This document shows, one piece after another, positions 1 to 64,000 of a stretch of 64,000 nt of DNA. The position numbers and the translations under genes were made by a program. Under the pieces are notes generated by a model. The model ran no database searches and was not told the DNA's origin. It was given only the letters and a program-made list of their open reading frames with translations. The stretch comes from Candidatus Raymondbacteria bacterium RIFOXYA2_FULL_49_16. Its GTDB lineage: Bacteria; Fibrobacterota; OXYB2-FULL-49-7; XYB2-FULL-49-35. Positions within the stretch are counted from its first letter, which is position 1, and the number at the start of each line of letters is the position of its first letter. The stretch is taken from contig MFYT01000002.1 of NCBI GenBank assembly GCA_001789205.1, positions 1-64,000 on the forward strand, read 5' to 3'.

Positions 1-105
1 GGAATTTCGAAGGATTTAGCGATTGTCCGAGGGGGGGGAGTGCGAAAAATCAGCTAATCGTCAGAGCTGTGCGATTCTTGCGATACCGGTTCTTTTTCAA
101 AACTT

Positions 106-2256
106 TTATTGAAGTTCAATTCCCAGCAATGTCACGTCGTCACGGGGCGGACTGTTTCCGCGATACTGTGTATGTTCCTGAAGGATATGCCGGATAAGGT
201 CGGACAGGGGCAAACGTCTGTTAGCGTAAATGAGGTCTGCCATCTTTTCCTTGTTGTATATATTCCCTTCAGGACTGAATATCTCAACAAGACCGTCTGT
301 GAACAGAATGACCTTCTCCTCTTTCGATAACTGCACCGAGTGCTCTAAAGAATTCAGCTTCTTGTACATACCCAGAGGCATTCCTTTGGTATGGAGAAGG
401 GCCAACCCCTTGCGTTTCACCACCATGGGTGAAGGCATGCCAGCTCCGATATAACGGAGTACGCGGCGGCGGATGTCGAGCAATCCAAAAAAAACCGTGA
501 CAAACATCATGCTTCCCATATCGAATTTTGTTTCACCAATAGTGTTGTACAATTCTTCATTTATGCGCAGCAACTGGTTTTTCAAGGTCGAACGCGGGTT
601 GAAATATTTCTGGAAAAGCGTCTTGAACATTACCGAGATAAGGGCGGCGGGCACGCCATGGCCTGAAACGTCGTACATAAGGATCGCTATCTGGTCTTTT
701 GCCACCTCAAAAACATCGTATAAATCGCCGCCAACCTGGCCCGAAGGCAGGAAAAATGATTCAAACTTGACCCCTTGTATCTTGGGTAATTCACGGGGAA
801 GAAGACGGTTGAGGACCGTTGCGGCAACCTTGAGTTCCTGGTCTATCTGCCTCAACGTTGCTGACTGCTGGTTAAGCAACTGTTCCCGGGCCTGCTGGGT
901 TTTACGTAATTCAGTAACCCTGCGTAAATAGATCTCTCTGACCCTGGAACAGTTGACCTGACGCAAGAATATTTCAGCCGCAAAGATATGGTCCGGGTGT
1001 TTCCGGAAAATAAAATCATTCTGGGCAACAGGGAAGCGATACGCGTCAATAGTGCCCAGACGTTGGGAAAGAGAGACCCGGTATAACCGGACCGGCAAAC
1101 CAGAGAAATAAATTCCTGTATAATGCGACTGGCTGTATTGGACAATTTGCGGATCAAAATATTCCAGCACTACCTTGCCGTTCACGTAAAAACGGAACAC
1201 CCCCGCGGATTTCTCCGCGGCAAAAACCGTCTTTCCATCCTTAATTTTGAATGGAAGATTGGTGACCACCAGCTCTTTTCCCCATCGTTTGAGCAGCAGC
1301 CTCTCCGTGTCTTTGTACCCCATCAAAGTAATAAGATATCCAGTGATGTCTGGCGTGGAAATCGAAGAATCCACGCATGTTCCAGAGCCGTTGAAATAAA
1401 AGCCGAACCCTGATCCCCTTGCCCGTGCGTACATGACCTCCATCTCCCACTGTATATCAAATCGCGCATGGTCCACAGGCTGCTTCCAGTTAATAAAAGT
1501 GTCGGGCATGGAACAATCAATACGGATCGCACCGGCCTCCGGGGACATCCGGAGATTTTTGTCCCTTTTCCACTGACCCATATGTCGCCATGGCAATGCC
1601 CCTGAAAAGACATTCGCCCAGGCCGCGTCGTTTGCCTGGATTTGGCGCTGTAAGGTCAAAAATGACTTACGGTTAAAATCCCTGAACGCATGGGATACAT
1701 TGTTGGCAAAAAAAGATTGCAAGGGCTTGTTGAAAATGTCCATGGGCCGTTTTTCAGCAAGCCAGAAGAAAACTTCGTTAAAAGAGACAACGCGGTTTTT
1801 CTCGTTCACCGTTACCATGACGTCTGAAGAAACCTGTCCCATACGGCGGTAGACCTTGCCAAAAATAAAAAATATGACGCCAAGGGTATGGTTTTCATCC
1901 AACGTACACACCTGGAGCCGTATTGCTCGTCCGCCGCATTCATCAGGGGGCATATATACTCTATGATCAAGGTTCTTCTGATTTGCTGTGATAACAAATT
2001 GCAAATTATTATAAAACCGGTGATACTGTTTCCGTAGATAAATCTTTACATCGCTCAATCTTGTGCAAATCCCATTGCGAATAAAAGTGGTAACGGATCT
2101 GCCTGACAGTTGGGAGGCAGGGTATCCCGTTGCTTCAGCAAGCACCATATTCGCGTAACGTACCTTGAGCGACCGATCATAGACAAAAAATGGCCTGTCT
2201 TTGATGATCTCCTGAAAAGGGGCGAGAAGACGTTGTATACGATGGACTGCTTTCAT
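106..2256 (-). CDS. PAS/jelly-roll sensor serine phosphatase (SpoIIE/RsbU type)
   Basis: A cytoplasmic protein of 716 residues with no signal peptide or clear membrane segment. It starts with a PAS-like domain (about 20-85, RPFFVYD...YANMVLAEATGYP) and a second PAS-like stretch near 145-205. A beta-rich concanavalin/LamG-like jelly-roll region follows (about 240-395), then a coiled coil near 440-480. The C-terminal PP2C/SpoIIE phosphatase domain (about 485-714) keeps its metal-binding motifs: GGDLYDV near 508, DVSGHG, FTDGLVE and RDDVTLL. Family knowledge points to dephosphorylation of an anti-sigma antagonist (partner-switching) in response to a signal sensed by the N-terminal half. The ATG at 2256 opens the conserved PAS domain; an upstream in-frame TTG at 2334 is possible, and neither has a good ribosome site. 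The jelly-roll is shared with the sigma54 activator at 39600 (see findings). Phosphatase call is firm; ligand unknown. Confidence 0.85.
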   Translation of the reverse strand: MKAVHRIQRLLAPFQEIIKDRPFFVYDRSLKVRYANMVLAEATGYPASQLSGRSVTTFIRNGICTRLSDVKIYLRKQYHRFYNNLQFVITANQKNLDHRVYMPPDECGGRAIRLQVCTLDENHTLGVIFFIFGKVYRRMGQVSSDVMVTVNEKNRVVSFNEVFFWLAEKRPMDIFNKPLQSFFANNVSHAFRDFNRKSFLTLQRQIQANDAAWANVFSGALPWRHMGQWKRDKNLRMSPEAGAIRIDCSMPDTFINWKQPVDHARFDIQWEMEVMYARARGSGFGFYFNGSGTCVDSSISTPDITGYLITLMGYKDTERLLLKRWGKELVVTNLPFKIKDGKTVFAAEKSAGVFRFYVNGKVVLEYFDPQIVQYSQSHYTGIYFSGLPVRLYRVSLSQRLGTIDAYRFPVAQNDFIFRKHPDHIFAAEIFLRQVNCSRVREIYLRRVTELRKTQQAREQLLNQQSATLRQIDQELKVAATVLNRLLPRELPKIQGVKFESFFLPSGQVGGDLYDVFEVAKDQIAILMYDVSGHGVPAALISVMFKTLFQKYFNPRSTLKNQLLRINEELYNTIGETKFDMGSMMFVTVFFGLLDIRRRVLRYIGAGMPSPMVVKRKGLALLHTKGMPLGMYKKLNSLEHSVQLSKEEKVILFTDGLVEIFSPEGNIYNKEKMADLIYANRRLPLSDLIRHILQEHTQYRGNSPPRDDVTLLGIELQ

Positions 2257-2376
2257 AAAGTTAAAAATATATGAATATAAATCACAATTTCCAGAGTCTT
2301 TTGCTCTAGACAGAACAAAACGAACCTGATACAATCTGTGGAGGATATCAGAGGATACTATAAGGCTGCAGTTTCG

Positions 2377-3945
2377 TTATTTTAGCATTACGAGCCTATC
2401 TGAAAAGACTTGAGTACCCGTATAAACAGTGATAAGGTATATTCCCGAAGCATACCCGTACGCATTCCACACAAAGCCTTTTTTTAATACCGCCCCATTG
2501 GTTTTAAAGGCATCAATGTGCCGTCCATAGATGTCGTATATCTCCAAAGTATATTGTCCGCCTGCTATTGCCGCGTTCAGAGTAATGGCCGTCACTGGAT
2601 TGAAAGGATTTGGACATACAACAATCCTGTCTTTTTGTATCGTATTTCGGCCGCCATTCTCTGCCTTGGTTGGATTGACCTCAAGAGGGCCAATATCGTA
2701 TGCGCTTCCAAGCGGCCGTGAAGCTCCGCGAATATCCAAAGGAACGCCGGGTGTAACAGCATCCGGTATGGCGCCAGAGTCGATGGCTGGGCTGGTAACA
2801 GCAATGGCAAGGCTATTGATAATTGATTCGTACGATCCGCTATCAAGCATGGTGATCAGCGGATCAGCCATGACTCTCCCTGTTTCCGTATTGGGATTAT
2901 AGAACCCGGCCAGAATATTGCCACCGCCGTTATAATACAAGTTATTGCCATGGTAGAAATTACTCAGAATACTGGTACTGCCACCCATGACACGCGGCAT
3001 GTCACCATTGGCGTTATAAAAGATATTGTTGAAAAGATACACATCCGTATTTCCGCCGTTTGACCCGGTCCCAACGCTGGTCGCCACACCGACTATAGCG
3101 TTTGTCACGCAATTGATAAACAGATTATTGTAAACATACCCGCCATTGCAATTTATAAAAGAAACGCCCCCCGTGGTCGAAGCGATGACAATGTTGTTTC
3201 TCATTATCTCGCGAACACCTTCGTATCCCCCATCAATATACTGCGCACCGGAATATCCCCCAAGCTGGACGGCGGGATCACCTACGCCGCCCTGGTGGTT
3301 GAGAAATATATTGTTCTCCAGTATGATGTCGCTGCTTCCACCCTTTGCGTTGAAATACTGCCGCGCCACCTGCGTTGTCCAGCGAAATATGTTCCCCCTG
3401 ACAACTCCTCCATGTATATCCAGATAGTCGCACGTCTCCTGCGGACCATTGCCCGCCGCGCGCAGGCCGGGATCGTGCAGATCGCAGCCTATCACATTGA
3501 CATGGCCCGCCTGGTTCGCTTTTATACAATCAGCATCAAGCGGGGCGTTATGAATATGACAGTTCTTGATGGTGATATAATCCGCGTTGTTTGAAACATG
3601 GACAAGGCCTGAATTGGTCGACACATTAGGGCCGCGCACCTCAAACCCATCAAAAACAACCCCGCGCGCGCCATAGAAGCTGACTTTGCTGCCCGCAATG
3701 ACCTGCGCTCCATGAAGCACCTTGGATTTAATAATGAGCGGGTTCAGGGAATCGTACAAATTTGTCAGTTCAAAACCTTGATATATCCCCGAATCGCACA
3801 GGATCGTGTCACCACTCATCAAAGTATCGGCAACTGTTTTAATATTTCTCCATTGAGGCAAAGCGATGGTTTTGCCAATACCCTCCGAACAGACGGTTAG
3901 GACTAAAATAACCGGCAGCGCTAAAAACAGATTCGCGTTTCTCAT
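2377..3945 (-). CDS. Secreted right-handed beta-helix protein with T9SS tag (paralogue of 13016-14605)
   Basis: 522 residues. A signal peptide (about 1-24) is followed by an N-terminal DTLMSGDTILCDSGIYQGFE segment typical of pectate-lyase-like beta-helix proteins. Many coils follow, marked by repeated I-x-N-N-I/C and VIGCDLHDPG turns up to about residue 410. The end (about 440-522) is a T9SS type A sorting domain with PNPFNP and a terminal MLK. Such folds are used by polysaccharide lyases, esterases and hydrolases, so the chemistry is not fixed, although the setting suggests a pectin- or xylan-like polymer. The start is supported by AAGGAGG just before the ATG. It closely resembles the protein at 13016-14605 along its whole length, so the two arose by duplication. 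It lies 39 bases downstream of the esterase gene and is probably co-transcribed with it. Confidence 0.85.
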   Translation of the reverse strand: MRNANLFLALPVILVLTVCSEGIGKTIALPQWRNIKTVADTLMSGDTILCDSGIYQGFELTNLYDSLNPLIIKSKVLHGAQVIAGSKVSFYGARGVVFDGFEVRGPNVSTNSGLVHVSNNADYITIKNCHIHNAPLDADCIKANQAGHVNVIGCDLHDPGLRAAGNGPQETCDYLDIHGGVVRGNIFRWTTQVARQYFNAKGGSSDIILENNIFLNHQGGVGDPAVQLGGYSGAQYIDGGYEGVREIMRNNIVIASTTGGVSFINCNGGYVYNNLFINCVTNAIVGVATSVGTGSNGGNTDVYLFNNIFYNANGDMPRVMGGSTSILSNFYHGNNLYYNGGGNILAGFYNPNTETGRVMADPLITMLDSGSYESIINSLAIAVTSPAIDSGAIPDAVTPGVPLDIRGASRPLGSAYDIGPLEVNPTKAENGGRNTIQKDRIVVCPNPFNPVTAITLNAAIAGGQYTLEIYDIYGRHIDAFKTNGAVLKKGFVWNAYGYASGIYLITVYTGTQVFSDRLVMLK

Positions 3946-3984
3946 TCCCCCTCCTTGAAAAGGTCCATTAATATAAAACAGCCC

Positions 3985-5955
3985 TTATTTCAACAATATC
4001 ACGGTTTTATTAAAAGTCCTATGCGCTAGTTGCAGGCGGACTATATACATGCCGCTTGGAAAATCAGCGGCATTCCAGAAAACACCCGTTATCAGCTGCT
4101 CCTTGCCTGCTGTTTCTCTGTGAACTAACGTGCCATTTGCGGCGTATATCGTCATTACGGCATTATCGACAGCCAACTGGCTGTTGGTTAAAACTATTCT
4201 CACATCCGGATTAAACGGATTTGGCGAAACAGATAAAACACCGTCCAGTCCTTTACTTCGCCTGCTGCCGGCCAACACGGCCGGACAATCGCCGCTGCAT
4301 GTGATGATCAGTTTGTTGCCGGTACCTGAAACTGAAAAGCTGTCAATGGTAATAGCCCCGTGTTCATCCGCAATAACAATGCCCGATGCGACATTGTTCC
4401 CCGAAACCACGTCAACATTTTTCCAAGTGTACGCGGCGCCGTTTGTTAAAACGAAATTCTGGACCCTGCGCGGAGTAATGTCCGTGACAGTATTGGGTCT
4501 TGTTGATTTCATTGTGATGGAGATGGAATCCGCGCAATCGATGAGATCGTCATCAGGCAGCCCCATATCGTGAAGCGAAGACGTCCAGTCGATGTATGTA
4601 TTCATAAAACCGGTAGAGTCCCATGCGTTGGTGTCCCCTTTTTGTCCATAATTATCGTCCTGTGTCGTATTGGAAAAGGCGGGATGCATCTCCCCTCTTT
4701 TAAAACGAAAGAGTAACGAATCCAGCGTCGGCGCTGTGGGTACGGTATGTCCGACATTATACCAGCCGCCCCAGACACCACGCCGGCATTCAGCGTAGTG
4801 TTGATAAATACCTCTTACATCATTCATGGTCATCAATCCGTCTTTTGATCCGTGAGCGATTACACATGGCGGGAAATTATATTCGGAAAAATTATCCATG
4901 ACCCAGAAACTGTTAGTCCAATCGTAGATGTAGATGCCGTTCCGGGCCGTCAGATGCTGGGCCTCTGTTCCGTATATCTGGTCCCAGAAAGGAATGGAAG
5001 CATACCGGGTAAAAGCGGCTTCCGGAATTTTAGGATAGATACCCGCCCACATGTCTGGATAGTGCGAAGAAACGATATTGGTTCCAGTGCCGCCCATGCT
5101 GCCGCCCGACAAGTAGACACGGCTGGTGTCAATGGAATATCTCCCATGGTGCATGAGGTACTGGGTATAATAAATAATCCGCATTTCCAGATAATTGACA
5201 ATAGTGTCTCCTGTCTGAGGAAGATATCCATCGCCTGTATAATTATTTGACCAACCATACCACCAGATATCTCCATGATCAACAAGGGCCATGTTGATAT
5301 ACCCTTGCCGGCCCGCGGCCCACGGCAATCCATAGTCGGTCCCTGGCCCAGGCGGGAGATTTCCAGCGCCATGGAGGTATACGACTAACGGAAGATTCTG
5401 TCCCGTATTGATATTGCAGACGCTAAAGAGGTCCCCGTAATAGTCATAGCCGTGGCCCCAGTCAAAATAATCCATCCAATAATAATAAAAATTCTGTGAA
5501 TCCGCTCCTCGTGCGCGAAAAACGCCATGGGGCCATTGCCAATACTCCTCAGCGACAGGGGTACTTAATGCATTTTGTCCTTCGAGAATTCCAGTATCTT
5601 CCACTGCATCAGTTACCGAGGTGACTGCATAATACACAGGCTGCTGTGATTTAGGAGTATACACAAAAAGGCCTGTTGTTGCTGAAAGAGGCGTTCCTGA
5701 ATCCTGGATTATATGATAAAAATCGTATCGACTGTCATAGCTTGACCCCTGGTTGACGGTCACCAAAGGCGTCAAGCCGGAAATAGTGGTAATCTGGCTC
5801 AGTGAACGATAGATACGGTAGCCTTGGGTGCCGGATTCCTCGGTAAAGGTAATAAAGGTTTTTCCCTTCCTGAATTCAGCCTTAAGGTCCGAGGGGATCG
5901 GGAAACAATAAAAATAACAAAACAATACAGCGGCCGCTATACATACCATCCGCAT
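3985..5955 (-). CDS. Secreted alpha/beta-hydrolase esterase with FN3-like N-terminus and T9SS tag
   Basis: 656 residues: signal peptide, an FN3-like N-terminal domain beginning LKAEFRKGKTFITFTEESG, then an alpha/beta-hydrolase domain. The oxyanion segment VVYLHGAGN, nucleophile in SGGSMGG (Ser near 286), acid in HGSKDG (about 372) and histidine in VGHTVP (about 403) form a complete triad. A small domain with TDITPRRVQNFV precedes the T9SS tag (PNPFNP). This arrangement matches carbohydrate esterases and prolyl-oligopeptidase-like enzymes, and de-esterification of plant-type polysaccharide is inferred. Of two nearby ATGs, the one at 5955 has GGAGG at proper distance; the one at 5967 contains that GGAGG inside its own codons. 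Closest relative in the window is 22255-24267. Confidence 0.85.
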   Translation of the reverse strand: MRMVCIAAAVLFCYFYCFPIPSDLKAEFRKGKTFITFTEESGTQGYRIYRSLSQITTISGLTPLVTVNQGSSYDSRYDFYHIIQDSGTPLSATTGLFVYTPKSQQPVYYAVTSVTDAVEDTGILEGQNALSTPVAEEYWQWPHGVFRARGADSQNFYYYWMDYFDWGHGYDYYGDLFSVCNINTGQNLPLVVYLHGAGNLPPGPGTDYGLPWAAGRQGYINMALVDHGDIWWYGWSNNYTGDGYLPQTGDTIVNYLEMRIIYYTQYLMHHGRYSIDTSRVYLSGGSMGGTGTNIVSSHYPDMWAGIYPKIPEAAFTRYASIPFWDQIYGTEAQHLTARNGIYIYDWTNSFWVMDNFSEYNFPPCVIAHGSKDGLMTMNDVRGIYQHYAECRRGVWGGWYNVGHTVPTAPTLDSLLFRFKRGEMHPAFSNTTQDDNYGQKGDTNAWDSTGFMNTYIDWTSSLHDMGLPDDDLIDCADSISITMKSTRPNTVTDITPRRVQNFVLTNGAAYTWKNVDVVSGNNVASGIVIADEHGAITIDSFSVSGTGNKLIITCSGDCPAVLAGSRRSKGLDGVLSVSPNPFNPDVRIVLTNSQLAVDNAVMTIYAANGTLVHRETAGKEQLITGVFWNAADFPSGMYIVRLQLAHRTFNKTVILLK

Positions 5956-6018
5956 AAACGCCTCCATGTCTTAATCTTGATACAGGTATGAATATCCCAG
6001 AGGACCCTTACCGAACAC

Positions 6019-8484
6019 TCACCTTAACAACGTTATCTTGCGTGTAAACGTTCTGTCCGCAATGCGCGCCTTCACAATATAGATACTGGAAGGCATATTT
6101 CCAGCGTTCCATGTATAATGAAAAACCGTCCTATTTGTATTTTCGATAGTCGCGGCCAGGTCCGCGACTAATTCCCCTTTAACGGTGAATATTCTCACTG
6201 TGCGCATTGTATTCCGTTGGTCGTTGTTTAACCATATATTCACCATTGGATTAAAGGGGTTTGGATTAACAGTAAGATACATATCTTTGTTTGGGCCCGT
6301 TGTTTTATTCAATGCGCTATAAGGGCCGTCCATTCTTGGCACAATGGCCCATTTTGGATTATTGCTTAGCACTTCAGCGGTAAGCACTTCTCTTTCCATG
6401 AAAGCCCACGCTGAGTCCCCGCCAGGTTCATCTGATATATATGAGACTGCTGCCAGCGCCAGAAACTCATATCCGTGTACCGCGTTGGATAAATAAAAAG
6501 AGTCCGTTGCCTGCCATTCGCTCACATATCCCGTCTTCAGCTCCGCCCACGATGAGAATTGCTCCCCATTTTTCTTGACTGTTGGTATTCTTCCATTGCT
6601 TACCAGATAGGGATTATAATCCGGATTTGTTAATTGTCCGGTATAATTAACGGCAAGATACGAACCCAGGGGCGCCGTAGGATATCCAAGTTCCTCGGCC
6701 CTTCCAAGCGCAAACATCATAAAATGCTGTTCAAAATTGCTTTCAGCTATTTGTACAATTGAAGTGTCTATGCCGTATTGGATTTGGGCAAAATTCGCTC
6801 CGCCAATTTCCCATTGATTCAAGGACGGCACGCCATACGCTTCCAGCCATTTGTCATGCCCCCAAGTCCAACAAACATTGTTCTCGAACGGAGTACCGGT
6901 GATATTCCTGGCGCCTTCCCATATTGCAAGGGCGCCATCAAGTATGGTTTCAAAATATCTTTTCTCAATATGATCGTCCGGCGCTACAAACGCCGCATTG
7001 GCCCTGGTCCGTAATGCCCATGCCTGGCCCCTAATTTGATTATTAATCCCCCCTTCTGCACCCGTAGGCCCCCGGCCAACCGCTGAGCTGCCCCCGCCGC
7101 CGTTTGAATTGGCTGCGGACCAGGACACCCAGAAATAGAGCTGCTCAAGATACCAGAAATCCCCGGTAAGAAAATACTGCGGTGAATACGTTTCCGCTTG
7201 ATGGGCGCAATCGGGAATCCAACCCCCAACAGTATTAGCGCCAACGATGGTAATTCTATCTTCCTGGTCTTGTTCATACCAGGTCAGCCGGTTAGGATCG
7301 AGCCAAACAGTCGGCCTGGCATGTATGGAGAGAACTTTTCCTATCCCAGGAACAGTACTGTCCAATAGAAAAATCTTATTAGCGTTCCCTTCCCGGAAAT
7401 GCATTGACCAAGCCCCTGCCAAATCCGCGTTTCCCAATGCTTTTTCCCTCATTCTATGGTCGCCGGTATAGAGCCATTTTACGGTCCAATCCGGATATGG
7501 TCCAATATCGGGCCTGCCACCGCCCGCAGGCATGGATTTGTTCCAGTTTCCCTGGGCATAGAGACCTTTTTGCGCATTTGTCCACGTAGTGTATTCAGAG
7601 GCGATGGCGCTTTCAGAAATAACTTTTGTTGTATCATAATTTGGTATAAACCTGGTTTCAGCAAGGTAAGCTATATTGTAATCAATATCGATGGTTGAAG
7701 GTTCTTCTCCAAGCCAGAATTCTTTTGTCCATCGTGTGCCCGCATAGTGGGTAATGGTGTCCTGAAAAAAAACCTCCTGGGGAGAAGAATTCCCGGTTTT
7801 GAGCGCCAGAGAATAGCGTTGGTCTTGAAATACTTCCGTATTGGATACTTCACCGATAAAACGCAATCGCACCTTATGCAGACCTGGCCAAAACGTGGCG
7901 TGGAATATCGGTCTGATCGATTTACAGCTGTCAAACCCAATGTCGTATGTCCTGTTGATTGAATGGTCAGCAAATATCACGGATGTCGCCACAGGGCCTT
8001 TAAGCCAATAGGTGAAGTGATCGTCATTCAACATTGTACGGGCTGAAGCGGAAACCGTGGTCCCATTGGTAAGTTCCATAATCGCATTGAAGTCGTATGA
8101 TGAATCGAGCATTTGTTGTTTAGTAAGATAGTTGGCGTCGTTTCCCGTGGATTGGTCCTGGAATGTAACATTAATGGCGCTATTGGCTTCTAAGACAGGT
8201 ATTAAAAAACAGAGTATGGCATGTTTTACGCTCCCGTCGTCATAACGCTGCATGACATTCGTCTGGGTAACTATTGGACTCCCATTGATTAGGACTTGGG
8301 GATAATTGGTAATTTCACCTTTTAAAAAAGGGCGTCCTAGTTGCACGGGATAATTTGCCGTGGTAATCCCCGATTTTTCCGTTATTCTTACGGTGTTGAC
8401 TGCCGCATCCATATATCCGTTAATGATAAAAACCAACGAGAAAACAAAGAATCTTGACAATAACGTGCGGTCCAGTGAATTCAT
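6019..8484 (-). CDS. Secreted PcRGLX/YetA-like RIFT-barrel and toroid protein with T9SS tag
   Basis: 821 residues with an N-terminal signal segment. The N-terminal part (NYPVQLGRPFLKGEI..., QRYDDGSVKHAILCF) resembles the RIFT-barrel domain of PcRGLX/YetA-like exo-rhamnogalacturonan lyases (PL26-type). A long alpha/alpha-toroid-like middle rich in W, H and Y follows (about 330-700, for example WYEQDQEDR, CWTWGHDKWLEAYG), and then a T9SS tag (NPNPFNPMVN) ending LLR. I infer a polysaccharide lyase or a sugar-chain binding enzyme and cannot name catalytic residues with confidence. GAGGAG lies upstream of the ATG. It sits directly after the symporter and the 79-residue membrane protein genes, suggesting degradation coupled to uptake. 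A second, more divergent member is at 26437-29100. Confidence 0.65.
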   Translation of the reverse strand: MNSLDRTLLSRFFVFSLVFIINGYMDAAVNTVRITEKSGITTANYPVQLGRPFLKGEITNYPQVLINGSPIVTQTNVMQRYDDGSVKHAILCFLIPVLEANSAINVTFQDQSTGNDANYLTKQQMLDSSYDFNAIMELTNGTTVSASARTMLNDDHFTYWLKGPVATSVIFADHSINRTYDIGFDSCKSIRPIFHATFWPGLHKVRLRFIGEVSNTEVFQDQRYSLALKTGNSSPQEVFFQDTITHYAGTRWTKEFWLGEEPSTIDIDYNIAYLAETRFIPNYDTTKVISESAIASEYTTWTNAQKGLYAQGNWNKSMPAGGGRPDIGPYPDWTVKWLYTGDHRMREKALGNADLAGAWSMHFREGNANKIFLLDSTVPGIGKVLSIHARPTVWLDPNRLTWYEQDQEDRITIVGANTVGGWIPDCAHQAETYSPQYFLTGDFWYLEQLYFWVSWSAANSNGGGGSSAVGRGPTGAEGGINNQIRGQAWALRTRANAAFVAPDDHIEKRYFETILDGALAIWEGARNITGTPFENNVCWTWGHDKWLEAYGVPSLNQWEIGGANFAQIQYGIDTSIVQIAESNFEQHFMMFALGRAEELGYPTAPLGSYLAVNYTGQLTNPDYNPYLVSNGRIPTVKKNGEQFSSWAELKTGYVSEWQATDSFYLSNAVHGYEFLALAAVSYISDEPGGDSAWAFMEREVLTAEVLSNNPKWAIVPRMDGPYSALNKTTGPNKDMYLTVNPNPFNPMVNIWLNNDQRNTMRTVRIFTVKGELVADLAATIENTNRTVFHYTWNAGNMPSSIYIVKARIADRTFTRKITLLR

Positions 8485-8500
8485 GACTACCGCTCCTCTG

Positions 8501-8740
8501 TTAATGTAATTTAGATATCAATTCTTTTTTTTCACCTTCTTTTTCAGCGCCTCGCTTTCTTGCGGAGACAAGGAAGGCAAGACCAAACACAAGCATCAGC
8601 AGCCCCCACCAGAAATTGATGTTTATTCCCAGGGAGTGCTGCGCATAAATTTCCTCGCCGCTAAATAGTCCATACATTGTCAGAATGGCGCCGAAAATGG
8701 TAAAAAGAAGTCCAATGGGCAAGCGGATATCGAGAATCAT
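8501..8740 (-). CDS. Small two-helix membrane protein next to the sodium symporter
   Basis: 79 residues with two hydrophobic helices (about 7-27 and 43-61) and a charged, lysine/glutamate-rich cytoplasmic tail. An excellent ribosome site (GGAGG) precedes the ATG. It lies 18 bases after the symporter gene and 16 bases before the RIFT/toroid gene, so the three are co-transcribed. Its position suggests an accessory subunit of the sodium:solute symporter, which is inference from context only; no family-specific motif is recognised. Confidence 0.75.
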   Translation of the reverse strand: MILDIRLPIGLLFTIFGAILTMYGLFSGEEIYAQHSLGININFWWGLLMLVFGLAFLVSARKRGAEKEGEKKELISKLH

Positions 8741-8758
8741 AGCATGTCCTCCATTGTA

Positions 8759-10393
8759 TTAAAAGAAAACTATATTCAACACGACCGTCAGCAACAGGAC
8801 AATGACGCCAAGAAGCGCCGGTCTTTTATACCATGCAAGAGTATCGTTCCGCGGTTTTGGCGTCAGTGAATATACAAGGCCGGCCAATTCTTCCTGCGGC
8901 CGTGGCTTTGTTACAAAGCTTATTATAATGGTAATGATAAACGCGGTTGTCCACGCATATATTGCCTGATAAAAACCCGACGCCATAGCGCTGTAATAGT
9001 GGATCACGCCAATTTTGGTCAGTACATGATGAATACCCGCCGCGGTTGTTCCGCAGACCAGTCCCCAGAATGCGCCATGACCAGTTGTACGTTTCCAAAA
9101 CATGCCCAAAAGGAATGTCGCGAACAGCGGCGCGTTAAAGAAGGAAAACAAGAGTTGGAGATAGTCCATGATGTTTTTAAACCCAAGGGCGATATATGCG
9201 GTGCCAATGCTGATAAGGACACCGGCAACCGTCGCCCCCCTTCCCATCCACAAAAGCTGCTGATCCGTGGCCTTTTTATTGATATAGGCTTGATAAATGT
9301 CGTATGTCCAGACTGTATTGAAGGCCGTCACATTGCCCGCCATTCCGGACATAAAACTGGCAAGCAGCGCGGTAAGGCCGACACCGAGCATGCCGTTCGG
9401 GAAATAGTAGTTGAGCATAACCGGCATTATCCGGTTATAATCCATCTCCCCGTTCGACAGGAAAAGCTCCCGGGGCAGCAGCGCAATGGCGATGATTCCC
9501 GGCAGAATTACGATGAATGGAAATACCGCCTTGGGAAAAGCCGCTATAATGGGCGTGCGCATGGCCGAATTCATGTCTTTTGCCGCAAGAGCGCGCTGGA
9601 CAACAAGAAAATCAGTACACCAGTAACCGAAAGACAGCACAAAACCAAGCCCCATGACCATGCCAAACCATTCAATACCCATGGGGTTGTTTGCGGCATT
9701 GCCAAGATTTGACCATGCATGAATACCGCCGGGCAACGCCTGTTCCATCCGCGCTGCAAGGGCCGGCCATCCACCGGCCTGATATACGCCGAGAATGCAT
9801 AGCGGCAGAAAACCAAGGACTATCAGAAAGAATTGCAGCACTTCGTTGTAAATTGAGGAAGTCAGGCCCCCGAGAAAGATATAGAGGAGGACCACAATGG
9901 CTGACATGAAAATACTAACATGGATTGACCAGCCGAGCATGAGTTGAAAAACGAGCGCGAGCGCGTACATGCTGATCCCTGAGGCGAGCACTGTCATAAC
10001 AGCGAAAGAAAGCGCGTTAAAGGCGCGGGTTTTTTCATCGAACCGCAGTTTGAGATATTCAGGAACCGACCGCGCGCGGCTTCCATAATAAAAAGGCATC
10101 ATAAAAATACCGACAAACACCATTGCGGGAATCGCCCCTACCCAATAGAAATGGCTGGTCAGCATGCCGTATTTCGCGCCGCTTGCGGCCATGCCCATGA
10201 CCTCGAGCGCGCCAAGGTTCGCTGATATGAACGCAAGGCCGGTGATCCATACGGGTAATCTTTTACCCGAAAGCAAAAAGTCGGTGCTCGTTTTCATTTG
10301 CTTGCGCAGGAAATACCCGATCCCAAGCACAAAAGTGAAATAAATGATAATCAGCGAATAATCAACGGCGTTAATGCGTATCAGCTGTTCCAT
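8759..10393 (-). CDS. Sodium:solute symporter (SSS family)
   Basis: About 544 residues with roughly 13-14 hydrophobic helices. The pattern is that of the SSS family: YFLRKQMKTSTDFLLSGKRLP near the start, GLTSSIYNEVLQFF in the middle and DIYQAYINKKATDQQLL in the later half. Members import sugars, amino acids or organic acids with sodium across the inner membrane. Here the surrounding exported degradative enzymes make a sugar or sugar-acid product the likely substrate, which the sequence cannot confirm. The ATG at 10393 is preferred to an upstream in-frame TTG at 10399. It lies 21 bases after the metallophosphoesterase gene, in the same transcription unit. Confidence 0.9.
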   Translation of the reverse strand: MEQLIRINAVDYSLIIIYFTFVLGIGYFLRKQMKTSTDFLLSGKRLPVWITGLAFISANLGALEVMGMAASGAKYGMLTSHFYWVGAIPAMVFVGIFMMPFYYGSRARSVPEYLKLRFDEKTRAFNALSFAVMTVLASGISMYALALVFQLMLGWSIHVSIFMSAIVVLLYIFLGGLTSSIYNEVLQFFLIVLGFLPLCILGVYQAGGWPALAARMEQALPGGIHAWSNLGNAANNPMGIEWFGMVMGLGFVLSFGYWCTDFLVVQRALAAKDMNSAMRTPIIAAFPKAVFPFIVILPGIIAIALLPRELFLSNGEMDYNRIMPVMLNYYFPNGMLGVGLTALLASFMSGMAGNVTAFNTVWTYDIYQAYINKKATDQQLLWMGRGATVAGVLISIGTAYIALGFKNIMDYLQLLFSFFNAPLFATFLLGMFWKRTTGHGAFWGLVCGTTAAGIHHVLTKIGVIHYYSAMASGFYQAIYAWTTAFIITIIISFVTKPRPQEELAGLVYSLTPKPRNDTLAWYKRPALLGVIVLLLTVVLNIVFF

Positions 10394-10414
10394 AATCAAT
10401 AAAGCCTTTCCATA

Positions 10415-11389
10415 TCAATGGTTTTTTCTTGGAATAGTCGTCATAGTAATGACCTTTCCATGCAGATCAAGTATCTTGACATTCATGCTTGACGAGGATA
10501 GTACAACCTCCATGAATCCGGAAACAGACCTGATAAAAACAGATGCCGGAATCCGACCGCTTACCGGGCGGACTTGCGACCCGCCTCCCGCGATGAAATA
10601 GTGCACATGGCCGTCCTTTGGTTTGATGTATTCCAGGTGATGGTCGTGACCGCAGAAATACGCGTCGACTCCCGTATGTTCAAACAACGCCGTAAAACGA
10701 AGCGGCATATGGGCGATTTCATCCGTATGAAGGCCGCTGGAAAACACTGGATGATGCCCAAAAACAATCTTCCATGCGCTTTTTGAGGCTGTTAAGGAGC
10801 TGTCAAGCCAGCGGATCTGGGCAAGCGTGTCCTGGCCTATGACGTCCTGATGTTCATTATCAGTGTAATATTCCTTCTGAAAGGGTGATGTGTCGAGAAA
10901 AAACAGGTCTGCGTCAGTGGAATCGTTGATTTTTTTATGCACCGAATAATAGCGGGCGGGCATGTTCCATCGTCTGCTTTTCTTTGAATAATCGATTTCC
11001 GCCTGAGGATTGCCTTTATAATCGTGGTTGCCAAGAACAGGATACCAGTCCACCAGGAGCGACGGGTGTCTGTACACATTCTCAAAAGTCGACAACCAAA
11101 GCGGGTCGTCAATACTGCGGACGCCATTGACCTGAAAATTATCGCCGCACGATACAATGAACATGGCCCTTGCCGCTTCCGCGATTTCACCCATGCGGTC
11201 TGCGACTTGTTGTTGATTAAAGTAACCGTTCCTACCCCAATCGCTTACGACAAGAAAGGCAAGACCTTCCGCTGTTCCGGCCGCTGGGATTGCCTGGGGC
11301 CTGACCTCTGGACGCCCTTGGGTATTTGTTTTTGCGCCAATGACAATGCACAATGCCAAACACGATACCACAGCGATGCGATATATCAT
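10415..11389 (-). CDS. Exported tartrate-resistant-type acid phosphatase (metallophosphoesterase)
   Basis: 324 residues: a signal peptide (MIYRIAVVSCLALCIVIGA) and a single metallophosphoesterase domain. The metal ligands are all visible: VSDWG, SCGDNFQ, VLGNHDY, FGHHPVF and CGHDHHLE. This pattern matches ACP5/tartrate-resistant purple acid phosphatases, which hydrolyse phosphate monoesters. Unlike its neighbours it has no T9SS tag, so it probably stays in the periplasm. The start codon overlaps the stop of the preceding gene (ATGA), implying translational coupling with the other metallophosphoesterase gene. A longer reading frame upstream exists, but the signal peptide begins here. Confidence 0.88.
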   Translation of the reverse strand: MIYRIAVVSCLALCIVIGAKTNTQGRPEVRPQAIPAAGTAEGLAFLVVSDWGRNGYFNQQQVADRMGEIAEAARAMFIVSCGDNFQVNGVRSIDDPLWLSTFENVYRHPSLLVDWYPVLGNHDYKGNPQAEIDYSKKSRRWNMPARYYSVHKKINDSTDADLFFLDTSPFQKEYYTDNEHQDVIGQDTLAQIRWLDSSLTASKSAWKIVFGHHPVFSSGLHTDEIAHMPLRFTALFEHTGVDAYFCGHDHHLEYIKPKDGHVHYFIAGGGSQVRPVSGRIPASVFIRSVSGFMEVVLSSSSMNVKILDLHGKVITMTTIPRKNH

Positions 11390-12981
11390 TTCGACAATAC
11401 CATCCTTTCTGAATATATTTTTCCATCCGCGTATATTTTGATTATATAGACTCCCGACGGACACCCCAGCGCGTTCCAGACTAAACCGTTCTTCAGTGTC
11501 CTGCCATTGGTCTGGATCTTATTAATCAAACGGCCATGAATATCGCATATCTCAAGCATTTGCGTGGTTCCTGGTATGGCGCCGTTCATACGAATAATCG
11601 TGCTTGGATTGAAAGGATTGGGATACGCGCTCAGATTGATTGCCGTGTTGTTTTTTTTGCCAAAAAGAGAAACGCTTGCAGGGTCATCTTTGATAATGGT
11701 AAAATAATCGGCGATAACGCCATCTTTATCCATGAATTTAACGTCCATCCTGTTGGTGTCAATATCAACAACTATGGCTCCAAACAACGGAAATAGGTTA
11801 ACAAGAACGCTCCCGAATATTGTCGCTACCCCATCCGGGCGGCCAGGCGCCTGCAGATAAACAGTGCCGTTGTGCGGACCTGTCTCTTTGTGATACGCGC
11901 CATCGCTGTCTTCTTTTCCATCGCCGCTGTCTTTGATTATCGGATTGCAGTAAAAAGTGTAGCATGAATCCATGAAATATGTCCGTGCATACGTATGGCA
12001 ATGCCCGCCAATGACCAAATCCACGCCGTAATTTTCCAATACGGGGACCGCGTAGTCCCGCATGCTTTTCCCAGCATCATTAAACGAATTATATGGCCAA
12101 TGGTGCCAAAAAGCAATGGTCCACTCTTTGGTATTTGCCTGAAGGTCATCCTGCAACCATTGGATTTGGGCATGATTTACCCCATCGGGGTTGTTATAAT
12201 ATGAATCCAGGCAAATAACATGCAGATTGTTGTAATCGAATGAATAGTAGGCTTCCGTACCAGATGCGACCCCTCCGGCTTCTCCATTGGTTGGAAATGT
12301 AAACATGTTGAAATAGGGATATATGCTGTCTGCCGGACCATTCTCGGTTTTATCTCTATTAGGCTCAAGTCCTGCATATTCCTCATGGTTCCCAAAGGTC
12401 AAATACGATGTTGTCTTTTTTAACAACCCGTCCCATATGTCAAAATAGACGCTTTGGTATTGGCCGTCATTACATCCATTTCCCGCGTTATCGCCAACTC
12501 GCAGCAAAAGATCCGTATACACCTGCGCCGTATAAGCATAATACGAATTCCGTGTATCCGTCAAAACAGCGTCCCCTTGTATTTGAGTGTCTCCAATGAT
12601 GCATATGCGCGTACGCGCTCTTGCGCCATCTGCCGGGGATGTGATGAAATAATACCCGGTGTCATTCCCCGCGACTATGGCCGAAAGGGAACCGATGGCG
12701 TAATAATATTTTGTGTTTGGGACAAGCCCGGTCAATATAATTTTATGTTCTGTTGACAATGCCGTATCACTGGCATAGCACACAAGATTCCCGGCCTCGG
12801 TCCCATATATAACGCGACTGTTTGACGCTTCGCCGGTACGCCACTTAACGCATATGCTGTTCTGGGTCACATTTTGCAAATATGGCTTTCGGACAACTGT
12901 TTGAGAATATAAAGGCACGCTTAATCCGGCAATAATAGCATATAGCATGATTAGCAATGAATAATATTTTTTTTGGTTCAT
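11386..12981 (-). CDS. Secreted purple acid phosphatase-like metallophosphoesterase with T9SS tag
   Basis: 531 residues: signal peptide, an FN3-like purple-acid-phosphatase N-domain (about 30-120, VRKPYLQNVTQNSICVKWRT), then a metallophosphoesterase domain with IIGDTQIQ, RVGDNAG, FGNHEEY, HHWPYNS and GGHCHTYAR. The last 85 residues are a T9SS tag (PNPFNPST). It probably removes phosphate from an extracellular substrate such as phosphorylated glycans or nucleotides. Its tag is much closer to those of the two beta-helix proteins (IYGRLIDKFKTNG-type middle) than to the esterase tags, suggesting tag exchange between neighbours. A GAGGGG-type ribosome site precedes the ATG, and its 3' end overlaps the next gene's start. 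Confidence 0.87.
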   Translation of the reverse strand: MNQKKYYSLLIMLYAIIAGLSVPLYSQTVVRKPYLQNVTQNSICVKWRTGEASNSRVIYGTEAGNLVCYASDTALSTEHKIILTGLVPNTKYYYAIGSLSAIVAGNDTGYYFITSPADGARARTRICIIGDTQIQGDAVLTDTRNSYYAYTAQVYTDLLLRVGDNAGNGCNDGQYQSVYFDIWDGLLKKTTSYLTFGNHEEYAGLEPNRDKTENGPADSIYPYFNMFTFPTNGEAGGVASGTEAYYSFDYNNLHVICLDSYYNNPDGVNHAQIQWLQDDLQANTKEWTIAFWHHWPYNSFNDAGKSMRDYAVPVLENYGVDLVIGGHCHTYARTYFMDSCYTFYCNPIIKDSGDGKEDSDGAYHKETGPHNGTVYLQAPGRPDGVATIFGSVLVNLFPLFGAIVVDIDTNRMDVKFMDKDGVIADYFTIIKDDPASVSLFGKKNNTAINLSAYPNPFNPSTIIRMNGAIPGTTQMLEICDIHGRLINKIQTNGRTLKNGLVWNALGCPSGVYIIKIYADGKIYSERMVLSK

Positions 12982-13015
12982 GCTTCCCCTCCCCCCTTCT
13001 GACGTCAGTAACAGC

Positions 13016-14605
13016 TTATTTCAATAATACAAGCCTTTCTGAAAAGACGTGAGCGCCACCATGAACGGTAATAATATATATTCCTGAAGGACGCCCCTGC
13101 GCATGCCAAATAAAACCGTTATTTAATGCCGCACCATTAGTTTTGAATTTATCGATCAGCCGTCCATATATATCGCTTATCTCCAAAGTATACTGCCTAT
13201 TAAATGCCGCCGTGTTCAGCGTAATGGTGGTCGCTGGGTTGAAAGGATTGGGATGTACAAGAATCCCTTCTTTTTTAATTTCCGGTAGACCGTTTTTTTC
13301 GGTTTTTGTCGGGTTAAACTCAAGCGGACCAATGTCGTACGCGCTTCCAAGCGGCCGCGAAAAACCACGCATATCAAAGGGGACGCCAGGTGTCACGCTA
13401 TCAGGAATTGTGCCATGGTCAATAGCCTGGCTTGTCGCGGAAATTGAAAGACTATTGAAAATGGCGTTGTAATCGCCGCTGTCCAACATGGCAATCTGCG
13501 GATCTGAAATGATTGCGCCATTTTCGGTATTCGGGTTATAAAACCCTGTCAGTATACGGACCCCTGCGTTATAATACAGATTATTGCCATGAAACACATT
13601 ACTTAATATCGCAGTGGTGCCGCTTAAAACCCGCGGCATGTCGCCATTGGTATTATTAAATATATTATTGAAAATATAGACATTGGTGTTTCCGCCACTT
13701 GATCCGGACCCATAGGCGGTCCTCGCGCTTATGAGATCGTTTGTTACGCAATTATAAATAAGATTATTATAAATATAAGCCCCATTCACGTTGACTATAC
13801 CTATTGCGCTGGTAGTTGAAGCAATGATGATGTTGTTCCTCGCTATCTGATTGATACCCTCGTATTCCTCCCCTGCCGCGACAATATACTCAAGAGAGGA
13901 ATATCCTCCAAGTTGGATCGCCTGATCAGCCGTTGGACTGTTATGATTAAGAAAAATATTGTTCTCTATGAGTATGTCCCTGCTTCCCGCCTTGGCGTTA
14001 AAATACTGGCGGGCGGGTTGCGTTGTCCAACGGAACAGGTTTCCTCTGACAAGTCCATTTTTGACATCAATCCAGTCGCATGTTTCCTGCGGTCCGTTGC
14101 CAGCGGCCCTCAGGCCTGGATCGTGCAGGTCGCACCCTATAAGGCTGATATTCCTGGCACGGCTGACTTTGATGCAATCAGCCTCAAGAGGGGCATGGTG
14201 AACGTGGCAGTTTTTAATGGTGATGTAATTCGCGATGAAGCTCCCGTTGTTCTCAATGCGGATCAGCCCTGAAGTCGCTGTTATATTCGGGCCGCGCACT
14301 TCAAAACCATCGAGGACCACGCCCTGGGCCCCGATAAAATGACAATTGCCGCCGGTAATGACCTGCGCCCCATGAAGGACCTTTGATTTGATGACAAGAG
14401 GATTTAAAGAATCATACTGTTTTGTGATCTCAAAACCCTGGTATATGCCGGAATCGCACAAAAGAGTGTCGCCGCTCATCAGAGTATCAACCGCGGCCGT
14501 AATGTTCCTGAATTGCGGCAGAATGACTGTTTTACCCATACCCTGTGCGCATATGACCAATATCAACACAATTATCACTTTCAGTGTGATTGAGGACTCT
14601 CTCAT
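13016..14605 (-). CDS. Secreted right-handed beta-helix protein with T9SS tag (paralogue of 2377-3945)
   Basis: 529 residues: a hydrophobic signal segment (about 5-23), then an N-terminal DTLMSGDTLLCDSGIYQGFE and repeated beta-helix coils (IKNCHVHHAPLEADCIK, IENNIFLNHN, ARNNIIIAS). The T9SS tag carries HPNPFNPATT and ends LLK. Matching length and sequence show it is a duplicate of the protein at 2377-3945, with differences spread throughout, so not a recent copy. The start at 14605 has a strong AAGGAG seven bases upstream; the longer in-frame extension to 14641 has none. A GC-rich hairpin separates it from the upstream transglutaminase-like gene. The exact lyase, hydrolase or esterase activity cannot be read from the sequence. 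Confidence 0.85.
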   Translation of the reverse strand: MRESSITLKVIIVLILVICAQGMGKTVILPQFRNITAAVDTLMSGDTLLCDSGIYQGFEITKQYDSLNPLVIKSKVLHGAQVITGGNCHFIGAQGVVLDGFEVRGPNITATSGLIRIENNGSFIANYITIKNCHVHHAPLEADCIKVSRARNISLIGCDLHDPGLRAAGNGPQETCDWIDVKNGLVRGNLFRWTTQPARQYFNAKAGSRDILIENNIFLNHNSPTADQAIQLGGYSSLEYIVAAGEEYEGINQIARNNIIIASTTSAIGIVNVNGAYIYNNLIYNCVTNDLISARTAYGSGSSGGNTNVYIFNNIFNNTNGDMPRVLSGTTAILSNVFHGNNLYYNAGVRILTGFYNPNTENGAIISDPQIAMLDSGDYNAIFNSLSISATSQAIDHGTIPDSVTPGVPFDMRGFSRPLGSAYDIGPLEFNPTKTEKNGLPEIKKEGILVHPNPFNPATTITLNTAAFNRQYTLEISDIYGRLIDKFKTNGAALNNGFIWHAQGRPSGIYIITVHGGAHVFSERLVLLK

Positions 14606-14648
14606 GGTGTTCTCCTTTTTTGATGCATCGGCCGCGGACAAAAGGGGT

Positions 14649-14681
14649 GGCGCGCAAGGAAAAGAATTTCCCTTGCGCGCC
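14649..14681 (-). terminator. GC-rich hairpin terminator after the transglutaminase-like gene
   Basis: Two perfect 11-base arms (GGCGCGCAAGG and CCTTGCGCGCC) enclose an 11-base loop. On the minus-strand transcript a C-run precedes the stem, and CCACCCCTTTT follows it, as in an intrinsic terminator or attenuator. A near-identical hairpin occurs at 30155-30187 in the same relative position. Confidence 0.65.
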
Positions 14682-14694
14682 GGGGGGTATTCGC

Positions 14695-17694
14695 TTATTT
14701 CATCAGAACAATGCGTTTACATATGCTCTTATCTTTGGCAATAATTTTAACCAGATACACGCCGCTTGCGCTGCGCCCGGCATCCCAGAAATAGCTCCTG
14801 GTATCTGAAAAGGATCGTCCCGAATTTGGAGAAAGCATTGCCACACGCTTGCCATCAATACTCAGTATTTCCACGATTATATTCTGATTGGCCCCGCAGC
14901 CCTGGACCATTATTTCCGTGCTTGGGTTAAAAGGATTGGGCCGTGCGGATAGGGAAAGAAGATCAGCACCGGGTAAAACATTCCGGTCAACGGACGCGGA
15001 ACTGTATTCAACAGCCAGATATGGCTTATTGGCGCCCTCAAATGTCTGGACCTGCGGATTTCTCCACGTCAATCCTTCCTTGCCGGAAAATATCATTCCA
15101 AAGTTCTGAACAGGATTGTTCACCCAACTCTGGACAAACGACGTGATGTCCCAGGTGAAATATCCCGCGGCGGCCAATGTCTGCGTACCCGCGGAAGTCG
15201 CGGCATAATCCGTACCTGCAAGCGGTCCGTGGGAACTTCCCCAAACAACACTGGGCAGCCTGTTGTTGAAATTCGCCTCGCCATCAACATCGCATGAGGT
15301 TCCTGCCTGCCAATCAACCAGTATTTTAAAGACATCGGTTTCAGCACCCGACTGGGGGCTGAAGCAATAAATGGACACACTGGCCGAAGCAATGGTCACG
15401 CTTGACGGAATTGAAGACAGATTGAATTTCAAAAGGTATTCCATCTCATCAATATCGTTCATGGGTTTGATATTGGCATAGCTGCAGCTTCCATTGTTCT
15501 GGGTTTTATTATTGGGGTCAAGATCGGTGTCTACCCCGGTCCTGATTGTGTCGACGACAGAGGTGGTCGTGCTCGCCGAAACCACATTGGAAATCAACGA
15601 TGCGTTGTTTGTTTCATCCAGGACCTTGACTGAAAAGTAATATGCGGCCCCGCCGGTGAGATTCTGCACAGTGAAAGTTTCCGTTGAACCGGGCGCTCCT
15701 GGCGCGGGTTCTCCGCCAGCCTGCGTGGCGGATGACCAATTACCCTCAGTAATTGCTGATGTTGAATACCTGACGTCGTAACTGGTGGCCGTACCCGTAC
15801 TGCCGTCATCGCCAGTTGCGGTCCAGGTGAGGGAGACAGTATGCACGCCTGCGGCAGTGACGGCAAGGTTTGTAATAGCGTCTGGAACAACAGAATCGGG
15901 CGGCAGGTCTGACGCCACTTCCATTTTCACCCAGCGGTTCTTTGTCAGGCCAGTGGCGTCAATAGTGAAGGAGGCGTATGCGTTTGCGCCAAAATCCGCT
16001 GCGCTGATAGTAGCGGTTTTCAGTGTTTCACTGGTGGCTGTATAATAATCATATGTGATTTTCAAATCAGGCTGTTCAGCCGGGCCGCCGTTATCAACGG
16101 TATAGTAACAACGTACTGTCGTATTGGCTTTCTGGCCCCATCCGCTCAGTCTGTTGACCTGAACGCAGGCTTTATTGCTCGCTGCGGGCAGCGCGTATTT
16201 GACCAAATTCATGTTTTGAGCGCCATGATTAATTTTATTAAAAAAACCAAGAACATCCCCCTCGCTGGTAAGGGCTTGTGTCAAGGATCCAGCGCTATTA
16301 CCAACCTTTATATCAAATACATCGCCTGTGCTGGCAGGAACAGTGCGCCGATACCTGGCATTGGCGCTTATTGCCGTGAATTCGCCATTCGCGGGTGCAT
16401 TAAATTCAAGGGTAGCACCGAAATCCGGGGTGCCGTAATAAGTAAGCTCCTGGGTCTGATCGTATTTATAAAGCCTGATCGCATTGGCGCCTGCGGCCAA
16501 CTTTGGGAAGGTGCCTGGATTATACATGAAAATGGTTTCAAATTTGAGCATGTTCAATGAAGCGCCTGAACCGAGTGTGAATTTTACGAGAAAATCGTAT
16601 TTCCCTTTTGCCTGCGATATTTCTCCTGCTGTTATGTTTGTCCACGTATTTCCCAGATCAGTTGAAATAGCGGCGCTGGCTGTTCCTGTATGCGATTCGC
16701 TCAGAAGAAACCGGGAAATGAGATAGGGGCACCTGACCGCGAATATGGCATATCCCCCAGAGGCGGCCTGCAGGCCATTCTCATTCTGCGTTATTCCCGA
16801 CTCTTCGTAGACTCCATCCTTATAATCCGTGGACGGAGAAGCAAGGCAAGGTTGATACGCCATGATACCTTCGCCCCAGGCGGTTTTGCCATTTGCCTGC
16901 CAAAGAGTCCAGCTGGTCCCGGTAATGACATTGGCCTGGTTCTCGATCTCCCAAAGGCGCGTGATGGATTCGCCCTGGCGCAGGGTAAAACTCATGTCAT
17001 GCCCCTGCTGAAAACAATCATGGTAGGTGTACATGGAAGACAGGCTGCCGGCAATCCTGGTCCCAATACCCGGGTCCTGATCAAAGAAATAATTGACCGT
17101 ATTTTTTGACGTTTGTGCGTTGGGCAATGCCATATATGTGCTTGCATTGTTTCCAATCCAATCAACACTATAAACCGAACCCGAAGCGTCCGCACCCCAT
17201 CCACCGAGATTGTAATCAAAATAGTGCCAGGAACTGTTATAATAGACCTCCGCAATCGAATGGCCGGTAATGGCCCATCGCCGCGCTTCGTACCCGAACC
17301 CCTCGCAGAGCCCCTCCATCATGGCCGAGGCCCAACCGCAGTAACCCACGCCATATACGTTTAAAAATTTTATGGCATCCCATACTCCGTCATTTTCAGC
17401 CCCAGTTGCAGTGATCGGTTCAAAAGGATTGGCGTCGCCTCCATGGAAATAATAGGTATGGTTCATATCGCCATAATCTTGCCTGCGACCATCAAAAAAG
17501 GTGTCATGGAGCTTTTTAAGCAACGCATCGTTCGATAATCCCGCAAATACTGGATCGCTCTTGAGCGCTTCAAAATCATACATATTAACCCGATGCGGTG
17601 AAACAAGCCATGGGCTTTGAAATTTTGCATATAATATTGAAAAGCCTGCAAGAATAACAAATGCCATCAATAGTGTCTTTCTCCAATGTGTCAT
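14695..17694 (-). CDS. Secreted transglutaminase-like, FN3 and DNRLRE-domain protein with T9SS tag
   Basis: 999 residues. After a signal peptide comes a transglutaminase-like fold with GYCGWASAMM (Cys near 119), GHSIAEVYY and FDYNLGGWG supplying a Cys-His-Asp triad. Beta-rich domains fill the middle. A fibronectin type III module (about 615-710, TNLAVTAAGVHTVSLTWTA) precedes a DNRLRE-type domain (about 730-890, LLKFNLSSIPSSVTIASASV) and a T9SS tag with ARPNPFNPST. Such proteins are surface or secreted; the triad could hydrolyse peptide or amide bonds or crosslink, and the role in glycan breakdown is unknown. It is the first gene of its transcription unit: promoter, operator and paired palindromes lie upstream and a GC hairpin directly follows. 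The ribosome site is AGAGGAG. Confidence 0.8.
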   Translation of the reverse strand: MTHWRKTLLMAFVILAGFSILYAKFQSPWLVSPHRVNMYDFEALKSDPVFAGLSNDALLKKLHDTFFDGRRQDYGDMNHTYYFHGGDANPFEPITATGAENDGVWDAIKFLNVYGVGYCGWASAMMEGLCEGFGYEARRWAITGHSIAEVYYNSSWHYFDYNLGGWGADASGSVYSVDWIGNNASTYMALPNAQTSKNTVNYFFDQDPGIGTRIAGSLSSMYTYHDCFQQGHDMSFTLRQGESITRLWEIENQANVITGTSWTLWQANGKTAWGEGIMAYQPCLASPSTDYKDGVYEESGITQNENGLQAASGGYAIFAVRCPYLISRFLLSESHTGTASAAISTDLGNTWTNITAGEISQAKGKYDFLVKFTLGSGASLNMLKFETIFMYNPGTFPKLAAGANAIRLYKYDQTQELTYYGTPDFGATLEFNAPANGEFTAISANARYRRTVPASTGDVFDIKVGNSAGSLTQALTSEGDVLGFFNKINHGAQNMNLVKYALPAASNKACVQVNRLSGWGQKANTTVRCYYTVDNGGPAEQPDLKITYDYYTATSETLKTATISAADFGANAYASFTIDATGLTKNRWVKMEVASDLPPDSVVPDAITNLAVTAAGVHTVSLTWTATGDDGSTGTATSYDVRYSTSAITEGNWSSATQAGGEPAPGAPGSTETFTVQNLTGGAAYYFSVKVLDETNNASLISNVVSASTTTSVVDTIRTGVDTDLDPNNKTQNNGSCSYANIKPMNDIDEMEYLLKFNLSSIPSSVTIASASVSIYCFSPQSGAETDVFKILVDWQAGTSCDVDGEANFNNRLPSVVWGSSHGPLAGTDYAATSAGTQTLAAAGYFTWDITSFVQSWVNNPVQNFGMIFSGKEGLTWRNPQVQTFEGANKPYLAVEYSSASVDRNVLPGADLLSLSARPNPFNPSTEIMVQGCGANQNIIVEILSIDGKRVAMLSPNSGRSFSDTRSYFWDAGRSASGVYLVKIIAKDKSICKRIVLMK

Positions 17695-17710
17695 AATCTA
17701 CTCCTCTTTT

Positions 17711-17753
17711 TAGTTAGGTATTTAACTAGAATTTTAGTTAACCGATTTAACTG
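17711..17753. promoter_or_regulatory. Two tandem palindromes in the 5' leader of the transglutaminase-like gene
   Basis: TAGTTAGGTATTTAACTA is followed about 24 bases on by TAGTTAACCGATTTAACT, two imperfect copies of TAGTTA-N4/5-TTTAACT. They lie between the predicted transcription start (about 17775) and the ribosome site, so they could act as a repressor operator or as RNA stem-loops in the leader. Confidence 0.5.
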
Positions 17754-17781
17754 GTTGTCCCCCTGTTTTTCTTACTAAACT

Positions 17782-17810
17782 AATATATCACCAGATAAAA
17801 CGCAATACAA
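17782..17810 (-). promoter_or_regulatory. Sigma70-type promoter of the transglutaminase-like gene
   Basis: On the minus strand TTGTAT is followed after 17 bases by TATATT. The whole block, including the spacer, is nearly identical to the promoter at 35486-35514, and the distance to the upstream operator is the same in both. Confidence 0.7.
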
Positions 17811-17842
17811 CCACTTAGATGAAGTTTTAATAGAAAAAAATG

Positions 17843-17876
17843 AATAAAAATGCGGTTTTTCTGGCGGAAAAACGGT
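17843..17876 (-). promoter_or_regulatory. Direct-repeat operator, copy A
   Basis: Half-sites GCGGT and ACGGT, each preceded by an A-run, recur with a period of exactly 20 bases. The site lies 42 bases upstream of the -35 box. Copies occur at 35548-35580 and 32568-32601. Two helical turns between direct half-sites is what AraC-family activators use. Confidence 0.65.
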
Positions 17877-17917
17877 AAAAATGGCGCAAAGCACTAAAAT
17901 TACACCAAGTATTCGAA

Positions 17918-19042
17918 TTATTCCCTATTATAAGCACTACCTTCTTCAATCATGGCAATCAGATTATCAGAAAACGTTTTAGATATTTCGCTGGTATAGT
18001 ATGTGGCGGCCGGGGATAGAATAAATCCTCGTCCGCCAGACATGGCAAGGGCCTCTCGGGTCAGCTTCCTGATTTCAACGGATGTACAGCGTTCTAGGTC
18101 TTCCATCTGTATATATCCATAAAAACAGATTTTACCACCTGTCTTTTCCTTCAGTTCCGCCAAATCTATATCATTGGCAGGCGGAGGCTCAACGCAATTG
18201 ATGCAGTCAACGCCAATCTCAAGAAAATTATTCACTTGGTCGCGCAGACGGCCATGGCAGTGATTGTCCGCATAACACCCGGCCTGATGAATCATACTGA
18301 CAAGTTCTTTATCATAGGGTACAATCCATTGCGACGCCCAATCCGGGGGCAGCATGGGAGTGGTGTATCCTTCGATATTGTGCAGGCGAAAAACCGGTCC
18401 CGCACCCTGGTCGATCAGGTAGGACAGCATCTCTTTCAGGCGCCTGAGATTTGTCTCACATATCCGCCGCATGCCCTCACCAGCGGAAATAGCATACATC
18501 AGGTAAAACTCGTAATTGCAGAGGCCTGCGGTCAGGTTGTGAGGTGAGGATATGCTGTGCATGCAAACAAGACCATTGTCGCCTATACGTTCCTGCAATG
18601 CGCGGGTTTCGGACATATCCGGCAGATAGGTAGGTAACGTAGCCAGTGAAAGCGCCTTATCCAGATCTTCCTCGTTCTCAATAAACGCTTTTTCCTGGGC
18701 GGGTGAATTCGAAACGCGCGGGTCTTTTTTGCCAAGCGAATACAGTTCGCCTTTTGGCGTTTGCATTGAAATACGCGAATATTCAATTACCCCTTCTTTC
18801 CTGGTTTCAGTTTTCAGTCCGCACGATTTAGGATCAATCAACAAGGGAGGCGTCCAAAACCATGAACGCACAAACGGTGTGCCATGTTTGTCAAGCGCCT
18901 TAAGTATGGGTTTGAAATGAGTGTAGGCGGGATTATTGCGGTCTATCTCGAATTCATTGATACCGAGAGGCGAAATTGGAACACTGCCGGTTTGTTCGCA
19001 CCGCAGTGTCAGTAAAAGCCGTTCCTTGGGGGTCAGTTTCAT
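17918..19042 (-). CDS. Uroporphyrinogen decarboxylase (URO-D) family protein
   Basis: 374 residues, cytoplasmic, no signal peptide. The start KLTPKERLLLTLRCEQTGSVP and the distal ADNHCHG...INCVEPP pattern belong to the URO-D/MtaA/CmuA superfamily. In methyltransferase members an H-x-C and a distant Cys bind zinc; here NHCHG and the later Cys could do so. Members outside haem synthesis move methyl groups between methylated substrates, corrinoid proteins and cofactors. In this polysaccharide locus, handling of methyl groups from methylated sugars is a speculative role; haem synthesis is unlikely. The ATG at 19042 has AAAGGA upstream, whereas an in-frame ATG at 19057 would bury that site. It is the last gene before the operator-promoter at 17.8 kb. 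Confidence 0.75.
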   Translation of the reverse strand: MKLTPKERLLLTLRCEQTGSVPISPLGINEFEIDRNNPAYTHFKPILKALDKHGTPFVRSWFWTPPLLIDPKSCGLKTETRKEGVIEYSRISMQTPKGELYSLGKKDPRVSNSPAQEKAFIENEEDLDKALSLATLPTYLPDMSETRALQERIGDNGLVCMHSISSPHNLTAGLCNYEFYLMYAISAGEGMRRICETNLRRLKEMLSYLIDQGAGPVFRLHNIEGYTTPMLPPDWASQWIVPYDKELVSMIHQAGCYADNHCHGRLRDQVNNFLEIGVDCINCVEPPPANDIDLAELKEKTGGKICFYGYIQMEDLERCTSVEIRKLTREALAMSGGRGFILSPAATYYTSEISKTFSDNLIAMIEEGSAYNRE

Positions 19043-19078
19043 TGCGTTTCCTTTCAATTAAAGAGCTTATGACGCTCC

Positions 19079-19375
19079 TTATCTGACGAGGACCAGTTTT
19101 TTCGAGAAAGCCATTGCGCCGACAGTCAGGTTTAAAATATAAATACCTGCTGGCCTGTCCGAGGCGTTCCAAGGTATGCTGGAAGCTGTGAATCGTGAGC
19201 CGCGAGCATCAAGCTTTTGTACAAAGTTTCCATGAATATCATAAATAATTATTTTGACTTCTTTATCTCCAGTGAACAATTCGCCGTTCACGGCTATTCG
19301 CGTACTGGGATTAAAGGGATTGGGCACTATCGTTACTGCATCGCCAGTCTTTCCAGGACCAATGTGTTCTATCAT
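19079..19375 (-). pseudogene. Orphan T9SS sorting domain, remnant of a lost secreted protein gene
   Basis: The 98 codons encode only a T9SS type A tag: IVPNPFNPST, an IIIYDIHGNFVQ strand pair, a PAGIYILNL turn and terminal VLVR. There is no signal peptide or catalytic domain, and the left end of an insertion sequence lies only 7 bases upstream. Everything N-terminal to the tag is missing, so this is most likely the 3' stump of a secreted protein gene lost by deletion, rather than a functional small protein. It is not in frame with the sulfatase once the insertion is removed. Confidence 0.7.
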
Positions 19376-19382
19376 ATCGTTA

Positions 19383-19412
19383 GTGTCTGCGATGAAATAA
19401 GTGTATCAACTT
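19383..19412. repeat. Left terminal inverted repeat of the insertion sequence
   Basis: Matches the inverse of 20641-20670 with about five mismatches over 30 bases; the shared core reads GTCTGCGAyGAAATAAsTGTAkCAACT. Confidence 0.75.
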
Positions 19413-20613
19413 AGTGTCTTGGTCGGATCGTATAGTTCCAGTCACCATGGAAATCATTTCGAATAAGATTGATTGTCTCCCACTCTTTTACCGTCACTTT
19501 ACGACCAACTGGGTATTGACGATGATCTAATTTGCAGGAAACTTTCAATCCTGTAGTCGTTGTTGTCTTTGAAATCAGATTTACAACAGTCTCAAAATCG
19601 ACCAAAGATTCTCCTCGCCAGTTTGAACTGATAAATGAGAAGAGCCGATGCTCCACCTTGTTCCACTTGCTGGTACCGGGTGGAAAATGACAAACTGAAA
19701 TAGGTAACCCTAACTCGTCTGCAAAACGCTGAAGTTCCCATTTCCACAAGCGCAATCTTGATCCATTGCTCCCACCTGCATCCGCTGTGATTTGCAACCG
19801 TTTCGCCTTTGGATAAGCATACTTTCCTTCCGCCCGCCACCAGGCCCGAATCGAAGCAACCGCAAAAGTGGCGGTGTCATGGTCGGTTCCAACATTAACG
19901 AATCCTCTGTTGCGAGTCAACTCATAAATACCATACGGATGGGCACGCGGCACTAAAGGATCCGGAAAATCATGTCCATTTACTTTCAAGGCAGTACCTT
20001 TTTTGCGCCATTGATTCCCTCGATTGGCATAGTTACCAATGAGTTCTTTTTTCTTGGTATCCACGGAAATAACTGGTTGGGCAACTCGTATTTCCTTTGT
20101 CACGCGTGCATTGATGTATTCAAACTGCGCATTGCGATCCGGATGTTGCTTGCCCTCGATTGTTTTGCTGTTGCCTTGGAGGCTATATCCCATGCCGTTT
20201 AAAAGTACCCCAACTATACGGCTACTGGCTGAATAACCCATCTCTTGCAACTCCCGTGAAAGACTGCGTGTACTTTTGCAGGTCCAACGCAGAGGCGACT
20301 CCGGATCTCCGCGGGTCAATGGTTCGACCAGGCTTTCCAGCTTTTCAGGTAAGTCGGGCTTATGATGAACAGCCGATTTGCGACCGCCACCAGACCTGCG
20401 AACTCGTCCTTCCGGCAACACTTCTTGAGTTTCTATCTCACGAAGTCCAACAAATATCGCACGCCGTGAAATATTCGTTGCACGCGCTACCAATGAAATT
20501 CCACCGTAGCCAAGAGTACTGGCTTCCGTCGCAGCCCAAATTCGTCGTGTATGCTCATTAAGATGTGAGGAAATAAACTGATACTTCTGTTGAATTGCTG
20601 CTTCTGTTATCAC
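19411..20613 (-). CDS. ISAzo13-family transposase (Rhodopirellula-type DDE)
   Basis: 400 residues. An N-terminal helix-turn-helix region (about 30-70, STLGYGGISLVARATNIS) precedes an RNase H-like catalytic core. The DDE triad can be placed at ISVDTKKKEL, ITADAGGSNG and WNKVEHRLFSFIS. The GNYANRGNQW and PHPYGIYEL-type motifs are characteristic of the Rhodopirellula transposase family (PF07592). It fills nearly the whole insertion sequence. The start is a GTG; no strong ribosome site is seen. No frameshift or stop interrupts it. Confidence 0.88.
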   Translation of the reverse strand: MITEAAIQQKYQFISSHLNEHTRRIWAATEASTLGYGGISLVARATNISRRAIFVGLREIETQEVLPEGRVRRSGGGRKSAVHHKPDLPEKLESLVEPLTRGDPESPLRWTCKSTRSLSRELQEMGYSASSRIVGVLLNGMGYSLQGNSKTIEGKQHPDRNAQFEYINARVTKEIRVAQPVISVDTKKKELIGNYANRGNQWRKKGTALKVNGHDFPDPLVPRAHPYGIYELTRNRGFVNVGTDHDTATFAVASIRAWWRAEGKYAYPKAKRLQITADAGGSNGSRLRLWKWELQRFADELGLPISVCHFPPGTSKWNKVEHRLFSFISSNWRGESLVDFETVVNLISKTTTTTGLKVSCKLDHRQYPVGRKVTVKEWETINLIRNDFHGDWNYTIRPRH

Positions 20614-20640
20614 ACAGATAAAATAAATAATGCAAGGCTT

Positions 20641-20670
20641 GAGTTGCTACAGTTATTTCGTCGCAGACCC
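20641..20670. repeat. Right terminal inverted repeat of the insertion sequence
   Basis: Inverse partner of 19383-19412; abuts the TTA target triplet that forms the complement of the sulfatase stop codon. Confidence 0.75.
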
Positions 20671-22239
20671 TTACACTGGCAGGGGTGTAGTATCGTTAGT
20701 TTGTTGCCGCCATTCTTGAATCCGCGTCTTCATATCGCGTACGCGACCTTTTTCGTTGGGGTCATTAAAAAGGTTGTTCTGTTCAAAGGGATCACGGTTG
20801 AGATTATACAGTTCACACTGATCCACCGCGCTCAGGTTGAGTTTCCAACCTCGGTGGATGATGGTTCGCCAGGACTGGTTTTTTACACAATTGAGTACTT
20901 CCATGGGCGTACCGGTGGGAGCATGGGTGCCATCGTCTCCGTTCCACTCGATAAAGACAGGATTGTTCTCCAAACTTGCCCCATCGGTTAATTCACGTAC
21001 ACGACTGATGCCTTCGAGGTTACCAGGAATTGGCTGCCCCATGAGTTCGAGCAATGTCTGTACCAGGTCCACTTGGCTGAACGCGCCCGGTACCCGACGC
21101 ATTAAATGAGACATCCAGGGAACATAGATCAGACAAGGTACGGTGAGCGCCTCTTCATACATCACGCACTTGGCCAGAATGTGGTGATCACCCATCTGGT
21201 CGCCGTGGTCGCTGGTAAAAACGATGATGGTGTTTTCTGAAAGGCCGCATTCGGCGACCGTTTGCAGGATTCTACCTATGGCATTGTCCAGCATGGAGAT
21301 CAGTCCATGATAATTGGCTCGCACTTGCCGCCAATCACGCTCTCCATTCAATGGTGAATCATACGCCATAGCAGTATGTTGAAACCACGAGGCTATGAGC
21401 CGGTGCCGCCAGGAAGCGTTCTCTGGAGGTTGCTGAAGGAAAGTCGGGCCAACAGGTAGCGTAGTAGAATCATAAAGAGAATTTAGCGGTCCCGTGAAAG
21501 GCATGTGGGGTTCCAGCATATTCACATGCAGGAGAAAGGGCTGATCCTTGTTGGTCCGAATGAAATTCACTGCTTCATTGGCGCAAAAAGCGGCTTTGGT
21601 GAGTTTCTCCTTCTGATTGGCGGCGAAAATACGGGAGAAAACGCGTTTGCTATCGCTCGTTTGCAAGTCCGGTTCCAGTCCATTGCGAACGAGAAAGTGG
21701 TGGTAATCGCTGAAGCGCTCAAGATCGGCAGGATTAGCGTAGAACTTCCGGTACTGATCCTCGATGCTGCGCCAGTGTATAAATCCATGCTGGGCGGTGA
21801 TTTCGCTGCCCAAGTGCCACTTACCCACGTAGCCGCGGACATACTTGGGCGAAACCATTTCTGCGATGGTCTTTGTGTCAGGATGCAATGGCGTGTTGTT
21901 GGAAACGCAACCATGCGTATGCGGATACAAGCCAGTCAGCACACTCGCACGCGAGGGCGTGCAAACCGGTTGCGTAACATAAGCGCGGTTGAAAACAAAA
22001 CTGCGTTGCGCGAGCCGGTTAAGGTTGGGCGCAGTGAGCCAGTGGTTGCCATAACATTCCAAGGTGTCGCGGCGCTGCTCATCCGTCCATAAAAAGAGCA
22101 GATTGGGTGTACGGCGGGGCATCGTAGAAGGAATGGGTGACCTTTCTCGGGAAATTGCATGTGCGCACCCTCCCAGTACGGTGGCTCCAGCGGCCATGCA
22201 AGCGCCTTGAAGAAAGTTGCGGCGACTGGTGCGATTCAT
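20671..22239 (-). CDS. Tat-exported sulfatase (formylglycine type)
   Basis: 522 residues. The N-terminus has a twin-arginine signal (TSRRNFLQGACMAAG) ending in a possible lipobox (LGGC), so it is exported folded and perhaps lipid-anchored. The sulfatase domain starts PNLLFLWTDEQRRDTLECYG; the active-site signature is CTPSRASVLTG, with the Cys (near 93) converted to formylglycine. Later metal and substrate motifs include GYVGKWHLG and VFTSDHGDQMGDHHI. Substrate is probably a sulfated sugar or glycan. It lacks the T9SS tag of its neighbours. The insertion sequence begins immediately after its stop codon. The ribosome site is weak, and it follows the preceding stop by 15 bases. Confidence 0.9.
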   Translation of the reverse strand: MNRTSRRNFLQGACMAAGATVLGGCAHAISRERSPIPSTMPRRTPNLLFLWTDEQRRDTLECYGNHWLTAPNLNRLAQRSFVFNRAYVTQPVCTPSRASVLTGLYPHTHGCVSNNTPLHPDTKTIAEMVSPKYVRGYVGKWHLGSEITAQHGFIHWRSIEDQYRKFYANPADLERFSDYHHFLVRNGLEPDLQTSDSKRVFSRIFAANQKEKLTKAAFCANEAVNFIRTNKDQPFLLHVNMLEPHMPFTGPLNSLYDSTTLPVGPTFLQQPPENASWRHRLIASWFQHTAMAYDSPLNGERDWRQVRANYHGLISMLDNAIGRILQTVAECGLSENTIIVFTSDHGDQMGDHHILAKCVMYEEALTVPCLIYVPWMSHLMRRVPGAFSQVDLVQTLLELMGQPIPGNLEGISRVRELTDGASLENNPVFIEWNGDDGTHAPTGTPMEVLNCVKNQSWRTIIHRGWKLNLSAVDQCELYNLNRDPFEQNNLFNDPNEKGRVRDMKTRIQEWRQQTNDTTPLPV

Positions 22240-22254
22240 TTTTTGACCTAAAAC

Positions 22255-24267
22255 TTATTTTAATAACATAACAGTAGTGTTATAATTTTTATTACCTATT
22301 TTCAAGCAGACCATATATATACCGCTGGGAAAACCCGCGGCATTCCAGAAAATACCCGTTAAAAACTGCTCGTTATTTGCAATTTGCCGGTGAACTATTT
22401 TACCATCTACAGAATAAACCGCTAGTGCACCGTTATTAACCGTTAACTTATTATTGCTTAAAGTTATTTTTACAACTGGATTAAACGGATTTGGCGAGAC
22501 AGATAAGGCATCATCCATATCCTTGCTCTGCCTGCCTGCCACCACAGCTGAACAACCGCCGTTACAAGTAATAATTAGTCTATTGCCCGTTTCCGACACC
22601 ATCAAACTATCAACGGTAATCAGCCCATTTTCATCAGCAATGGCGATACCGGATGCTAAATTATTTCCTGAAACCACGTCAATATTTCTCCAGTTGTATG
22701 CATCCCCGCCCCTAATAATGAAATCCTGGACCCTGCGCGGCGTAACATCTACAACCGTATTCGGTCTGCTGGACCTCATTGTTATTGAAATGGAATCAGC
22801 GCAGTCAATCAGGTCGTCGTTGGAAAGACCCATATCATGGAGAGAGGAGGTCCAATCGATATACCCATTCATTAATCCAGCGGAATCGCATTGAAGAGCC
22901 GGCGTACCGGTAAAAACCAAATCCGAGGTGTCAGGGTCAAATTGCCCGTAATCGTCGTCCTGGGAGGCGTTTGAAAAAACAGGATACAATTCATTTTTCC
23001 TGAATCGCATATATCCGCCGCTTAAAACCGTATCAGACAAAATACTGTTGTCGTGACTTAGGTTGAACCATTTGCCCCATATGCCATGCCGTGTACCGGC
23101 GAATTTCCGGTATAAGCATCGGTGCATCCTCATGTTGCTTATGCCGTCAGTGCTTCCATGGCTATTTACTATTGGAGGGAAGTCGCGGCCAATATTCTGC
23201 TCCGCAATCCAGGTTTCGTCCATCCAGTTGTAAATATTAACGCCATTTCGTGCGGTTAGGTTAAGGCTTTCCGGGCCATAGAAGTCGTACCAAACGCTAT
23301 GATACCATGAATGGAATCCACGCGCAGCAATGTTTGGCCTTATTGCCGCCCAAATGTCCGGATTATGAAAAGATGTATGGTACGTGCCAAAACCGCCCAT
23401 GCTTCCACCGGATAAGTATATCCTGTTCGTGTCGATGGAAAATCTCGGATCATTTTTCAAAGATTGCGTATAATATACAATGCGCATTTCATCATACCCG
23501 ACAATGGTATCTCCATGCTGCAATTCATGCTCGCTATAATGATTAGAAACGCCATACCACCAGGATTGGCAGAGGTGGTACGGAAGATTGCAATGATTTT
23601 GCAATCTCATTGTTAACCTGTCATTTTTTAAACCGGGATTTGAAGTATCATATAGAGTACTACCTGCTCCATGAAGATAGAGTTCTAAGGGAACATCCTG
23701 TTTTCCTCTTAATATAACTGCTTCTCCAACCACAAAATGGTCGCCATAATATTCGTATGCATGCGGCCAGTCGAAATAATCCATCCAGTAATAATAAAAA
23801 TAATACGTATTCGAATTGTATTTTGATCTTAAAACGCCGCATGGCCATTGCCAATACTCCTCATCTTCCGGTGAAACCAATGAATTCGTGCCGGAAATAA
23901 TGTTCGTGTCTTCACTGCCGTTTGTCACGGAGGTGATCGCATAATATGCCGAGTTGTCTTGTTTGGGTGTATATACAAAAAGGCCGGTATTTGCGGAAAG
24001 CGGTTGTCCCAAGTCTTCAACAACATGGTAAAACCCGTATCGGGAATCATAACTCGAACCTTTGGGTATGTTAGCTAGCGGAGCAAGCCCATGAACATGG
24101 GCAATTTCATTTTCCGAGCGGTAAATATTATAGCTTTGTGCGCCGGAATCCTCCGTAAAGGTGATAAATGTCTTACCTTTTCTGAATTCTGCTTTAAGGT
24201 CCGAGGGGGTAGAAAAAGAGTTGGTGAAACAAAGCAACGTAACAATCGCAGCACACATTACCCGCAT
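22255..24267 (-). CDS. Secreted alpha/beta-hydrolase esterase with T9SS tag (paralogue of 3985-5955)
   Basis: 670 residues with the same layout as the protein at 3985-5955: signal peptide, LKAEFRKGKTFITFTEDSG domain, hydrolase with SGGSMGGFG (Ser near 288), HGSTDG and an NLSHDN histidine, a VDVTPRRVQDF module and a T9SS tag (SPNPFNPVVK). The two are similar end to end and plainly duplicates. Ester cleavage on a polysaccharide is inferred. As in its paralogue, GGAGG sits at the correct distance from the second ATG (24267) and inside the first (24279). The 143-base gap to the next upstream gene holds nothing I recognise. Confidence 0.85.
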   Translation of the reverse strand: MRVMCAAIVTLLCFTNSFSTPSDLKAEFRKGKTFITFTEDSGAQSYNIYRSENEIAHVHGLAPLANIPKGSSYDSRYGFYHVVEDLGQPLSANTGLFVYTPKQDNSAYYAITSVTNGSEDTNIISGTNSLVSPEDEEYWQWPCGVLRSKYNSNTYYFYYYWMDYFDWPHAYEYYGDHFVVGEAVILRGKQDVPLELYLHGAGSTLYDTSNPGLKNDRLTMRLQNHCNLPYHLCQSWWYGVSNHYSEHELQHGDTIVGYDEMRIVYYTQSLKNDPRFSIDTNRIYLSGGSMGGFGTYHTSFHNPDIWAAIRPNIAARGFHSWYHSVWYDFYGPESLNLTARNGVNIYNWMDETWIAEQNIGRDFPPIVNSHGSTDGISNMRMHRCLYRKFAGTRHGIWGKWFNLSHDNSILSDTVLSGGYMRFRKNELYPVFSNASQDDDYGQFDPDTSDLVFTGTPALQCDSAGLMNGYIDWTSSLHDMGLSNDDLIDCADSISITMRSSRPNTVVDVTPRRVQDFIIRGGDAYNWRNIDVVSGNNLASGIAIADENGLITVDSLMVSETGNRLIITCNGGCSAVVAGRQSKDMDDALSVSPNPFNPVVKITLSNNKLTVNNGALAVYSVDGKIVHRQIANNEQFLTGIFWNAAGFPSGIYMVCLKIGNKNYNTTVMLLK

Positions 24268-24410
24268 AATTTCCTCCATATTTTAGATTCGATTCAAATA
24301 CAGGCCCGTAGGCGAACGTTTAATCTTAAGAGCATCTTTATTTCATGCAAGCGACTCGTCCGTATACTCCATCAACAATATCTACCCCGCCCTATCTTTT
24401 TGAAGGATAT

Positions 24411-26468
24411 TCATCTCAGCAAAGTAATCGTTTTTGACAGCACTTTTTTGCCAGCTTTTACCTTAATCACATATATTCCGGAAGGGCATTTGTCCGCTTT
24501 CCAAACAATTGGTGAATACGTGCGTATATTTTGAACAATGGATGTTAAATCATCAACCAACACTCCCTTGGCATTATATATCCGTATTTCTATATTTGCA
24601 TTTTTCTGCTTTTCAGTAAAGTCCAATGTAACACTCGGATTAAAAGGATTGGGGAATACGGTAATATCTATCCCTTTCCGTGAAGTCTTTCTTGCATTTT
24701 CATCTATCTTACTAAGAGTGTTATTCACGACCAATCGATTTCCAAGCATGCTGGTAAGTTGATACTCAGTGATCGTCGCCAAATTATCATCATCAACATA
24801 AATTTCTTTATCTTGGATCGCCGTACTATCTGACAGTGCTATATTAACAGCATTAAGCATCGTTCCCGCTACCGGCAAGAACCGCTGCGGACGCCGTATG
24901 GTTATATCAACGGTAATCGGCAGCTGCAACATAGTATCCGGAATGATGTCCACTTTCCACATATTTGAAGAATCCATTACATTCCGCCATTTAAGACCGC
25001 GATTCATGTAGCCTGCAATATCACCATTTGCAGAATCACCATTGCCCGGATCTTCATCAGCAGAACTGCGACTGAACGCAGGATAGCTTTTGTTTAGTGC
25101 TATGTCCTCGCCGAAACCATTACAGTATGTATAAACATAAATATCATCGGGAACTAAAGGAACCGTACCGCTATGGTTGCCATTGTTCCATGCAGCAATA
25201 TAACCATGCCTGCTATTATTAAGAGAATGATAAAAGGCCGGAACATTTTCCCAAGGTATACTTCCGTCATTCCTGCCGTTTACAATGACTAAATAGGGCA
25301 AATTCCTATTCCTATTATTTTCAACAAACAATGGCCCATCCATTCTGTTTTCCAGAGAGACTTGTTCGTTCGTCAATATAGACAATGGGCCGCAATAGGC
25401 GGTCAATCGCCACGCATTATTTTCATGATAAGACGGATTCGGCACATGAACGCTTATTCCCGCAAATATTTCAGGATGTCTTAACCCGAATGAAATGCCT
25501 CCGCATCCACCCATGGAACTGCCAAAAAGGTATGTTCTGTTTGTATCCGGACTGTAATACCGTTTTGCCCAATCAAGCATCCATAATAATATTCTTTCAG
25601 TATAGTTTACCGATATTCCGCTACTCATGCTGTCTGGATTTATTATTTTATTGTTATATCCATACCAAAAGGTGTGTATGGCGGGATTTATCTTATTATA
25701 TCCATCATTTGCCTCTGTGAGTATGCGCCGAATCCATGCTTGGTCATTTGGCCTGATTTTAATATAATCTGCATATTGAGAATTTTCTACGCCGAATTTA
25801 AATGGCAATCCTTCTCTCCACCCCATAGAACTATCTCCAAATGCAAGAAAATGTTTTAAGCCGCTACCGCCTTTCGCATGCAGAAAAAGTCGTATTGTTT
25901 TTCCAACCCCGGAACCAGGTAACGGTTTATCATTAAGGCCTTCCTGCCAAATTGGCTCAATGGGCGCCACTCTCTGTTCGACAGGCTGTGTTAGTGTGTT
26001 TTGGCCAGCTGAAATAGATGAATCTATTACGCCATTAGTATCCTTAACAACAACTGAATAATATCTGTTTCCTTCTTCATTAAAAGTTACGGTATGAACA
26101 AACAAACCATCGGCTATAATTGGCGTTCCACCATCCTCAATGATAAAACCAATAGGATAGGGTGAATCGCTTAAATATTTATCAGGATCCTTCCACCAGT
26201 CAGTAGCGGATTTTCTGCATACGTCAGAAACACGCTTAACATCCATCGCATTCAAACTGGAAATCTGGTTTGACGAACTGTAAATTATAAAAAGGGTTCC
26301 TGAATCAACGGCGGGCTCTTTCCAGGTTATAAAAACCTGTCCGGAGCGATAAAACGCATTTAATTCTGATATTTGCGCAGAGTCCCCTGTTTGCACAATA
26401 TACACCAGAAACAATAATAACAGGCGGCACCATCTATTACCGTAAATAGACCATTTTCCTGCTTGCAT
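24411..26468 (-). CDS. Secreted alpha/beta-hydrolase esterase, third family member, with T9SS tag
   Basis: 685 residues: signal peptide, an N-terminal ELNAFYRSGQVFITWKEP domain, then a hydrolase with TYLFGSSMGGCGG (Ser near 316), VNGRNDGSIPW and NNGNHSGTVP as the probable triad, an ITIRRPQRFLPV module and a T9SS tag (FPNPFNPSVT). It is more diverged than the 3985/22255 pair but clearly of the same family. The ATG lies inside the 3' end of the preceding gene (32-base overlap) with a strong AGGAGG five bases upstream, so it is coupled to the RIFT/toroid gene. Substrate unknown. Confidence 0.83.
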   Translation of the reverse strand: MQAGKWSIYGNRWCRLLLLFLVYIVQTGDSAQISELNAFYRSGQVFITWKEPAVDSGTLFIIYSSSNQISSLNAMDVKRVSDVCRKSATDWWKDPDKYLSDSPYPIGFIIEDGGTPIIADGLFVHTVTFNEEGNRYYSVVVKDTNGVIDSSISAGQNTLTQPVEQRVAPIEPIWQEGLNDKPLPGSGVGKTIRLFLHAKGGSGLKHFLAFGDSSMGWREGLPFKFGVENSQYADYIKIRPNDQAWIRRILTEANDGYNKINPAIHTFWYGYNNKIINPDSMSSGISVNYTERILLWMLDWAKRYYSPDTNRTYLFGSSMGGCGGISFGLRHPEIFAGISVHVPNPSYHENNAWRLTAYCGPLSILTNEQVSLENRMDGPLFVENNRNRNLPYLVIVNGRNDGSIPWENVPAFYHSLNNSRHGYIAAWNNGNHSGTVPLVPDDIYVYTYCNGFGEDIALNKSYPAFSRSSADEDPGNGDSANGDIAGYMNRGLKWRNVMDSSNMWKVDIIPDTMLQLPITVDITIRRPQRFLPVAGTMLNAVNIALSDSTAIQDKEIYVDDDNLATITEYQLTSMLGNRLVVNNTLSKIDENARKTSRKGIDITVFPNPFNPSVTLDFTEKQKNANIEIRIYNAKGVLVDDLTSIVQNIRTYSPIVWKADKCPSGIYVIKVKAGKKVLSKTITLLR

Positions 26469-29100
26469 TTGCGCCTCCTATACATAGTTTATAAAAATAG
26501 ATCCCGGAACTGACTACCATATCTTTGGAATCGCAGCCATTCCACCTAACAGTATTCACCCTTTTTAGCTTTTGAATATTGAACTTCATTATCAATTTTC
26601 CTTGAAGGTTATAAATAGACAAATACGCTGTTTGATCGCTTCCTAATCGCGTATTCATGTCAAATGAAATTACCGTATTAGGATTAAACGGATTTGGAAT
26701 GTTTTGATTTAACGTGAAAGATGCCGCGGAATGAGTATTGTTCTCCCTATCAGCCAATACCGTATCATAATCAATTGCTTCTGGAAGAGGATTTGTGCGA
26801 TAATCATCTTTATGCTTAAGATAAAAATAATAGGGCTGCAACCACGCGTTACCCATACCCCAATGAGATACTTCCTCATTCTGACGTACAATACGAACCA
26901 TTTCCGTATCACCGGTCGCGTAATAATATCCCATAAGCGCGCCCATAACACGGTAATTGGAAGCCGAGGATTCCGCATCTCCACTATCGACGCACATTGT
27001 TGGCGTACCAGGGTCGTCATAGGGAATTAATCCTCCATCACCGATAATGCACCGGAACCAGTCCTTGTGGGCATTAATAATGTCCATTTCCCTATCATTT
27101 TGAAAATCCTTCCAATTGCGCACAACACTTGCGCCCCAAATACCTTGGAAAAATGGAGACCCAGCAGGCCATCTTCCTTCTGTTGTTTGAAATTCACGGA
27201 ATATGCTGTCCAGGTACATCAAACGCTCCAAATGATATGCATCTCTGCTTAATGAATAAGCGTCATGTATATTTCGCATGGCGGCGCCAATATTCCTTCC
27301 ATCACCTCCATAATCTCCTCTTCCGATAGTCTGACCGACCATATCCATGCCACGCCATTCAACCATAGCCAAGGCGTTATCATAAGCCCGACGATCGCCT
27401 GTCAAACAATACATATCCATGGAATTCTGAATATCATTGTGCCCGGTAGTCGGACAACCCCATATATGGTTATCCGGAAGATCCCCGCTATGCACAGGGT
27501 CTCTGCGAGGTCTCCATGTCTTGTAATAATCATAAAAACCTACAGGCATTTCATTTCCCGCATAACGGCTGAAAAAGTAATCAAAATATCTATAACCGTC
27601 TATATGAAAAGATGAAAGATCATTCTGCAGGTTTGTAGCGGCCTCCGCAAACCTAAATTGTCTTGGATCCAAAGTCTGCAGAAAGTGGAGCCACTCGTCC
27701 TGTGGTATTTCTCCCTGTTGATCATTAAATAAATAGTCACTTAAGCCAAAACGGTCCCATCCATCCTCATATCTCGAATGCACCCATTTCAAGGATGGGT
27801 TAATAATTGGCAAGGTGGTATCATGCGCTGTTGTTAAGGTATCGTAGACCATATCATCCAGATAAGCCCGTGTTATGCTGTACCAGGAACGGGGACAAGT
27901 CGGAAACAATTTGTGGTTGAAAGACGCAACTTTATTAAATGCTTTTGATTCTTCCGCCGATCCAGTGTGGAAATAGTAGATGACTGAGTGAGTCTTATGC
28001 TCCCTATCACCTAAAAAGTATTTGTCTCCAGCTTCATGCGGCCATAATCCCACTTCCATCACCCCACCATCCATTATTCTTATTGCTTTCGGGAAATTAC
28101 TTGCCAGATCGTATACTCCTACGGAAAGGCCCCATTGGCTGTCTGAAATATCCGACCAGCCAAGACTTCTGGACCCGCTTTGTATTGTACTGATACCGGA
28201 ATAGATGTTAAAGCTATTTGAGTCGTTCTGAAAAAGATAAGCGCTATCTCCGTCGTTCAATATCCCTTTTACGGAATCGTTACCAAAAAAAGAGTAACTT
28301 TTTGTACCGCTTAAATTTAATGAAGTGACCAAACTGAAATCAGAGGTCCCAAGGGGCCCTCGCGCAATAATTTCAGGAGAATTCTTTAAGGTATAATCCA
28401 CACGAACCTCGCTCTTTCCAGCCCATGCGTACATACGGCAAAGATATCCGTAATAACGGTTATCATTTAACCCGTTCGAATGATGTCCTTCCAGGCAAAT
28501 TACCGCACGAAATGGACCAGATTCTTCTATTTTTACCGACATTCCCGTATCTTTAGCGGAATAAAATACCTCAGAAGTATATAGCGCATGTAATACGGCC
28601 CCATCAAAAGGATTGGAACGCACAAGCGTGTCATTAACCTCCCCATTTTTGTCACCATCTAAAAGCACAAGATCAAACAGATTAAATCCACCGTTCTTTT
28701 TTATCCTGAATATTAAAACGCCTGTGGATACTGAGATATATTCCGATGTCTCACTTACCTCAAGACTTGTCATCGGAATTGTCCCAGGACTATTGTCTTC
28801 CAATATATACACAGTCTCACCATGGGCCGGCACAGATGCATTAAACTGCGCTAACATCCACCGTATAGAGCTATCAGGCCAAAACATCAGCGGATTAAAA
28901 CAATAATTGTCCGCACCATCTATCTGGAAGTAACGCGTGTTCTTATATGCTCCTTTTGGAAGCGGTACACCAGTTGCCACAGGCTCTTGGATTCTCGGAA
29001 CACCATGATATTCGTATACCCTTAAGGGGATATATAGACATTGTACAGTTATTGCGGTAATAAGGGAAATGCATGCTGCATATATCGTTGACCGTCTCAT
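26437..29100 (-). CDS. Large secreted PcRGLX/YetA-like RIFT and toroid protein with T9SS tag
   Basis: 887 residues: signal segment, then an N-terminal domain with VATGVPLPKGAY and MFWPDSSIRWMLAQF. These are hallmarks of the PcRGLX/YetA-like RIFT-barrel family containing exo-rhamnogalacturonan lyases. The middle (about 400-760) is helical and aromatic, consistent with an alpha/alpha toroid (GCPTTGHNDIQNSMDMY, WRGMDMVGQTIGRGDYGGDG). It ends in a T9SS tag with QNIPNPFNPNT and VYLR. A lyase-type attack on uronic-acid-containing polysaccharide is inferred. Start supported by AAGGA. It is a distant relative of 6019-8484. Confidence 0.65.
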   Translation of the reverse strand: MRRSTIYAACISLITAITVQCLYIPLRVYEYHGVPRIQEPVATGVPLPKGAYKNTRYFQIDGADNYCFNPLMFWPDSSIRWMLAQFNASVPAHGETVYILEDNSPGTIPMTSLEVSETSEYISVSTGVLIFRIKKNGGFNLFDLVLLDGDKNGEVNDTLVRSNPFDGAVLHALYTSEVFYSAKDTGMSVKIEESGPFRAVICLEGHHSNGLNDNRYYGYLCRMYAWAGKSEVRVDYTLKNSPEIIARGPLGTSDFSLVTSLNLSGTKSYSFFGNDSVKGILNDGDSAYLFQNDSNSFNIYSGISTIQSGSRSLGWSDISDSQWGLSVGVYDLASNFPKAIRIMDGGVMEVGLWPHEAGDKYFLGDREHKTHSVIYYFHTGSAEESKAFNKVASFNHKLFPTCPRSWYSITRAYLDDMVYDTLTTAHDTTLPIINPSLKWVHSRYEDGWDRFGLSDYLFNDQQGEIPQDEWLHFLQTLDPRQFRFAEAATNLQNDLSSFHIDGYRYFDYFFSRYAGNEMPVGFYDYYKTWRPRRDPVHSGDLPDNHIWGCPTTGHNDIQNSMDMYCLTGDRRAYDNALAMVEWRGMDMVGQTIGRGDYGGDGRNIGAAMRNIHDAYSLSRDAYHLERLMYLDSIFREFQTTEGRWPAGSPFFQGIWGASVVRNWKDFQNDREMDIINAHKDWFRCIIGDGGLIPYDDPGTPTMCVDSGDAESSASNYRVMGALMGYYYATGDTEMVRIVRQNEEVSHWGMGNAWLQPYYFYLKHKDDYRTNPLPEAIDYDTVLADRENNTHSAASFTLNQNIPNPFNPNTVISFDMNTRLGSDQTAYLSIYNLQGKLIMKFNIQKLKRVNTVRWNGCDSKDMVVSSGIYFYKLCIGGANASRKMVYLR

Positions 29101-29145
29101 ATTTTATTCCTTGATAGAGGTATCATACGCAAAAAATGTTCTTAA

Positions 29146-30138
29146 CTATTTAACTACAGAGAGCTTTTTCATATAGTTTGCTTCGTTAATCGAAGCCTTA
29201 AGCATGTATATACCCGAATGAACGCTGATATTTCGGCTGTCTTTGCCATCCCAGGTAATGGCATATGTTCCGGGCTGCTGCTGCGCGTTGACCAGCGAAC
29301 GTACCAGTTTTCCTTCTGTACTGTACACGTTCATGACAACGCGTGCATGAGCAGGGAGGTTGTACCGCAGTATAGTGTTACAGTTGAACGGATTTGGAAA
29401 AGCGGATATGGCGGACAATGTTTTAGTGTCGGTTTTGTCTTCAACTGCCGTGGGATCGTAAAATACCCACAGTTCGGTCCAGCCACGGGGGTTGGCGCCT
29501 TTATAAAAAAACCACTGGCTCCATCCGTTCGCAGTGGCGTCCCAGCCCCAAACGCATATTCCATGCGCATTGCCTTCAAGCAAATCCTTTGCCGTATTTT
29601 TATCGATATCAATGATCATATATGGATACTGGTAATTCGTAGAATCGGAAACAATCGGTTTTTTGCCAAAGTTAACCACTGTTCCAAGGCTGGCAAACCC
29701 ATTTTTCCATTTCACAGAAGGACTGCGCGCATACAGAAAGCTCGGTTCACCCTCTGGAGGCGCAACAGTATAGTTTTGCTGGGTTCCCTGTATCCAGGAT
29801 AAATCCGAACGGATGATGTTATAATACATGCCCGCAGTACCGCGATAGCTGTTCTCCGGCTTCATTACAAGCTGCACACCCACAATTTGTGCAAACGGCG
29901 GTACTGTTGAAACATCAAAATCCACAGTGAAATAGTTTTGATTATTGGTCTTGAAAAAACCGAATTCCGGGTTACTGTAGTTGCCCACCTGTTCTGCTCC
30001 AGATGAGCTGAAAGACCCGTCGATCGTACGGATAAGCGTGACCTTCTGATATCCTCTATAGTTGATAGGACCAGCAAAAAGGCCTTGAGAAAAAAAGTAA
30101 AGAGCACAAAATCCGAGGATTTTTATTAAATTTGACAT
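29146..30138 (-). CDS. Secreted DNRLRE-like domain protein with T9SS tag
   Basis: 330 residues: signal peptide (1-22), one beta-sandwich-like domain (about 25-235) and a T9SS tag with AFPNPFNCNT. The stretch YFTVDFDVSTVPPFAQIVGVQL echoes the F-D-L-S-x-I-P-x-x-A-x-I core of DNRLRE domains, also present in the 999-residue protein at 14695. Such modules are structural or carbohydrate-binding rather than catalytic, so this may be a surface-attached binding protein; I am not certain of the family. The start has GGAGG three bases before the ATG, and a GC-rich hairpin lies just upstream of that. Confidence 0.6.
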   Translation of the reverse strand: MSNLIKILGFCALYFFSQGLFAGPINYRGYQKVTLIRTIDGSFSSSGAEQVGNYSNPEFGFFKTNNQNYFTVDFDVSTVPPFAQIVGVQLVMKPENSYRGTAGMYYNIIRSDLSWIQGTQQNYTVAPPEGEPSFLYARSPSVKWKNGFASLGTVVNFGKKPIVSDSTNYQYPYMIIDIDKNTAKDLLEGNAHGICVWGWDATANGWSQWFFYKGANPRGWTELWVFYDPTAVEDKTDTKTLSAISAFPNPFNCNTILRYNLPAHARVVMNVYSTEGKLVRSLVNAQQQPGTYAITWDGKDSRNISVHSGIYMLKASINEANYMKKLSVVK

Positions 30139-30154
30139 AAGCCTCCAAAAAGGT

Positions 30155-30187
30155 GGCGCGCAAGGAAAAAAGTCTTCCTTGCGCGCC
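30155..30187 (-). terminator. GC-rich hairpin between the 727-residue esterase gene and the DNRLRE-like gene
   Basis: Two 13-base arms (GGCGCGCAAGGAA and TTCCTTGCGCGCC) flank a 7-base loop. On the transcript a C-run precedes it, and CCACCTTTTT follows directly before the next ribosome site. The stem is nearly identical to the hairpin at 14649-14681. Confidence 0.65.
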
Positions 30188-30197
30188 GGGGGGGGTG

Positions 30198-32381
30198 CTA
30201 TTTCATGAATATAATTCTTTTTAATAGTTTCTGATCACCTGCACTTATTTTAACTACATATAGGCCTGAGGGATATAGGGTAGCATCCCAGGCATATCGC
30301 AAAGGAACCGCGGACTGAATACGCAGAGGCAATGAATGATGCACGAGGACGCCTTTAGCGTTAAATATTCTCACAATAACATTCAGGCTTTGCGTTGTTG
30401 GCCCATGATTTACTATAGAGATTATCGTTGCCGGATTAAATGGGTTTGGATAGCATTTCATCGATAGATTACCGGCAATACTCTCCCTGTTACAGGACAC
30501 TCCAGATACAAAATTAAGGGGAACGACAATCAATCTGCTCCCTCCGCTGTTTTTATCACCAGCTTTTACCTCAAAACCCTTGAACGTCAATAACCCAAGG
30601 CTGTCCGCAGTCAGAGTGTCCACTTGGAATACAGTGTTTAAATCATTAACCGCGGTATTCCTGGCAATATATTCTTCCCCTGGTGTTACCACAAATTTCT
30701 GGAGTCTTCGGGGAGTAATATCCGCAATATTATCGCCATTCCTGGAGACCAAAACAATTTCGTATCTGTTGACGCTGTCGATCTGGTCTTGATAGCCTCC
30801 AACACGGTAATAAGGGGTGCTCCAGTTGAACTGAGTATTAAAGGAATAATAGATCGAGTCTGGTGAATCGGGAACCGGAAGGCCGGGATTTCCCGAGACA
30901 TTTGAAAACGCGACAAATGAATTATTCTTTCTTATTGTTGTGGTCTGGTCATCATTTCCATTTGGAATCGCAAATAATACACCTGAGCAATAGTGTCCGG
31001 AAGCTCCGTCGCATCCTCCGCTCCAGCCACGCCTGGTTGAATCCAGGTTTGTATAATAGTTCCGGCCCTGCTGCGGCCAGTTAACACTTCCGTCTGTACC
31101 GCCATGACATATGAATATCCACGGCATTTCAACGCGTTCCATTTTAAAGAGCATGTTTTCCTGGTTTAAAAAGGTATGCAGAGTCATTCCTCCGAAAGAT
31201 TCATTCAGCCATTCACTCCTCCAGCCGGTAAATTTTACCTGCATGGTATCATTGGTATGGGAACCCCATCGCGTTTCGCACTGACGAAGCCAAGACCAAT
31301 CAGTTTCCAGATAATTTGTAACAGCGGTTTTGGCTATTCCATAGGCAAAAAAATCAGGATAATGGTGCATAAACTGCAATGTGCCACTTCCACCCATTGA
31401 AGCCCCTGTTGTGAAAATCCGGTTAGTATCAATACGTGTAGAATAATACGGTTCCCGCAGTATCATCCATTTTAAGAAATTCATATACCGGGCTTCGGTA
31501 AAATTTACTACTGGACCATCTTCCCTGATCGCACCTGAATTGCAGCAGGTTGGCACTATAACACTGGTATCATACACCGCTGTCTGACTATAACCAAACC
31601 ACCAATTTCCGGTTTCGTGCGTCTTGCACTCGATTCCTTGGCTGTTCCAACTATATGAATTACCTAGTGATGAAAGCGTTCCAGGCATGCCTGCAAGGCC
31701 CAGGCAGAGGGAAAGCTTTTCGGACGTTGTATTATATTTTGTGCCCACGCCAACCCAATACGGCCATGCGTATTCTCCTGTGTATGTAGGGTTAAAGGAA
31801 TCAACGTCTGTATACTGAAGATATATTCTCGCCTCTTTTATCCCAGACTGCCATAGCAACACAGGTGTTGGCTCTTCCACTGTTTCTTCAATCGCTCCAG
31901 TAATATTACCGTTATTTAGTGATTTATCTTCAACCCCTCCAACAACGGCTGTAATGGCATAATAATAAGTGCCGACTGTGTGCGTTGTCAAAACTACCAT
32001 CCCCGTACCATCGGCAACTTCAACAGCATTGCCAGAAGCAGTGTCGCTTAAAGGAATAATGACATGTTTTCGTATTGAGCAGGGAGGCGTAAGGGCCATG
32101 AAACCGTTTGATTCCGGTCTATAGTCAACCAGAGAGTTAAGATGTTTGTTGTTGGCCGAACCTTGCGGGACTTCATATCGCTTGTTTAACGCGGTTAAAT
32201 CCCCGGCAGAAAAGGCTGAAAGAGATCGATAAACAATATATTTTTCCGCAGATACAACCTCGTTCCAGGTAATAAAAACCTGACCCGAACGGAAAAATGC
32301 GTTTGTGTTTGTAGGCGTTTCGGCATAGCCACTTAGCATGGTAATGACAAGAATCAGAAGCAGAAGGATTGTTTGTTTCAT
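30198..32381 (-). CDS. Secreted alpha/beta-hydrolase esterase, fourth family member, with T9SS tag
   Basis: 727 residues: signal peptide (MKQTILLLLILVITMLSGYA), TNAFFRSGQVFITWNE domain and an inserted region around 80-150. The hydrolase core has TTGASMGGSG (Ser near 327), HGGTDGSVNW and a histidine in GASGHYCSG. A DITPRRLQKFVV module and a T9SS tag with YPNPFNPATI follow. It belongs with 3985, 22255 and 24411 and is the first gene behind operator copy C. The start at 32381 carries the signal peptide and AAAGGA upstream; a longer frame to 32435 would add residues before the signal peptide. De-esterifying role inferred. Confidence 0.82.
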   Translation of the reverse strand: MKQTILLLLILVITMLSGYAETPTNTNAFFRSGQVFITWNEVVSAEKYIVYRSLSAFSAGDLTALNKRYEVPQGSANNKHLNSLVDYRPESNGFMALTPPCSIRKHVIIPLSDTASGNAVEVADGTGMVVLTTHTVGTYYYAITAVVGGVEDKSLNNGNITGAIEETVEEPTPVLLWQSGIKEARIYLQYTDVDSFNPTYTGEYAWPYWVGVGTKYNTTSEKLSLCLGLAGMPGTLSSLGNSYSWNSQGIECKTHETGNWWFGYSQTAVYDTSVIVPTCCNSGAIREDGPVVNFTEARYMNFLKWMILREPYYSTRIDTNRIFTTGASMGGSGTLQFMHHYPDFFAYGIAKTAVTNYLETDWSWLRQCETRWGSHTNDTMQVKFTGWRSEWLNESFGGMTLHTFLNQENMLFKMERVEMPWIFICHGGTDGSVNWPQQGRNYYTNLDSTRRGWSGGCDGASGHYCSGVLFAIPNGNDDQTTTIRKNNSFVAFSNVSGNPGLPVPDSPDSIYYSFNTQFNWSTPYYRVGGYQDQIDSVNRYEIVLVSRNGDNIADITPRRLQKFVVTPGEEYIARNTAVNDLNTVFQVDTLTADSLGLLTFKGFEVKAGDKNSGGSRLIVVPLNFVSGVSCNRESIAGNLSMKCYPNPFNPATIISIVNHGPTTQSLNVIVRIFNAKGVLVHHSLPLRIQSAVPLRYAWDATLYPSGLYVVKISAGDQKLLKRIIFMK

Positions 32382-32567
32382 ATGCGTTATATTCCTTTCA
32401 TTGAATACTGATAATGTATCACTTTCTTTTGGCAAATACTTCCATTAATTTCAGGAAAGAATAACAAAATCTTTGGGGTTGGCAACACCATGGGGGTCTG
32501 GAATTATTAAAAATGGAGGGAAAACCACAAAAACAGGCACGAATGGATGTTTATCCTGTATTAAATG

Positions 32568-32601
32568 AATGAAAAAGCGGTTTTTTTAATGGAAAAACGG
32601 T
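32568..32601 (-). promoter_or_regulatory. Direct-repeat operator, copy C
   Basis: TGAATGAAAAAGCGGT and, 20 bases on, GAAAAACGGT reproduce the operators at 17843 and 35548. It is 196-220 bases upstream of the esterase start at 32381. Outside the core the flanks differ from copies A and B, and only a weak candidate promoter (TTTTTG, 17 bases, TAATAA) is seen. Confidence 0.6.
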
Positions 32602-32635
32602 AAATATGGGAATTCAGACTATCAGGACTCTTATA

Positions 32636-34120
32636 TTACCGAATCATAAGAAACTTTTTGCAAACAGATCTGCCTGCTACATTCAGCTTACAGATATATA
32701 CTCCTGAGGAGCCCCTCGTATGACTTAGTTTAAAAGCGGATTCATTAGTTCCGAGTTTTCCGGGAAGGTTGCCCGATACCTGTTTAACTAAAGAGCCTTT
32801 GATATCGTAGAGTGAGAGGTCTACTTGAGAACTTGCAGGTAAAATATATCTGATGTTGACCGTTGACCCATCTACATGGAGGAAGGATATCTCAAATTTT
32901 CCGTTCCCATTACTTGACGTCTCTTTTTCAATTGCATTTGGATCAATCCAATCAGCCAGGTGTTGCCTGAAATTCTTCTGTGTCTTCCCATAAAAGTAAT
33001 AACCAGTCTCCTCGTCATCCTGTACAACATTCGGGGAAGCGAGAAGCCTGACATATGAATCCGGATAGGTCGGCCCTGCTGAATAACTCCAGCTTGAAAC
33101 ATTATTTGGGTTCTGCTTTATCATAACATGGCCACCGTAAATCACATACTCTTCCAAAGCGTTATAGAACGCCTCAGTATTATCAAATTTGAATCCCTCG
33201 TTGATAAAAACAACCGGGTAGTTATAAAAATTAGGGATATAGTCGCCAGTAATAGATTCCCATGTATATCCCTCTTCGGCCATAGCACCGTAGAGTCTGT
33301 AATCAAAGACACTCACAGTATTTCTGGAAATATAAAGTACGTCCTTCTGGTTCTTATCATAGTAGGGGGTTGTTTGCCGCTGCATCTCGCTATAAACCAC
33401 AGCAAGAAGGAGAATCTGTTGCGCAAAATATTGGTAGTTGTGCTCATTATTGTCAGTGCAGCTTACATACCATGGGGCTATATTTAAGATAATCTCAGAA
33501 AAAATATTGGGTATCGCATCGTCCAGCCCCCATCGTACATGAGCCGTATCCAAATAGCTTTTATAGCCGGTCATTATTTCTTGCTCCGTAAGAAGCCCGT
33601 CCCCATATTTGGTATCTATTCCTCCATACTCCCCCGCCTTTTCAGGAAATTGAAATTCAAGGAAGTGGGTCATCGCAGCGCATTTGAGCGCAATCTTATA
33701 TGTATCAATAGGCTCTTCGCTAAGATCTTTTTGAATGTCTCGGATATACCAATCCCATTGATACGATTGATGATCGCCAATATATCCAATCTCACCATGT
33801 GAAGCGGAGATCAGGTATCCGAAATCAGGCGCATTCTCAAAATTTAATACTGAAACAACATCAAGGTTCCCGTCTGATAGCAGCGGTGTGCCAGCATCTT
33901 CAATTAAATGACCATAATAATCACAGCTGTGGCCAACATGATTCACATCAGAAGGGAGATCATTGCCGAAGTAACTTAGCCTGGTTTTCAGGAGTTCCTT
34001 CAGCGGCCCTTCATTCATAAGTTCAACGCCCCATCCTGGCATAAGGTCATGAAATTCAAACCAGCAGAAACCAGGTACGCTTAATAGAATAGAAATGATT
34101 AGTGTAATTCTTAACGACAT
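32636..34120 (-). CDS. Secreted protein of unknown function with divergent sorting tag
   Basis: 494 residues. A signal peptide (about 1-19) is followed by a mainly helical region with several conserved-looking histidines (DLPSDVNHVGHSCDYYGH, LISASHGEIGYIGDH, AAMTHFLEFQ) that could bind metal, as in zinc phospholipase C/S1-P1 nuclease folds; this resemblance is weak. The last 80 residues (VNIRYILPASSQVDLSLYDIKGSLV ... SSGVYICKLNVAG) look like a T9SS tag, but the PNPFNP opening is missing. I do not recognise the main domain. It follows the SGNH hydrolase gene by 13 bases and is co-transcribed from the promoter at 35.5 kb. Confidence 0.6.
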   Translation of the reverse strand: MSLRITLIISILLSVPGFCWFEFHDLMPGWGVELMNEGPLKELLKTRLSYFGNDLPSDVNHVGHSCDYYGHLIEDAGTPLLSDGNLDVVSVLNFENAPDFGYLISASHGEIGYIGDHQSYQWDWYIRDIQKDLSEEPIDTYKIALKCAAMTHFLEFQFPEKAGEYGGIDTKYGDGLLTEQEIMTGYKSYLDTAHVRWGLDDAIPNIFSEIILNIAPWYVSCTDNNEHNYQYFAQQILLLAVVYSEMQRQTTPYYDKNQKDVLYISRNTVSVFDYRLYGAMAEEGYTWESITGDYIPNFYNYPVVFINEGFKFDNTEAFYNALEEYVIYGGHVMIKQNPNNVSSWSYSAGPTYPDSYVRLLASPNVVQDDEETGYYFYGKTQKNFRQHLADWIDPNAIEKETSSNGNGKFEISFLHVDGSTVNIRYILPASSQVDLSLYDIKGSLVKQVSGNLPGKLGTNESAFKLSHTRGSSGVYICKLNVAGRSVCKKFLMIR

Positions 34121-34133
34121 TTCTGCCCCCTAA

Positions 34134-35426
34134 TTATTTCACTAAAATAGTCCTGCAGGCCTTGATTATCTTCCCATTATTGATAATTATTGAGTAAACA
34201 CCTGTTGCTACCCGCCGGTTTTCATCGTCTTTGCCATCCCAGGTTACGGAATACGTTCCAGGAGTATACATCCGGTTCGCAAGCGTCTTGACCTTCTTGC
34301 CGGAAGTGTTAAAAATCGAAATAGTAACGGCACCAGCGCTATTGTTTCCTGGTAACACAAATGAAACAATCGTTGAAGGATTGAACGGTGAAGGAGCTGT
34401 AGAGATTTCAATGTTGTCTGGTGTTGCAGAGGCTGATGCATAAACGCCCGTTGCCACAACGGTATCGGCTTTATATATAACCTTTTGCCGCAACTCAAGC
34501 GTTGTTTCCAAAAGCATGATATTCCAGAGTCCGCACACAGGATTTAAAACCCCTTTGGCCTGGGCAAGTGGATAGAATATTACGCTATCGCTGAAATTAC
34601 CCGAAGACTGCGACCTTTCTGGATGAGCGCCATCGCGGGTGCAATAATCGCTTCTGAGCGTGCAACCGCCGATCAACGGATCAACTGCGGCACCGTACCA
34701 GTCCAAACAGGGAACCCGATACCGGGCAGCAAAGGCCCTTAACGAATCATTATATACCGGCGTTCTGCCTTCATGGTCGTACGCTGAACCGGGCTGTTCT
34801 GGATTCAGGGTTACAATAATAGGAATAACATTGCTGTCCAGAGACCGTTTCAGCAGCCTCATCCATTCAGCCCTTCTGGTCGAATTCCAATAACAATCAT
34901 CATTGTGGCCAAATTCCAGGGTAACCCACATGGGGTTGAGGTTATTCAATGCATTGCCAAGCAGAGCAAAACCCTCTGCTGTTTTTGCGCCAACCTGGTT
35001 TCCGTTGGCTGCATAATGGCAGGTGAGGTCATAGAGCCAGGGATGGTCCCGATTGCTGGCACCCCCTGGACCGCCCCATGTTTCAGTCAGAAAATTGTCC
35101 CAATACGTATTGTTGGGCCTGACGCAGTTGATAATGCCCGATCCTGTCCAACTGCCAGGCGACTGGCGGCCCTCGGATAAATCTGAAGGAAAAGGGCCAT
35201 CATTAGTGATTGAATTGCCGACCAGTCCAAAACGGTATTTATTCCATCCCCGCGTTCCCTGGCTCTTCTGCCACCGGACATTCACATTGAGCATTGAATC
35301 GAGGCAATCCTGGTCGCAATGAAGATAGGGATAAAATTCAGGCCAGTAACCTGATCCTTGAAACGCACCATTTGCTAGAACAAACCATACACAAACAGCG
35401 CTAAAAATGACTGCAGGCTTAACCAT
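34134..35426 (-). CDS. Secreted SGNH/GDSL hydrolase with T9SS tag
   Basis: 430 residues: signal peptide (1-20), an SGNH hydrolase domain and a T9SS tag (SPFNPSTI). Block I is GLVGNSITNDG (Ser near 71), block III is EFGHNDD and block V is DGAHPE, giving the catalytic Ser, Asp, His and oxyanion residues. Enzymes of this fold remove acetyl or acyl groups, and in polysaccharide loci many are acetyl esterases. It is the first gene downstream of operator B and its promoter, directly next to the AraC-type regulator gene. The ATG has AAAGG upstream. Confidence 0.87.
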   Translation of the reverse strand: MVKPAVIFSAVCVWFVLANGAFQGSGYWPEFYPYLHCDQDCLDSMLNVNVRWQKSQGTRGWNKYRFGLVGNSITNDGPFPSDLSEGRQSPGSWTGSGIINCVRPNNTYWDNFLTETWGGPGGASNRDHPWLYDLTCHYAANGNQVGAKTAEGFALLGNALNNLNPMWVTLEFGHNDDCYWNSTRRAEWMRLLKRSLDSNVIPIIVTLNPEQPGSAYDHEGRTPVYNDSLRAFAARYRVPCLDWYGAAVDPLIGGCTLRSDYCTRDGAHPERSQSSGNFSDSVIFYPLAQAKGVLNPVCGLWNIMLLETTLELRQKVIYKADTVVATGVYASASATPDNIEISTAPSPFNPSTIVSFVLPGNNSAGAVTISIFNTSGKKVKTLANRMYTPGTYSVTWDGKDDENRRVATGVYSIIINNGKIIKACRTILVK

Positions 35427-35485
35427 AGAGAGCCTTTCTTTTCTATTTATAGTTTCGGTCTAATGTTAAAATTTTCATTACTCTA

Positions 35486-35514
35486 AATATATCATCAGAT
35501 AAAACGTAGTACAA
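35486..35514 (-). promoter_or_regulatory. Sigma70-type promoter of the SGNH hydrolase gene
   Basis: On the minus strand TTGTAC, a 17-base spacer and TATATT. The block matches the promoter at 17782-17810 almost base for base, and both lie 42 bases from the proximal operator half-site. Confidence 0.7.
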
Positions 35515-35547
35515 CCACATGGATGAAGTTTTTATTGAAAAAAATGA

Positions 35548-35580
35548 ATGAAAAAGCGGTTTTTTTGGCTAAAAAACGGT
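35548..35580 (-). promoter_or_regulatory. Direct-repeat operator, copy B
   Basis: AAAAAGCGGT (35551-35560) and AAAAAACGGT (35571-35580) repeat with period 20. The last base is shared with the stop codon of the AraC-type regulator gene. The site is centred about 85-90 bases upstream of the predicted transcription start, a usual place for an activator. Confidence 0.65.
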
Positions 35581-37535
35581 TAATGTTTATATTTTGACCT
35601 AAAATCCCGGGGATTCATTCCTGCTATTTTATTGAAATTGCGCTGAAAAAGGCGTAAATCCGAATATCCAACCTCATAGCCAATATCCGTGACCGATTTA
35701 ACGCTTGTACGTAAAAGCTCTTTTGCTTTTTCTATCCGAATCAACATAAGTTTCTGGGTAGGGGTGATACCGGTAACCGCTTTAAATATTGCCACTGCTC
35801 TGTGTCCGGTCAATCCGAATTTCCGCCCAATGTCCTCGTTTGAAAGCTTGTGCATATGCTGCTCTAGAAGATAGGAGGTAATGTTCCGGCTGGTCTCAAT
35901 CATTGCAGGCGTAATTGATTGTATCTCTTCCCTTTTTCTACGATACAACAGCAGAATACCAACAATAAAAACACAGAAGACTAGAAAAATGCATACAGGC
36001 AACACGTATTTCTTATACGCGGGCGGTTCAAACCTGAAAAATGTGGATTGAGCTTGGTATGCCTTGCCCCCCTGTACGATAAATTGCGCGTTTATATACC
36101 ATATTCCATGGGCAAGACCGGGTTTAAGCGTAAAAGCGGCGGACAAGGTATTCTTGGCATATTTCAAGCCGCTTAACCTGACAGGTAAATCAGCGGCTAT
36201 CAGGCCGGGAGCACCTGTTTCTAGTTCATTTTCAGGTACCCATTTTCCATTGATTGGAATATATAACTTTATTCCCCTGGCCAGAGAGACATTTCCGATA
36301 AAATTACGGGTTGGTTCAAAAACATTCCATCGTTTTTCCCAATCACTCGAAAAGCGTTCAGACGAAACGTTCAGCAATAGATACATGATGTTGACTTCCG
36401 CTGGCATGCCAAGGCGAATCATGACCGTATCATTCTCGTAAAACGCCCTGACTTGTGAGTCTGATGACGAATAGCCTATGGAAATTGAGAAATTGCTGTC
36501 GGGCACAAAAAGCCTTGTATCGGGAGAGGCGATAAAGATTGATTTCCCCGTCCATGCGCTCCAAGACCCAAACACGTTTTTAGCCCTGCCGCAGACCGTA
36601 TAAGCCGTATGTCCAGCAAAAGGTTCTTTAAAACAACACTTGTCCTCCACGCCAAATACACTGTCAAATCGTTCCTCTTTGTTTTCCGATACAGCAAGGA
36701 CCTCGAATGAATCGGTAAAACAATCCCCCCTCAGCATAAATGAGGGTGATCGCGGTATAAAGGATGCTCCATTACGGGGAAACAAAATGGACGGAACACG
36801 TGGATCAGGACCAGTCCGATGCGTAGCAATGGTAAAATGATCAAAAATAATGGACCGGACAGGGAGGGGTTCCCTCATATAGTCGGATCCAATGTTCACG
36901 AATTGAAACGTTTCAGCCTTTCCTTTAAGTTTGGTTTTTTGGGCGGCAATGAAATCATCGTCAACGAACAGAGAATCGCACAGCGTATCATTGTCCAACG
37001 AGACAAATATTTCAAAGCAATGCCACTGAGAAAAATCAATGATACCTGTTGAAAAACCAGCCGGGGCAAGCCGCGGCGATGCACCGAGCGTATCACGGAC
37101 GCCGATTTTTGCGGTGTATCTTTCTTCTCCGGCAGGTTCCAGGTAGATAAAAGGGTCGAATTGAGTCTTTTCATCAAGATACATGAGCGTCAATGAGAAG
37201 ATCAACAATGTTTTCTGGACAAGAGCTATGGAATCATCCTGGGATACCAACTTGCAGTAGAATCGCGTGTAAAAGCCATTACGGACAATATCACTGGACT
37301 TGTGAAACATCAATTTTCTGCGGACCTGGCACGACCCCGCGCCGTGCAATTCAAGCGCACCTTTCCCGGAATACGCAACTTGAGACTGGATATGCGCGCA
37401 GGTTTCAGCACTTACGTTCCAGAAACAGAAGGCGGAATCGCTATCAAATTCCTCGGATACGATGGTTCCCGCAAAAGCAGGGAAATTGATAAGGCATGCA
37501 GCCAGCAAAAAAAGCATCTTGAATATCATTAGCAT
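35580..37535 (-). CDS. Membrane-spanning AraC-family regulator with extracytoplasmic jelly-roll sensor
   Basis: 651 residues. A signal-like N-terminal helix (1-22) leads to a large outside region. First comes a concanavalin/LamG-like jelly-roll (about 24-240, starting EEFDSDSAFCFWNV), then Ig/FN3-like and other beta domains to about 500. One transmembrane helix (about 510-531) connects to a cytoplasmic AraC DNA-binding domain with two helix-turn-helices (DIGRKFGLTGHRAVAIFKAV, and VTDIGYEVGYSD) and the family's closing NPRDFRSKYK. This one-component design could read glycans outside the cytoplasm and switch genes directly. Its stop codon touches operator B, and the three operators in the window are the natural targets (inference). 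AAAACGGT lies directly before its own ATG. Confidence 0.85.
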   Translation of the reverse strand: MLMIFKMLFLLAACLINFPAFAGTIVSEEFDSDSAFCFWNVSAETCAHIQSQVAYSGKGALELHGAGSCQVRRKLMFHKSSDIVRNGFYTRFYCKLVSQDDSIALVQKTLLIFSLTLMYLDEKTQFDPFIYLEPAGEERYTAKIGVRDTLGASPRLAPAGFSTGIIDFSQWHCFEIFVSLDNDTLCDSLFVDDDFIAAQKTKLKGKAETFQFVNIGSDYMREPLPVRSIIFDHFTIATHRTGPDPRVPSILFPRNGASFIPRSPSFMLRGDCFTDSFEVLAVSENKEERFDSVFGVEDKCCFKEPFAGHTAYTVCGRAKNVFGSWSAWTGKSIFIASPDTRLFVPDSNFSISIGYSSSDSQVRAFYENDTVMIRLGMPAEVNIMYLLLNVSSERFSSDWEKRWNVFEPTRNFIGNVSLARGIKLYIPINGKWVPENELETGAPGLIAADLPVRLSGLKYAKNTLSAAFTLKPGLAHGIWYINAQFIVQGGKAYQAQSTFFRFEPPAYKKYVLPVCIFLVFCVFIVGILLLYRRKREEIQSITPAMIETSRNITSYLLEQHMHKLSNEDIGRKFGLTGHRAVAIFKAVTGITPTQKLMLIRIEKAKELLRTSVKSVTDIGYEVGYSDLRLFQRNFNKIAGMNPRDFRSKYKH

Positions 37536-37672
37536 ACCGTTTTAAAACGTGTGTCCAGGTTAAATATATCATATAATATATCATATTTAGTGTCAGGAAA
37601 TATATTGGGGTATATGACAAGGGGTCAAAGCCGGCATATCCAAGAACTGTCTTACCATTTTTATCCGCACAC

Positions 37673-39376
37673 TTATTTTAAGAGAGTTACCGCTTTGCTG
37701 AATACATTCTTCCCTATACACGCCTGGACCACATAGAGCCCGCTTGGCATACCCAGCGCATCCCAAGTAACGCGACCATTGACTATGCTCGAAGTCAGAT
37801 CAGCGGCGCACCGGCCATTAAGGTCGTATATCTTGAGCGAAACGCCAGGAATCGCCGCGTTGCTCCAGCCAGGGACAGTGAGGGTCACCGTTGGATTGAA
37901 AGGATTAGGTGAAACGGTGATGGTCCCTCTTGCTTGTGCGTTGTTCGAAACAGGGGGAATATCCTCAACAGCCGTGATATTGTATGGCGACTGATACCCG
38001 AAAATGGCATATTGGATAGAATCGAGTTCTTCCCACAGCAGCCGTTCGATATTGCTGCTCTGCTGAGAGCCTGCCTTGAGCGTCACTGAAATTTTCGCGG
38101 AAGGCGCGCTGTTGTACAGGGTTTCACTGCCATACATGACCACGACCGGCTGGCCCATGTTCACCAGGGAATCGCTCAGATAAAAATCGAACCCCGTGAT
38201 ATTGGCACCCGCGCTATCTATGGTGATGGTATTTCCTGATACAGACACATCGAACCCGGTATTGATGATTCCGCTGGCATTGGCCACCTTCCCATTTACC
38301 CAGAAAGCGCGGGAATAGCTGACAAGTTCCATATTGTGTTTCACCCGTTTTGGATAGGGATTAAGAACATTGCTATCGAGGAAATTCACCAGCAGGGAAA
38401 GGCTGTCCCTGAAAGGAATCGTAGGATCGTGTCCAGCGGACGGGCCCGAGGAGATGATGAACTCATGCACCGGGCACCCATTCTCAAGCATATACCTATA
38501 GGTGGAATCCGTGTAGTAACCGTCCTGAGACCCGTGAATGAGCCTGGTGGGCGTATTGATGAGATTGGCAAGATTGGGCCACATACCCGCATGGTTTACA
38601 GGATTGAGGTCATTGTGCACGGGAACAGAGGCGGCAAACCAATCCTGATAACGCCAGGTTACGCGTAAACACGTCTGCGCACCGAAGGAAAAACCCGTGG
38701 TATATATCCTGAAAGGATCAACATGCACATCCTTTGCCACATCGAGGATCATGGCTTTGATCGCTGCCTGAAGCTTGTTGTCGTCAAACTGGTATCCCTT
38801 TTTGAACCTGCACAGATTGATGTATCCTTCGGGCTGGAGATTCTGCCCTGGATCGTCCTGTTGGGAAATTACCAGGGGATTTGGCGTCGCATAGAGGCAG
38901 AGGTTTGGGGTAAGGAGAGTGTATTGACCCAGTGTGCCCGAGACATTGTTCCAATAGACTTTTACCATGTTTCTTCCAGGCACAACAAAAGGGTTGCTGC
39001 CAGCTTGGAGCCTACCCAGATAGAACTTCATGTCGTTTCTCAAGGCTGAAAGACATTCCGCTGCGGTAAAATCCACACTTTGGTATTCACTGCGCGTATG
39101 GTTTAGATTATATTCGCGATAGAGGTGCAACACATTTTCCCTGACTTGGGCGGTGAATTTCTGAACGAAAGTATTGCTTTGGTTCAACGCGGCAATCCGG
39201 GTCTGAAATGTATCGATGTCAGCGAGAATCTGAACGTCCGTTATGGAAGCAGGGGACGTTTGGAGCTTGGAGGCCAAGGAAGCAGGAACCCACTCAGCAG
39301 GCGTAACCGTTTGAGAAAAGAGCGCTGAAATGAGCAAAAGACATATAGCAGCTGTCAGGGTAATTTTAAAAAACAT
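37673..39376 (-). CDS. Secreted PHB-depolymerase/feruloyl-esterase-like hydrolase with T9SS tag
   Basis: 567 residues: signal peptide, a 120-residue helical N-terminal region, and a hydrolase domain with IYTTGFSFGAQT (Ser near 230), LIHGSQDGYYT and SAGHDPTIP for the triad. A connecting beta domain (about 345-460) and T9SS tag (SPNPFNPTVT, ending LLK) follow. The pattern fits LpqC-like/polyhydroxybutyrate depolymerase esterases, a group containing feruloyl and acetylxylan esterases. It lacks the FRxGQVFITW domain of the four other esterases, so it is an independent recruit. A GGGGGAAG site precedes the ATG at 39376; a GTG 18 bases upstream is less likely. It is upstream of, and co-oriented with, the AraC gene. 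Confidence 0.82.
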   Translation of the reverse strand: MFFKITLTAAICLLLISALFSQTVTPAEWVPASLASKLQTSPASITDVQILADIDTFQTRIAALNQSNTFVQKFTAQVRENVLHLYREYNLNHTRSEYQSVDFTAAECLSALRNDMKFYLGRLQAGSNPFVVPGRNMVKVYWNNVSGTLGQYTLLTPNLCLYATPNPLVISQQDDPGQNLQPEGYINLCRFKKGYQFDDNKLQAAIKAMILDVAKDVHVDPFRIYTTGFSFGAQTCLRVTWRYQDWFAASVPVHNDLNPVNHAGMWPNLANLINTPTRLIHGSQDGYYTDSTYRYMLENGCPVHEFIISSGPSAGHDPTIPFRDSLSLLVNFLDSNVLNPYPKRVKHNMELVSYSRAFWVNGKVANASGIINTGFDVSVSGNTITIDSAGANITGFDFYLSDSLVNMGQPVVVMYGSETLYNSAPSAKISVTLKAGSQQSSNIERLLWEELDSIQYAIFGYQSPYNITAVEDIPPVSNNAQARGTITVSPNPFNPTVTLTVPGWSNAAIPGVSLKIYDLNGRCAADLTSSIVNGRVTWDALGMPSGLYVVQACIGKNVFSKAVTLLK

Positions 39377-39599
39377 AATACTTCCCCCATTCACTTGTAT
39401 TGTTTAGTTGTGTCTCACTTACTGGTATTCCCAAAAGATCGCAATTTTTATACCAGAATATAAGCTGTTGTTAATAAAACAAATAAACTCGTTCATTAAT
39501 ATACTTAAATTTACTAATAATAATAAAACATTTCTAAAGCATTTTCCACCAATTAATTATATATTTATTATTAATAATAAATCGGGCTGAAGGGGGAAT

Positions 39600-41960
39600 A
39601 TGAAACTATTTAAAGACCTTAAAAAGATCCCTATTATCTCGTACGACAACGAAGGGAATATCCTGGAACAAAACGAGGGGTGCACTCTTCTTCCCTATAC
39701 GCGTGAAAACCTTGAAAACCGGAATATTTTCGACATTTTAAAGCCGGTCATGGTAGATGAAAATGATAAAGATGATCAGGAATTCAAAGAACTCTATACC
39801 ATATTTTTTTCAGACCCAACCCGTGAGACACACTCTCCAGCCTCATTTTTCAGAATCACCACCCCGCCAACCCACCCCTTTAATTCCGGAAAAACAGCTG
39901 ACGCATTTTTTTTCAACCATCAATATTTTCTCCATGGGATGATTGTCCAAGTCATGGTCCTATACAAGGAAAACAACCAGTATTTCACCGCGCTTTTTCC
40001 AGCGACCGATTATTTCAACCGATGGCCCGCCCCTTATTTCGAGGACCTCTATGCACTCACCAACCACGAGGATGCCATCTGCGCCGCAAACGACCGGTTT
40101 ACTAAAAACTGCCCGGTTGAATTCGAGGGAACCCCCATTTTCGGCAAGCATATACGCCATTTTTTCCTGGAGCAATGCTGGGAAGAGTACCAGGTAAAAT
40201 GCAACGCTAATATCCGTTGTCAGCTCGATGCGGCCGCAAAAAGCAACGCTGCCTGGGATCCCATAACCGGCCTGGACCTGCCCGGACGCGCGGGCTGGGC
40301 CAACCACTGCCCGCGCCATCCGGAATGGACAATTGGGTCCTTCAGGAATATTTTTCTTCTCGATGGAGAATGTGATTTCAGCCAATACGATTTCAGGATC
40401 GAATTCTCACTTGCCAATACAAATCCCCAATTCGGCATTTTTTTCAAAAGCAAGGACCATACTGACGAAAACGCCTACACCCTTGTATGGGTCGAAAGTT
40501 TCGTCGACATAAAGAAGAATGGGACGCGCGCCGCACGCATTCCCGCGGAAGCAGGAGCGGACAACTATGCGATTGAACTGGTATGCGGCCACATCCGCTT
40601 CATGGCAGAAGAGAAAACCCTGCTGACGTACACTGATCCCCTGCCAATTACAGACCCTTCCCAGTCGCGTCTTGGCGTCTTTTTTGAGAAACAGCCCTTT
40701 TCGCGGTTCCGTTTATTACGCAGAAAAACCGCTGTAGACCTGGACGATCTGCAGCGCGACGCGCTTGACGTGCGCCTGAGAAAGGATCCATCGCAGGTCT
40801 TCGAGCTCCATTCATTTCCAATTGTCCGCCCCTTTGCGCCGCAGGGGATGCATCTTTACATGTTCAAAAACATCACCCAATACCGGAGACTCGAAAATGT
40901 CTCGACCACGCTCCAGCTTAAGGTGCGTTCATTGGAAACGGAGAATGTGACACTGAGGACAAAGATAGATTTTACCTATTACGACTTTATCACAAAAAAC
41001 AAGGCTATGCTCTCTATCCTGGAAACATTGACCAGCGTGGCAAAAACCCCCGCGAACGTTCTGCTTTTAGGCGAAACCGGTACAGGCAAAGACCTGCTTG
41101 CGCGCACCATCCATAAAATATCCGACCGCGGACAGAAGGCTTTCGTCAAAGTCGACTGTTCAACGCTCTCGGACAACCTGCTCGAAAGCGAGCTCTTTGG
41201 CCACGAGAAAGGGTCGTTTACCGGCGCAAACGAACGGAGGATCGGCAGGTTTGAGCTGGCCGACAGGGGCTCGCTCTTCATGGATGAGGTGGGAAACCTG
41301 AACGCGCTCATGCAGATCAAACTGCTGAATGTGTTGCAAGACAGGAACTTTATGCGCGTGGGCGGAAGCGAAATGGTAAAGACCGACGTGCGCATTATTG
41401 CCGCGACCAACAGCGACCTTGAAGCTTTGATACGGTCGGGCCGGTTCAGAAACGACCTCTATTACCGTCTTGCCGGGTTTGTGATAACCATTCTTCCCCT
41501 GCGCGAGCGGCCCGAAGACATCCCCCTGCTCGCGGAGCATTTCCTGAAATCAAAGGCGCGGTATTACAAAAAGGAAGGGTTGGTCTACGAAGCGGACACT
41601 ATCCACGCCATGGCAAACCATGACTGGCCGGGCAATGTCCGCGAAATGGAAAACGCCGTTGAATACGCCATTATCCGCTGCCAGGAAAAAACCATACGGC
41701 CCCTGCACCTGCCCTTTTTCAACGCCCAGAAGAAAAAGAACACCGCGCTACCTTCGATTAAAAAGGCCTCCCCGCCCTTGACGCGCAGAAATGAGATGCT
41801 TGCGCTCATCAGGAAAGAGAAGCGCTGCGGATCAAGGACCATTGAAAAAGCGCTGGGGCTTTCACAGGCAACGGTATATAACGAACTTATGGCAATGGTT
41901 GAGACTGGTCTGATCAGGAAAGAGGGTCACGGCAAGCTGCGGCGCTACCTGCCCGTCTGA
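39600..41960 (+). CDS. Sigma54-dependent activator with PAS/jelly-roll sensor
   Basis: 786 residues, cytoplasmic. The N-terminal half has PAS-like stretches and a jelly-roll region (about 240-375, QYDFRIEFSLANTNPQFGIFFK). A sigma54-type AAA+ domain follows with Walker A GETGTGKD (about 491), the sigma54 loop GSFTGA (about 538, a GAFTGA variant), Walker B SLFMDE and NDLYYRL. The C-terminus is a winged helix (about 725-786, GSRTIEKALGLSQATVYNEL...RKEGHGKLRRY) instead of the usual Fis-type helix. It should open sigma54 promoters in response to a ligand. AGGGGGAAT precedes the ATG. Its last 47 bases overlap the convergent peptidase gene. The sensor is homologous to that of the phosphatase at 106-2256. 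Confidence 0.88.
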   Translation: MKLFKDLKKIPIISYDNEGNILEQNEGCTLLPYTRENLENRNIFDILKPVMVDENDKDDQEFKELYTIFFSDPTRETHSPASFFRITTPPTHPFNSGKTADAFFFNHQYFLHGMIVQVMVLYKENNQYFTALFPATDYFNRWPAPYFEDLYALTNHEDAICAANDRFTKNCPVEFEGTPIFGKHIRHFFLEQCWEEYQVKCNANIRCQLDAAAKSNAAWDPITGLDLPGRAGWANHCPRHPEWTIGSFRNIFLLDGECDFSQYDFRIEFSLANTNPQFGIFFKSKDHTDENAYTLVWVESFVDIKKNGTRAARIPAEAGADNYAIELVCGHIRFMAEEKTLLTYTDPLPITDPSQSRLGVFFEKQPFSRFRLLRRKTAVDLDDLQRDALDVRLRKDPSQVFELHSFPIVRPFAPQGMHLYMFKNITQYRRLENVSTTLQLKVRSLETENVTLRTKIDFTYYDFITKNKAMLSILETLTSVAKTPANVLLLGETGTGKDLLARTIHKISDRGQKAFVKVDCSTLSDNLLESELFGHEKGSFTGANERRIGRFELADRGSLFMDEVGNLNALMQIKLLNVLQDRNFMRVGGSEMVKTDVRIIAATNSDLEALIRSGRFRNDLYYRLAGFVITILPLRERPEDIPLLAEHFLKSKARYYKKEGLVYEADTIHAMANHDWPGNVREMENAVEYAIIRCQEKTIRPLHLPFFNAQKKKNTALPSIKKASPPLTRRNEMLALIRKEKRCGSRTIEKALGLSQATVYNELMAMVETGLIRKEGHGKLRRYLPV

Positions 41961-43572
41961 CCAGCCCGGTTCTAAGGACAAATCGCAGCGCTTTTTTCAG
42001 GTCCGGCACCCGGTGTCCCAATTCCTTCTCGGCCAGCAGTACAATCTCGTCTATGGTACGCCTGCCATTGGCCCAGCCAAGAGCCACAACCAGCGGACCT
42101 CCCCAGCGCGGGTCAGCGAACTTTGTTCGCAGACGCTTGGGAAGAGGATCGAAGGACAACGGTCCCAGGTAACGAGGTACAATCCGTATGCCGCGCGCCC
42201 TGGGTTGAGGCGGCAACTCCGGCTTGGTGAAAAATTCCTGGGGCGCGCACGCCAGCCAATAAAGGTACACTGCCGCGTACACCGCCGCGGCCTTCATGCT
42301 CCTTTTATCGAGAATCGCAGGCGTATCAATGGTGTTGTGCCACTCGGGTCCCAGGAGATCGGGGCCAAGCCAGACAGTGGGAACGCCGATGGAGGGGTCT
42401 GCTATCAGGTTGTCGCTCATGCGGAATGGCCGGGCGCGCCATGTACGCGCGCCAAAGACCGCAGCAGCGCAGTCCTGCGCAAAAGCATCCACGGGACTGG
42501 CATTGCTTTTGGGATTCAGATATACCGCGTACTGGTTCTTTTTCCCGAACCGGTTGAACGCTGTGCCATCAAGACAGAGTCCCGCCACAGTACGTTTTAT
42601 CCGGGGAAAAAACCGTTCCACGTACCCGAGCGTGCCGAAACATTCATTTGTCGCAAGATATCTGATAGACCGCCGCGGTTGAGGCAGTTTGCCTGATTGT
42701 ATAAGTTTCCGTAATACCCTGAAGGCTTCGATGCCGCAGCAGATACCCGAACCATTGTCCTTTGCGCCCTGTTCAAAAGCATGGGCAACAAGGAGCACTT
42801 CTTCATGGCCATTGCTGCCCGGCAACAGACCATCGACAACAGGAAAAGATCCTGCAAAAAGCCGGGTATCTGACCTGGCATGGACCATGACATCCGCGTG
42901 TTTCTTCAGGATGGCTCTGAGCCATGCGCCTCTTTTCGGGCTTATCACAAAGCCAAAAAGCCTGCTGTCTCCCGCCATGCAGCCCCAAGTCCCAGGATTG
43001 TCTGGAAAGGAATTATTCCAGAAAAGTTCATTGGGCAGCGATTGTTCGCCATAGCTCCAACAGGTAAGAACGCCCGCGGCGCCAAAACGGGCTGCCAGCC
43101 CCTTGACAGCGCTTGCCCTGCTTGAGGTAAAAACCACGCTACCACGAATTTTTTTTCCCTGGTAGTCACGGGTATCTGTTCCCTGGCCCACATCCACGAT
43201 TCTGGCCGTAATCCCTTTTTTTGGAGTGGGGCCGCTCCACATGACCAGCGAACACGGTGTTTTCTCGTAGTCGGCAAGCACCGTACCCCCAAGGGGGTCT
43301 GGCCCGGCTATGGTAAGTGAGGCGCTGGCCGCGTCCCAGGCAAGAGGTGAACGCCACGACCCGAACAAAGTTTTTCCATCGGCCTTGAAAAGATGCGTCT
43401 TTACTTTGGACAGGCCTGTCTGGACAAGCGTATCGCGGATAAAACGGCCGCTCTTATGAAACGCGGAATTGGTAAACCACCGTTCAATGGCGTATAACCG
43501 TACCACGGTCTCCATAATACGGCTGCTTGACGCCTCTTTTCCGACTGCGTTGACGATTTTGGGTAAGGTCAT
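41914..43572 (-). CDS. M28-family aminopeptidase-like protein with PA domain
   Basis: 552 residues without a clear signal peptide. A PA-type insert (about 125-200, IRGSVVFTSSRASAVKGLAARF) precedes an M28 zinc-peptidase core. Metal-binding segments are VAHAFEQGAKDNGSG (about 260-275), ATNECFGT with the catalytic Glu, and a distal GPEWHNTID. The C-terminal 90 residues form a small helical, wing-like domain. Members cleave N-terminal amino acids; DUF4910-like relatives occur in bacteria. It is the last gene of the BatA-like operon, and its ATG follows the previous stop by one base. Substrate unknown; a link to the VWA-type proteins is only positional. Confidence 0.78.
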   Translation of the reverse strand: MTLPKIVNAVGKEASSSRIMETVVRLYAIERWFTNSAFHKSGRFIRDTLVQTGLSKVKTHLFKADGKTLFGSWRSPLAWDAASASLTIAGPDPLGGTVLADYEKTPCSLVMWSGPTPKKGITARIVDVGQGTDTRDYQGKKIRGSVVFTSSRASAVKGLAARFGAAGVLTCWSYGEQSLPNELFWNNSFPDNPGTWGCMAGDSRLFGFVISPKRGAWLRAILKKHADVMVHARSDTRLFAGSFPVVDGLLPGSNGHEEVLLVAHAFEQGAKDNGSGICCGIEAFRVLRKLIQSGKLPQPRRSIRYLATNECFGTLGYVERFFPRIKRTVAGLCLDGTAFNRFGKKNQYAVYLNPKSNASPVDAFAQDCAAAVFGARTWRARPFRMSDNLIADPSIGVPTVWLGPDLLGPEWHNTIDTPAILDKRSMKAAAVYAAVYLYWLACAPQEFFTKPELPPQPRARGIRIVPRYLGPLSFDPLPKRLRTKFADPRWGGPLVVALGWANGRRTIDEIVLLAEKELGHRVPDLKKALRFVLRTGLVRRAGSAAACRDPLS

Positions 43573-43573
43573 A

Positions 43574-45784
43574 CTACAACAATCCTTTCCGTTTTCGGAT
43601 AAACCATTCCAGCGAGAAAAATAAAACAATTGCCGCTACCAGGAGGCGGGTATTCCATAAAGGATAATTCTTCTTTTCAACGATCCGGGCTATCTGCAGT
43701 TCCGGCACGGTAATCGCTTTCCGCGGATCAGCTTCATCAAACCCCAGAAGCGCGCCATTGCTCTGTGCGCACAGAGCGCCAAGCATTTCCCGGTCAACGC
43801 CGCCTGCGCCAAATTCGTTCCGGGCGCTTACCGAAAAGGTCTCGGTGGCGTAGTCCTGAACAAACCGGTCTTTGAGCAGTTCGGCCCGTACAATGTATAT
43901 ACCCTCGGAAAGGTCCTTGAATTCCACGGGGTAGACGCCTTTGCTGGTCCCGACAGTCTGACGGGCGACCGCCTTTCCCGAACTGTTGACCAGACTGATT
44001 ACGCATACGTGGCCAGGTTTCCGCTCCTTCACCTCAACCGCGCAGGTGATGGAGGAGCCGTCAGTGTATTCCGTGCGCAGCCCTCTAATGGAAAGCGCCC
44101 CCAGGGCCGGGTCTTTGATTAACCACCGCACTGACCTACTCACAAATTCCTGGTAGGGCCTGTTGCCCACTTTTCTGCCCGCATTGATAAAATCATAATA
44201 CCAGAGGCAATCGGTCGCAATGGCCATCGTGCGGCCCTTGCCAACATCCCGCACTCCGCACAGGGGCGCTTTGGCGTCGGTCTCAAGCAGGGTAAGTGTG
44301 CGCTCCCGTGCCTGACCCATGGCATTGAACCCTTCGAAAGCGATGTCTTCCAGGGATTCGATAAGCGAAGTAACCGGATGGTGCGTGCCGGTGACAGTGG
44401 GTCGCGCGCGAAAACCCTGCATCAGCGTCCCCTGTCTGCCGCCGTCAAGCGCATACGGAAGGATGGGGTCCAGAGGCGTTCCCTGGTAGCCCCCTTCGGA
44501 AAACGAAAGGTCACCGCCGATCATAAGGAACGAGCCGCCCTTTTCAACGAATTTCCTGATATTGTCGGTATAAGCCGCGGAAAAGAAGGTCCGGTAGCTG
44601 AAATTCTGAAAGATGACAAGATCGAACGTGGACAGTTCCTCGCCAAAAAGCTGCTGATAGGGAAAGACAATAAGTGACAGCTCCTCCTCAGACACATTCA
44701 TGACATCCGACGCGGTACGCAGGATGTAGAAGGCGACCAGATCAACTGCCGGGTCTTTTTTAAGCGTGTTTCTGAGGAATTTCGCGTCCCACGAAGGCCT
44801 GCCGCAAATGTGCAGAATACGGATACGGTCACGGATCACCTTGAGCGCGAATTCGCGCCGGTTGTTCGCGGTGTTGCGTTCAAAGGCATAGGGTGGAAAT
44901 GAGACCGTATAGGTATAATGACCCACTTCTTCGGGCGCGAATTCCAGGGAGCACTGGTATCGCCCCTCTCCTTTTTTTACGGCAATGGTCTTTGAGGCGA
45001 CAATCTCGTTCCCGCGTTTTACCCGCACAGGAATCGAGAGCGCGCCCGTGGTTTTGGCAACGAGGGAGACCTGGACCGTAAAGGGATTTTTTACATAAGC
45101 GAATTTATCGGCCTGCACCTCTTCAATGGCAATGTCCGCCACTGCGGCCTGACCGCTGCCCGGGACAAAGGCAAAAATTGGGGGTTGCTTCCGGTCCTTG
45201 GACTGATCAAAAAGCGGCAAGCCAAGCTGACGGCGCGAAGAGAAATTATCCGAGAATATACCGTCGGAATAAAGGACAATGCCCGCTGGTTCTGGATCGC
45301 GGAGCGCTGCCAGGGCATCGCTGAACCCGGTCTGTCCATTGAATCCGGTAAGCACGGTCACGGGAAAACCCGCAAGCGAATCAAGCGAAGTGTCGGCTGA
45401 AAAAAGGGAAAAGCGAAGGTCGTAGGCAGAGGCAAGTCCGGCAAAACCAGCGCTATGCCTGCGGATATAGGCGCAGGCGCTGTCAAACGCTCCTGATGCG
45501 CCCAAAGTTGAGGGCGACCCGTCGATAAGCACCTGGATCATGCTCTTTCTCTTCTCGGCCTTGCGCACAACAAGTACGGGCTGGAGCAAAGCAACGACAA
45601 GCAGGAAAAGGGCGATTGCCCGTGCACTGGCGATAAGCGCGCGCAGTCGCGACTGTCCCAGAAGCGCGAGCGAACGCAGGGAAAAAAAGAAAGCCAGTAT
45701 TGCGGCCAGCACCGCGAGAATAAAAGGCAGGGCCTTGAACGCGCCCCATTCAACGGAGAAGAGGTTGACCGCTAGCGTGTCCAT
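43574..45784 (-). CDS. Membrane protein with VWA-like and glutamine-amidotransferase-like domains
   Basis: 736 residues with transmembrane helices near 18-36 and 46-66 and one at the C-terminus (about 712-730), so the bulk lies on one side of the membrane. A VWA-like region holds a DGSPS metal site (DxSxS form). A beta-sandwich (about 230-320) and a class-I glutamine-amidotransferase-like flavodoxin fold follow (about 325-530, LHICGRPSWDAKFLRNTL, FVEKGGSFLMIGGD). Such proteins accompany BatA/MoxR modules. It overlaps the DUF4159 gene by 13 bases. A possible role in envelope stress or complex assembly is inferred from the family. Confidence 0.72.
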   Translation of the reverse strand: MDTLAVNLFSVEWGAFKALPFILAVLAAILAFFFSLRSLALLGQSRLRALIASARAIALFLLVVALLQPVLVVRKAEKRKSMIQVLIDGSPSTLGASGAFDSACAYIRRHSAGFAGLASAYDLRFSLFSADTSLDSLAGFPVTVLTGFNGQTGFSDALAALRDPEPAGIVLYSDGIFSDNFSSRRQLGLPLFDQSKDRKQPPIFAFVPGSGQAAVADIAIEEVQADKFAYVKNPFTVQVSLVAKTTGALSIPVRVKRGNEIVASKTIAVKKGEGRYQCSLEFAPEEVGHYTYTVSFPPYAFERNTANNRREFALKVIRDRIRILHICGRPSWDAKFLRNTLKKDPAVDLVAFYILRTASDVMNVSEEELSLIVFPYQQLFGEELSTFDLVIFQNFSYRTFFSAAYTDNIRKFVEKGGSFLMIGGDLSFSEGGYQGTPLDPILPYALDGGRQGTLMQGFRARPTVTGTHHPVTSLIESLEDIAFEGFNAMGQARERTLTLLETDAKAPLCGVRDVGKGRTMAIATDCLWYYDFINAGRKVGNRPYQEFVSRSVRWLIKDPALGALSIRGLRTEYTDGSSITCAVEVKERKPGHVCVISLVNSSGKAVARQTVGTSKGVYPVEFKDLSEGIYIVRAELLKDRFVQDYATETFSVSARNEFGAGGVDREMLGALCAQSNGALLGFDEADPRKAITVPELQIARIVEKKNYPLWNTRLLVAAIVLFFSLEWFIRKRKGLL

Positions 45785-46536
45785 GGCAGTTTCCTGTATT
45801 TGCCCCGCTCCATAAGGGCCTTCACGTGCACCGCGTCCTTCTTGTAATTGGCGGTCAGGGCGTAGAGGACTGCGTTTACCCCGAAGTTGAAGGCGATCTG
45901 GCGCTGCCGTTCGCCGCCGGGAATAACGTCGTAGAGAAACCTGGCGTCATTTCCCTTTGCCCAGGCGCCCGCGGCATCGTTGAGCGAGTAGACCACGGGT
46001 GTTGCGTCGTCAATAGTGATGCCCTCCAGGTAGGGCGCGGTACGCACCCTGCCGCCGAAATACTCCTCCCGCATTAGATAAAACGAACGGTAGATGGAAT
46101 GGTCCAGGGGAAGCAGGGAAAGGGTATTGTCGGGGAAAAACGCGGCGAGCTCGCGCCGCACGCTCCGGTCAAAAGGACCATCCTTGGCGCCTTCGCTGTT
46201 GTCAATGAGCAAAAAACCGCCCTGGTCCAGAAAGAGTCTGAGACGCTCGCGTTCCTGTTTCGAGAAAGGCGCGAAAGGACCTTGTCCGGTCATCAGAATA
46301 AAGGGATAAAAGAAAAGATCGTTATCTAAGAGCGACACTGTACGCGGCAGCAGGGCGGCATTGATGCTGGTCCGGTTCATGAGCTCGATGATCAGCTGCT
46401 TTGTGGCTTCGGGACGGGGGTTCCAGTCGCCGGAAAAGGAAAGCTGGGCAATGATAAATTTTTCACCAGGGTAGCGGCCCGCTGTCACAGGCAGCGCGAG
46501 CAATATGCACGCGAAAATGGAGCAAAGCAGATTCAT
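45772..46536 (-). CDS. DUF4159-family exported protein
   Basis: 254 residues with a signal peptide (1-19). The body matches DUF4159: FIIAQLSFSGDWNPRPEATKQL at the start, a flavodoxin-like GATase fold with FLDQGGFLLIDNSE, and DHSIYRSFYLM...EGITIDD. The family is usually encoded with BatA-like and MoxR genes, as here, but its biochemical role is not known. It lies 8 bases after the BatA-like gene and overlaps the next gene. Confidence 0.8.
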   Translation of the reverse strand: MNLLCSIFACILLALPVTAGRYPGEKFIIAQLSFSGDWNPRPEATKQLIIELMNRTSINAALLPRTVSLLDNDLFFYPFILMTGQGPFAPFSKQERERLRLFLDQGGFLLIDNSEGAKDGPFDRSVRRELAAFFPDNTLSLLPLDHSIYRSFYLMREEYFGGRVRTAPYLEGITIDDATPVVYSLNDAAGAWAKGNDARFLYDVIPGGERQRQIAFNFGVNAVLYALTANYKKDAVHVKALMERGKYRKLPWTR

Positions 46537-46544
46537 ACTATTCT

Positions 46545-48575
46545 TTAACTCCTCCGGAGGATGAGCCCTTCAATAAGGGCAAACAGTGCGGCAAAGAGGA
46601 AAAACCAGTGCCACAACGGTTCGGGTTTGAGCGAGTCAGCGGTACCAACGCTCCTGACACTGAGATATTGCACATGCGCGCCCCTGAAAAAAGCGCCGCG
46701 CTGGTCGCGGGAGAGCCGGGAAAGGTCGCATTCAGCAGGATCCATGTTCACGGCAAACCACTGCGCGCCTTCGCGGGCAGCGGGAACCCGGTACAGGCCC
46801 GGCACACTGGTGGCCCCAAACTTTGCGGCGCCGGCCAGTGCTGCCACGGAATGGCGCACGCCCACTGGATCATCTACTTGAAGCGCCGCATCGGCAGGAA
46901 GGACAACGGTATCGCCCGTAAAGACCGTATCCTTGACAGCTATCCAGGTAGCGCCGGCAAGATACTGCACAGCTTCCCGGAGAAAAGGAAGAAAAAAGGG
47001 CCGCAGGGGAAAATCGTTCCACGCCAGATCGAGCGTTGATAGATAAAGGAAAACTTTGCCTTTTCCCGCTTTATTTTCGACAAGCAGGGGTTCTCCGCTG
47101 GAAAGAGAAAGCAGAGTCGCTCCTGAAGCGCCAGGAGCCGGCTCAAGCAGAAAAAGATTGGTGAATGAGTATTTTTCGGGTTCGTCCAGACCGGAGAGAA
47201 TGCGCACCGCAGGATGGTCGGGTTCGGTTATGGAAAGACCAGCTGCCTGCGCAACATCGTGGGCAACGCCGGTTTTCCGATCGCGGAGCCAGCGGTTGAA
47301 AAGCGGCGCCAAACGCGTATTGAATTCCCCAGGGTCAACACGGTCGCCAAGACTCACGAACAGGCCCCCTCCTTTTTCGACAAAGCCCTTGATCGCTTCG
47401 GTCTGGTCCGCTGACGGCACATAGTTGCATACAAAAAGGATGTCCGTGCGGGCAAGTAACTTTGGATCGAACCCTGTAGGAGTGGTCACGCTAGCGGTGT
47501 TCCTGCCAAACCTGCGATCAGAAAGCGCCTTTTCGAGGAAAAAACTTTCAGCAGCCGTAAAATGAATGCCCTGATCGCCGTCGATAATGAGGATCCGTGG
47601 TTGCGCAGGGGCTGTGTAGACAAAATAGCGGGCGTCATCCGCCGCAAAGGAGTCCGGGGGAAGGCGCACATAGCCTGGCGCGCTCTCGTACGACCCGTCG
47701 ATGACGAATTCCTTGACCGCTCCCCGCGAAGCCTCGGCCTGGACAAAGCCGTTGATGATGTTTTTCCCTCCCAAATACAACGATACCGGCACATCGGCCA
47801 GGACGCGTCCTGTATTGTTCGCCACTGTGGCCCGCACGGTCACCTCCCCACCGGCAGAGGGATCAGCGGCCAGAGCAACCGAGGAGATGCCCGTGTTGCT
47901 TCGCTCTGAATCGCCATACGCTGACGCGAGCAGCACAGGCGTCTGCAGGTGCAAAAAGAGGGATTCGGGCACTCCAGTCCAGTCGCTGACAGCAAAGTCT
48001 GAAATGACAAGCAACCGGTCCCAGGCAGAGGCGCCCGCAAGCATGCCAGCGGCCTTTCTAAGCACTGGACCAGCATGGCCCGCGTAAAAGGTAGGCGCAA
48101 GGGCAGCGGTCTTTGCGGCAAGTTCGCCCGCGGCAACATCAGCGTCAATGGCCTCTTGAGTACCGCATATGGTGAGAATGGTCGCGCTGCGCAGGTTTTC
48201 CCTGTCAGCATACGCGTTCAGGAATGATACCGCGGCCTCAAAGCCGGTCCGTCCCTCTTCAAGCGCTGTCATGCTGGCCGAATTATCGAACACCACGAGC
48301 GCATTGCCCGCATTTTTTCCTCCTGCGACAAACCTGCTATAGAGTACGGGCATTGCAGCACCCATGACCACAGAGACTATGATAAGGGTGCGGATGATAA
48401 GCAGAAGGATGTATTTGAGTCTGAAGCGCCGCACTGATTCCTGGCGCGACCGCATGATGAAATCGAACGCGGCAAAAGGATGGTCAACGGCTTTGCGCCT
48501 GTTTATCAGGTGAATAATCAGGGGAATTGCGGCAAGGGCCAGGGCCCCCAAAATTCCAGCGTTGAGAAAATTCAT
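46545..48575 (-). CDS. BatA-like membrane protein with VWA domain
   Basis: 676 residues. The N-terminal 85 residues match the aerotolerance-regulator BatA domain (GILGALALAAIPLIIHLINRR, then RFRLKYILLLIIRTLIIVSV). A VWA domain with DNSASM (MIDAS DxSxS) follows, then a beta-sandwich, a GATase-like fold (FVEKGGGLFVSLGDR) and a final membrane helix. Such proteins usually function with a MoxR ATPase and a DUF58 protein in envelope maturation or stress tolerance, but neither gene is nearby. First gene of a four-gene operon. ATG at 48575 opens the conserved BatA domain; there is no good ribosome site, and a TTG at 48611 is an alternative. Confidence 0.8.
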   Translation of the reverse strand: MNFLNAGILGALALAAIPLIIHLINRRKAVDHPFAAFDFIMRSRQESVRRFRLKYILLLIIRTLIIVSVVMGAAMPVLYSRFVAGGKNAGNALVVFDNSASMTALEEGRTGFEAAVSFLNAYADRENLRSATILTICGTQEAIDADVAAGELAAKTAALAPTFYAGHAGPVLRKAAGMLAGASAWDRLLVISDFAVSDWTGVPESLFLHLQTPVLLASAYGDSERSNTGISSVALAADPSAGGEVTVRATVANNTGRVLADVPVSLYLGGKNIINGFVQAEASRGAVKEFVIDGSYESAPGYVRLPPDSFAADDARYFVYTAPAQPRILIIDGDQGIHFTAAESFFLEKALSDRRFGRNTASVTTPTGFDPKLLARTDILFVCNYVPSADQTEAIKGFVEKGGGLFVSLGDRVDPGEFNTRLAPLFNRWLRDRKTGVAHDVAQAAGLSITEPDHPAVRILSGLDEPEKYSFTNLFLLEPAPGASGATLLSLSSGEPLLVENKAGKGKVFLYLSTLDLAWNDFPLRPFFLPFLREAVQYLAGATWIAVKDTVFTGDTVVLPADAALQVDDPVGVRHSVAALAGAAKFGATSVPGLYRVPAAREGAQWFAVNMDPAECDLSRLSRDQRGAFFRGAHVQYLSVRSVGTADSLKPEPLWHWFFLFAALFALIEGLILRRS

Positions 48576-48639
48576 TGGTAAAAAGATAGCTATTACCGGC
48601 AGGCCGTGCAAAGAAGGGCGCCAGTTAATTATTAATCCA

Positions 48640-48668
48640 TTGATTTTTTTTATGTGTCAAGATATATT
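48640..48668 (+). promoter_or_regulatory. Sigma70-type promoter for the small secreted protein genes
   Basis: TTGATT, a 17-base spacer and TATATT lie in the divergent region before the gene at 48711. The predicted start near 48675 leaves a leader of about 35 bases with AAGGA before the ATG. Confidence 0.6.
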
Positions 48669-48710
48669 ACCTTGTATCAGAATCATCCCCGACAATAAGG
48701 ATATTGGCTT

Positions 48711-49223
48711 ATGAAATGGCTGGCAGTACTCCTACTTCTTATAACACCGACTGTCTGGGCCCAGACATACCTTGAACTTAACTACACCAGTGGGTCGCTT
48801 GAATACTTTGAACTCGATTCGATTTCCTCTATTGCCTTCTCAGACTCTACCATGCTCGTAAACGATCTTGGTCGCACCTTTTCAATCCACGAAATTCGTT
48901 CAATGCGATTTATGGACCAGACAACCAGTACAGAAGCGAACATAGGCGTAAATCATTGTGTCTCTATTTTTCCAAATCCAGCCAACCCTTCAGTTTCAAT
49001 CACAATAAACCTGGCTTTAAAGGGCCAAACGAGTATTGCTCTATTCACCGTTGGTGGCCAGGCTGTAAAAACTCTGGTCAATGGTGTTAAAAATAAAGGG
49101 ATGCAAAAGGTTGTATGGGATGGTACGGATGCACTCGGCAGACAGGTAGCTTCAGGACATTATATTGTCTGCATTACTATTAAAAACAAGACCATTGTCC
49201 GGAAAATATCCATAGTACGATAA
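48711..49223 (+). CDS. Small secreted protein with T9SS tag
   Basis: 170 residues: signal peptide (1-18), a 60-residue segment with two copies of an S-x-x-(Y/F)-x-L-x-x-I-x-S-(I/M)-x-F pattern (EYFELDSISSIAF, FSIHEIRSMRF) and a T9SS tag with a variant FPNPANPSVS opening. The short pattern is common in T9SS cargo and may fold as a small beta unit. No enzymatic domain fits. It is co-transcribed with the next gene 14 bases downstream. Function unknown. Confidence 0.7.
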   Translation: MKWLAVLLLLITPTVWAQTYLELNYTSGSLEYFELDSISSIAFSDSTMLVNDLGRTFSIHEIRSMRFMDQTTSTEANIGVNHCVSIFPNPANPSVSITINLALKGQTSIALFTVGGQAVKTLVNGVKNKGMQKVVWDGTDALGRQVASGHYIVCITIKNKTIVRKISIVR

Positions 49224-49236
49224 AAGGAGCTCTGCC

Positions 49237-50520
49237 GTGAAAACCTTATTGATGCTGTGCTTCACTCTTAGCTTTGTTTTTACAATACCTGCTGAACGGT
49301 ATCTTGCCATAAGCAAATCAGGAAACCGCTCTTTGGTAAAACTAACTGATATAGACAGCATGTATTTTGTAGACACAACAGGGCTTATTCGGGGTTCTGT
49401 GCTGGCAACAAAGGCGTTTTATCATAAGGTTGGTGAATTTAACACAATAACAATTACAACAGGGATCGCTGATAATGGTTATGGAGCTGACGGCACAGAC
49501 CATTCAGGGGTGCCAGCCAGCATAGGTAATCTTGCGACAGATCTCGCATTTACAGCATCAGTAAAACTGACAGACCTTTGCAACGGGGATGGATACAACC
49601 TGGGTATCCAAACAGATGATACCTTGTATATAAATGCAACCATACGAGATTTCGGGGGAAATCCAGAAACAATTCTGGCGTGTTTCACAGTGATCGAAAA
49701 TCCAGCAGCTGCCATAAAAATAACTGATACTAATTTCCGTGGCGCAACCCTCTCTCAATTTCTCAAGTGCATGCAGGATTTTTTAACCGGGACAGCTTGG
49801 AATATGGGAGGCGGTTCAAATGCAACAGGAACGCGCGTTGCAGTAATGCCTGATGGTAAAACTCGTATTGAAAATCTTGGGGTGGCAGATGGAGGAACCA
49901 GTACACAGGATCTGAAGGACCTTACCATTACCAGCAGCCGTCCATATTCTTCACCATACGTCTCAAGTGCTTTTTCATTCTCTCCAACTATATATTACGC
50001 AAGTAGCCAGGGTCCCAATTACTCAGATACACCCCAGCGCATGTTGCAGCCTGCAAAATCAGACGACTATCTCTTTGGGTATAATCTTTTCGATAACACC
50101 GGCTTGGGTACGGGATCATCTGAAATGCAGATTTTTGACAACAATGGTATATCTCTCGATTTCATGAATAACGACACCCTTGTTGTTTCCGCTACTGTAG
50201 GTGCTACGGCCAAGCTGGCAGCGGACTTTGCCATTGACAGTGGTTCTGTTCTAATTAATACATCAACTACTCTACAGGAAATGTGCGATGCAATTAGAGC
50301 TGCACTCGGACTGCCCCTTTTGGACAATACACCTGATAACAATCCATCAGTGGCAATTGACGGCAGCAGTACAGACGATGTCTTGATCCAGAATGGCACG
50401 ATTGTTATCCGCGGTCAGCCCATACCAGGCGCTGAGATTACAAACATGACCATTACTGTGCGCAACGGTGCAACTGCTCGTACAGGATTCAATGCAAATG
50501 CAGTGTTGACTGAATTTTAG
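49237..50520 (+). CDS. Secreted protein with duplicated flagellar-hook-like domain
   Basis: 427 residues: signal peptide (1-18), a short SLVKLTDIDSMYF pattern like the preceding protein, then two homologous beta-rich units (about 75-240 and 260-425). Each unit runs L-x-D/N-x-x-G, then D-T-L-x-(I/V)-x-A-T, a helix (TLSQFLKCMQDFL or TLQEMCDAIRAALG), then V-x-I/M-x-D-G and a closing ITNMTITVRN-type strand. This order resembles the D2-type domain of FlgE hook proteins. No T9SS tag and no flagellar genes are present. Start is GTG with AAAGGAG. Could be a surface filament or an adhesin; function unknown. Confidence 0.6.
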   Translation: MKTLLMLCFTLSFVFTIPAERYLAISKSGNRSLVKLTDIDSMYFVDTTGLIRGSVLATKAFYHKVGEFNTITITTGIADNGYGADGTDHSGVPASIGNLATDLAFTASVKLTDLCNGDGYNLGIQTDDTLYINATIRDFGGNPETILACFTVIENPAAAIKITDTNFRGATLSQFLKCMQDFLTGTAWNMGGGSNATGTRVAVMPDGKTRIENLGVADGGTSTQDLKDLTITSSRPYSSPYVSSAFSFSPTIYYASSQGPNYSDTPQRMLQPAKSDDYLFGYNLFDNTGLGTGSSEMQIFDNNGISLDFMNNDTLVVSATVGATAKLAADFAIDSGSVLINTSTTLQEMCDAIRAALGLPLLDNTPDNNPSVAIDGSSTDDVLIQNGTIVIRGQPIPGAEITNMTITVRNGATARTGFNANAVLTEF

Positions 50521-50579
50521 CCAAACATTATTCTTGTTCTTTAAAACCTGCGGCTTAGTATTATATATTAACGATCCCT

Positions 50580-50987
50580 ATGGCACACAAAAAACCGCAC
50601 CTTACAATACTTGGCTCAGCGCATACGGCCTATCCCACCAGTCCGGACAAGGCCAGGCTCGAAGCTATACCGTTTAACAATCAGGGCAACCATACCACGG
50701 TGACCCTCTCGACCGACGAATTCACGTCTCTCTGCCCAGTCACCGGGCAACCCGATTTCGGGGAGATCGTTATTGAATATGTTCCGGAAAAACTGCTCGT
50801 TGAAAGTAAAAGCCTGAAATTATATCTGTTCAGCTTCAGAAACCTGGGCATATTTCAGGAAGAGATCGTAAATCGAATTTTGAATGACCTGAAAAAGGCG
50901 CTGAAACCGCGCTCAATAAAAGTTACCGGCCGTTTCAAGGCGCGCGGCGGCATTGTCATTGCCCCGGTAGCGCAATGGAACCGCTAA
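50580..50987 (+). CDS. queF: 7-cyano-7-deazaguanine (preQ0) reductase
   Basis: 135 residues, the short unimodular QueF of the tunnelling-fold family. FTSLCPVTGQPDFG carries the catalytic Cys (near 52), which forms a thioimide with preQ0, and the Asp that follows. ESKSLKLYLFSFRN is the QueF-specific NADPH-binding motif. The enzyme reduces preQ0 to preQ1 with NADPH in queuosine synthesis for tRNA modification. It stands alone; no other que genes are near. A TATATT box 11 bases upstream of the ATG and no ribosome site suggest a very short leader. Confidence 0.93.
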   Translation: MAHKKPHLTILGSAHTAYPTSPDKARLEAIPFNNQGNHTTVTLSTDEFTSLCPVTGQPDFGEIVIEYVPEKLLVESKSLKLYLFSFRNLGIFQEEIVNRILNDLKKALKPRSIKVTGRFKARGGIVIAPVAQWNR

Positions 50988-50999
50988 ATTCCCTGTCTT

Positions 51000-52028
51000 T
51001 TATTTCAGGATAAGAACGCGCCGCGTAATGCTTTTTGACCCGCTCTCAAGCTTCATGATATAGGATCCGTTGGGGAGATTCGCATTGCCAGAGACCGGTG
51101 ACCACGAAGCCGCATTCCATCCCGGCTTTCCCGGCAAGACTCCTGCGTAGTGCAGCTTTCCCGATACATCAAAAACCTTGAGCATTGCCGAAGATGATGC
51201 CAGATCACGGGGAATATAATAACTGAGGCTGGCATTCATATGCAAAGGGTTGGGAGAAACCGAGAGATCCAGATATTGCCTATTCAGGACCAACGGTGCT
51301 TCATCGACGTAAACATCGTTTGTGATGAGTATCATATTGCTGTCGCTGTAAGCATTAAAGATGCTGGACCCCAAGCTTCCCGCATCCAGGTTCCGCGAGT
51401 CGAACCCGACAAAATATCCCAGGGCAAAGGAATCGAGCGTACTTCCGGCGCTGACATTGAGTTTAACAATACAAGCCATATACTTGAGATAAAGGCTGTC
51501 CACTGTGCCCGATGTATCTTCAGTGAGCGTATCCATATGCGTGCCCGCAGGTACGTTGAGCCCCACATTTCCCGCATAGGAGAGAAACTGGTCTTTGGTA
51601 TTGGCGCTATCGCAAAAAGCCTGCAGGTCAGCGTCATACGAGGCGGCACGGCTGCACGTGCGGCCCTTGCCAGCCACAATCAGGGAATCGAGCATATGGT
51701 TGAAGAGGGTTGTGTCCGGAGTCAATGCTTCAATATTAAGATTGTTCATTGTATGATAAAAATTCTGGTCAATGGCATATGCGGCTGAATTGACGCTCCA
51801 GCCAGAGGGAAGCGCGGCTGCAACCACAGTGCTGTCGGTTACTATGCTGTGGTTGAGCACAGCGACCGTATCGTAAATCAAAATAACGTCAAAGATATAT
51901 ACGTTAAAACTTGATGAAGGCAGGGCTTTTTCAGGCTGAGACACCTCGGCAATATTAGAAACAGTGCATCCGGTCATTAAAGCAAAGGCTGCAATCACAA
52001 CAAGCAATAAAAAGGCTTTCCGTACCAT
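51000..52028 (-). CDS. Putative lipoprotein with a T9SS-like tag
   Basis: 342 residues. The N-terminus ends in a lipobox (ALMTGC), so the protein should be lipid-anchored. The middle (about 40-240) consists of short D/S/T-rich segments with no recognised fold. The last 85 residues (LSVSPNPLHMNASLSYYIP ... LPNGSYIMKLESG ... RRVLILK) form a T9SS type A tag with a shortened opening. AAAGGAG lies before the ATG at 52028. It is convergent with queF. Having both a lipobox and the tag is unusual. Function unknown. Confidence 0.7.
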   Translation of the reverse strand: MVRKAFLLLVVIAAFALMTGCTVSNIAEVSQPEKALPSSSFNVYIFDVILIYDTVAVLNHSIVTDSTVVAAALPSGWSVNSAAYAIDQNFYHTMNNLNIEALTPDTTLFNHMLDSLIVAGKGRTCSRAASYDADLQAFCDSANTKDQFLSYAGNVGLNVPAGTHMDTLTEDTSGTVDSLYLKYMACIVKLNVSAGSTLDSFALGYFVGFDSRNLDAGSLGSSIFNAYSDSNMILITNDVYVDEAPLVLNRQYLDLSVSPNPLHMNASLSYYIPRDLASSSAMLKVFDVSGKLHYAGVLPGKPGWNAASWSPVSGNANLPNGSYIMKLESGSKSITRRVLILK

Positions 52029-52064
52029 ACTAAACTCCTTTGGATAGTTCATCTATAAGTATTA

Positions 52065-52931
52065 TTAATGCCTAAGGCAAAAAACAAGAGTTTGGGCCAA
52101 TCGCTTGTCGTTCCTGACAATATAGTGCATTTTATGTTTCTTCTCGATAAAACCTGGCAGGTCAGAGGTTATCATCTGTTTCCCGCGCGCAATGCATTGG
52201 TGAAAAATACCAGCATGTTCACCTGATTCATAGGGTAAAACAACTACCCTGGCTGCATCAATAAAATTCAAGAACTGCTTCTCTGAAAAGAGCCTGTTTT
52301 TCAATACAATACGGTTTCTGACCGATGAACGCCTAATCGCTTCAAAAAAGTCCCGTTTATAGATGCTCCATGCGCCCTTGCTAAAGGCGCCTGCAATAAG
52401 CAGTTGTGCGTCAGGGACTTTTTTAACAACCTCGGGAAAGAGCGCAACCACGCGATGAAACCCTTTTGTTGGCCTGAAAAACCCGCACAACAATACAGTC
52501 TTTCCCTTGCGATTATTTTTTTTCTTTTTTTCCGCCTCTGCCGGGTATGTGATAACTTCAATATTCGGCTGCTTTCCCAGGTATTTTTGGATAATTGCAC
52601 GTTGATATTTGAAATGGACGCACAAACAGTCGCATTCCTTTCCAACCGCTTTAATGAAACCTTCCTGTTCGCGCGTAAGAACATGATTCAGCGAATGCAG
52701 AGTGATAAAAACAGAAACGCCTTTTTTTCTCACCGCCTTGATTCGCTTCAGCAAGGCCTTGTCGTTGTATCCAAAAACATGCTGAACATGCAGCAGGTCG
52801 CAGACACATGATACTGTGTGCGTGATAAATGACTTTATACCTTGTTCTGCCAACTCCCGTATGAGCGTGCGCGTATAATAAAAAAGCCCGCTGTCCCGGG
52901 AATTTGTCGAAAGCAAAAAAGCGATTATCAT
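52065..52931 (-). CDS. Glycosyltransferase, GT4-like (GT-B fold)
   Basis: 288 residues, soluble. The N-terminal half has a nucleotide-fold start (MIIAFLLSTNSRDSGLFYYTRTL) and VFITLHSLNHV. The C-terminal half follows the GT4 pattern: LLCGFFRPTKGFHRVVALFPEV, then VLPYESGEHAGIFHQCIARGK, whose E-x7-(E/Q)-like motif binds the sugar nucleotide. It is shorter than most GT4 enzymes (350-400 residues). The start at 52931 is chosen because the Rossmann strand begins there; the frame is open 60 bases further. Likely role in capsule, lipopolysaccharide or glycoprotein synthesis. Confidence 0.8.
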   Translation of the reverse strand: MIIAFLLSTNSRDSGLFYYTRTLIRELAEQGIKSFITHTVSCVCDLLHVQHVFGYNDKALLKRIKAVRKKGVSVFITLHSLNHVLTREQEGFIKAVGKECDCLCVHFKYQRAIIQKYLGKQPNIEVITYPAEAEKKKKNNRKGKTVLLCGFFRPTKGFHRVVALFPEVVKKVPDAQLLIAGAFSKGAWSIYKRDFFEAIRRSSVRNRIVLKNRLFSEKQFLNFIDAARVVVLPYESGEHAGIFHQCIARGKQMITSDLPGFIEKKHKMHYIVRNDKRLAQTLVFCLRH

Positions 52932-52982
52932 GGCCTTTGGTAAAATAATATATTGTTGTAAGGAGTCATAATAAGTATAATC

Positions 52983-53729
52983 ATGCCACATACGATTCTA
53001 ATTCTATTTGCCGCCATAGGCGTTCTTTACGCAGAGCCCGGTCCTGCGGCCCGGCGTCCCGCGGCCATACTCAGCACATCACCCTGGTTTGGGTGCATCA
53101 GTTTTTCCATGGGCACCGTGAAAGTGACTGATTACCAGGAAGTAAAAAGCCTGACAGGATATAAACCTGAAGGATCAATGCCATGGAACGACTTTAAAGC
53201 CAGCGTTGTCCGTAAACTGACACCGCACTGGTCCCTGCGCATGCTGGTTGCACTGGGTTTTGCCGATCGTGACAGAACTGTAAACAGCGCATTGCTCGTC
53301 ATTGACGATCAGATCGAAGCGCACGACCTCTTGTATTCCTACTCCTATAAAAACATCGGGTTCTCGGCGGAAGCGCTCTATTCCATTCTCGATTCAGGGA
53401 CTGTGCTTCCTTATGTTTTTGCAGGACCCGGAATTAATGTCTCGACCCGGGAGAAAAGCGCTTTTATCCAGGATGCTTCCATCTACAATGGCGCAGGTCT
53501 CGATGTGGGCGACGAAAAATCCATGGGAACAACGTGCTTGGATTTTTCGTGCGGGGCCGGACTTAGGATCGCCATGAGCCGGAACACCTTTATCTTCGGT
53601 CAATACCGTTTTACCTATTGGAACCCTGTGGAACAGAGCTGGATCGAGAGCGTGGACAATTTTACCTATTCCAAATGGGAAAACCATTTGGTCCACAGCG
53701 GTGAAGCAGGCATAGGCATAAGGTTTTAA
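52983..53729 (+). CDS. Outer-membrane beta-barrel protein
   Basis: 248 residues: signal peptide (about 1-17), then alternating strands typical of a small beta-barrel (WSLRMLVALGFAD, NIGFSAEALYSIL, YVFAGPGINVS, LRIAMSRNTFIFGQYRFTYW) and a C-terminal GEAGIGIRF ending in phenylalanine, the usual barrel insertion signal. It is a porin-like or OmpW/OmpA-type barrel of unknown function. The S41 protease gene follows by two bases, so they are one transcription unit. Confidence 0.7.
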   Translation: MPHTILILFAAIGVLYAEPGPAARRPAAILSTSPWFGCISFSMGTVKVTDYQEVKSLTGYKPEGSMPWNDFKASVVRKLTPHWSLRMLVALGFADRDRTVNSALLVIDDQIEAHDLLYSYSYKNIGFSAEALYSILDSGTVLPYVFAGPGINVSTREKSAFIQDASIYNGAGLDVGDEKSMGTTCLDFSCGAGLRIAMSRNTFIFGQYRFTYWNPVEQSWIESVDNFTYSKWENHLVHSGEAGIGIRF

Positions 53730-53731
53730 CC

Positions 53732-55012
53732 ATGATGAATAAAATACTTGCTCCGGTCGTGCTGTGCGCCTTGTTGGGACTTCTCGCGGGCTGCAGCAAC
53801 AATCCCGCCCGGCCCATGGACCAGGCTGACGAATATATCTTTGCCTGGCAGGCGCTGAAAATATTCTACATTTTTCAGAGCGACTTGCCGTCAGATCCTT
53901 TTACCTTCGACGGTCCGGCAGATCTCTACGCAAGCTTGGATGAGCGCTGGACAAAGTATTACACGCCCCGGGAAGCGAACAAGCTGCTTTCGCTTTTTAC
54001 CACGGAAAGCTCTGCGGGTATCGGCATCTTCTTTGATTTCGAAGGCGACACGCTCTTCATCCGTCATGTGATTGAGAACTCCCCTGCCGAGGATGCAGGC
54101 CTCAGAAAAGGCGATACGCTCCTTGCGGCAGATGGTATAAGTCTTGTGGGGATATCGACCGACTCTCTTTTCTCCGTGCTATCGGGTGATTCAGCCCAGC
54201 CAATCACTTTCACTGTGCTCAGGGGCGCCAGCCATCTTGAAATAACCGTGTATCGGGGATATTTCGTTGCGCCCACAGTGATCACAGATACGCTCGACGA
54301 TGTGGCAGCCCATATTTCCCTCTTTGAATTCCTCGACAGCACCACCTATCCCGCGGGAACGGAACAGGAACTCCGCGTTGCCCTTGCCCAGACCGCCGCC
54401 TTTCCGGTAACTATTCTTAATATGCGGTCAAACCCAGGCGGTCTAGTTGATCAGTGCGTCAAAGTTGCCAATCAATTTCTTGCCAATGGCGACATTATCA
54501 TTTGTTCCACCATGCGTGAATACGACCAGACACTCGGGACCGGCGCTACCGTTGACTTCATTTACCGCGATACCAGCGCCGCGGGCACTGGTACGCGAAA
54601 ATTCATTATTCTCGTTGATGGGTATACCGCAAGCGCGGCCGAGGTAGTGACCTCAGCGATCAAGGACAACCTTGCTTCGTGCAGGATCATGGGATCAAAC
54701 ACTTATGGCAAGGCGCGCGGCCAGATACTCATGGGTACCACGGCAGGCGGGCTGGTGAAAATAACGAGCATGACCTTCACCACTTCCCATGGTATTGACT
54801 ACAATCTGCATGGCCTTGCCCCGCATGTCCAGCTCAATTACGACGTTGACTGGATCAAGGCTGCGCAGGACAGCGCGCACATAATGGCGGGAATACCTAA
54901 ACGTGCGCTCAAAGCGCCTGCGCATGGGCCAACACGCGCACAAGTCATTGAACTGAACCGGAAGATGCGCGGCATTCCCAGAATGGAACGGATCGCAGTG
55001 GTGAAAAAGTAA
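53732..55012 (+). CDS. S41-family (C-terminal processing) protease, lipoprotein
   Basis: 426 residues. A lipobox (LLAGCSNN) ends the signal peptide. A PDZ domain (about 85-175, IENSPAEDAGLRKGDTLLAADG) precedes the S41 core with NMRSNPGGL, the nucleophile in VDGYTASAAEV (Ser near 302) and the general base Lys in TYGKARGQ (near 327). Members cleave substrates from the C-terminus in the periplasm, for instance murein-associated proteins; proximity to T9SS cargo does not prove a link. It follows the barrel gene directly and is probably co-expressed. Confidence 0.88.
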   Translation: MMNKILAPVVLCALLGLLAGCSNNPARPMDQADEYIFAWQALKIFYIFQSDLPSDPFTFDGPADLYASLDERWTKYYTPREANKLLSLFTTESSAGIGIFFDFEGDTLFIRHVIENSPAEDAGLRKGDTLLAADGISLVGISTDSLFSVLSGDSAQPITFTVLRGASHLEITVYRGYFVAPTVITDTLDDVAAHISLFEFLDSTTYPAGTEQELRVALAQTAAFPVTILNMRSNPGGLVDQCVKVANQFLANGDIIICSTMREYDQTLGTGATVDFIYRDTSAAGTGTRKFIILVDGYTASAAEVVTSAIKDNLASCRIMGSNTYGKARGQILMGTTAGGLVKITSMTFTTSHGIDYNLHGLAPHVQLNYDVDWIKAAQDSAHIMAGIPKRALKAPAHGPTRAQVIELNRKMRGIPRMERIAVVKK

Positions 55013-55052
55013 CGAATGCGCAAACACAAATTCTGCAAAATAGTATTGAAAA

Positions 55053-56741
55053 CTATTCGACGATAAATCCGCCGGGCAGAGGCTCGTTTGTCTGTTCCTG
55101 CAATCCATTGACGCCAGCCGGCGCAGCGGATTTTCCCTTTTCCAGCGTCTCTCCGCCGCCGCCCAAATCGTCGGCATTGTACGACCGCTCTTCGCCTTCA
55201 CGTATTGCACGCGCGGCCTTCTTCCTCTCAGTGATATATGACCCTGCCTTCTGCCGCTCCTCGCCTATAGAATAGACTTCAATCGCGGACCTGCCTGCCA
55301 CAGGACAACGGTTTTCGCACAGACCGCAACCAATGCACCGGTCCTCATCAACAAAGGGGCGCTTGAAGGGCCCGGTATAGTAGTCCACCACGCGAAACTC
55401 AATGGCGTCGGTTGGACAGATCTCGTCGCAGATAAGACAAAGTTTGTTCTGCTCCCAGGCAATACATCGCTCTTTGTCGATGACAGCGGTACCCATTTTA
55501 ACGAATTTTTTCTCATTGAGCGGCAGCGCCCGGATTGCCTGGGTGGGGCACACGTGGCCGCACATATTGCACATGTCCTCGCACCCGCCCATACGGCCAG
55601 AAAGACGGGGTGTCCACAGACCATCCAGACCCTGTTCCCAAAGCGAAGGTTGGAGCCCATTGGTCTTGCATACTTTCATGCATTCGCCGCAGCGTATGCA
55701 GCGAGCGAGAAAATCAGCCTCGGGAAGGGAACCAGGCGGCCGTATCAGTTGTCCATTAATGTTTCTGCTCGCTGAAACAGATCCTTTAATAAGAGAAGCA
55801 GAGGCCAGACCGCCGAAGAGTGAGTAGAAAAAGCTCCTGCGGCTGGTCAAAAGAGTACTGTTTTCATTGGAAAAACCAAGACCAGTAATCCCGATGGTAG
55901 TACCGTGTTGCTTACACCCCTCGATACAATCGCCACAAAGCGTGCACTCGGAAAGGACCGTATGGCGTGGATCAGCATCAATTGCGCGCATGTCGCACTT
56001 CATAGCACACGCACGGCATTCATCACACGACGCGCCCTGAACCTTGCGTTTGAAAATACCGAACCGGGAAACAAGACTCAAAAAAGCGCCTGTGGGACAG
56101 ACATACCTGCACCAGAAACGGCGTCGCCAATGGTTTGCGATGATTATAAAAGCGAACAGCAGGAAAGTGCCCGCTGCCGCGTCAAAATAGAGCCGCTTCA
56201 GGGAAAGCTGCACCAGATTGTCGAATCCTGCCCACGAGAAAAAGGGCCGTACCAGATCAATGCCCGTATTCCCAAGCCACACCAGGGGTGGATACACAAG
56301 CAGCGTCATAACTCGCGGGGCTATTGCCATGGGGCTGAAAAAATGGAGCAGGTTGGCTCCTGCGAGCGATGCCGCGACCACACCTCCAAGAATAAAATAT
56401 TTTATGTTTCGGTTTGGTTTTGCCTGAGGATCTTCGCGCCGGTGATTTTTCTTGAATAAAATACGGTCGAAAAAATCGATTAGAGTTCCCAGCGGGCATA
56501 TGTACCCGCAGAAAAAACGGCCCACAACCAGCGTGAGCACAAGAAGCAGGCCAGACCAAAGCATGGTAATAATAATATCGCGTGAAGCGACCATGCTGAC
56601 CAGAGCGACCAGAGGATCAAGGCGCAGAAAGATATCGACCGGTATTTTTTCAGGATAGGGGAAGATGGTGAGAAAGAATAACCCTGCAAAAACCAGAAAG
56701 GCGACTGCCTGAGAAATACGGCGGAATGTTTTTAGTTTCAT
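55053..56741 (-). CDS. NapH-NapG-like polyferredoxin fusion with internal twin-arginine signal
   Basis: 562 residues. The N-terminal half has four or more transmembrane helices with CGYICPLG and CRYVCPTG, as in NapH/MauN/RdxA-type membrane ferredoxins, then two ferredoxin motifs (CDECRACAMKC, CTLCGDCIEGC). Near 300 comes a twin-arginine signal (TSRRSFFYSLFGGLASASLIKG). The C-terminal half carries four more [4Fe-4S] motifs (CIRCGECMKVC, CNMCGHVC, CLICDEIC, CIGCGLCENRC), the layout of NapG. It therefore looks like NapH joined to NapG, passing quinol electrons to the periplasm. A charged, poorly conserved tail ends the protein. No nitrate reductase genes are present; the neighbouring DUF362 genes may be partners. 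Confidence 0.85.
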   Translation of the reverse strand: MKLKTFRRISQAVAFLVFAGLFFLTIFPYPEKIPVDIFLRLDPLVALVSMVASRDIIITMLWSGLLLVLTLVVGRFFCGYICPLGTLIDFFDRILFKKNHRREDPQAKPNRNIKYFILGGVVAASLAGANLLHFFSPMAIAPRVMTLLVYPPLVWLGNTGIDLVRPFFSWAGFDNLVQLSLKRLYFDAAAGTFLLFAFIIIANHWRRRFWCRYVCPTGAFLSLVSRFGIFKRKVQGASCDECRACAMKCDMRAIDADPRHTVLSECTLCGDCIEGCKQHGTTIGITGLGFSNENSTLLTSRRSFFYSLFGGLASASLIKGSVSASRNINGQLIRPPGSLPEADFLARCIRCGECMKVCKTNGLQPSLWEQGLDGLWTPRLSGRMGGCEDMCNMCGHVCPTQAIRALPLNEKKFVKMGTAVIDKERCIAWEQNKLCLICDEICPTDAIEFRVVDYYTGPFKRPFVDEDRCIGCGLCENRCPVAGRSAIEVYSIGEERQKAGSYITERKKAARAIREGEERSYNADDLGGGGETLEKGKSAAPAGVNGLQEQTNEPLPGGFIVE

Positions 56742-56769
56742 AGTGGGTTGAAGGTATTTTTTTGCTCAA

Positions 56770-56823
56770 AGGGGCAAAGGTAGCTTCGAAGGATAACTTT
56801 GACCCTTTGTACCTTTGACCCCT
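56770..56823. terminator. Inverted repeat between the polyferredoxin and DUF362 genes
   Basis: AGGGGCAAAGGTA and TACCTTTGACCCCT pair with one bulged base around a 27-base loop that itself contains a second TTTGACCC copy. The stem lies between the 57739 gene's stop and the polyferredoxin start. No clear T-run follows, so terminator function is only likely. Confidence 0.4.
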
Positions 56824-56836
56824 CAGGACCTTTTCC

Positions 56837-57739
56837 TTAAATAATCCTCACATCCATTTTCTCAATATCAATTTCACCAAAACCCAGTTCATTGGCAATT
56901 TTCAGATGTTTCACCTGACTGCCTTTGAATTCCCTGTTGTACCAGCGCGCAAGGCCCACTGTGTACGAGTCCGCGGCAACAGGGTCAGCGCTGGCCACTA
57001 TGGTCCCCAGCTTCTCTACCTTGCCCGGTCCGCTTGGACCGTTGGTAATGAGCGCATTCATGGCGTCTATTATGGTCAGCTTTGGTTTAATGACATACAG
57101 TTGTTCGGCAATGGCCCGGTTGAGCTCCATCTGTTCGTGGAACACCTGACGGTTCCAGACCAATCCCATGAGGCCCTTAATGCTAAGGGAAACGCCGGTT
57201 GCCGAGTGCGATTTAGCGACTGGAACACAGATGAGAACATCGGCCTTGAGCACTTCCTTGGCCACCGCGGTTTTTTTTAGTTCCTGCGCGCCGGGCACGG
57301 AAACCTCGTCGTAAAATTTGGGATCGTCGGGAAAGGCGACAATCGCCTGTTTGACATCCTTGAGCATGTCGGCAATGCCCGTGCGCGCCTTGCATATTTC
57401 AGCGTCGCGCAGGGGATGGTCCATGACAATAACGCGTCGCGCGCCCGCTTCAATGCAAAGATCGACAACAATTTTGACAACCTCGGGATTGGTGGTGGTG
57501 GCCCATTCCGGTGGATTGGGAAAACCCATGTTTGGTTTGATGACAACGCGCGCGCCCTTTTGTACGAATGCACCCATACCGCCTAATGCATCGACCGCTT
57601 TTCGTACCGCGTCGGCTGCCGCGCCCTTGGCCACCGCAACAACGGGTTTTGCTGTTTGGGCGGAAAGAAGCGATGGGGCGACCACTGTCGAAGAAACAGC
57701 GGCAGCGCCGGCGCCAAGAAAACGCCTGCGAGAAATCAT
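56837..57739 (-). CDS. Tat-exported DUF362-family protein
   Basis: 300 residues with a twin-arginine signal (SRRRFLGAGAAAVSS) cleaved after SLLSAQ. The DUF362 domain shows VVIKPNMGFPNPPEWATTTNPEVV, a VPVAKSHSATGVSLSIKGLMG centre and a late IIDAMNAL. Many DUF362 proteins are fused to or encoded with ferredoxins. Here it reads toward the polyferredoxin gene, so the two may form a periplasmic redox module. No cysteine cluster is visible in this protein. GGAG precedes the ATG. It is divergent from a second DUF362 gene. Confidence 0.85.
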   Translation of the reverse strand: MISRRRFLGAGAAAVSSTVVAPSLLSAQTAKPVVAVAKGAAADAVRKAVDALGGMGAFVQKGARVVIKPNMGFPNPPEWATTTNPEVVKIVVDLCIEAGARRVIVMDHPLRDAEICKARTGIADMLKDVKQAIVAFPDDPKFYDEVSVPGAQELKKTAVAKEVLKADVLICVPVAKSHSATGVSLSIKGLMGLVWNRQVFHEQMELNRAIAEQLYVIKPKLTIIDAMNALITNGPSGPGKVEKLGTIVASADPVAADSYTVGLARWYNREFKGSQVKHLKIANELGFGEIDIEKMDVRII

Positions 57740-57859
57740 GACAACTCCACGGTTAAAAAAGTTCTCCCCTTAAATAAAAAATAGAAAAATAGCAGATACC
57801 CGCACAATGGCTGCAATTTAGTATTTTATTGAGGTAACAATTATCATACGGAGGAATCC

Positions 57860-58942
57860 ATGCGTTCCCTTTCCCGCAGGGAGTTTGTCAAAGTCAGCGC
57901 AACAGCAGCGGCGGCCGCAGCCACCCTTCCCATTCACGCCGCACCAACGGCAGCGCCCGCTTTCAGTAAGCTGAACCAATGGCCGGGCCGATGCGTCGTC
58001 AATTTCAATAAAGGCGCCGCCACAGCCATGGTTGCCAATGAAAAAACCATTGGCGCCATGGTCAACGAATCCATTGCCCTGCTCACGGGAAAAAAGAAAA
58101 CCAGCGCTGCATGGGCTTCACTCTTTCCCAAAATTACCCAGACCACGAAAATCGCCATCAAAGTAAATATTCTGAACAATGAAGTGCCTTCAAACCCCAT
58201 GCTCGTTAAAAGCATTGTCGCTGGGCTCAAACAGATGGAAATAGAAGGGAAGAATTTTCCTGCCTCGAATATTTTTATTTACGACGCCAATAACCAGAAT
58301 TCGCTTGAAAGCGCGGGTTTCACTGCCGAGGATTTTCCCGGCATCACACTCAGGCACCATGGCCGGGATTTCAAGGACTTTGGCGATGGTTCACACGGCA
58401 ATCAACCCTATACTGAAACCATGAAAGAGTGTGATTACCTCATCAATGTCCCGGGACTCAGAGGTCATGGCGCTGCCGCGGGCCGGGTAACCCTTGGATT
58501 TAAAAGCCATTATGGCACCTATCCAGCTCTGTATCACGATGCGGAGAAAATGCCCGGCTACCTTGCGGACATGAACTGCACCGGACCTGTATACAATAAA
58601 ACGGTCCTTACTGTTTTCAGCGCGATCATAGGTCTGAAACAGGGCCATGGACCCAAAGGTTCGCCCGACTCGTACGAAACATACGTAAAAACAATTGATC
58701 CTTCGTCAACCAGCCCGAATCCAAGCACTATTATCATGAGCACGGATCCGATTGCGGCCGAATTTCAGGCAATTAAAATCATGCGCATCCGCGATAACGA
58801 ACCTTATACAATTAATTCCCTGCCAGCCTATCTAAAAGGTTCAGCTGGTATCCAGGGTGCGCTTGCCACAACGTACAATATCGGCATTCTCGACGAGACA
58901 AAAATGGACATCATCAAAGTAATCAACGGAGAAAAGGTATAA
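57860..58942 (+). CDS. Tat-exported DUF362-family protein, second copy
   Basis: 360 residues with a twin-arginine signal (LSRREFVKVSATAAAAAAT) cleaved near HAAPT. The DUF362 domain starts KIAIKVNILNNEVPSNPMLV and includes YLINVPGLRGHGAAAGRVTLGFKSH and a late STDPIAAEFQAIKIM. It is only distantly similar to the protein at 56837. A GGAGGAATCC site precedes the ATG. The amidohydrolase gene starts four bases after its stop. The 120-base divergent region before it holds no promoter I can fix. Confidence 0.85.
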   Translation: MRSLSRREFVKVSATAAAAAATLPIHAAPTAAPAFSKLNQWPGRCVVNFNKGAATAMVANEKTIGAMVNESIALLTGKKKTSAAWASLFPKITQTTKIAIKVNILNNEVPSNPMLVKSIVAGLKQMEIEGKNFPASNIFIYDANNQNSLESAGFTAEDFPGITLRHHGRDFKDFGDGSHGNQPYTETMKECDYLINVPGLRGHGAAAGRVTLGFKSHYGTYPALYHDAEKMPGYLADMNCTGPVYNKTVLTVFSAIIGLKQGHGPKGSPDSYETYVKTIDPSSTSPNPSTIIMSTDPIAAEFQAIKIMRIRDNEPYTINSLPAYLKGSAGIQGALATTYNIGILDETKMDIIKVINGEKV

Positions 58943-58946
58943 CACT

Positions 58947-59804
58947 ATGCTGGATGGACACATTCACACTACAGGTGATGACAAAGACCCAAAACTCCTG
59001 CTAAAAAGCCTGAAAATGGCGGGCATGGACGGCGGCATGGTCATCTCCCGCCACCCCCAATCCTTCCCTTTGCTCGGAAAATCAAAGGACCCAGAGCAGC
59101 GTTTGCGCGACATCCTCGCTTATACCCGCGGACACACACGGCTCTTTCCCTGCTTCTGGATAGATCCGCTTGAGAAGAACGCGTTGAAACAGGTCGATGT
59201 CGCATGTAAAAGCGGAATTAACGCCTTTAAAATAATCTGCAACCGTTTTTACCCTTCTGATCCAAGGGCCATGAAGATCTATTCGGCGATCGCTGCGCGG
59301 AAAAAGCCGATCCTGTTCCATTCAGGCATTCTCTGGGACGGTCAGGTCTCGTCAAAATTCAATCGGCCCCTGGAGTTTGAAGCCCTGCTTTCAATTCGCG
59401 GCATTGTCTTCTCACTGGCGCATATAAGCTGGCCCTGGTGCGACGAACTCATCGCGGTCTACGGCAAATTCCTGAATGCTTATTCAATAGATCCGGAATG
59501 GTCCGCGCGTCTGTATATAGACCTCACTCCCGGAACGCCTGTTTTGTACCGCGAGGACACGTTGCGAAAAGTTTTCACCGTTGGGTACGACGTCGCCCAC
59601 AACGTCATTTTTGGCACAGATTGCAGCACCGCCGCATACAATGTGAAGTGGGCGCATGAGTGGGTGGATCGCGACACGGCCATTTACAAAAAACTCAAGG
59701 TGGACGCCCCTACCCGCGAGTCCGTCTTTGGATGCAACCTTGAACGGTTCCTGGGGCTTCGCGTTGCTAATGAAAAACCGAAAAAACTTCTGATGGGTGA
59801 ATAA
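58947..59804 (+). CDS. Amidohydrolase-2-like TIM-barrel hydrolase
   Basis: 285 residues, cytoplasmic. It opens with MLDGHIHTTGDD, the H-x-H metal motif, and continues with HSGILWDG (third histidine) and VIFGTDCSTA (final aspartate), the order of the amidohydrolase_2 family, which hydrolyses or decarboxylates cyclic or aromatic substrates. CPFGCNLERFLGL-type endings are typical. The gene follows the DUF362 gene by four bases with a weak AAAGG site. The substrate is unknown; the position suggests a step in handling of sugar or aromatic breakdown products. Confidence 0.78.
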   Translation: MLDGHIHTTGDDKDPKLLLKSLKMAGMDGGMVISRHPQSFPLLGKSKDPEQRLRDILAYTRGHTRLFPCFWIDPLEKNALKQVDVACKSGINAFKIICNRFYPSDPRAMKIYSAIAARKKPILFHSGILWDGQVSSKFNRPLEFEALLSIRGIVFSLAHISWPWCDELIAVYGKFLNAYSIDPEWSARLYIDLTPGTPVLYREDTLRKVFTVGYDVAHNVIFGTDCSTAAYNVKWAHEWVDRDTAIYKKLKVDAPTRESVFGCNLERFLGLRVANEKPKKLLMGE

Positions 59805-59821
59805 ACGGACGTACAAGACTG

Positions 59822-61834
59822 CTATGGCAGCATGGTCTGCAGGCGTTTCCGGATGATATCAATCTGCGCCGGATCATGGAGCCACGCGCCCTGTTTTCCC
59901 ATGGCAGCGTTAAAATCCTCCCAACCGTCATCAAGGGCCCGGGGAACCACGCTGCGCACAATGCTGTCGGCCCTGACGCTGTTTCCATCCTTTTGCGCAA
60001 GCAGCCAGAGATATTCGTAATCCTGCTCTCCCCTGCGCATGGATTTGAGCCTGATACTATGAATGGGTTCGTCAGGAATGCCTATGTATCTACCGTTGTA
60101 GATGAGTCCCTGTATATTATAATACCCAAAGCAATCGCCGCCCTCCTGTTCCATCCAGCCATCGCCATGCCAGCCTGAAAAGGCCTTTTCCCATCCGGTT
60201 GCGCCATCCCTGCCCCCCCAGACCATGATGTCCCAGTGCAATCCGCCGCGCAGTCCATAGCGCCATGAAATCCAGCTCCAAAGCGCATAGCCATTAGTTT
60301 CCATGTCGAGCATGGCCGGTGGAAAGGCGGGTTCGCCCGACGTACAGGAGAAATAGAACATGGCTTGTTTCTTGTGTTTATTTACATAGTCGGCCATATA
60401 TTTTACCGGAAAATATTTCGGGCTTGCACAAATATTAAAAATATCGGTAATTGGACCTATCATGGAAAAGATTGAATCAAGGTTCCAACCGGGTATCCAT
60501 TCACCCACACTTTTCACATCGCCCAGATCGTTCCGGAACAAGACCCATTTCCGATCCTTGAGTCCGGCTTGGTTTATGGTTTCTCCCATCCATCTGATAA
60601 AGGAATACCCACCGTGCCTGTCGCCATCCGGAGATATCCATAGGTCGCGGCCGCGCGGTTCATCGAGAAAGTTATTCACGAACAAAATGGCCTGGGTCTG
60701 GGTCCAGCCCTTTTCCCTGAAATGTTTTTCAAAATCGCGAAGAATTTTCTGGAAAGCCTGGACAAATGCCCTGTTTTCAAGTGGCGGTTTACCCTTGGAG
60801 GGAAGATAGAAGGGAGCCGGCGGATAACAATCGCCAAGTACCGAATCCTTTTGTGTTGGAACATGAAAAGGCAATAGAAACTGTTCAAATGGAACACCCT
60901 GATTGGGACCAAAATACCCATATTTTTCAGTAAAAAGCGACCCATCGAGCACGGGCCCCATGACTTTGTCGAAATTGAAAGCGGAATCGTTTACCGGACT
61001 CCAGATCAATTCGCCATTGACCCATGGCGGGGCCATTCCAGTCGGTTCGAACTGGATACGGTGCTGTTTGGCAATGGAAAAGAGCCGCTGGGGATAGTAC
61101 GGACCCATACGGGAAAGCCACCTGCCGCCGTACGTCATACCGCCAACCATGACATGATTAACGGACGGAATCGTATAGTTCAAAACGGTAAACTCTATAG
61201 GAATTTTTTTGCTCGCTATTCCCTGGGCCTTGATTGTTACCGTTGCTGTGTATTCTCCAACGGACGTATTCTCTGGAACAAACAGATCGACCCAAAATCC
61301 CTGCACACGCTGTTCATTACCGATTTTATTGACTTCTGAAGGAATATCAACAGGAAAGAGAAAATTTTTATCAACCGCCGGGTTATCCAAAGGAACAAGC
61401 GGATCAGGATACCATCCATTGCCAAAAGAATGAAAATATTTGAACGTTTTTTGAATTGAAGGCTCTTTGACCTGCAGGTACCATTGTCTGAACAAGGCAA
61501 TATACTTTGAGCGCGTGAGGATATTTCCGTTCTTTCCGGTCAGATCTGATATTTCGATAACAAGCCCTTTAACCGCCGGTTCCTTTTCCCGTTCAACAAT
61601 GATCTGAAACGACGCCGCTTCATTGCGGCCCGCCTGGAGCGAAACCCGTTTGCCATTCCATACCGCATTTACTTTTTTATAATCACCAGAGAGGGGATCC
61701 GGATATATTGGCCCTGCCTCAAAGGCCTTGCCTGTCACAGCATCGACCCTAAAGCCATCGCCCGCAAACCAGACCGTGAACCCATGACTGGGAACCCCGG
61801 CTAAAAGAAGAAAGAGAATCAGGATGAATGTCAC
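59822..61834 (-). CDS. Exported DUF4091/GH123-like glycoside hydrolase
   Basis: 670 residues with a signal peptide (about 1-18). An N-terminal beta-sandwich (VSLQAGRNEAASFQIIV, the GH123/DUF4091 pattern) leads to a TIM-barrel-like catalytic part. The adjacent Asp-Glu pair expected for substrate-assisted hydrolysis is in VNNFLDEPRGRD. The C-terminal DUF4091 domain contains INGRY-like RLKSMRRGEQDYEYLWLL. Known GH123 enzymes cleave beta-N-acetylgalactosaminides. It has no T9SS tag. The start is GTG, with no strong ribosome site. Divergent from the kinase gene. Confidence 0.75.
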   Translation of the reverse strand: MTFILILFLLLAGVPSHGFTVWFAGDGFRVDAVTGKAFEAGPIYPDPLSGDYKKVNAVWNGKRVSLQAGRNEAASFQIIVEREKEPAVKGLVIEISDLTGKNGNILTRSKYIALFRQWYLQVKEPSIQKTFKYFHSFGNGWYPDPLVPLDNPAVDKNFLFPVDIPSEVNKIGNEQRVQGFWVDLFVPENTSVGEYTATVTIKAQGIASKKIPIEFTVLNYTIPSVNHVMVGGMTYGGRWLSRMGPYYPQRLFSIAKQHRIQFEPTGMAPPWVNGELIWSPVNDSAFNFDKVMGPVLDGSLFTEKYGYFGPNQGVPFEQFLLPFHVPTQKDSVLGDCYPPAPFYLPSKGKPPLENRAFVQAFQKILRDFEKHFREKGWTQTQAILFVNNFLDEPRGRDLWISPDGDRHGGYSFIRWMGETINQAGLKDRKWVLFRNDLGDVKSVGEWIPGWNLDSIFSMIGPITDIFNICASPKYFPVKYMADYVNKHKKQAMFYFSCTSGEPAFPPAMLDMETNGYALWSWISWRYGLRGGLHWDIMVWGGRDGATGWEKAFSGWHGDGWMEQEGGDCFGYYNIQGLIYNGRYIGIPDEPIHSIRLKSMRRGEQDYEYLWLLAQKDGNSVRADSIVRSVVPRALDDGWEDFNAAMGKQGAWLHDPAQIDIIRKRLQTMLP

Positions 61835-61872
61835 GGGAATAATATAAATTATTATATTACCTTAATTCATAT

Positions 61873-63564
61873 ATGGAAAATCCCATGAAAAGTTTCACCA
61901 TAGGCATAGATTACGGGACCAATTCCGTACGCGCCATTGTAGTCGACTGCGAAACCGGCAACGAAATTGCCTCTTCTGTATTCAATTATCCAACTGGCCG
62001 CCAGGGTATTATTCTAGATCCCAGGGACCATAATCTTGCGCGCCAAAACCCCGTTGATTACCTTAAAGGACTTGAAAAAACCGTAACAGACGCGCTGGAA
62101 AAGGCGCGATCGCGCAAGGGTTTCTGCCCGGCAAAGGTCATTGGCCTTGGGGTTGACACCACCGGTTCAACTCCTATTCCCGTGGACAAAAATAACAGAC
62201 CGCTTGCCCTTGATCCGAAATTTAAAAACAATCCCAATGCGCACGCCTGGCTCTGGAAGGACCATACCAGCGCGGATGAGGCGGTTGAAATCACCCGCAT
62301 TGCACGCAAAGTGCGGCCCAAATTCCTGGCAAAATGCGGCGGCGTCTATTCGTCCGAATGGTTCTGGTCAAAGGTATGGCACTGCCTCAAAATTGACAGT
62401 GCTGTGTTTAACGCCGCATATAGCTGGGTCGAATGCGCTGATTTTATTCCCGCGGTACTGGCAGGGATCACAAAACCTGAAGAAATCAAACGGGGCGTCT
62501 GCCCCGCGGGCCACAAGGCCATGTACTGCGAGGAATGGGGCGGTCTTCCGGACAAAAAATTCCTGGCGCTGCTAGACAGACGGCTATCCAGCCTGCGCGA
62601 CCGTCTTTTCCACAAAGCCCATAGCGCTGATACCGCTGCGGGAGCGCTCTGCACCGTCTGGGCAAATAAACTGGGGCTTCCAACGGGCATTCCCATTGCA
62701 ATCGGCGCCTTTGACGCGCATTATGGCGCAATTGGCGCAGGCATTTCAACAGGGACCCTGGTCAAAATCATTGGCACTTCAACCTGCGACTGCATTGTTT
62801 CTCCAAAGGCAAAAAAACTCAAGGACATTCCCGGCATCTGCGGCATTGTGGACAGCTCAATCCTTCCTGGATACTATGGCCTTGAGGCGGGCCAGTCCGC
62901 GGTAGGTGACATTTTCAAATGGTGGGTCGAAGTCATCTGCGAAGGTGATGGTGCCACCCACGCACGGCTGATGTCCACGGCCGCGCGCCTGAAACCAGGC
63001 CAGAGTGGCCTGCTTGCCCTTGACTGGAACAACGGCAACAGAACAATATTGGTCGATCCAAAGCTGACCGGTCTGCTGGTGGGACAAACTCTCCATACAA
63101 CCCAGGCCGAGGTCTACCGGGCGCTCATTGAGGCAACGGCCTTTGGCGCACGCGCCATCATCGAACGTATCAAGAAGCACGGCGTTCCCATAACCCGGAT
63201 AACAAACTGCGGCGGCATTGCGGAAAAGAACCCCATGCTCATGCAGATCTACGCTGATATCACTGGCTGCGCCATGTATATCTCAGGATCGTCACAGACC
63301 TGCGCGCTTGGCTCGGCCATTGCGGCGGCTGTGGCCGCAGGAGCAAAAACAGGCGGATACAATTCGTTTGAAAAAGCGCAAAAGGCAATGACCTCTGTGA
63401 AAAAAACCGTATACCGGCCAAACCCGGCCGCGAAAAAGATCTACGACAAACTCTATTCCCTGTACATGCGGCTCCATGATGCATTCGGCGGCGTTAAAAA
63501 GTTCGCTGAGCTGGGGCCGATCATGAAAGAATTGCTCGATATCAAAACTGTACAGAATAAATAA
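61873..63564 (+). CDS. araB: Ribulokinase-like FGGY carbohydrate kinase
   Basis: 563 residues, two-domain FGGY kinase. The N-terminal phosphate motif is IGIDYGTNSVRA; the length and the DTTGSTPIPVD, AWLWKDHTSADEA and GTSTCDC segments match AraB rather than xylulokinase or glycerol kinase. The C-terminal half has ATAFGARAIIERIK and NCGGIAEKNPMLMQIYAD. It phosphorylates L-ribulose (or a related ketose) with ATP after isomerisation of L-arabinose. Start 61873 or 61885: GGAAA fits the second slightly better, but the difference is four residues. The isomerase-like gene follows by 13 bases. Confidence 0.85.
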   Translation: MENPMKSFTIGIDYGTNSVRAIVVDCETGNEIASSVFNYPTGRQGIILDPRDHNLARQNPVDYLKGLEKTVTDALEKARSRKGFCPAKVIGLGVDTTGSTPIPVDKNNRPLALDPKFKNNPNAHAWLWKDHTSADEAVEITRIARKVRPKFLAKCGGVYSSEWFWSKVWHCLKIDSAVFNAAYSWVECADFIPAVLAGITKPEEIKRGVCPAGHKAMYCEEWGGLPDKKFLALLDRRLSSLRDRLFHKAHSADTAAGALCTVWANKLGLPTGIPIAIGAFDAHYGAIGAGISTGTLVKIIGTSTCDCIVSPKAKKLKDIPGICGIVDSSILPGYYGLEAGQSAVGDIFKWWVEVICEGDGATHARLMSTAARLKPGQSGLLALDWNNGNRTILVDPKLTGLLVGQTLHTTQAEVYRALIEATAFGARAIIERIKKHGVPITRITNCGGIAEKNPMLMQIYADITGCAMYISGSSQTCALGSAIAAAVAAGAKTGGYNSFEKAQKAMTSVKKTVYRPNPAAKKIYDKLYSLYMRLHDAFGGVKKFAELGPIMKELLDIKTVQNK

Positions 63565-63577
63565 TCCGGAGGAATCC

Positions 63578-64000
63578 ATGTACCTGCCTCTTGGCAAATT
63601 CTCGCCTGACGTGAAAATCGGATTTGTGTCCGCGTCCCGCAACTGTTTTCCACGGTCGCTTGCCGAAGAACGGAGCAAACGCCTGCTTGCGGCAATTAAA
63701 AAGACCGGAATTAAAGTGGTAGTGCCCAAAGGCGACTGCTGGATAGTCGAGACGCGCGCGCACGCGCACGAAGCGGCCAAACAACTTGTACAAGCAGGAT
63801 GCCACGGCGCAGTGCTCTATCTGGGCAATTTTTCGCCTGAAATAGAGGACGCGGCCTTTGTAAAAGCGTTCAACGCTCCGACAATGGTGCTCGCCGCGGC
63901 GGAAGAAGCGGCAACCACGCTCGCAAGCAAGCGCGGGGACGCGCTCTGCGGCCTGCTCTCCTGCATGCTCGATATACGGAAGCGCGGCAAGAACAGCCTG
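63578..64000 (+). CDS. L-fucose/L-arabinose isomerase-like protein, cut by the window end
   Basis: A reading frame of 141 codons is still open at the end of the window. It begins YLPLGKFSPDVKIGFVSASR and continues with a nucleotide-like alpha/beta fold (CHGAVLYLGNFSPE), as in the first domain of the L-fucose isomerase and related (FucI/AraA-like) superfamily. CCGGAGGAATCC lies directly before the ATG, an excellent ribosome site. Next to a ribulokinase-like gene it should convert an aldose such as L-arabinose or a 6-deoxyhexose to the ketose, but the metal-binding residues lie beyond the window, so specificity is open. Confidence 0.65.
   Translation, partial: MYLPLGKFSPDVKIGFVSASRNCFPRSLAEERSKRLLAAIKKTGIKVVVPKGDCWIVETRAHAHEAAKQLVQAGCHGAVLYLGNFSPEIEDAAFVKAFNAPTMVLAAAEEAATTLASKRGDALCGLLSCMLDIRKRGKNSL

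Follow-up and report, generated by a model that had tools for sequence, protein, structure and literature searches.

Several known families of regulators come close to the system described here. Bacillus, a member of the Firmicutes, encodes YesS/RhgR, a membrane-anchored AraC regulator that lies next to pectin-degradation genes. AraC/XylS activators use a C-terminal double-HTH domain of about 100 residues (PF12833/PF00165) to recognize direct half-sites about two helical turns apart, and they control local regulons of few operons. Predicted L-rhamnose regulators of the AraC family in Bacteroides, Bacillales and Enterococcus, for example, are associated with a direct repeat of 21-bp period (PMC3870299). 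The hybrid two-component (HTCS) proteins join an extracytoplasmic sensor, a transmembrane segment and an AraC-type domain in one polypeptide (PMC3878776, PMC11253607); many paralogs occur per genome, each beside polysaccharide-degradation genes, and the predicted operators of the Bacteroides HTCS are direct repeats averaging 21 bp (PMC3878776). SusR-type regulators, which are confined to Bacteroidetes, are one-component membrane proteins with a periplasmic sensor, a cytoplasmic DNA-binding domain and direct-repeat motifs, but the DNA-binding domain has been described as unlike other known families and the repeat distance as unusually long (PMC3878776).

The window analyzed here, a 64,000-nucleotide stretch of a Candidatus Raymondbacteria genome, contains a cluster of secreted-enzyme genes and one AraC-family gene:

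35580..37535, minus strand: predicted membrane-anchored AraC-type regulator, 651 aa (translation, Pfam, hydropathy, PDB matches)

This protein comprises an N-terminal hydrophobic signal segment (residues ~8-26), a large sensor region, a predicted transmembrane helix (~511-529) and an HTH_18/AraC domain (~551-648), with about 20 residues between the helix and the AraC domain. The latter is a clear AraC/XylS-type DNA-binding domain (Pfam HTH_18, E=1.2e-15, above cutoff), and its nearest solved structures in a PDB profile comparison are those of AraC and an HTCS protein; the profile of its paralogs matches the AraC DNA-binding domain (PDB 2k9s) with E=3e-19. Pfam searches of the regulator returned no match to HisKA, HATPase or Response_reg. 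The hydrophobic segments, the AraC domain and the lack of kinase and receiver domains together indicate that the protein is a membrane-anchored one-component sensor and not a soluble AraC protein, with the topology predicted from hydropathy. The sensor region has no Pfam match; a sub-threshold similarity to CIP1 (E=0.07) and a comparison with a DUF6250 enzyme were both discarded as evidence of its identity. Prediction of the regulator structure from the single sequence gave a mean pLDDT of 36.

Like the HTCS, this regulator would thus place a sensor outside the cytoplasm and an AraC-type domain inside, on one polypeptide, and, as described below, it has many paralogs. It differs from them in having neither histidine kinase nor receiver, in its sensor and in the T9SS tags of the neighboring enzymes, and it appears to come from outside the Bacteroidota. 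From the canonical AraC/XylS activators it differs in that the sensor lies across the membrane and in a repeat period that varies from 19 to 21 bp with the paralog, and from SusR, with which it was compared by description, in its clear AraC domain. YesS/RhgR resembles it, likewise by general description, as a membrane-anchored AraC regulator, but belongs to a different phylum.

Three sites in the window match the pattern AAAAnCGGT-N11-AAAAnCGGT, with a period of exactly 20. All are 29 bp long and lie in a single orientation, and each precedes a gene on the minus strand whose product has a T9SS-type tail:

35552..35580, minus strand: putative operator, 35.5-kb copy; in gene orientation ACCGTTTTT-N11-ACCGCTTTT; overlaps the last base of the regulator stop codon
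17848..17876, minus strand: putative operator, 17.8-kb copy; first half-site AAATGCGGT on the plus strand
32573..32601, minus strand: putative operator, 32.6-kb copy; likeness to the other copies extends over ~43 bp only

On the plus strand, the 32.6-kb and 35.5-kb sites read AAAAGCGGT-N11-AAAAACGGT and the 17.8-kb site reads AAATGCGGT-N11-AAAAACGGT, in which one half-site deviates (AAAT). The core kept in all three, in gene orientation, is ACCGTTTTT, a variable stretch and AAAAACCGC-n-TTTT-n-ATTCATTT. An initial sequence-only reading of the window had described these period-20 repeats, their common orientation and their placement before minus-strand secreted-enzyme genes, all of which we confirm; its statement that every half-site is AAAA-x-CGGT does not extend to the first half-site of the 17.8-kb copy. 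It had also noted that the sole AraC-family gene of the window ends on the last base of an operator. This is the case at the 35.5-kb site, where the regulator stop codon (35580-35582) shares its last base with the repeat, and the next AraC gene of the contig (79014-80045) lies outside the window. That reading missed that the regulator is a membrane-anchored one-component sensor of a large paralog family.

The repeats are far from random expectation. At up to two mismatches, the pattern matches three times in the window, compared with 0.025 expected from Markov shuffles with the dinucleotide statistics of the window. Across the whole 5.43 Mb genome, these three are the only matches at up to one mismatch; each belongs to the cluster and precedes a secreted-enzyme gene. 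At two mismatches there are 13 further matches vs 21 for the reversed control pattern. When the 35.5-kb region served as query in a DNA search of the whole genome, only the 17.8-kb and 32.6-kb copies stood above noise. With just three genome matches at up to one mismatch, the motif is, as judged by these scans, private to the cluster, and the small number of matches rules out a genome-wide regulon. The earlier proposal to scan the genome, in which random scatter would have spoken against a regulon, thus came out in its favor: every match precedes a gene with a T9SS-type tail within the cluster.

At two of the sites, the repeat is part of a longer conserved module that appears to include a promoter:

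35486..35583, minus strand: 98-bp operator-promoter module, copy 1; 87% identical to 17782-17879
17782..17879, minus strand: 98-bp operator-promoter module, copy 2; pairs with copy 1 (35486-35583)
35509..35514, minus strand: predicted -35 element TTGTAC (weight-matrix scan); conserved in the 98-bp module
35486..35491, minus strand: predicted -10 element TATATT (weight-matrix scan); 17-bp spacer
17805..17810, minus strand: predicted -35 element TTGTAT (weight-matrix scan)
17782..17787, minus strand: predicted -10 element TATATT (weight-matrix scan); 17-bp spacer

In the whole-genome search, the two copies align at 87% identity over the 98 bp (E=1e-27), and the 32.6-kb site shares about 43 bp with the 35.5-kb region (86%, E=2e-7). 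The 98-bp block has the TATATT -10 element at one end, with TTGTAC or TTGTAT 17 bp upstream, and the distance from operator to -35 element is identical at the 17.8-kb and 35.5-kb sites. At the 32.6-kb site, the weight-matrix scan found no convincing promoter at the same spacing, the best candidate scoring 3.4 vs 7.8 and 9.5. A sigma70-type promoter is hence predicted at two of the three sites. The promoter stretch that the sequence-only reading assigned to two copies holds for the 17.8-kb/35.5-kb pair, although its copy labels were inconsistent; the sigma70 promoter with a 17-base spacer is likewise predicted at these two sites and is not recognizable at the same spacing at 32.6 kb. The 42-base distance between operator and -35 element is indeed equal in both copies, but amounts to 42 bp only if counted from the ACCG core.

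The position of the repeats, 0-41 bp behind a stop codon at all three sites, raises the question of whether they serve the upstream genes as 3'-terminal RNA hairpins or transcription terminators. Indeed, ACCGTTTTT...AAAAACCGC can fold into a GUUUUUn/nAAAAAC stem of 6-7 bp followed by U-rich sequence. These stems are, however, weak and A+U-rich (-2.6, -4.6 and -1.1 kcal/mol), and one of them breaks a pair; moreover, one would not expect a terminator to share its conservation with a promoter that lies 47 bp downstream, or to be unique to the cluster. Given how weak the stems are and that the conserved sequence continues into the promoter, we regard a terminator function as very unlikely.

The genes behind the sites encode secreted proteins of different families:

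34134..35426, minus strand: GDSL-type hydrolase, C-terminal domain of FlgD_ig/T9SS type; first gene downstream of the 35.5-kb site (Pfam/NCBIfam)
32636..34120: gene with T9SS tail, 13 bp after 34134-35426 (Pfam/NCBIfam)
30198..32435, minus strand: S9/PHB-esterase-like enzyme, secreted, T9SS tail; first gene downstream of the 32.6-kb site (domain matches)
14695..17694, minus strand: secreted protein of 999 aa, with fn3, CBM96/DNRLRE and T9SS tail; first gene downstream of the 17.8-kb site (domain matches)

The gene at 30198-32435 heads a tandem row that continues with 29146-30138, 26437-29100 (PcRGLX-like) and 24411-26468 (esterase-like), and 14695-17694 likewise heads a tandem row of secreted proteins. 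The first genes behind all three sites carry the C-terminal Por_Secre_tail/CHU_C-type domain of type IX secretion substrates, with several of the tail matches, here and in the paralog-site genes described below, falling below the Pfam cutoff. Hydrolases, esterases, a sulfatase and a PcRGLX-like protein are among the cluster neighbors, and no SusC or SusD gene was recognized among the cluster proteins scanned. Some enzyme genes of the cluster are duplicated, such as 3985-5967 and 22255-24279, which are 53% identical. Given such duplications, the three copies might be leftovers of a segmental duplication without regulatory function. However, the first genes behind the sites share a T9SS-type tail but belong to different families, so that module and gene were not duplicated as one unit; conservation at the third site is confined to the operator; and the clusters of other paralogs repeat this arrangement with sequences of their own (see below). 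This origin thus seems highly improbable.

The genome encodes about 23 long membrane AraC proteins, all matching HTH_18 and HTH_AraC and, as judged by hydropathy only, all with a hydrophobic segment ahead of the AraC domain (23/23); in five of them there is a further match to CBM9_1, a carbohydrate-binding family. Were the repeats operators of such proteins, one would expect direct repeats of similar period and different sequence near the remaining members as well. Looking strictly for repeat pairs shared within a paralog cluster yielded no convincing analogue, because most paralogs have a single site, and we therefore tested the gap 3' of the genes for an enrichment of particular periods. We compared the first 150 bp after each of 18 membrane AraC genes with a co-directional next gene, a set selected by length (>480 aa) that includes one AraC protein without a clear transmembrane segment, with 117 other co-directional gaps taken from the sequence around AraC genes, allowing periods of 10-40. 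The best direct repeat had a period of 19-21 in 12 of the 18 gaps vs 19 of the 117 control gaps (Fisher p=2.2e-5). This enrichment was robust, with p from 1e-6 to 2e-3 across four scoring schemes and after removal of the discovery case, of two of three closely related paralogs and of one ambiguous case. Period triplets away from 19-21 never accounted for more than three cases, and the 5' flanks of the membrane AraC genes showed no enrichment of 19-21. Of the related sensor genes tested, about half to two-thirds are followed by this layout, the switch sequence differing from case to case, and about a third of the tested genes have no clear 3' repeat. Both the period of 20 at the three sites and the 19-21 enrichment across the family correspond to direct half-sites about two helical turns apart.

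A second genome of the class gave a weak replication: of its five genes with a co-directional neighbor downstream, two are followed by a clear repeat, of 19 and 20 bp. Contig scans and searches of the class and phylum found no close ortholog for phylogenetic footprinting; the class and phylum searches returned one genome of the same order with distant relatives and one weak match to the DNA-binding domain.

Repeats of period 19 lie behind the membrane AraC genes of contig 90 (TTTCAGCAAAAAAGCCGAA/TTTCAGCAGAAAAGCCGAA), contig 102 (AAAAAAGACGAA, twice), contig 9 (TCATAGAAAATGCCGAA/TCTTAGAAAAAGCCGAA) and contig 64 (TTTCTAAAAATGC/TTTCCAGAAATGC), and one of period 21, with a degenerate third copy, lies behind that of contig 69 (AATCAATAATAGT, twice). 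On contig 23, the match ACAGGGGGCTAT was set aside as it spans the start of the next gene, and an AGCGnTTTT site was kept as ambiguous, being also a good hairpin. The terminator explanation draws some support from this paralog, whose repeat AGCGCT...AGCGTTTTTT folds well (-13.8 kcal/mol), but the repeats of contigs 102, 90 and 9 are direct without a comparable hairpin.

Two further operator types, scanned genome-wide, are private as well. The contig 64 type (TTTCnAnAAATGC-N6, twice) has two genome matches (control 0), one behind its own regulator and one before another secreted-protein gene of the contig 64 cluster. The pattern AAAAnGnCGAA-N8, twice, has only three genome matches at up to one mismatch, and every one of them directly follows a membrane AraC gene on its 3' side; the DNA-binding domains of these three regulators are 56-79% identical to one another and at most 44% identical to the other regulators compared. 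Similar half-sites thus go with similar DNA-binding domains. The closest paralog of the window regulator (contig 38, 41% identity over its length) is followed, from its stop codon, by a 118-bp operator-promoter block that recurs 10 kb away at 70% identity; both blocks carry TTGTAA or TTGTTT-17-TATATT, and a degenerate 20-bp repeat (AYATYY) may, with weak support, lie inside. The contig 39 paralog, whose DNA-binding domain is 61% identical to that of the window regulator, directly adjoins the next gene without a gap, and its surroundings yielded no ACCG-type site. T9SS-type tails, called as above, are present in eight of the nine genes examined behind paralog sites. In most examples, ~30-59 bp separate the candidate -35 element from the point where the second half-site begins, and the operator precedes the promoter, the order that an activator would be expected to need.

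These comparisons also bear on whether the repeats might be operators of a different regulator, such as the nearby sigma54-type activator (39600-41960) or one of the dozens of further AraC-domain proteins of the genome, for instance a soluble one encoded elsewhere. Sigma54 -24/-12 motifs occur at chance level in the window (38 found, 37 expected), and this lack of an excess argues against control by the sigma54 activator, as do the sigma70-like promoters. Moreover, the 20-bp direct repeat abuts an AraC gene and the same rule applies across the paralogs, which points to the neighbor. We therefore consider another regulator quite unlikely.

Altogether, the three sites are probably the operators of one small regulon controlled by the neighboring membrane-anchored AraC-type regulator. 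The single regulon had been proposed by the sequence-only reading, and it is now supported, at the level of sequence, by the cluster-private motif, the 3' enrichment among paralogs, the private paralog operators and the co-varying DNA-binding domains. Outside the cytoplasm, the outer domain of the regulator would probably sense a carbohydrate or one of its breakdown products; the neighboring hydrolases, esterases, sulfatase and PcRGLX-like protein make a glycan fragment the probable signal. A single transmembrane helix would carry the signal to the cytoplasmic AraC domain and favor a DNA-binding dimer, which would occupy both half-sites (ACCGnTTTT) upstream of the -35 element. Being 20 bp apart, these half-sites would lie on the same face of the DNA. 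The bound dimer would then help RNA polymerase to start the secreted-enzyme operons behind each of the three sites. We infer binding, the dimer stoichiometry, activation rather than repression and the glycan ligand from this arrangement. Since direct repeats averaging 21 bp are predicted for the HTCS and a 21-bp period is reported for other AraC-family sugar regulators, and the period is 20 bp here and 19-21 bp by paralog, the arrangement can be described as HTCS-like in layout, without the phosphorelay.

The finding raises the question of why a membrane-bound regulator keeps its operator beside its own gene. Such a regulator is unable to diffuse through the cytoplasm, and the position of the operator may therefore not be incidental. 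Speculatively, and on balance doubtfully, each membrane AraC gene, the operator behind its stop codon and the secreted enzyme might form a self-contained cassette, in which membrane insertion of the nascent sensor during transcription brings the operator to the membrane and so solves the search. For this poorly studied, T9SS-using lineage, the results provide a concrete regulatory logic, in which membrane AraC sensors without a kinase are numerous and each would have a putative operator of its own. These operators can be found by looking behind the sensor gene, and the sensors can thereby be paired with the enzyme operons they control. With their diverged DNA-binding domains and half-sites, the paralogs of this one genome therefore offer a natural data source for the recognition code of AraC proteins.

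Two pairs of genes among the secreted-enzyme genes of the window point to a partial duplication of this cluster: the T9SS-tagged S9/esterase-like proteins encoded at 3985-5967 and 22255-24279 share 53% full-length identity, and the genes at 2377-3945 and 13016-14641 form a second, similar-looking pair. Within the cluster lies a transposase gene:

19411-20613, minus strand, transposase gene (DDE_Tnp_ISAZ013)

At 19090-20613, this gene adjoins what appears to be the T9SS tail (VPNPFNP...) from the C-terminal end of a secreted-protein gene, the rest of which is missing there; an enzyme gene at this location was probably disrupted by the insertion. Two genes for proteins with different outputs flank the cluster:

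106-2334, PAS-SpoIIE phosphatase
39600-41960, sigma54 activator

The middle regions of these proteins exhibit weak similarity (24% over 137 aa, E=2e-5) and resemble one sensor domain common to both.

On contig 23 of the same genome, which carries another membrane AraC gene, the intergenic stretches at about 99677-99824 and 102068-102213, each preceding a gene on the plus strand, have approximately 150 bp in common at 75% identity, with an 18-bp AATTATT repeat. A cluster with a membrane AraC gene thus shows, for the second time, a promoter-like block in duplicate. Behind the membrane AraC gene, at 113190-113218, is the repeat pair AGCGCTTTTT/AGCGTTTTTT with a period of 20, which is near the window's ACCGnTTTT half-site in sequence. 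As it also forms a good terminator-like hairpin, this candidate operator is ambiguous.

Perfect direct repeats with a 20-bp period (AATTTAAGGAA twice and TTAAGATTTT twice) accompany a pair of shorter AraC genes (loci L133 and L134) in the second genome of the class. These repeats are located on the 5' side of the genes, not the 3' side, which suggests autoregulation in another AraC subfamily.
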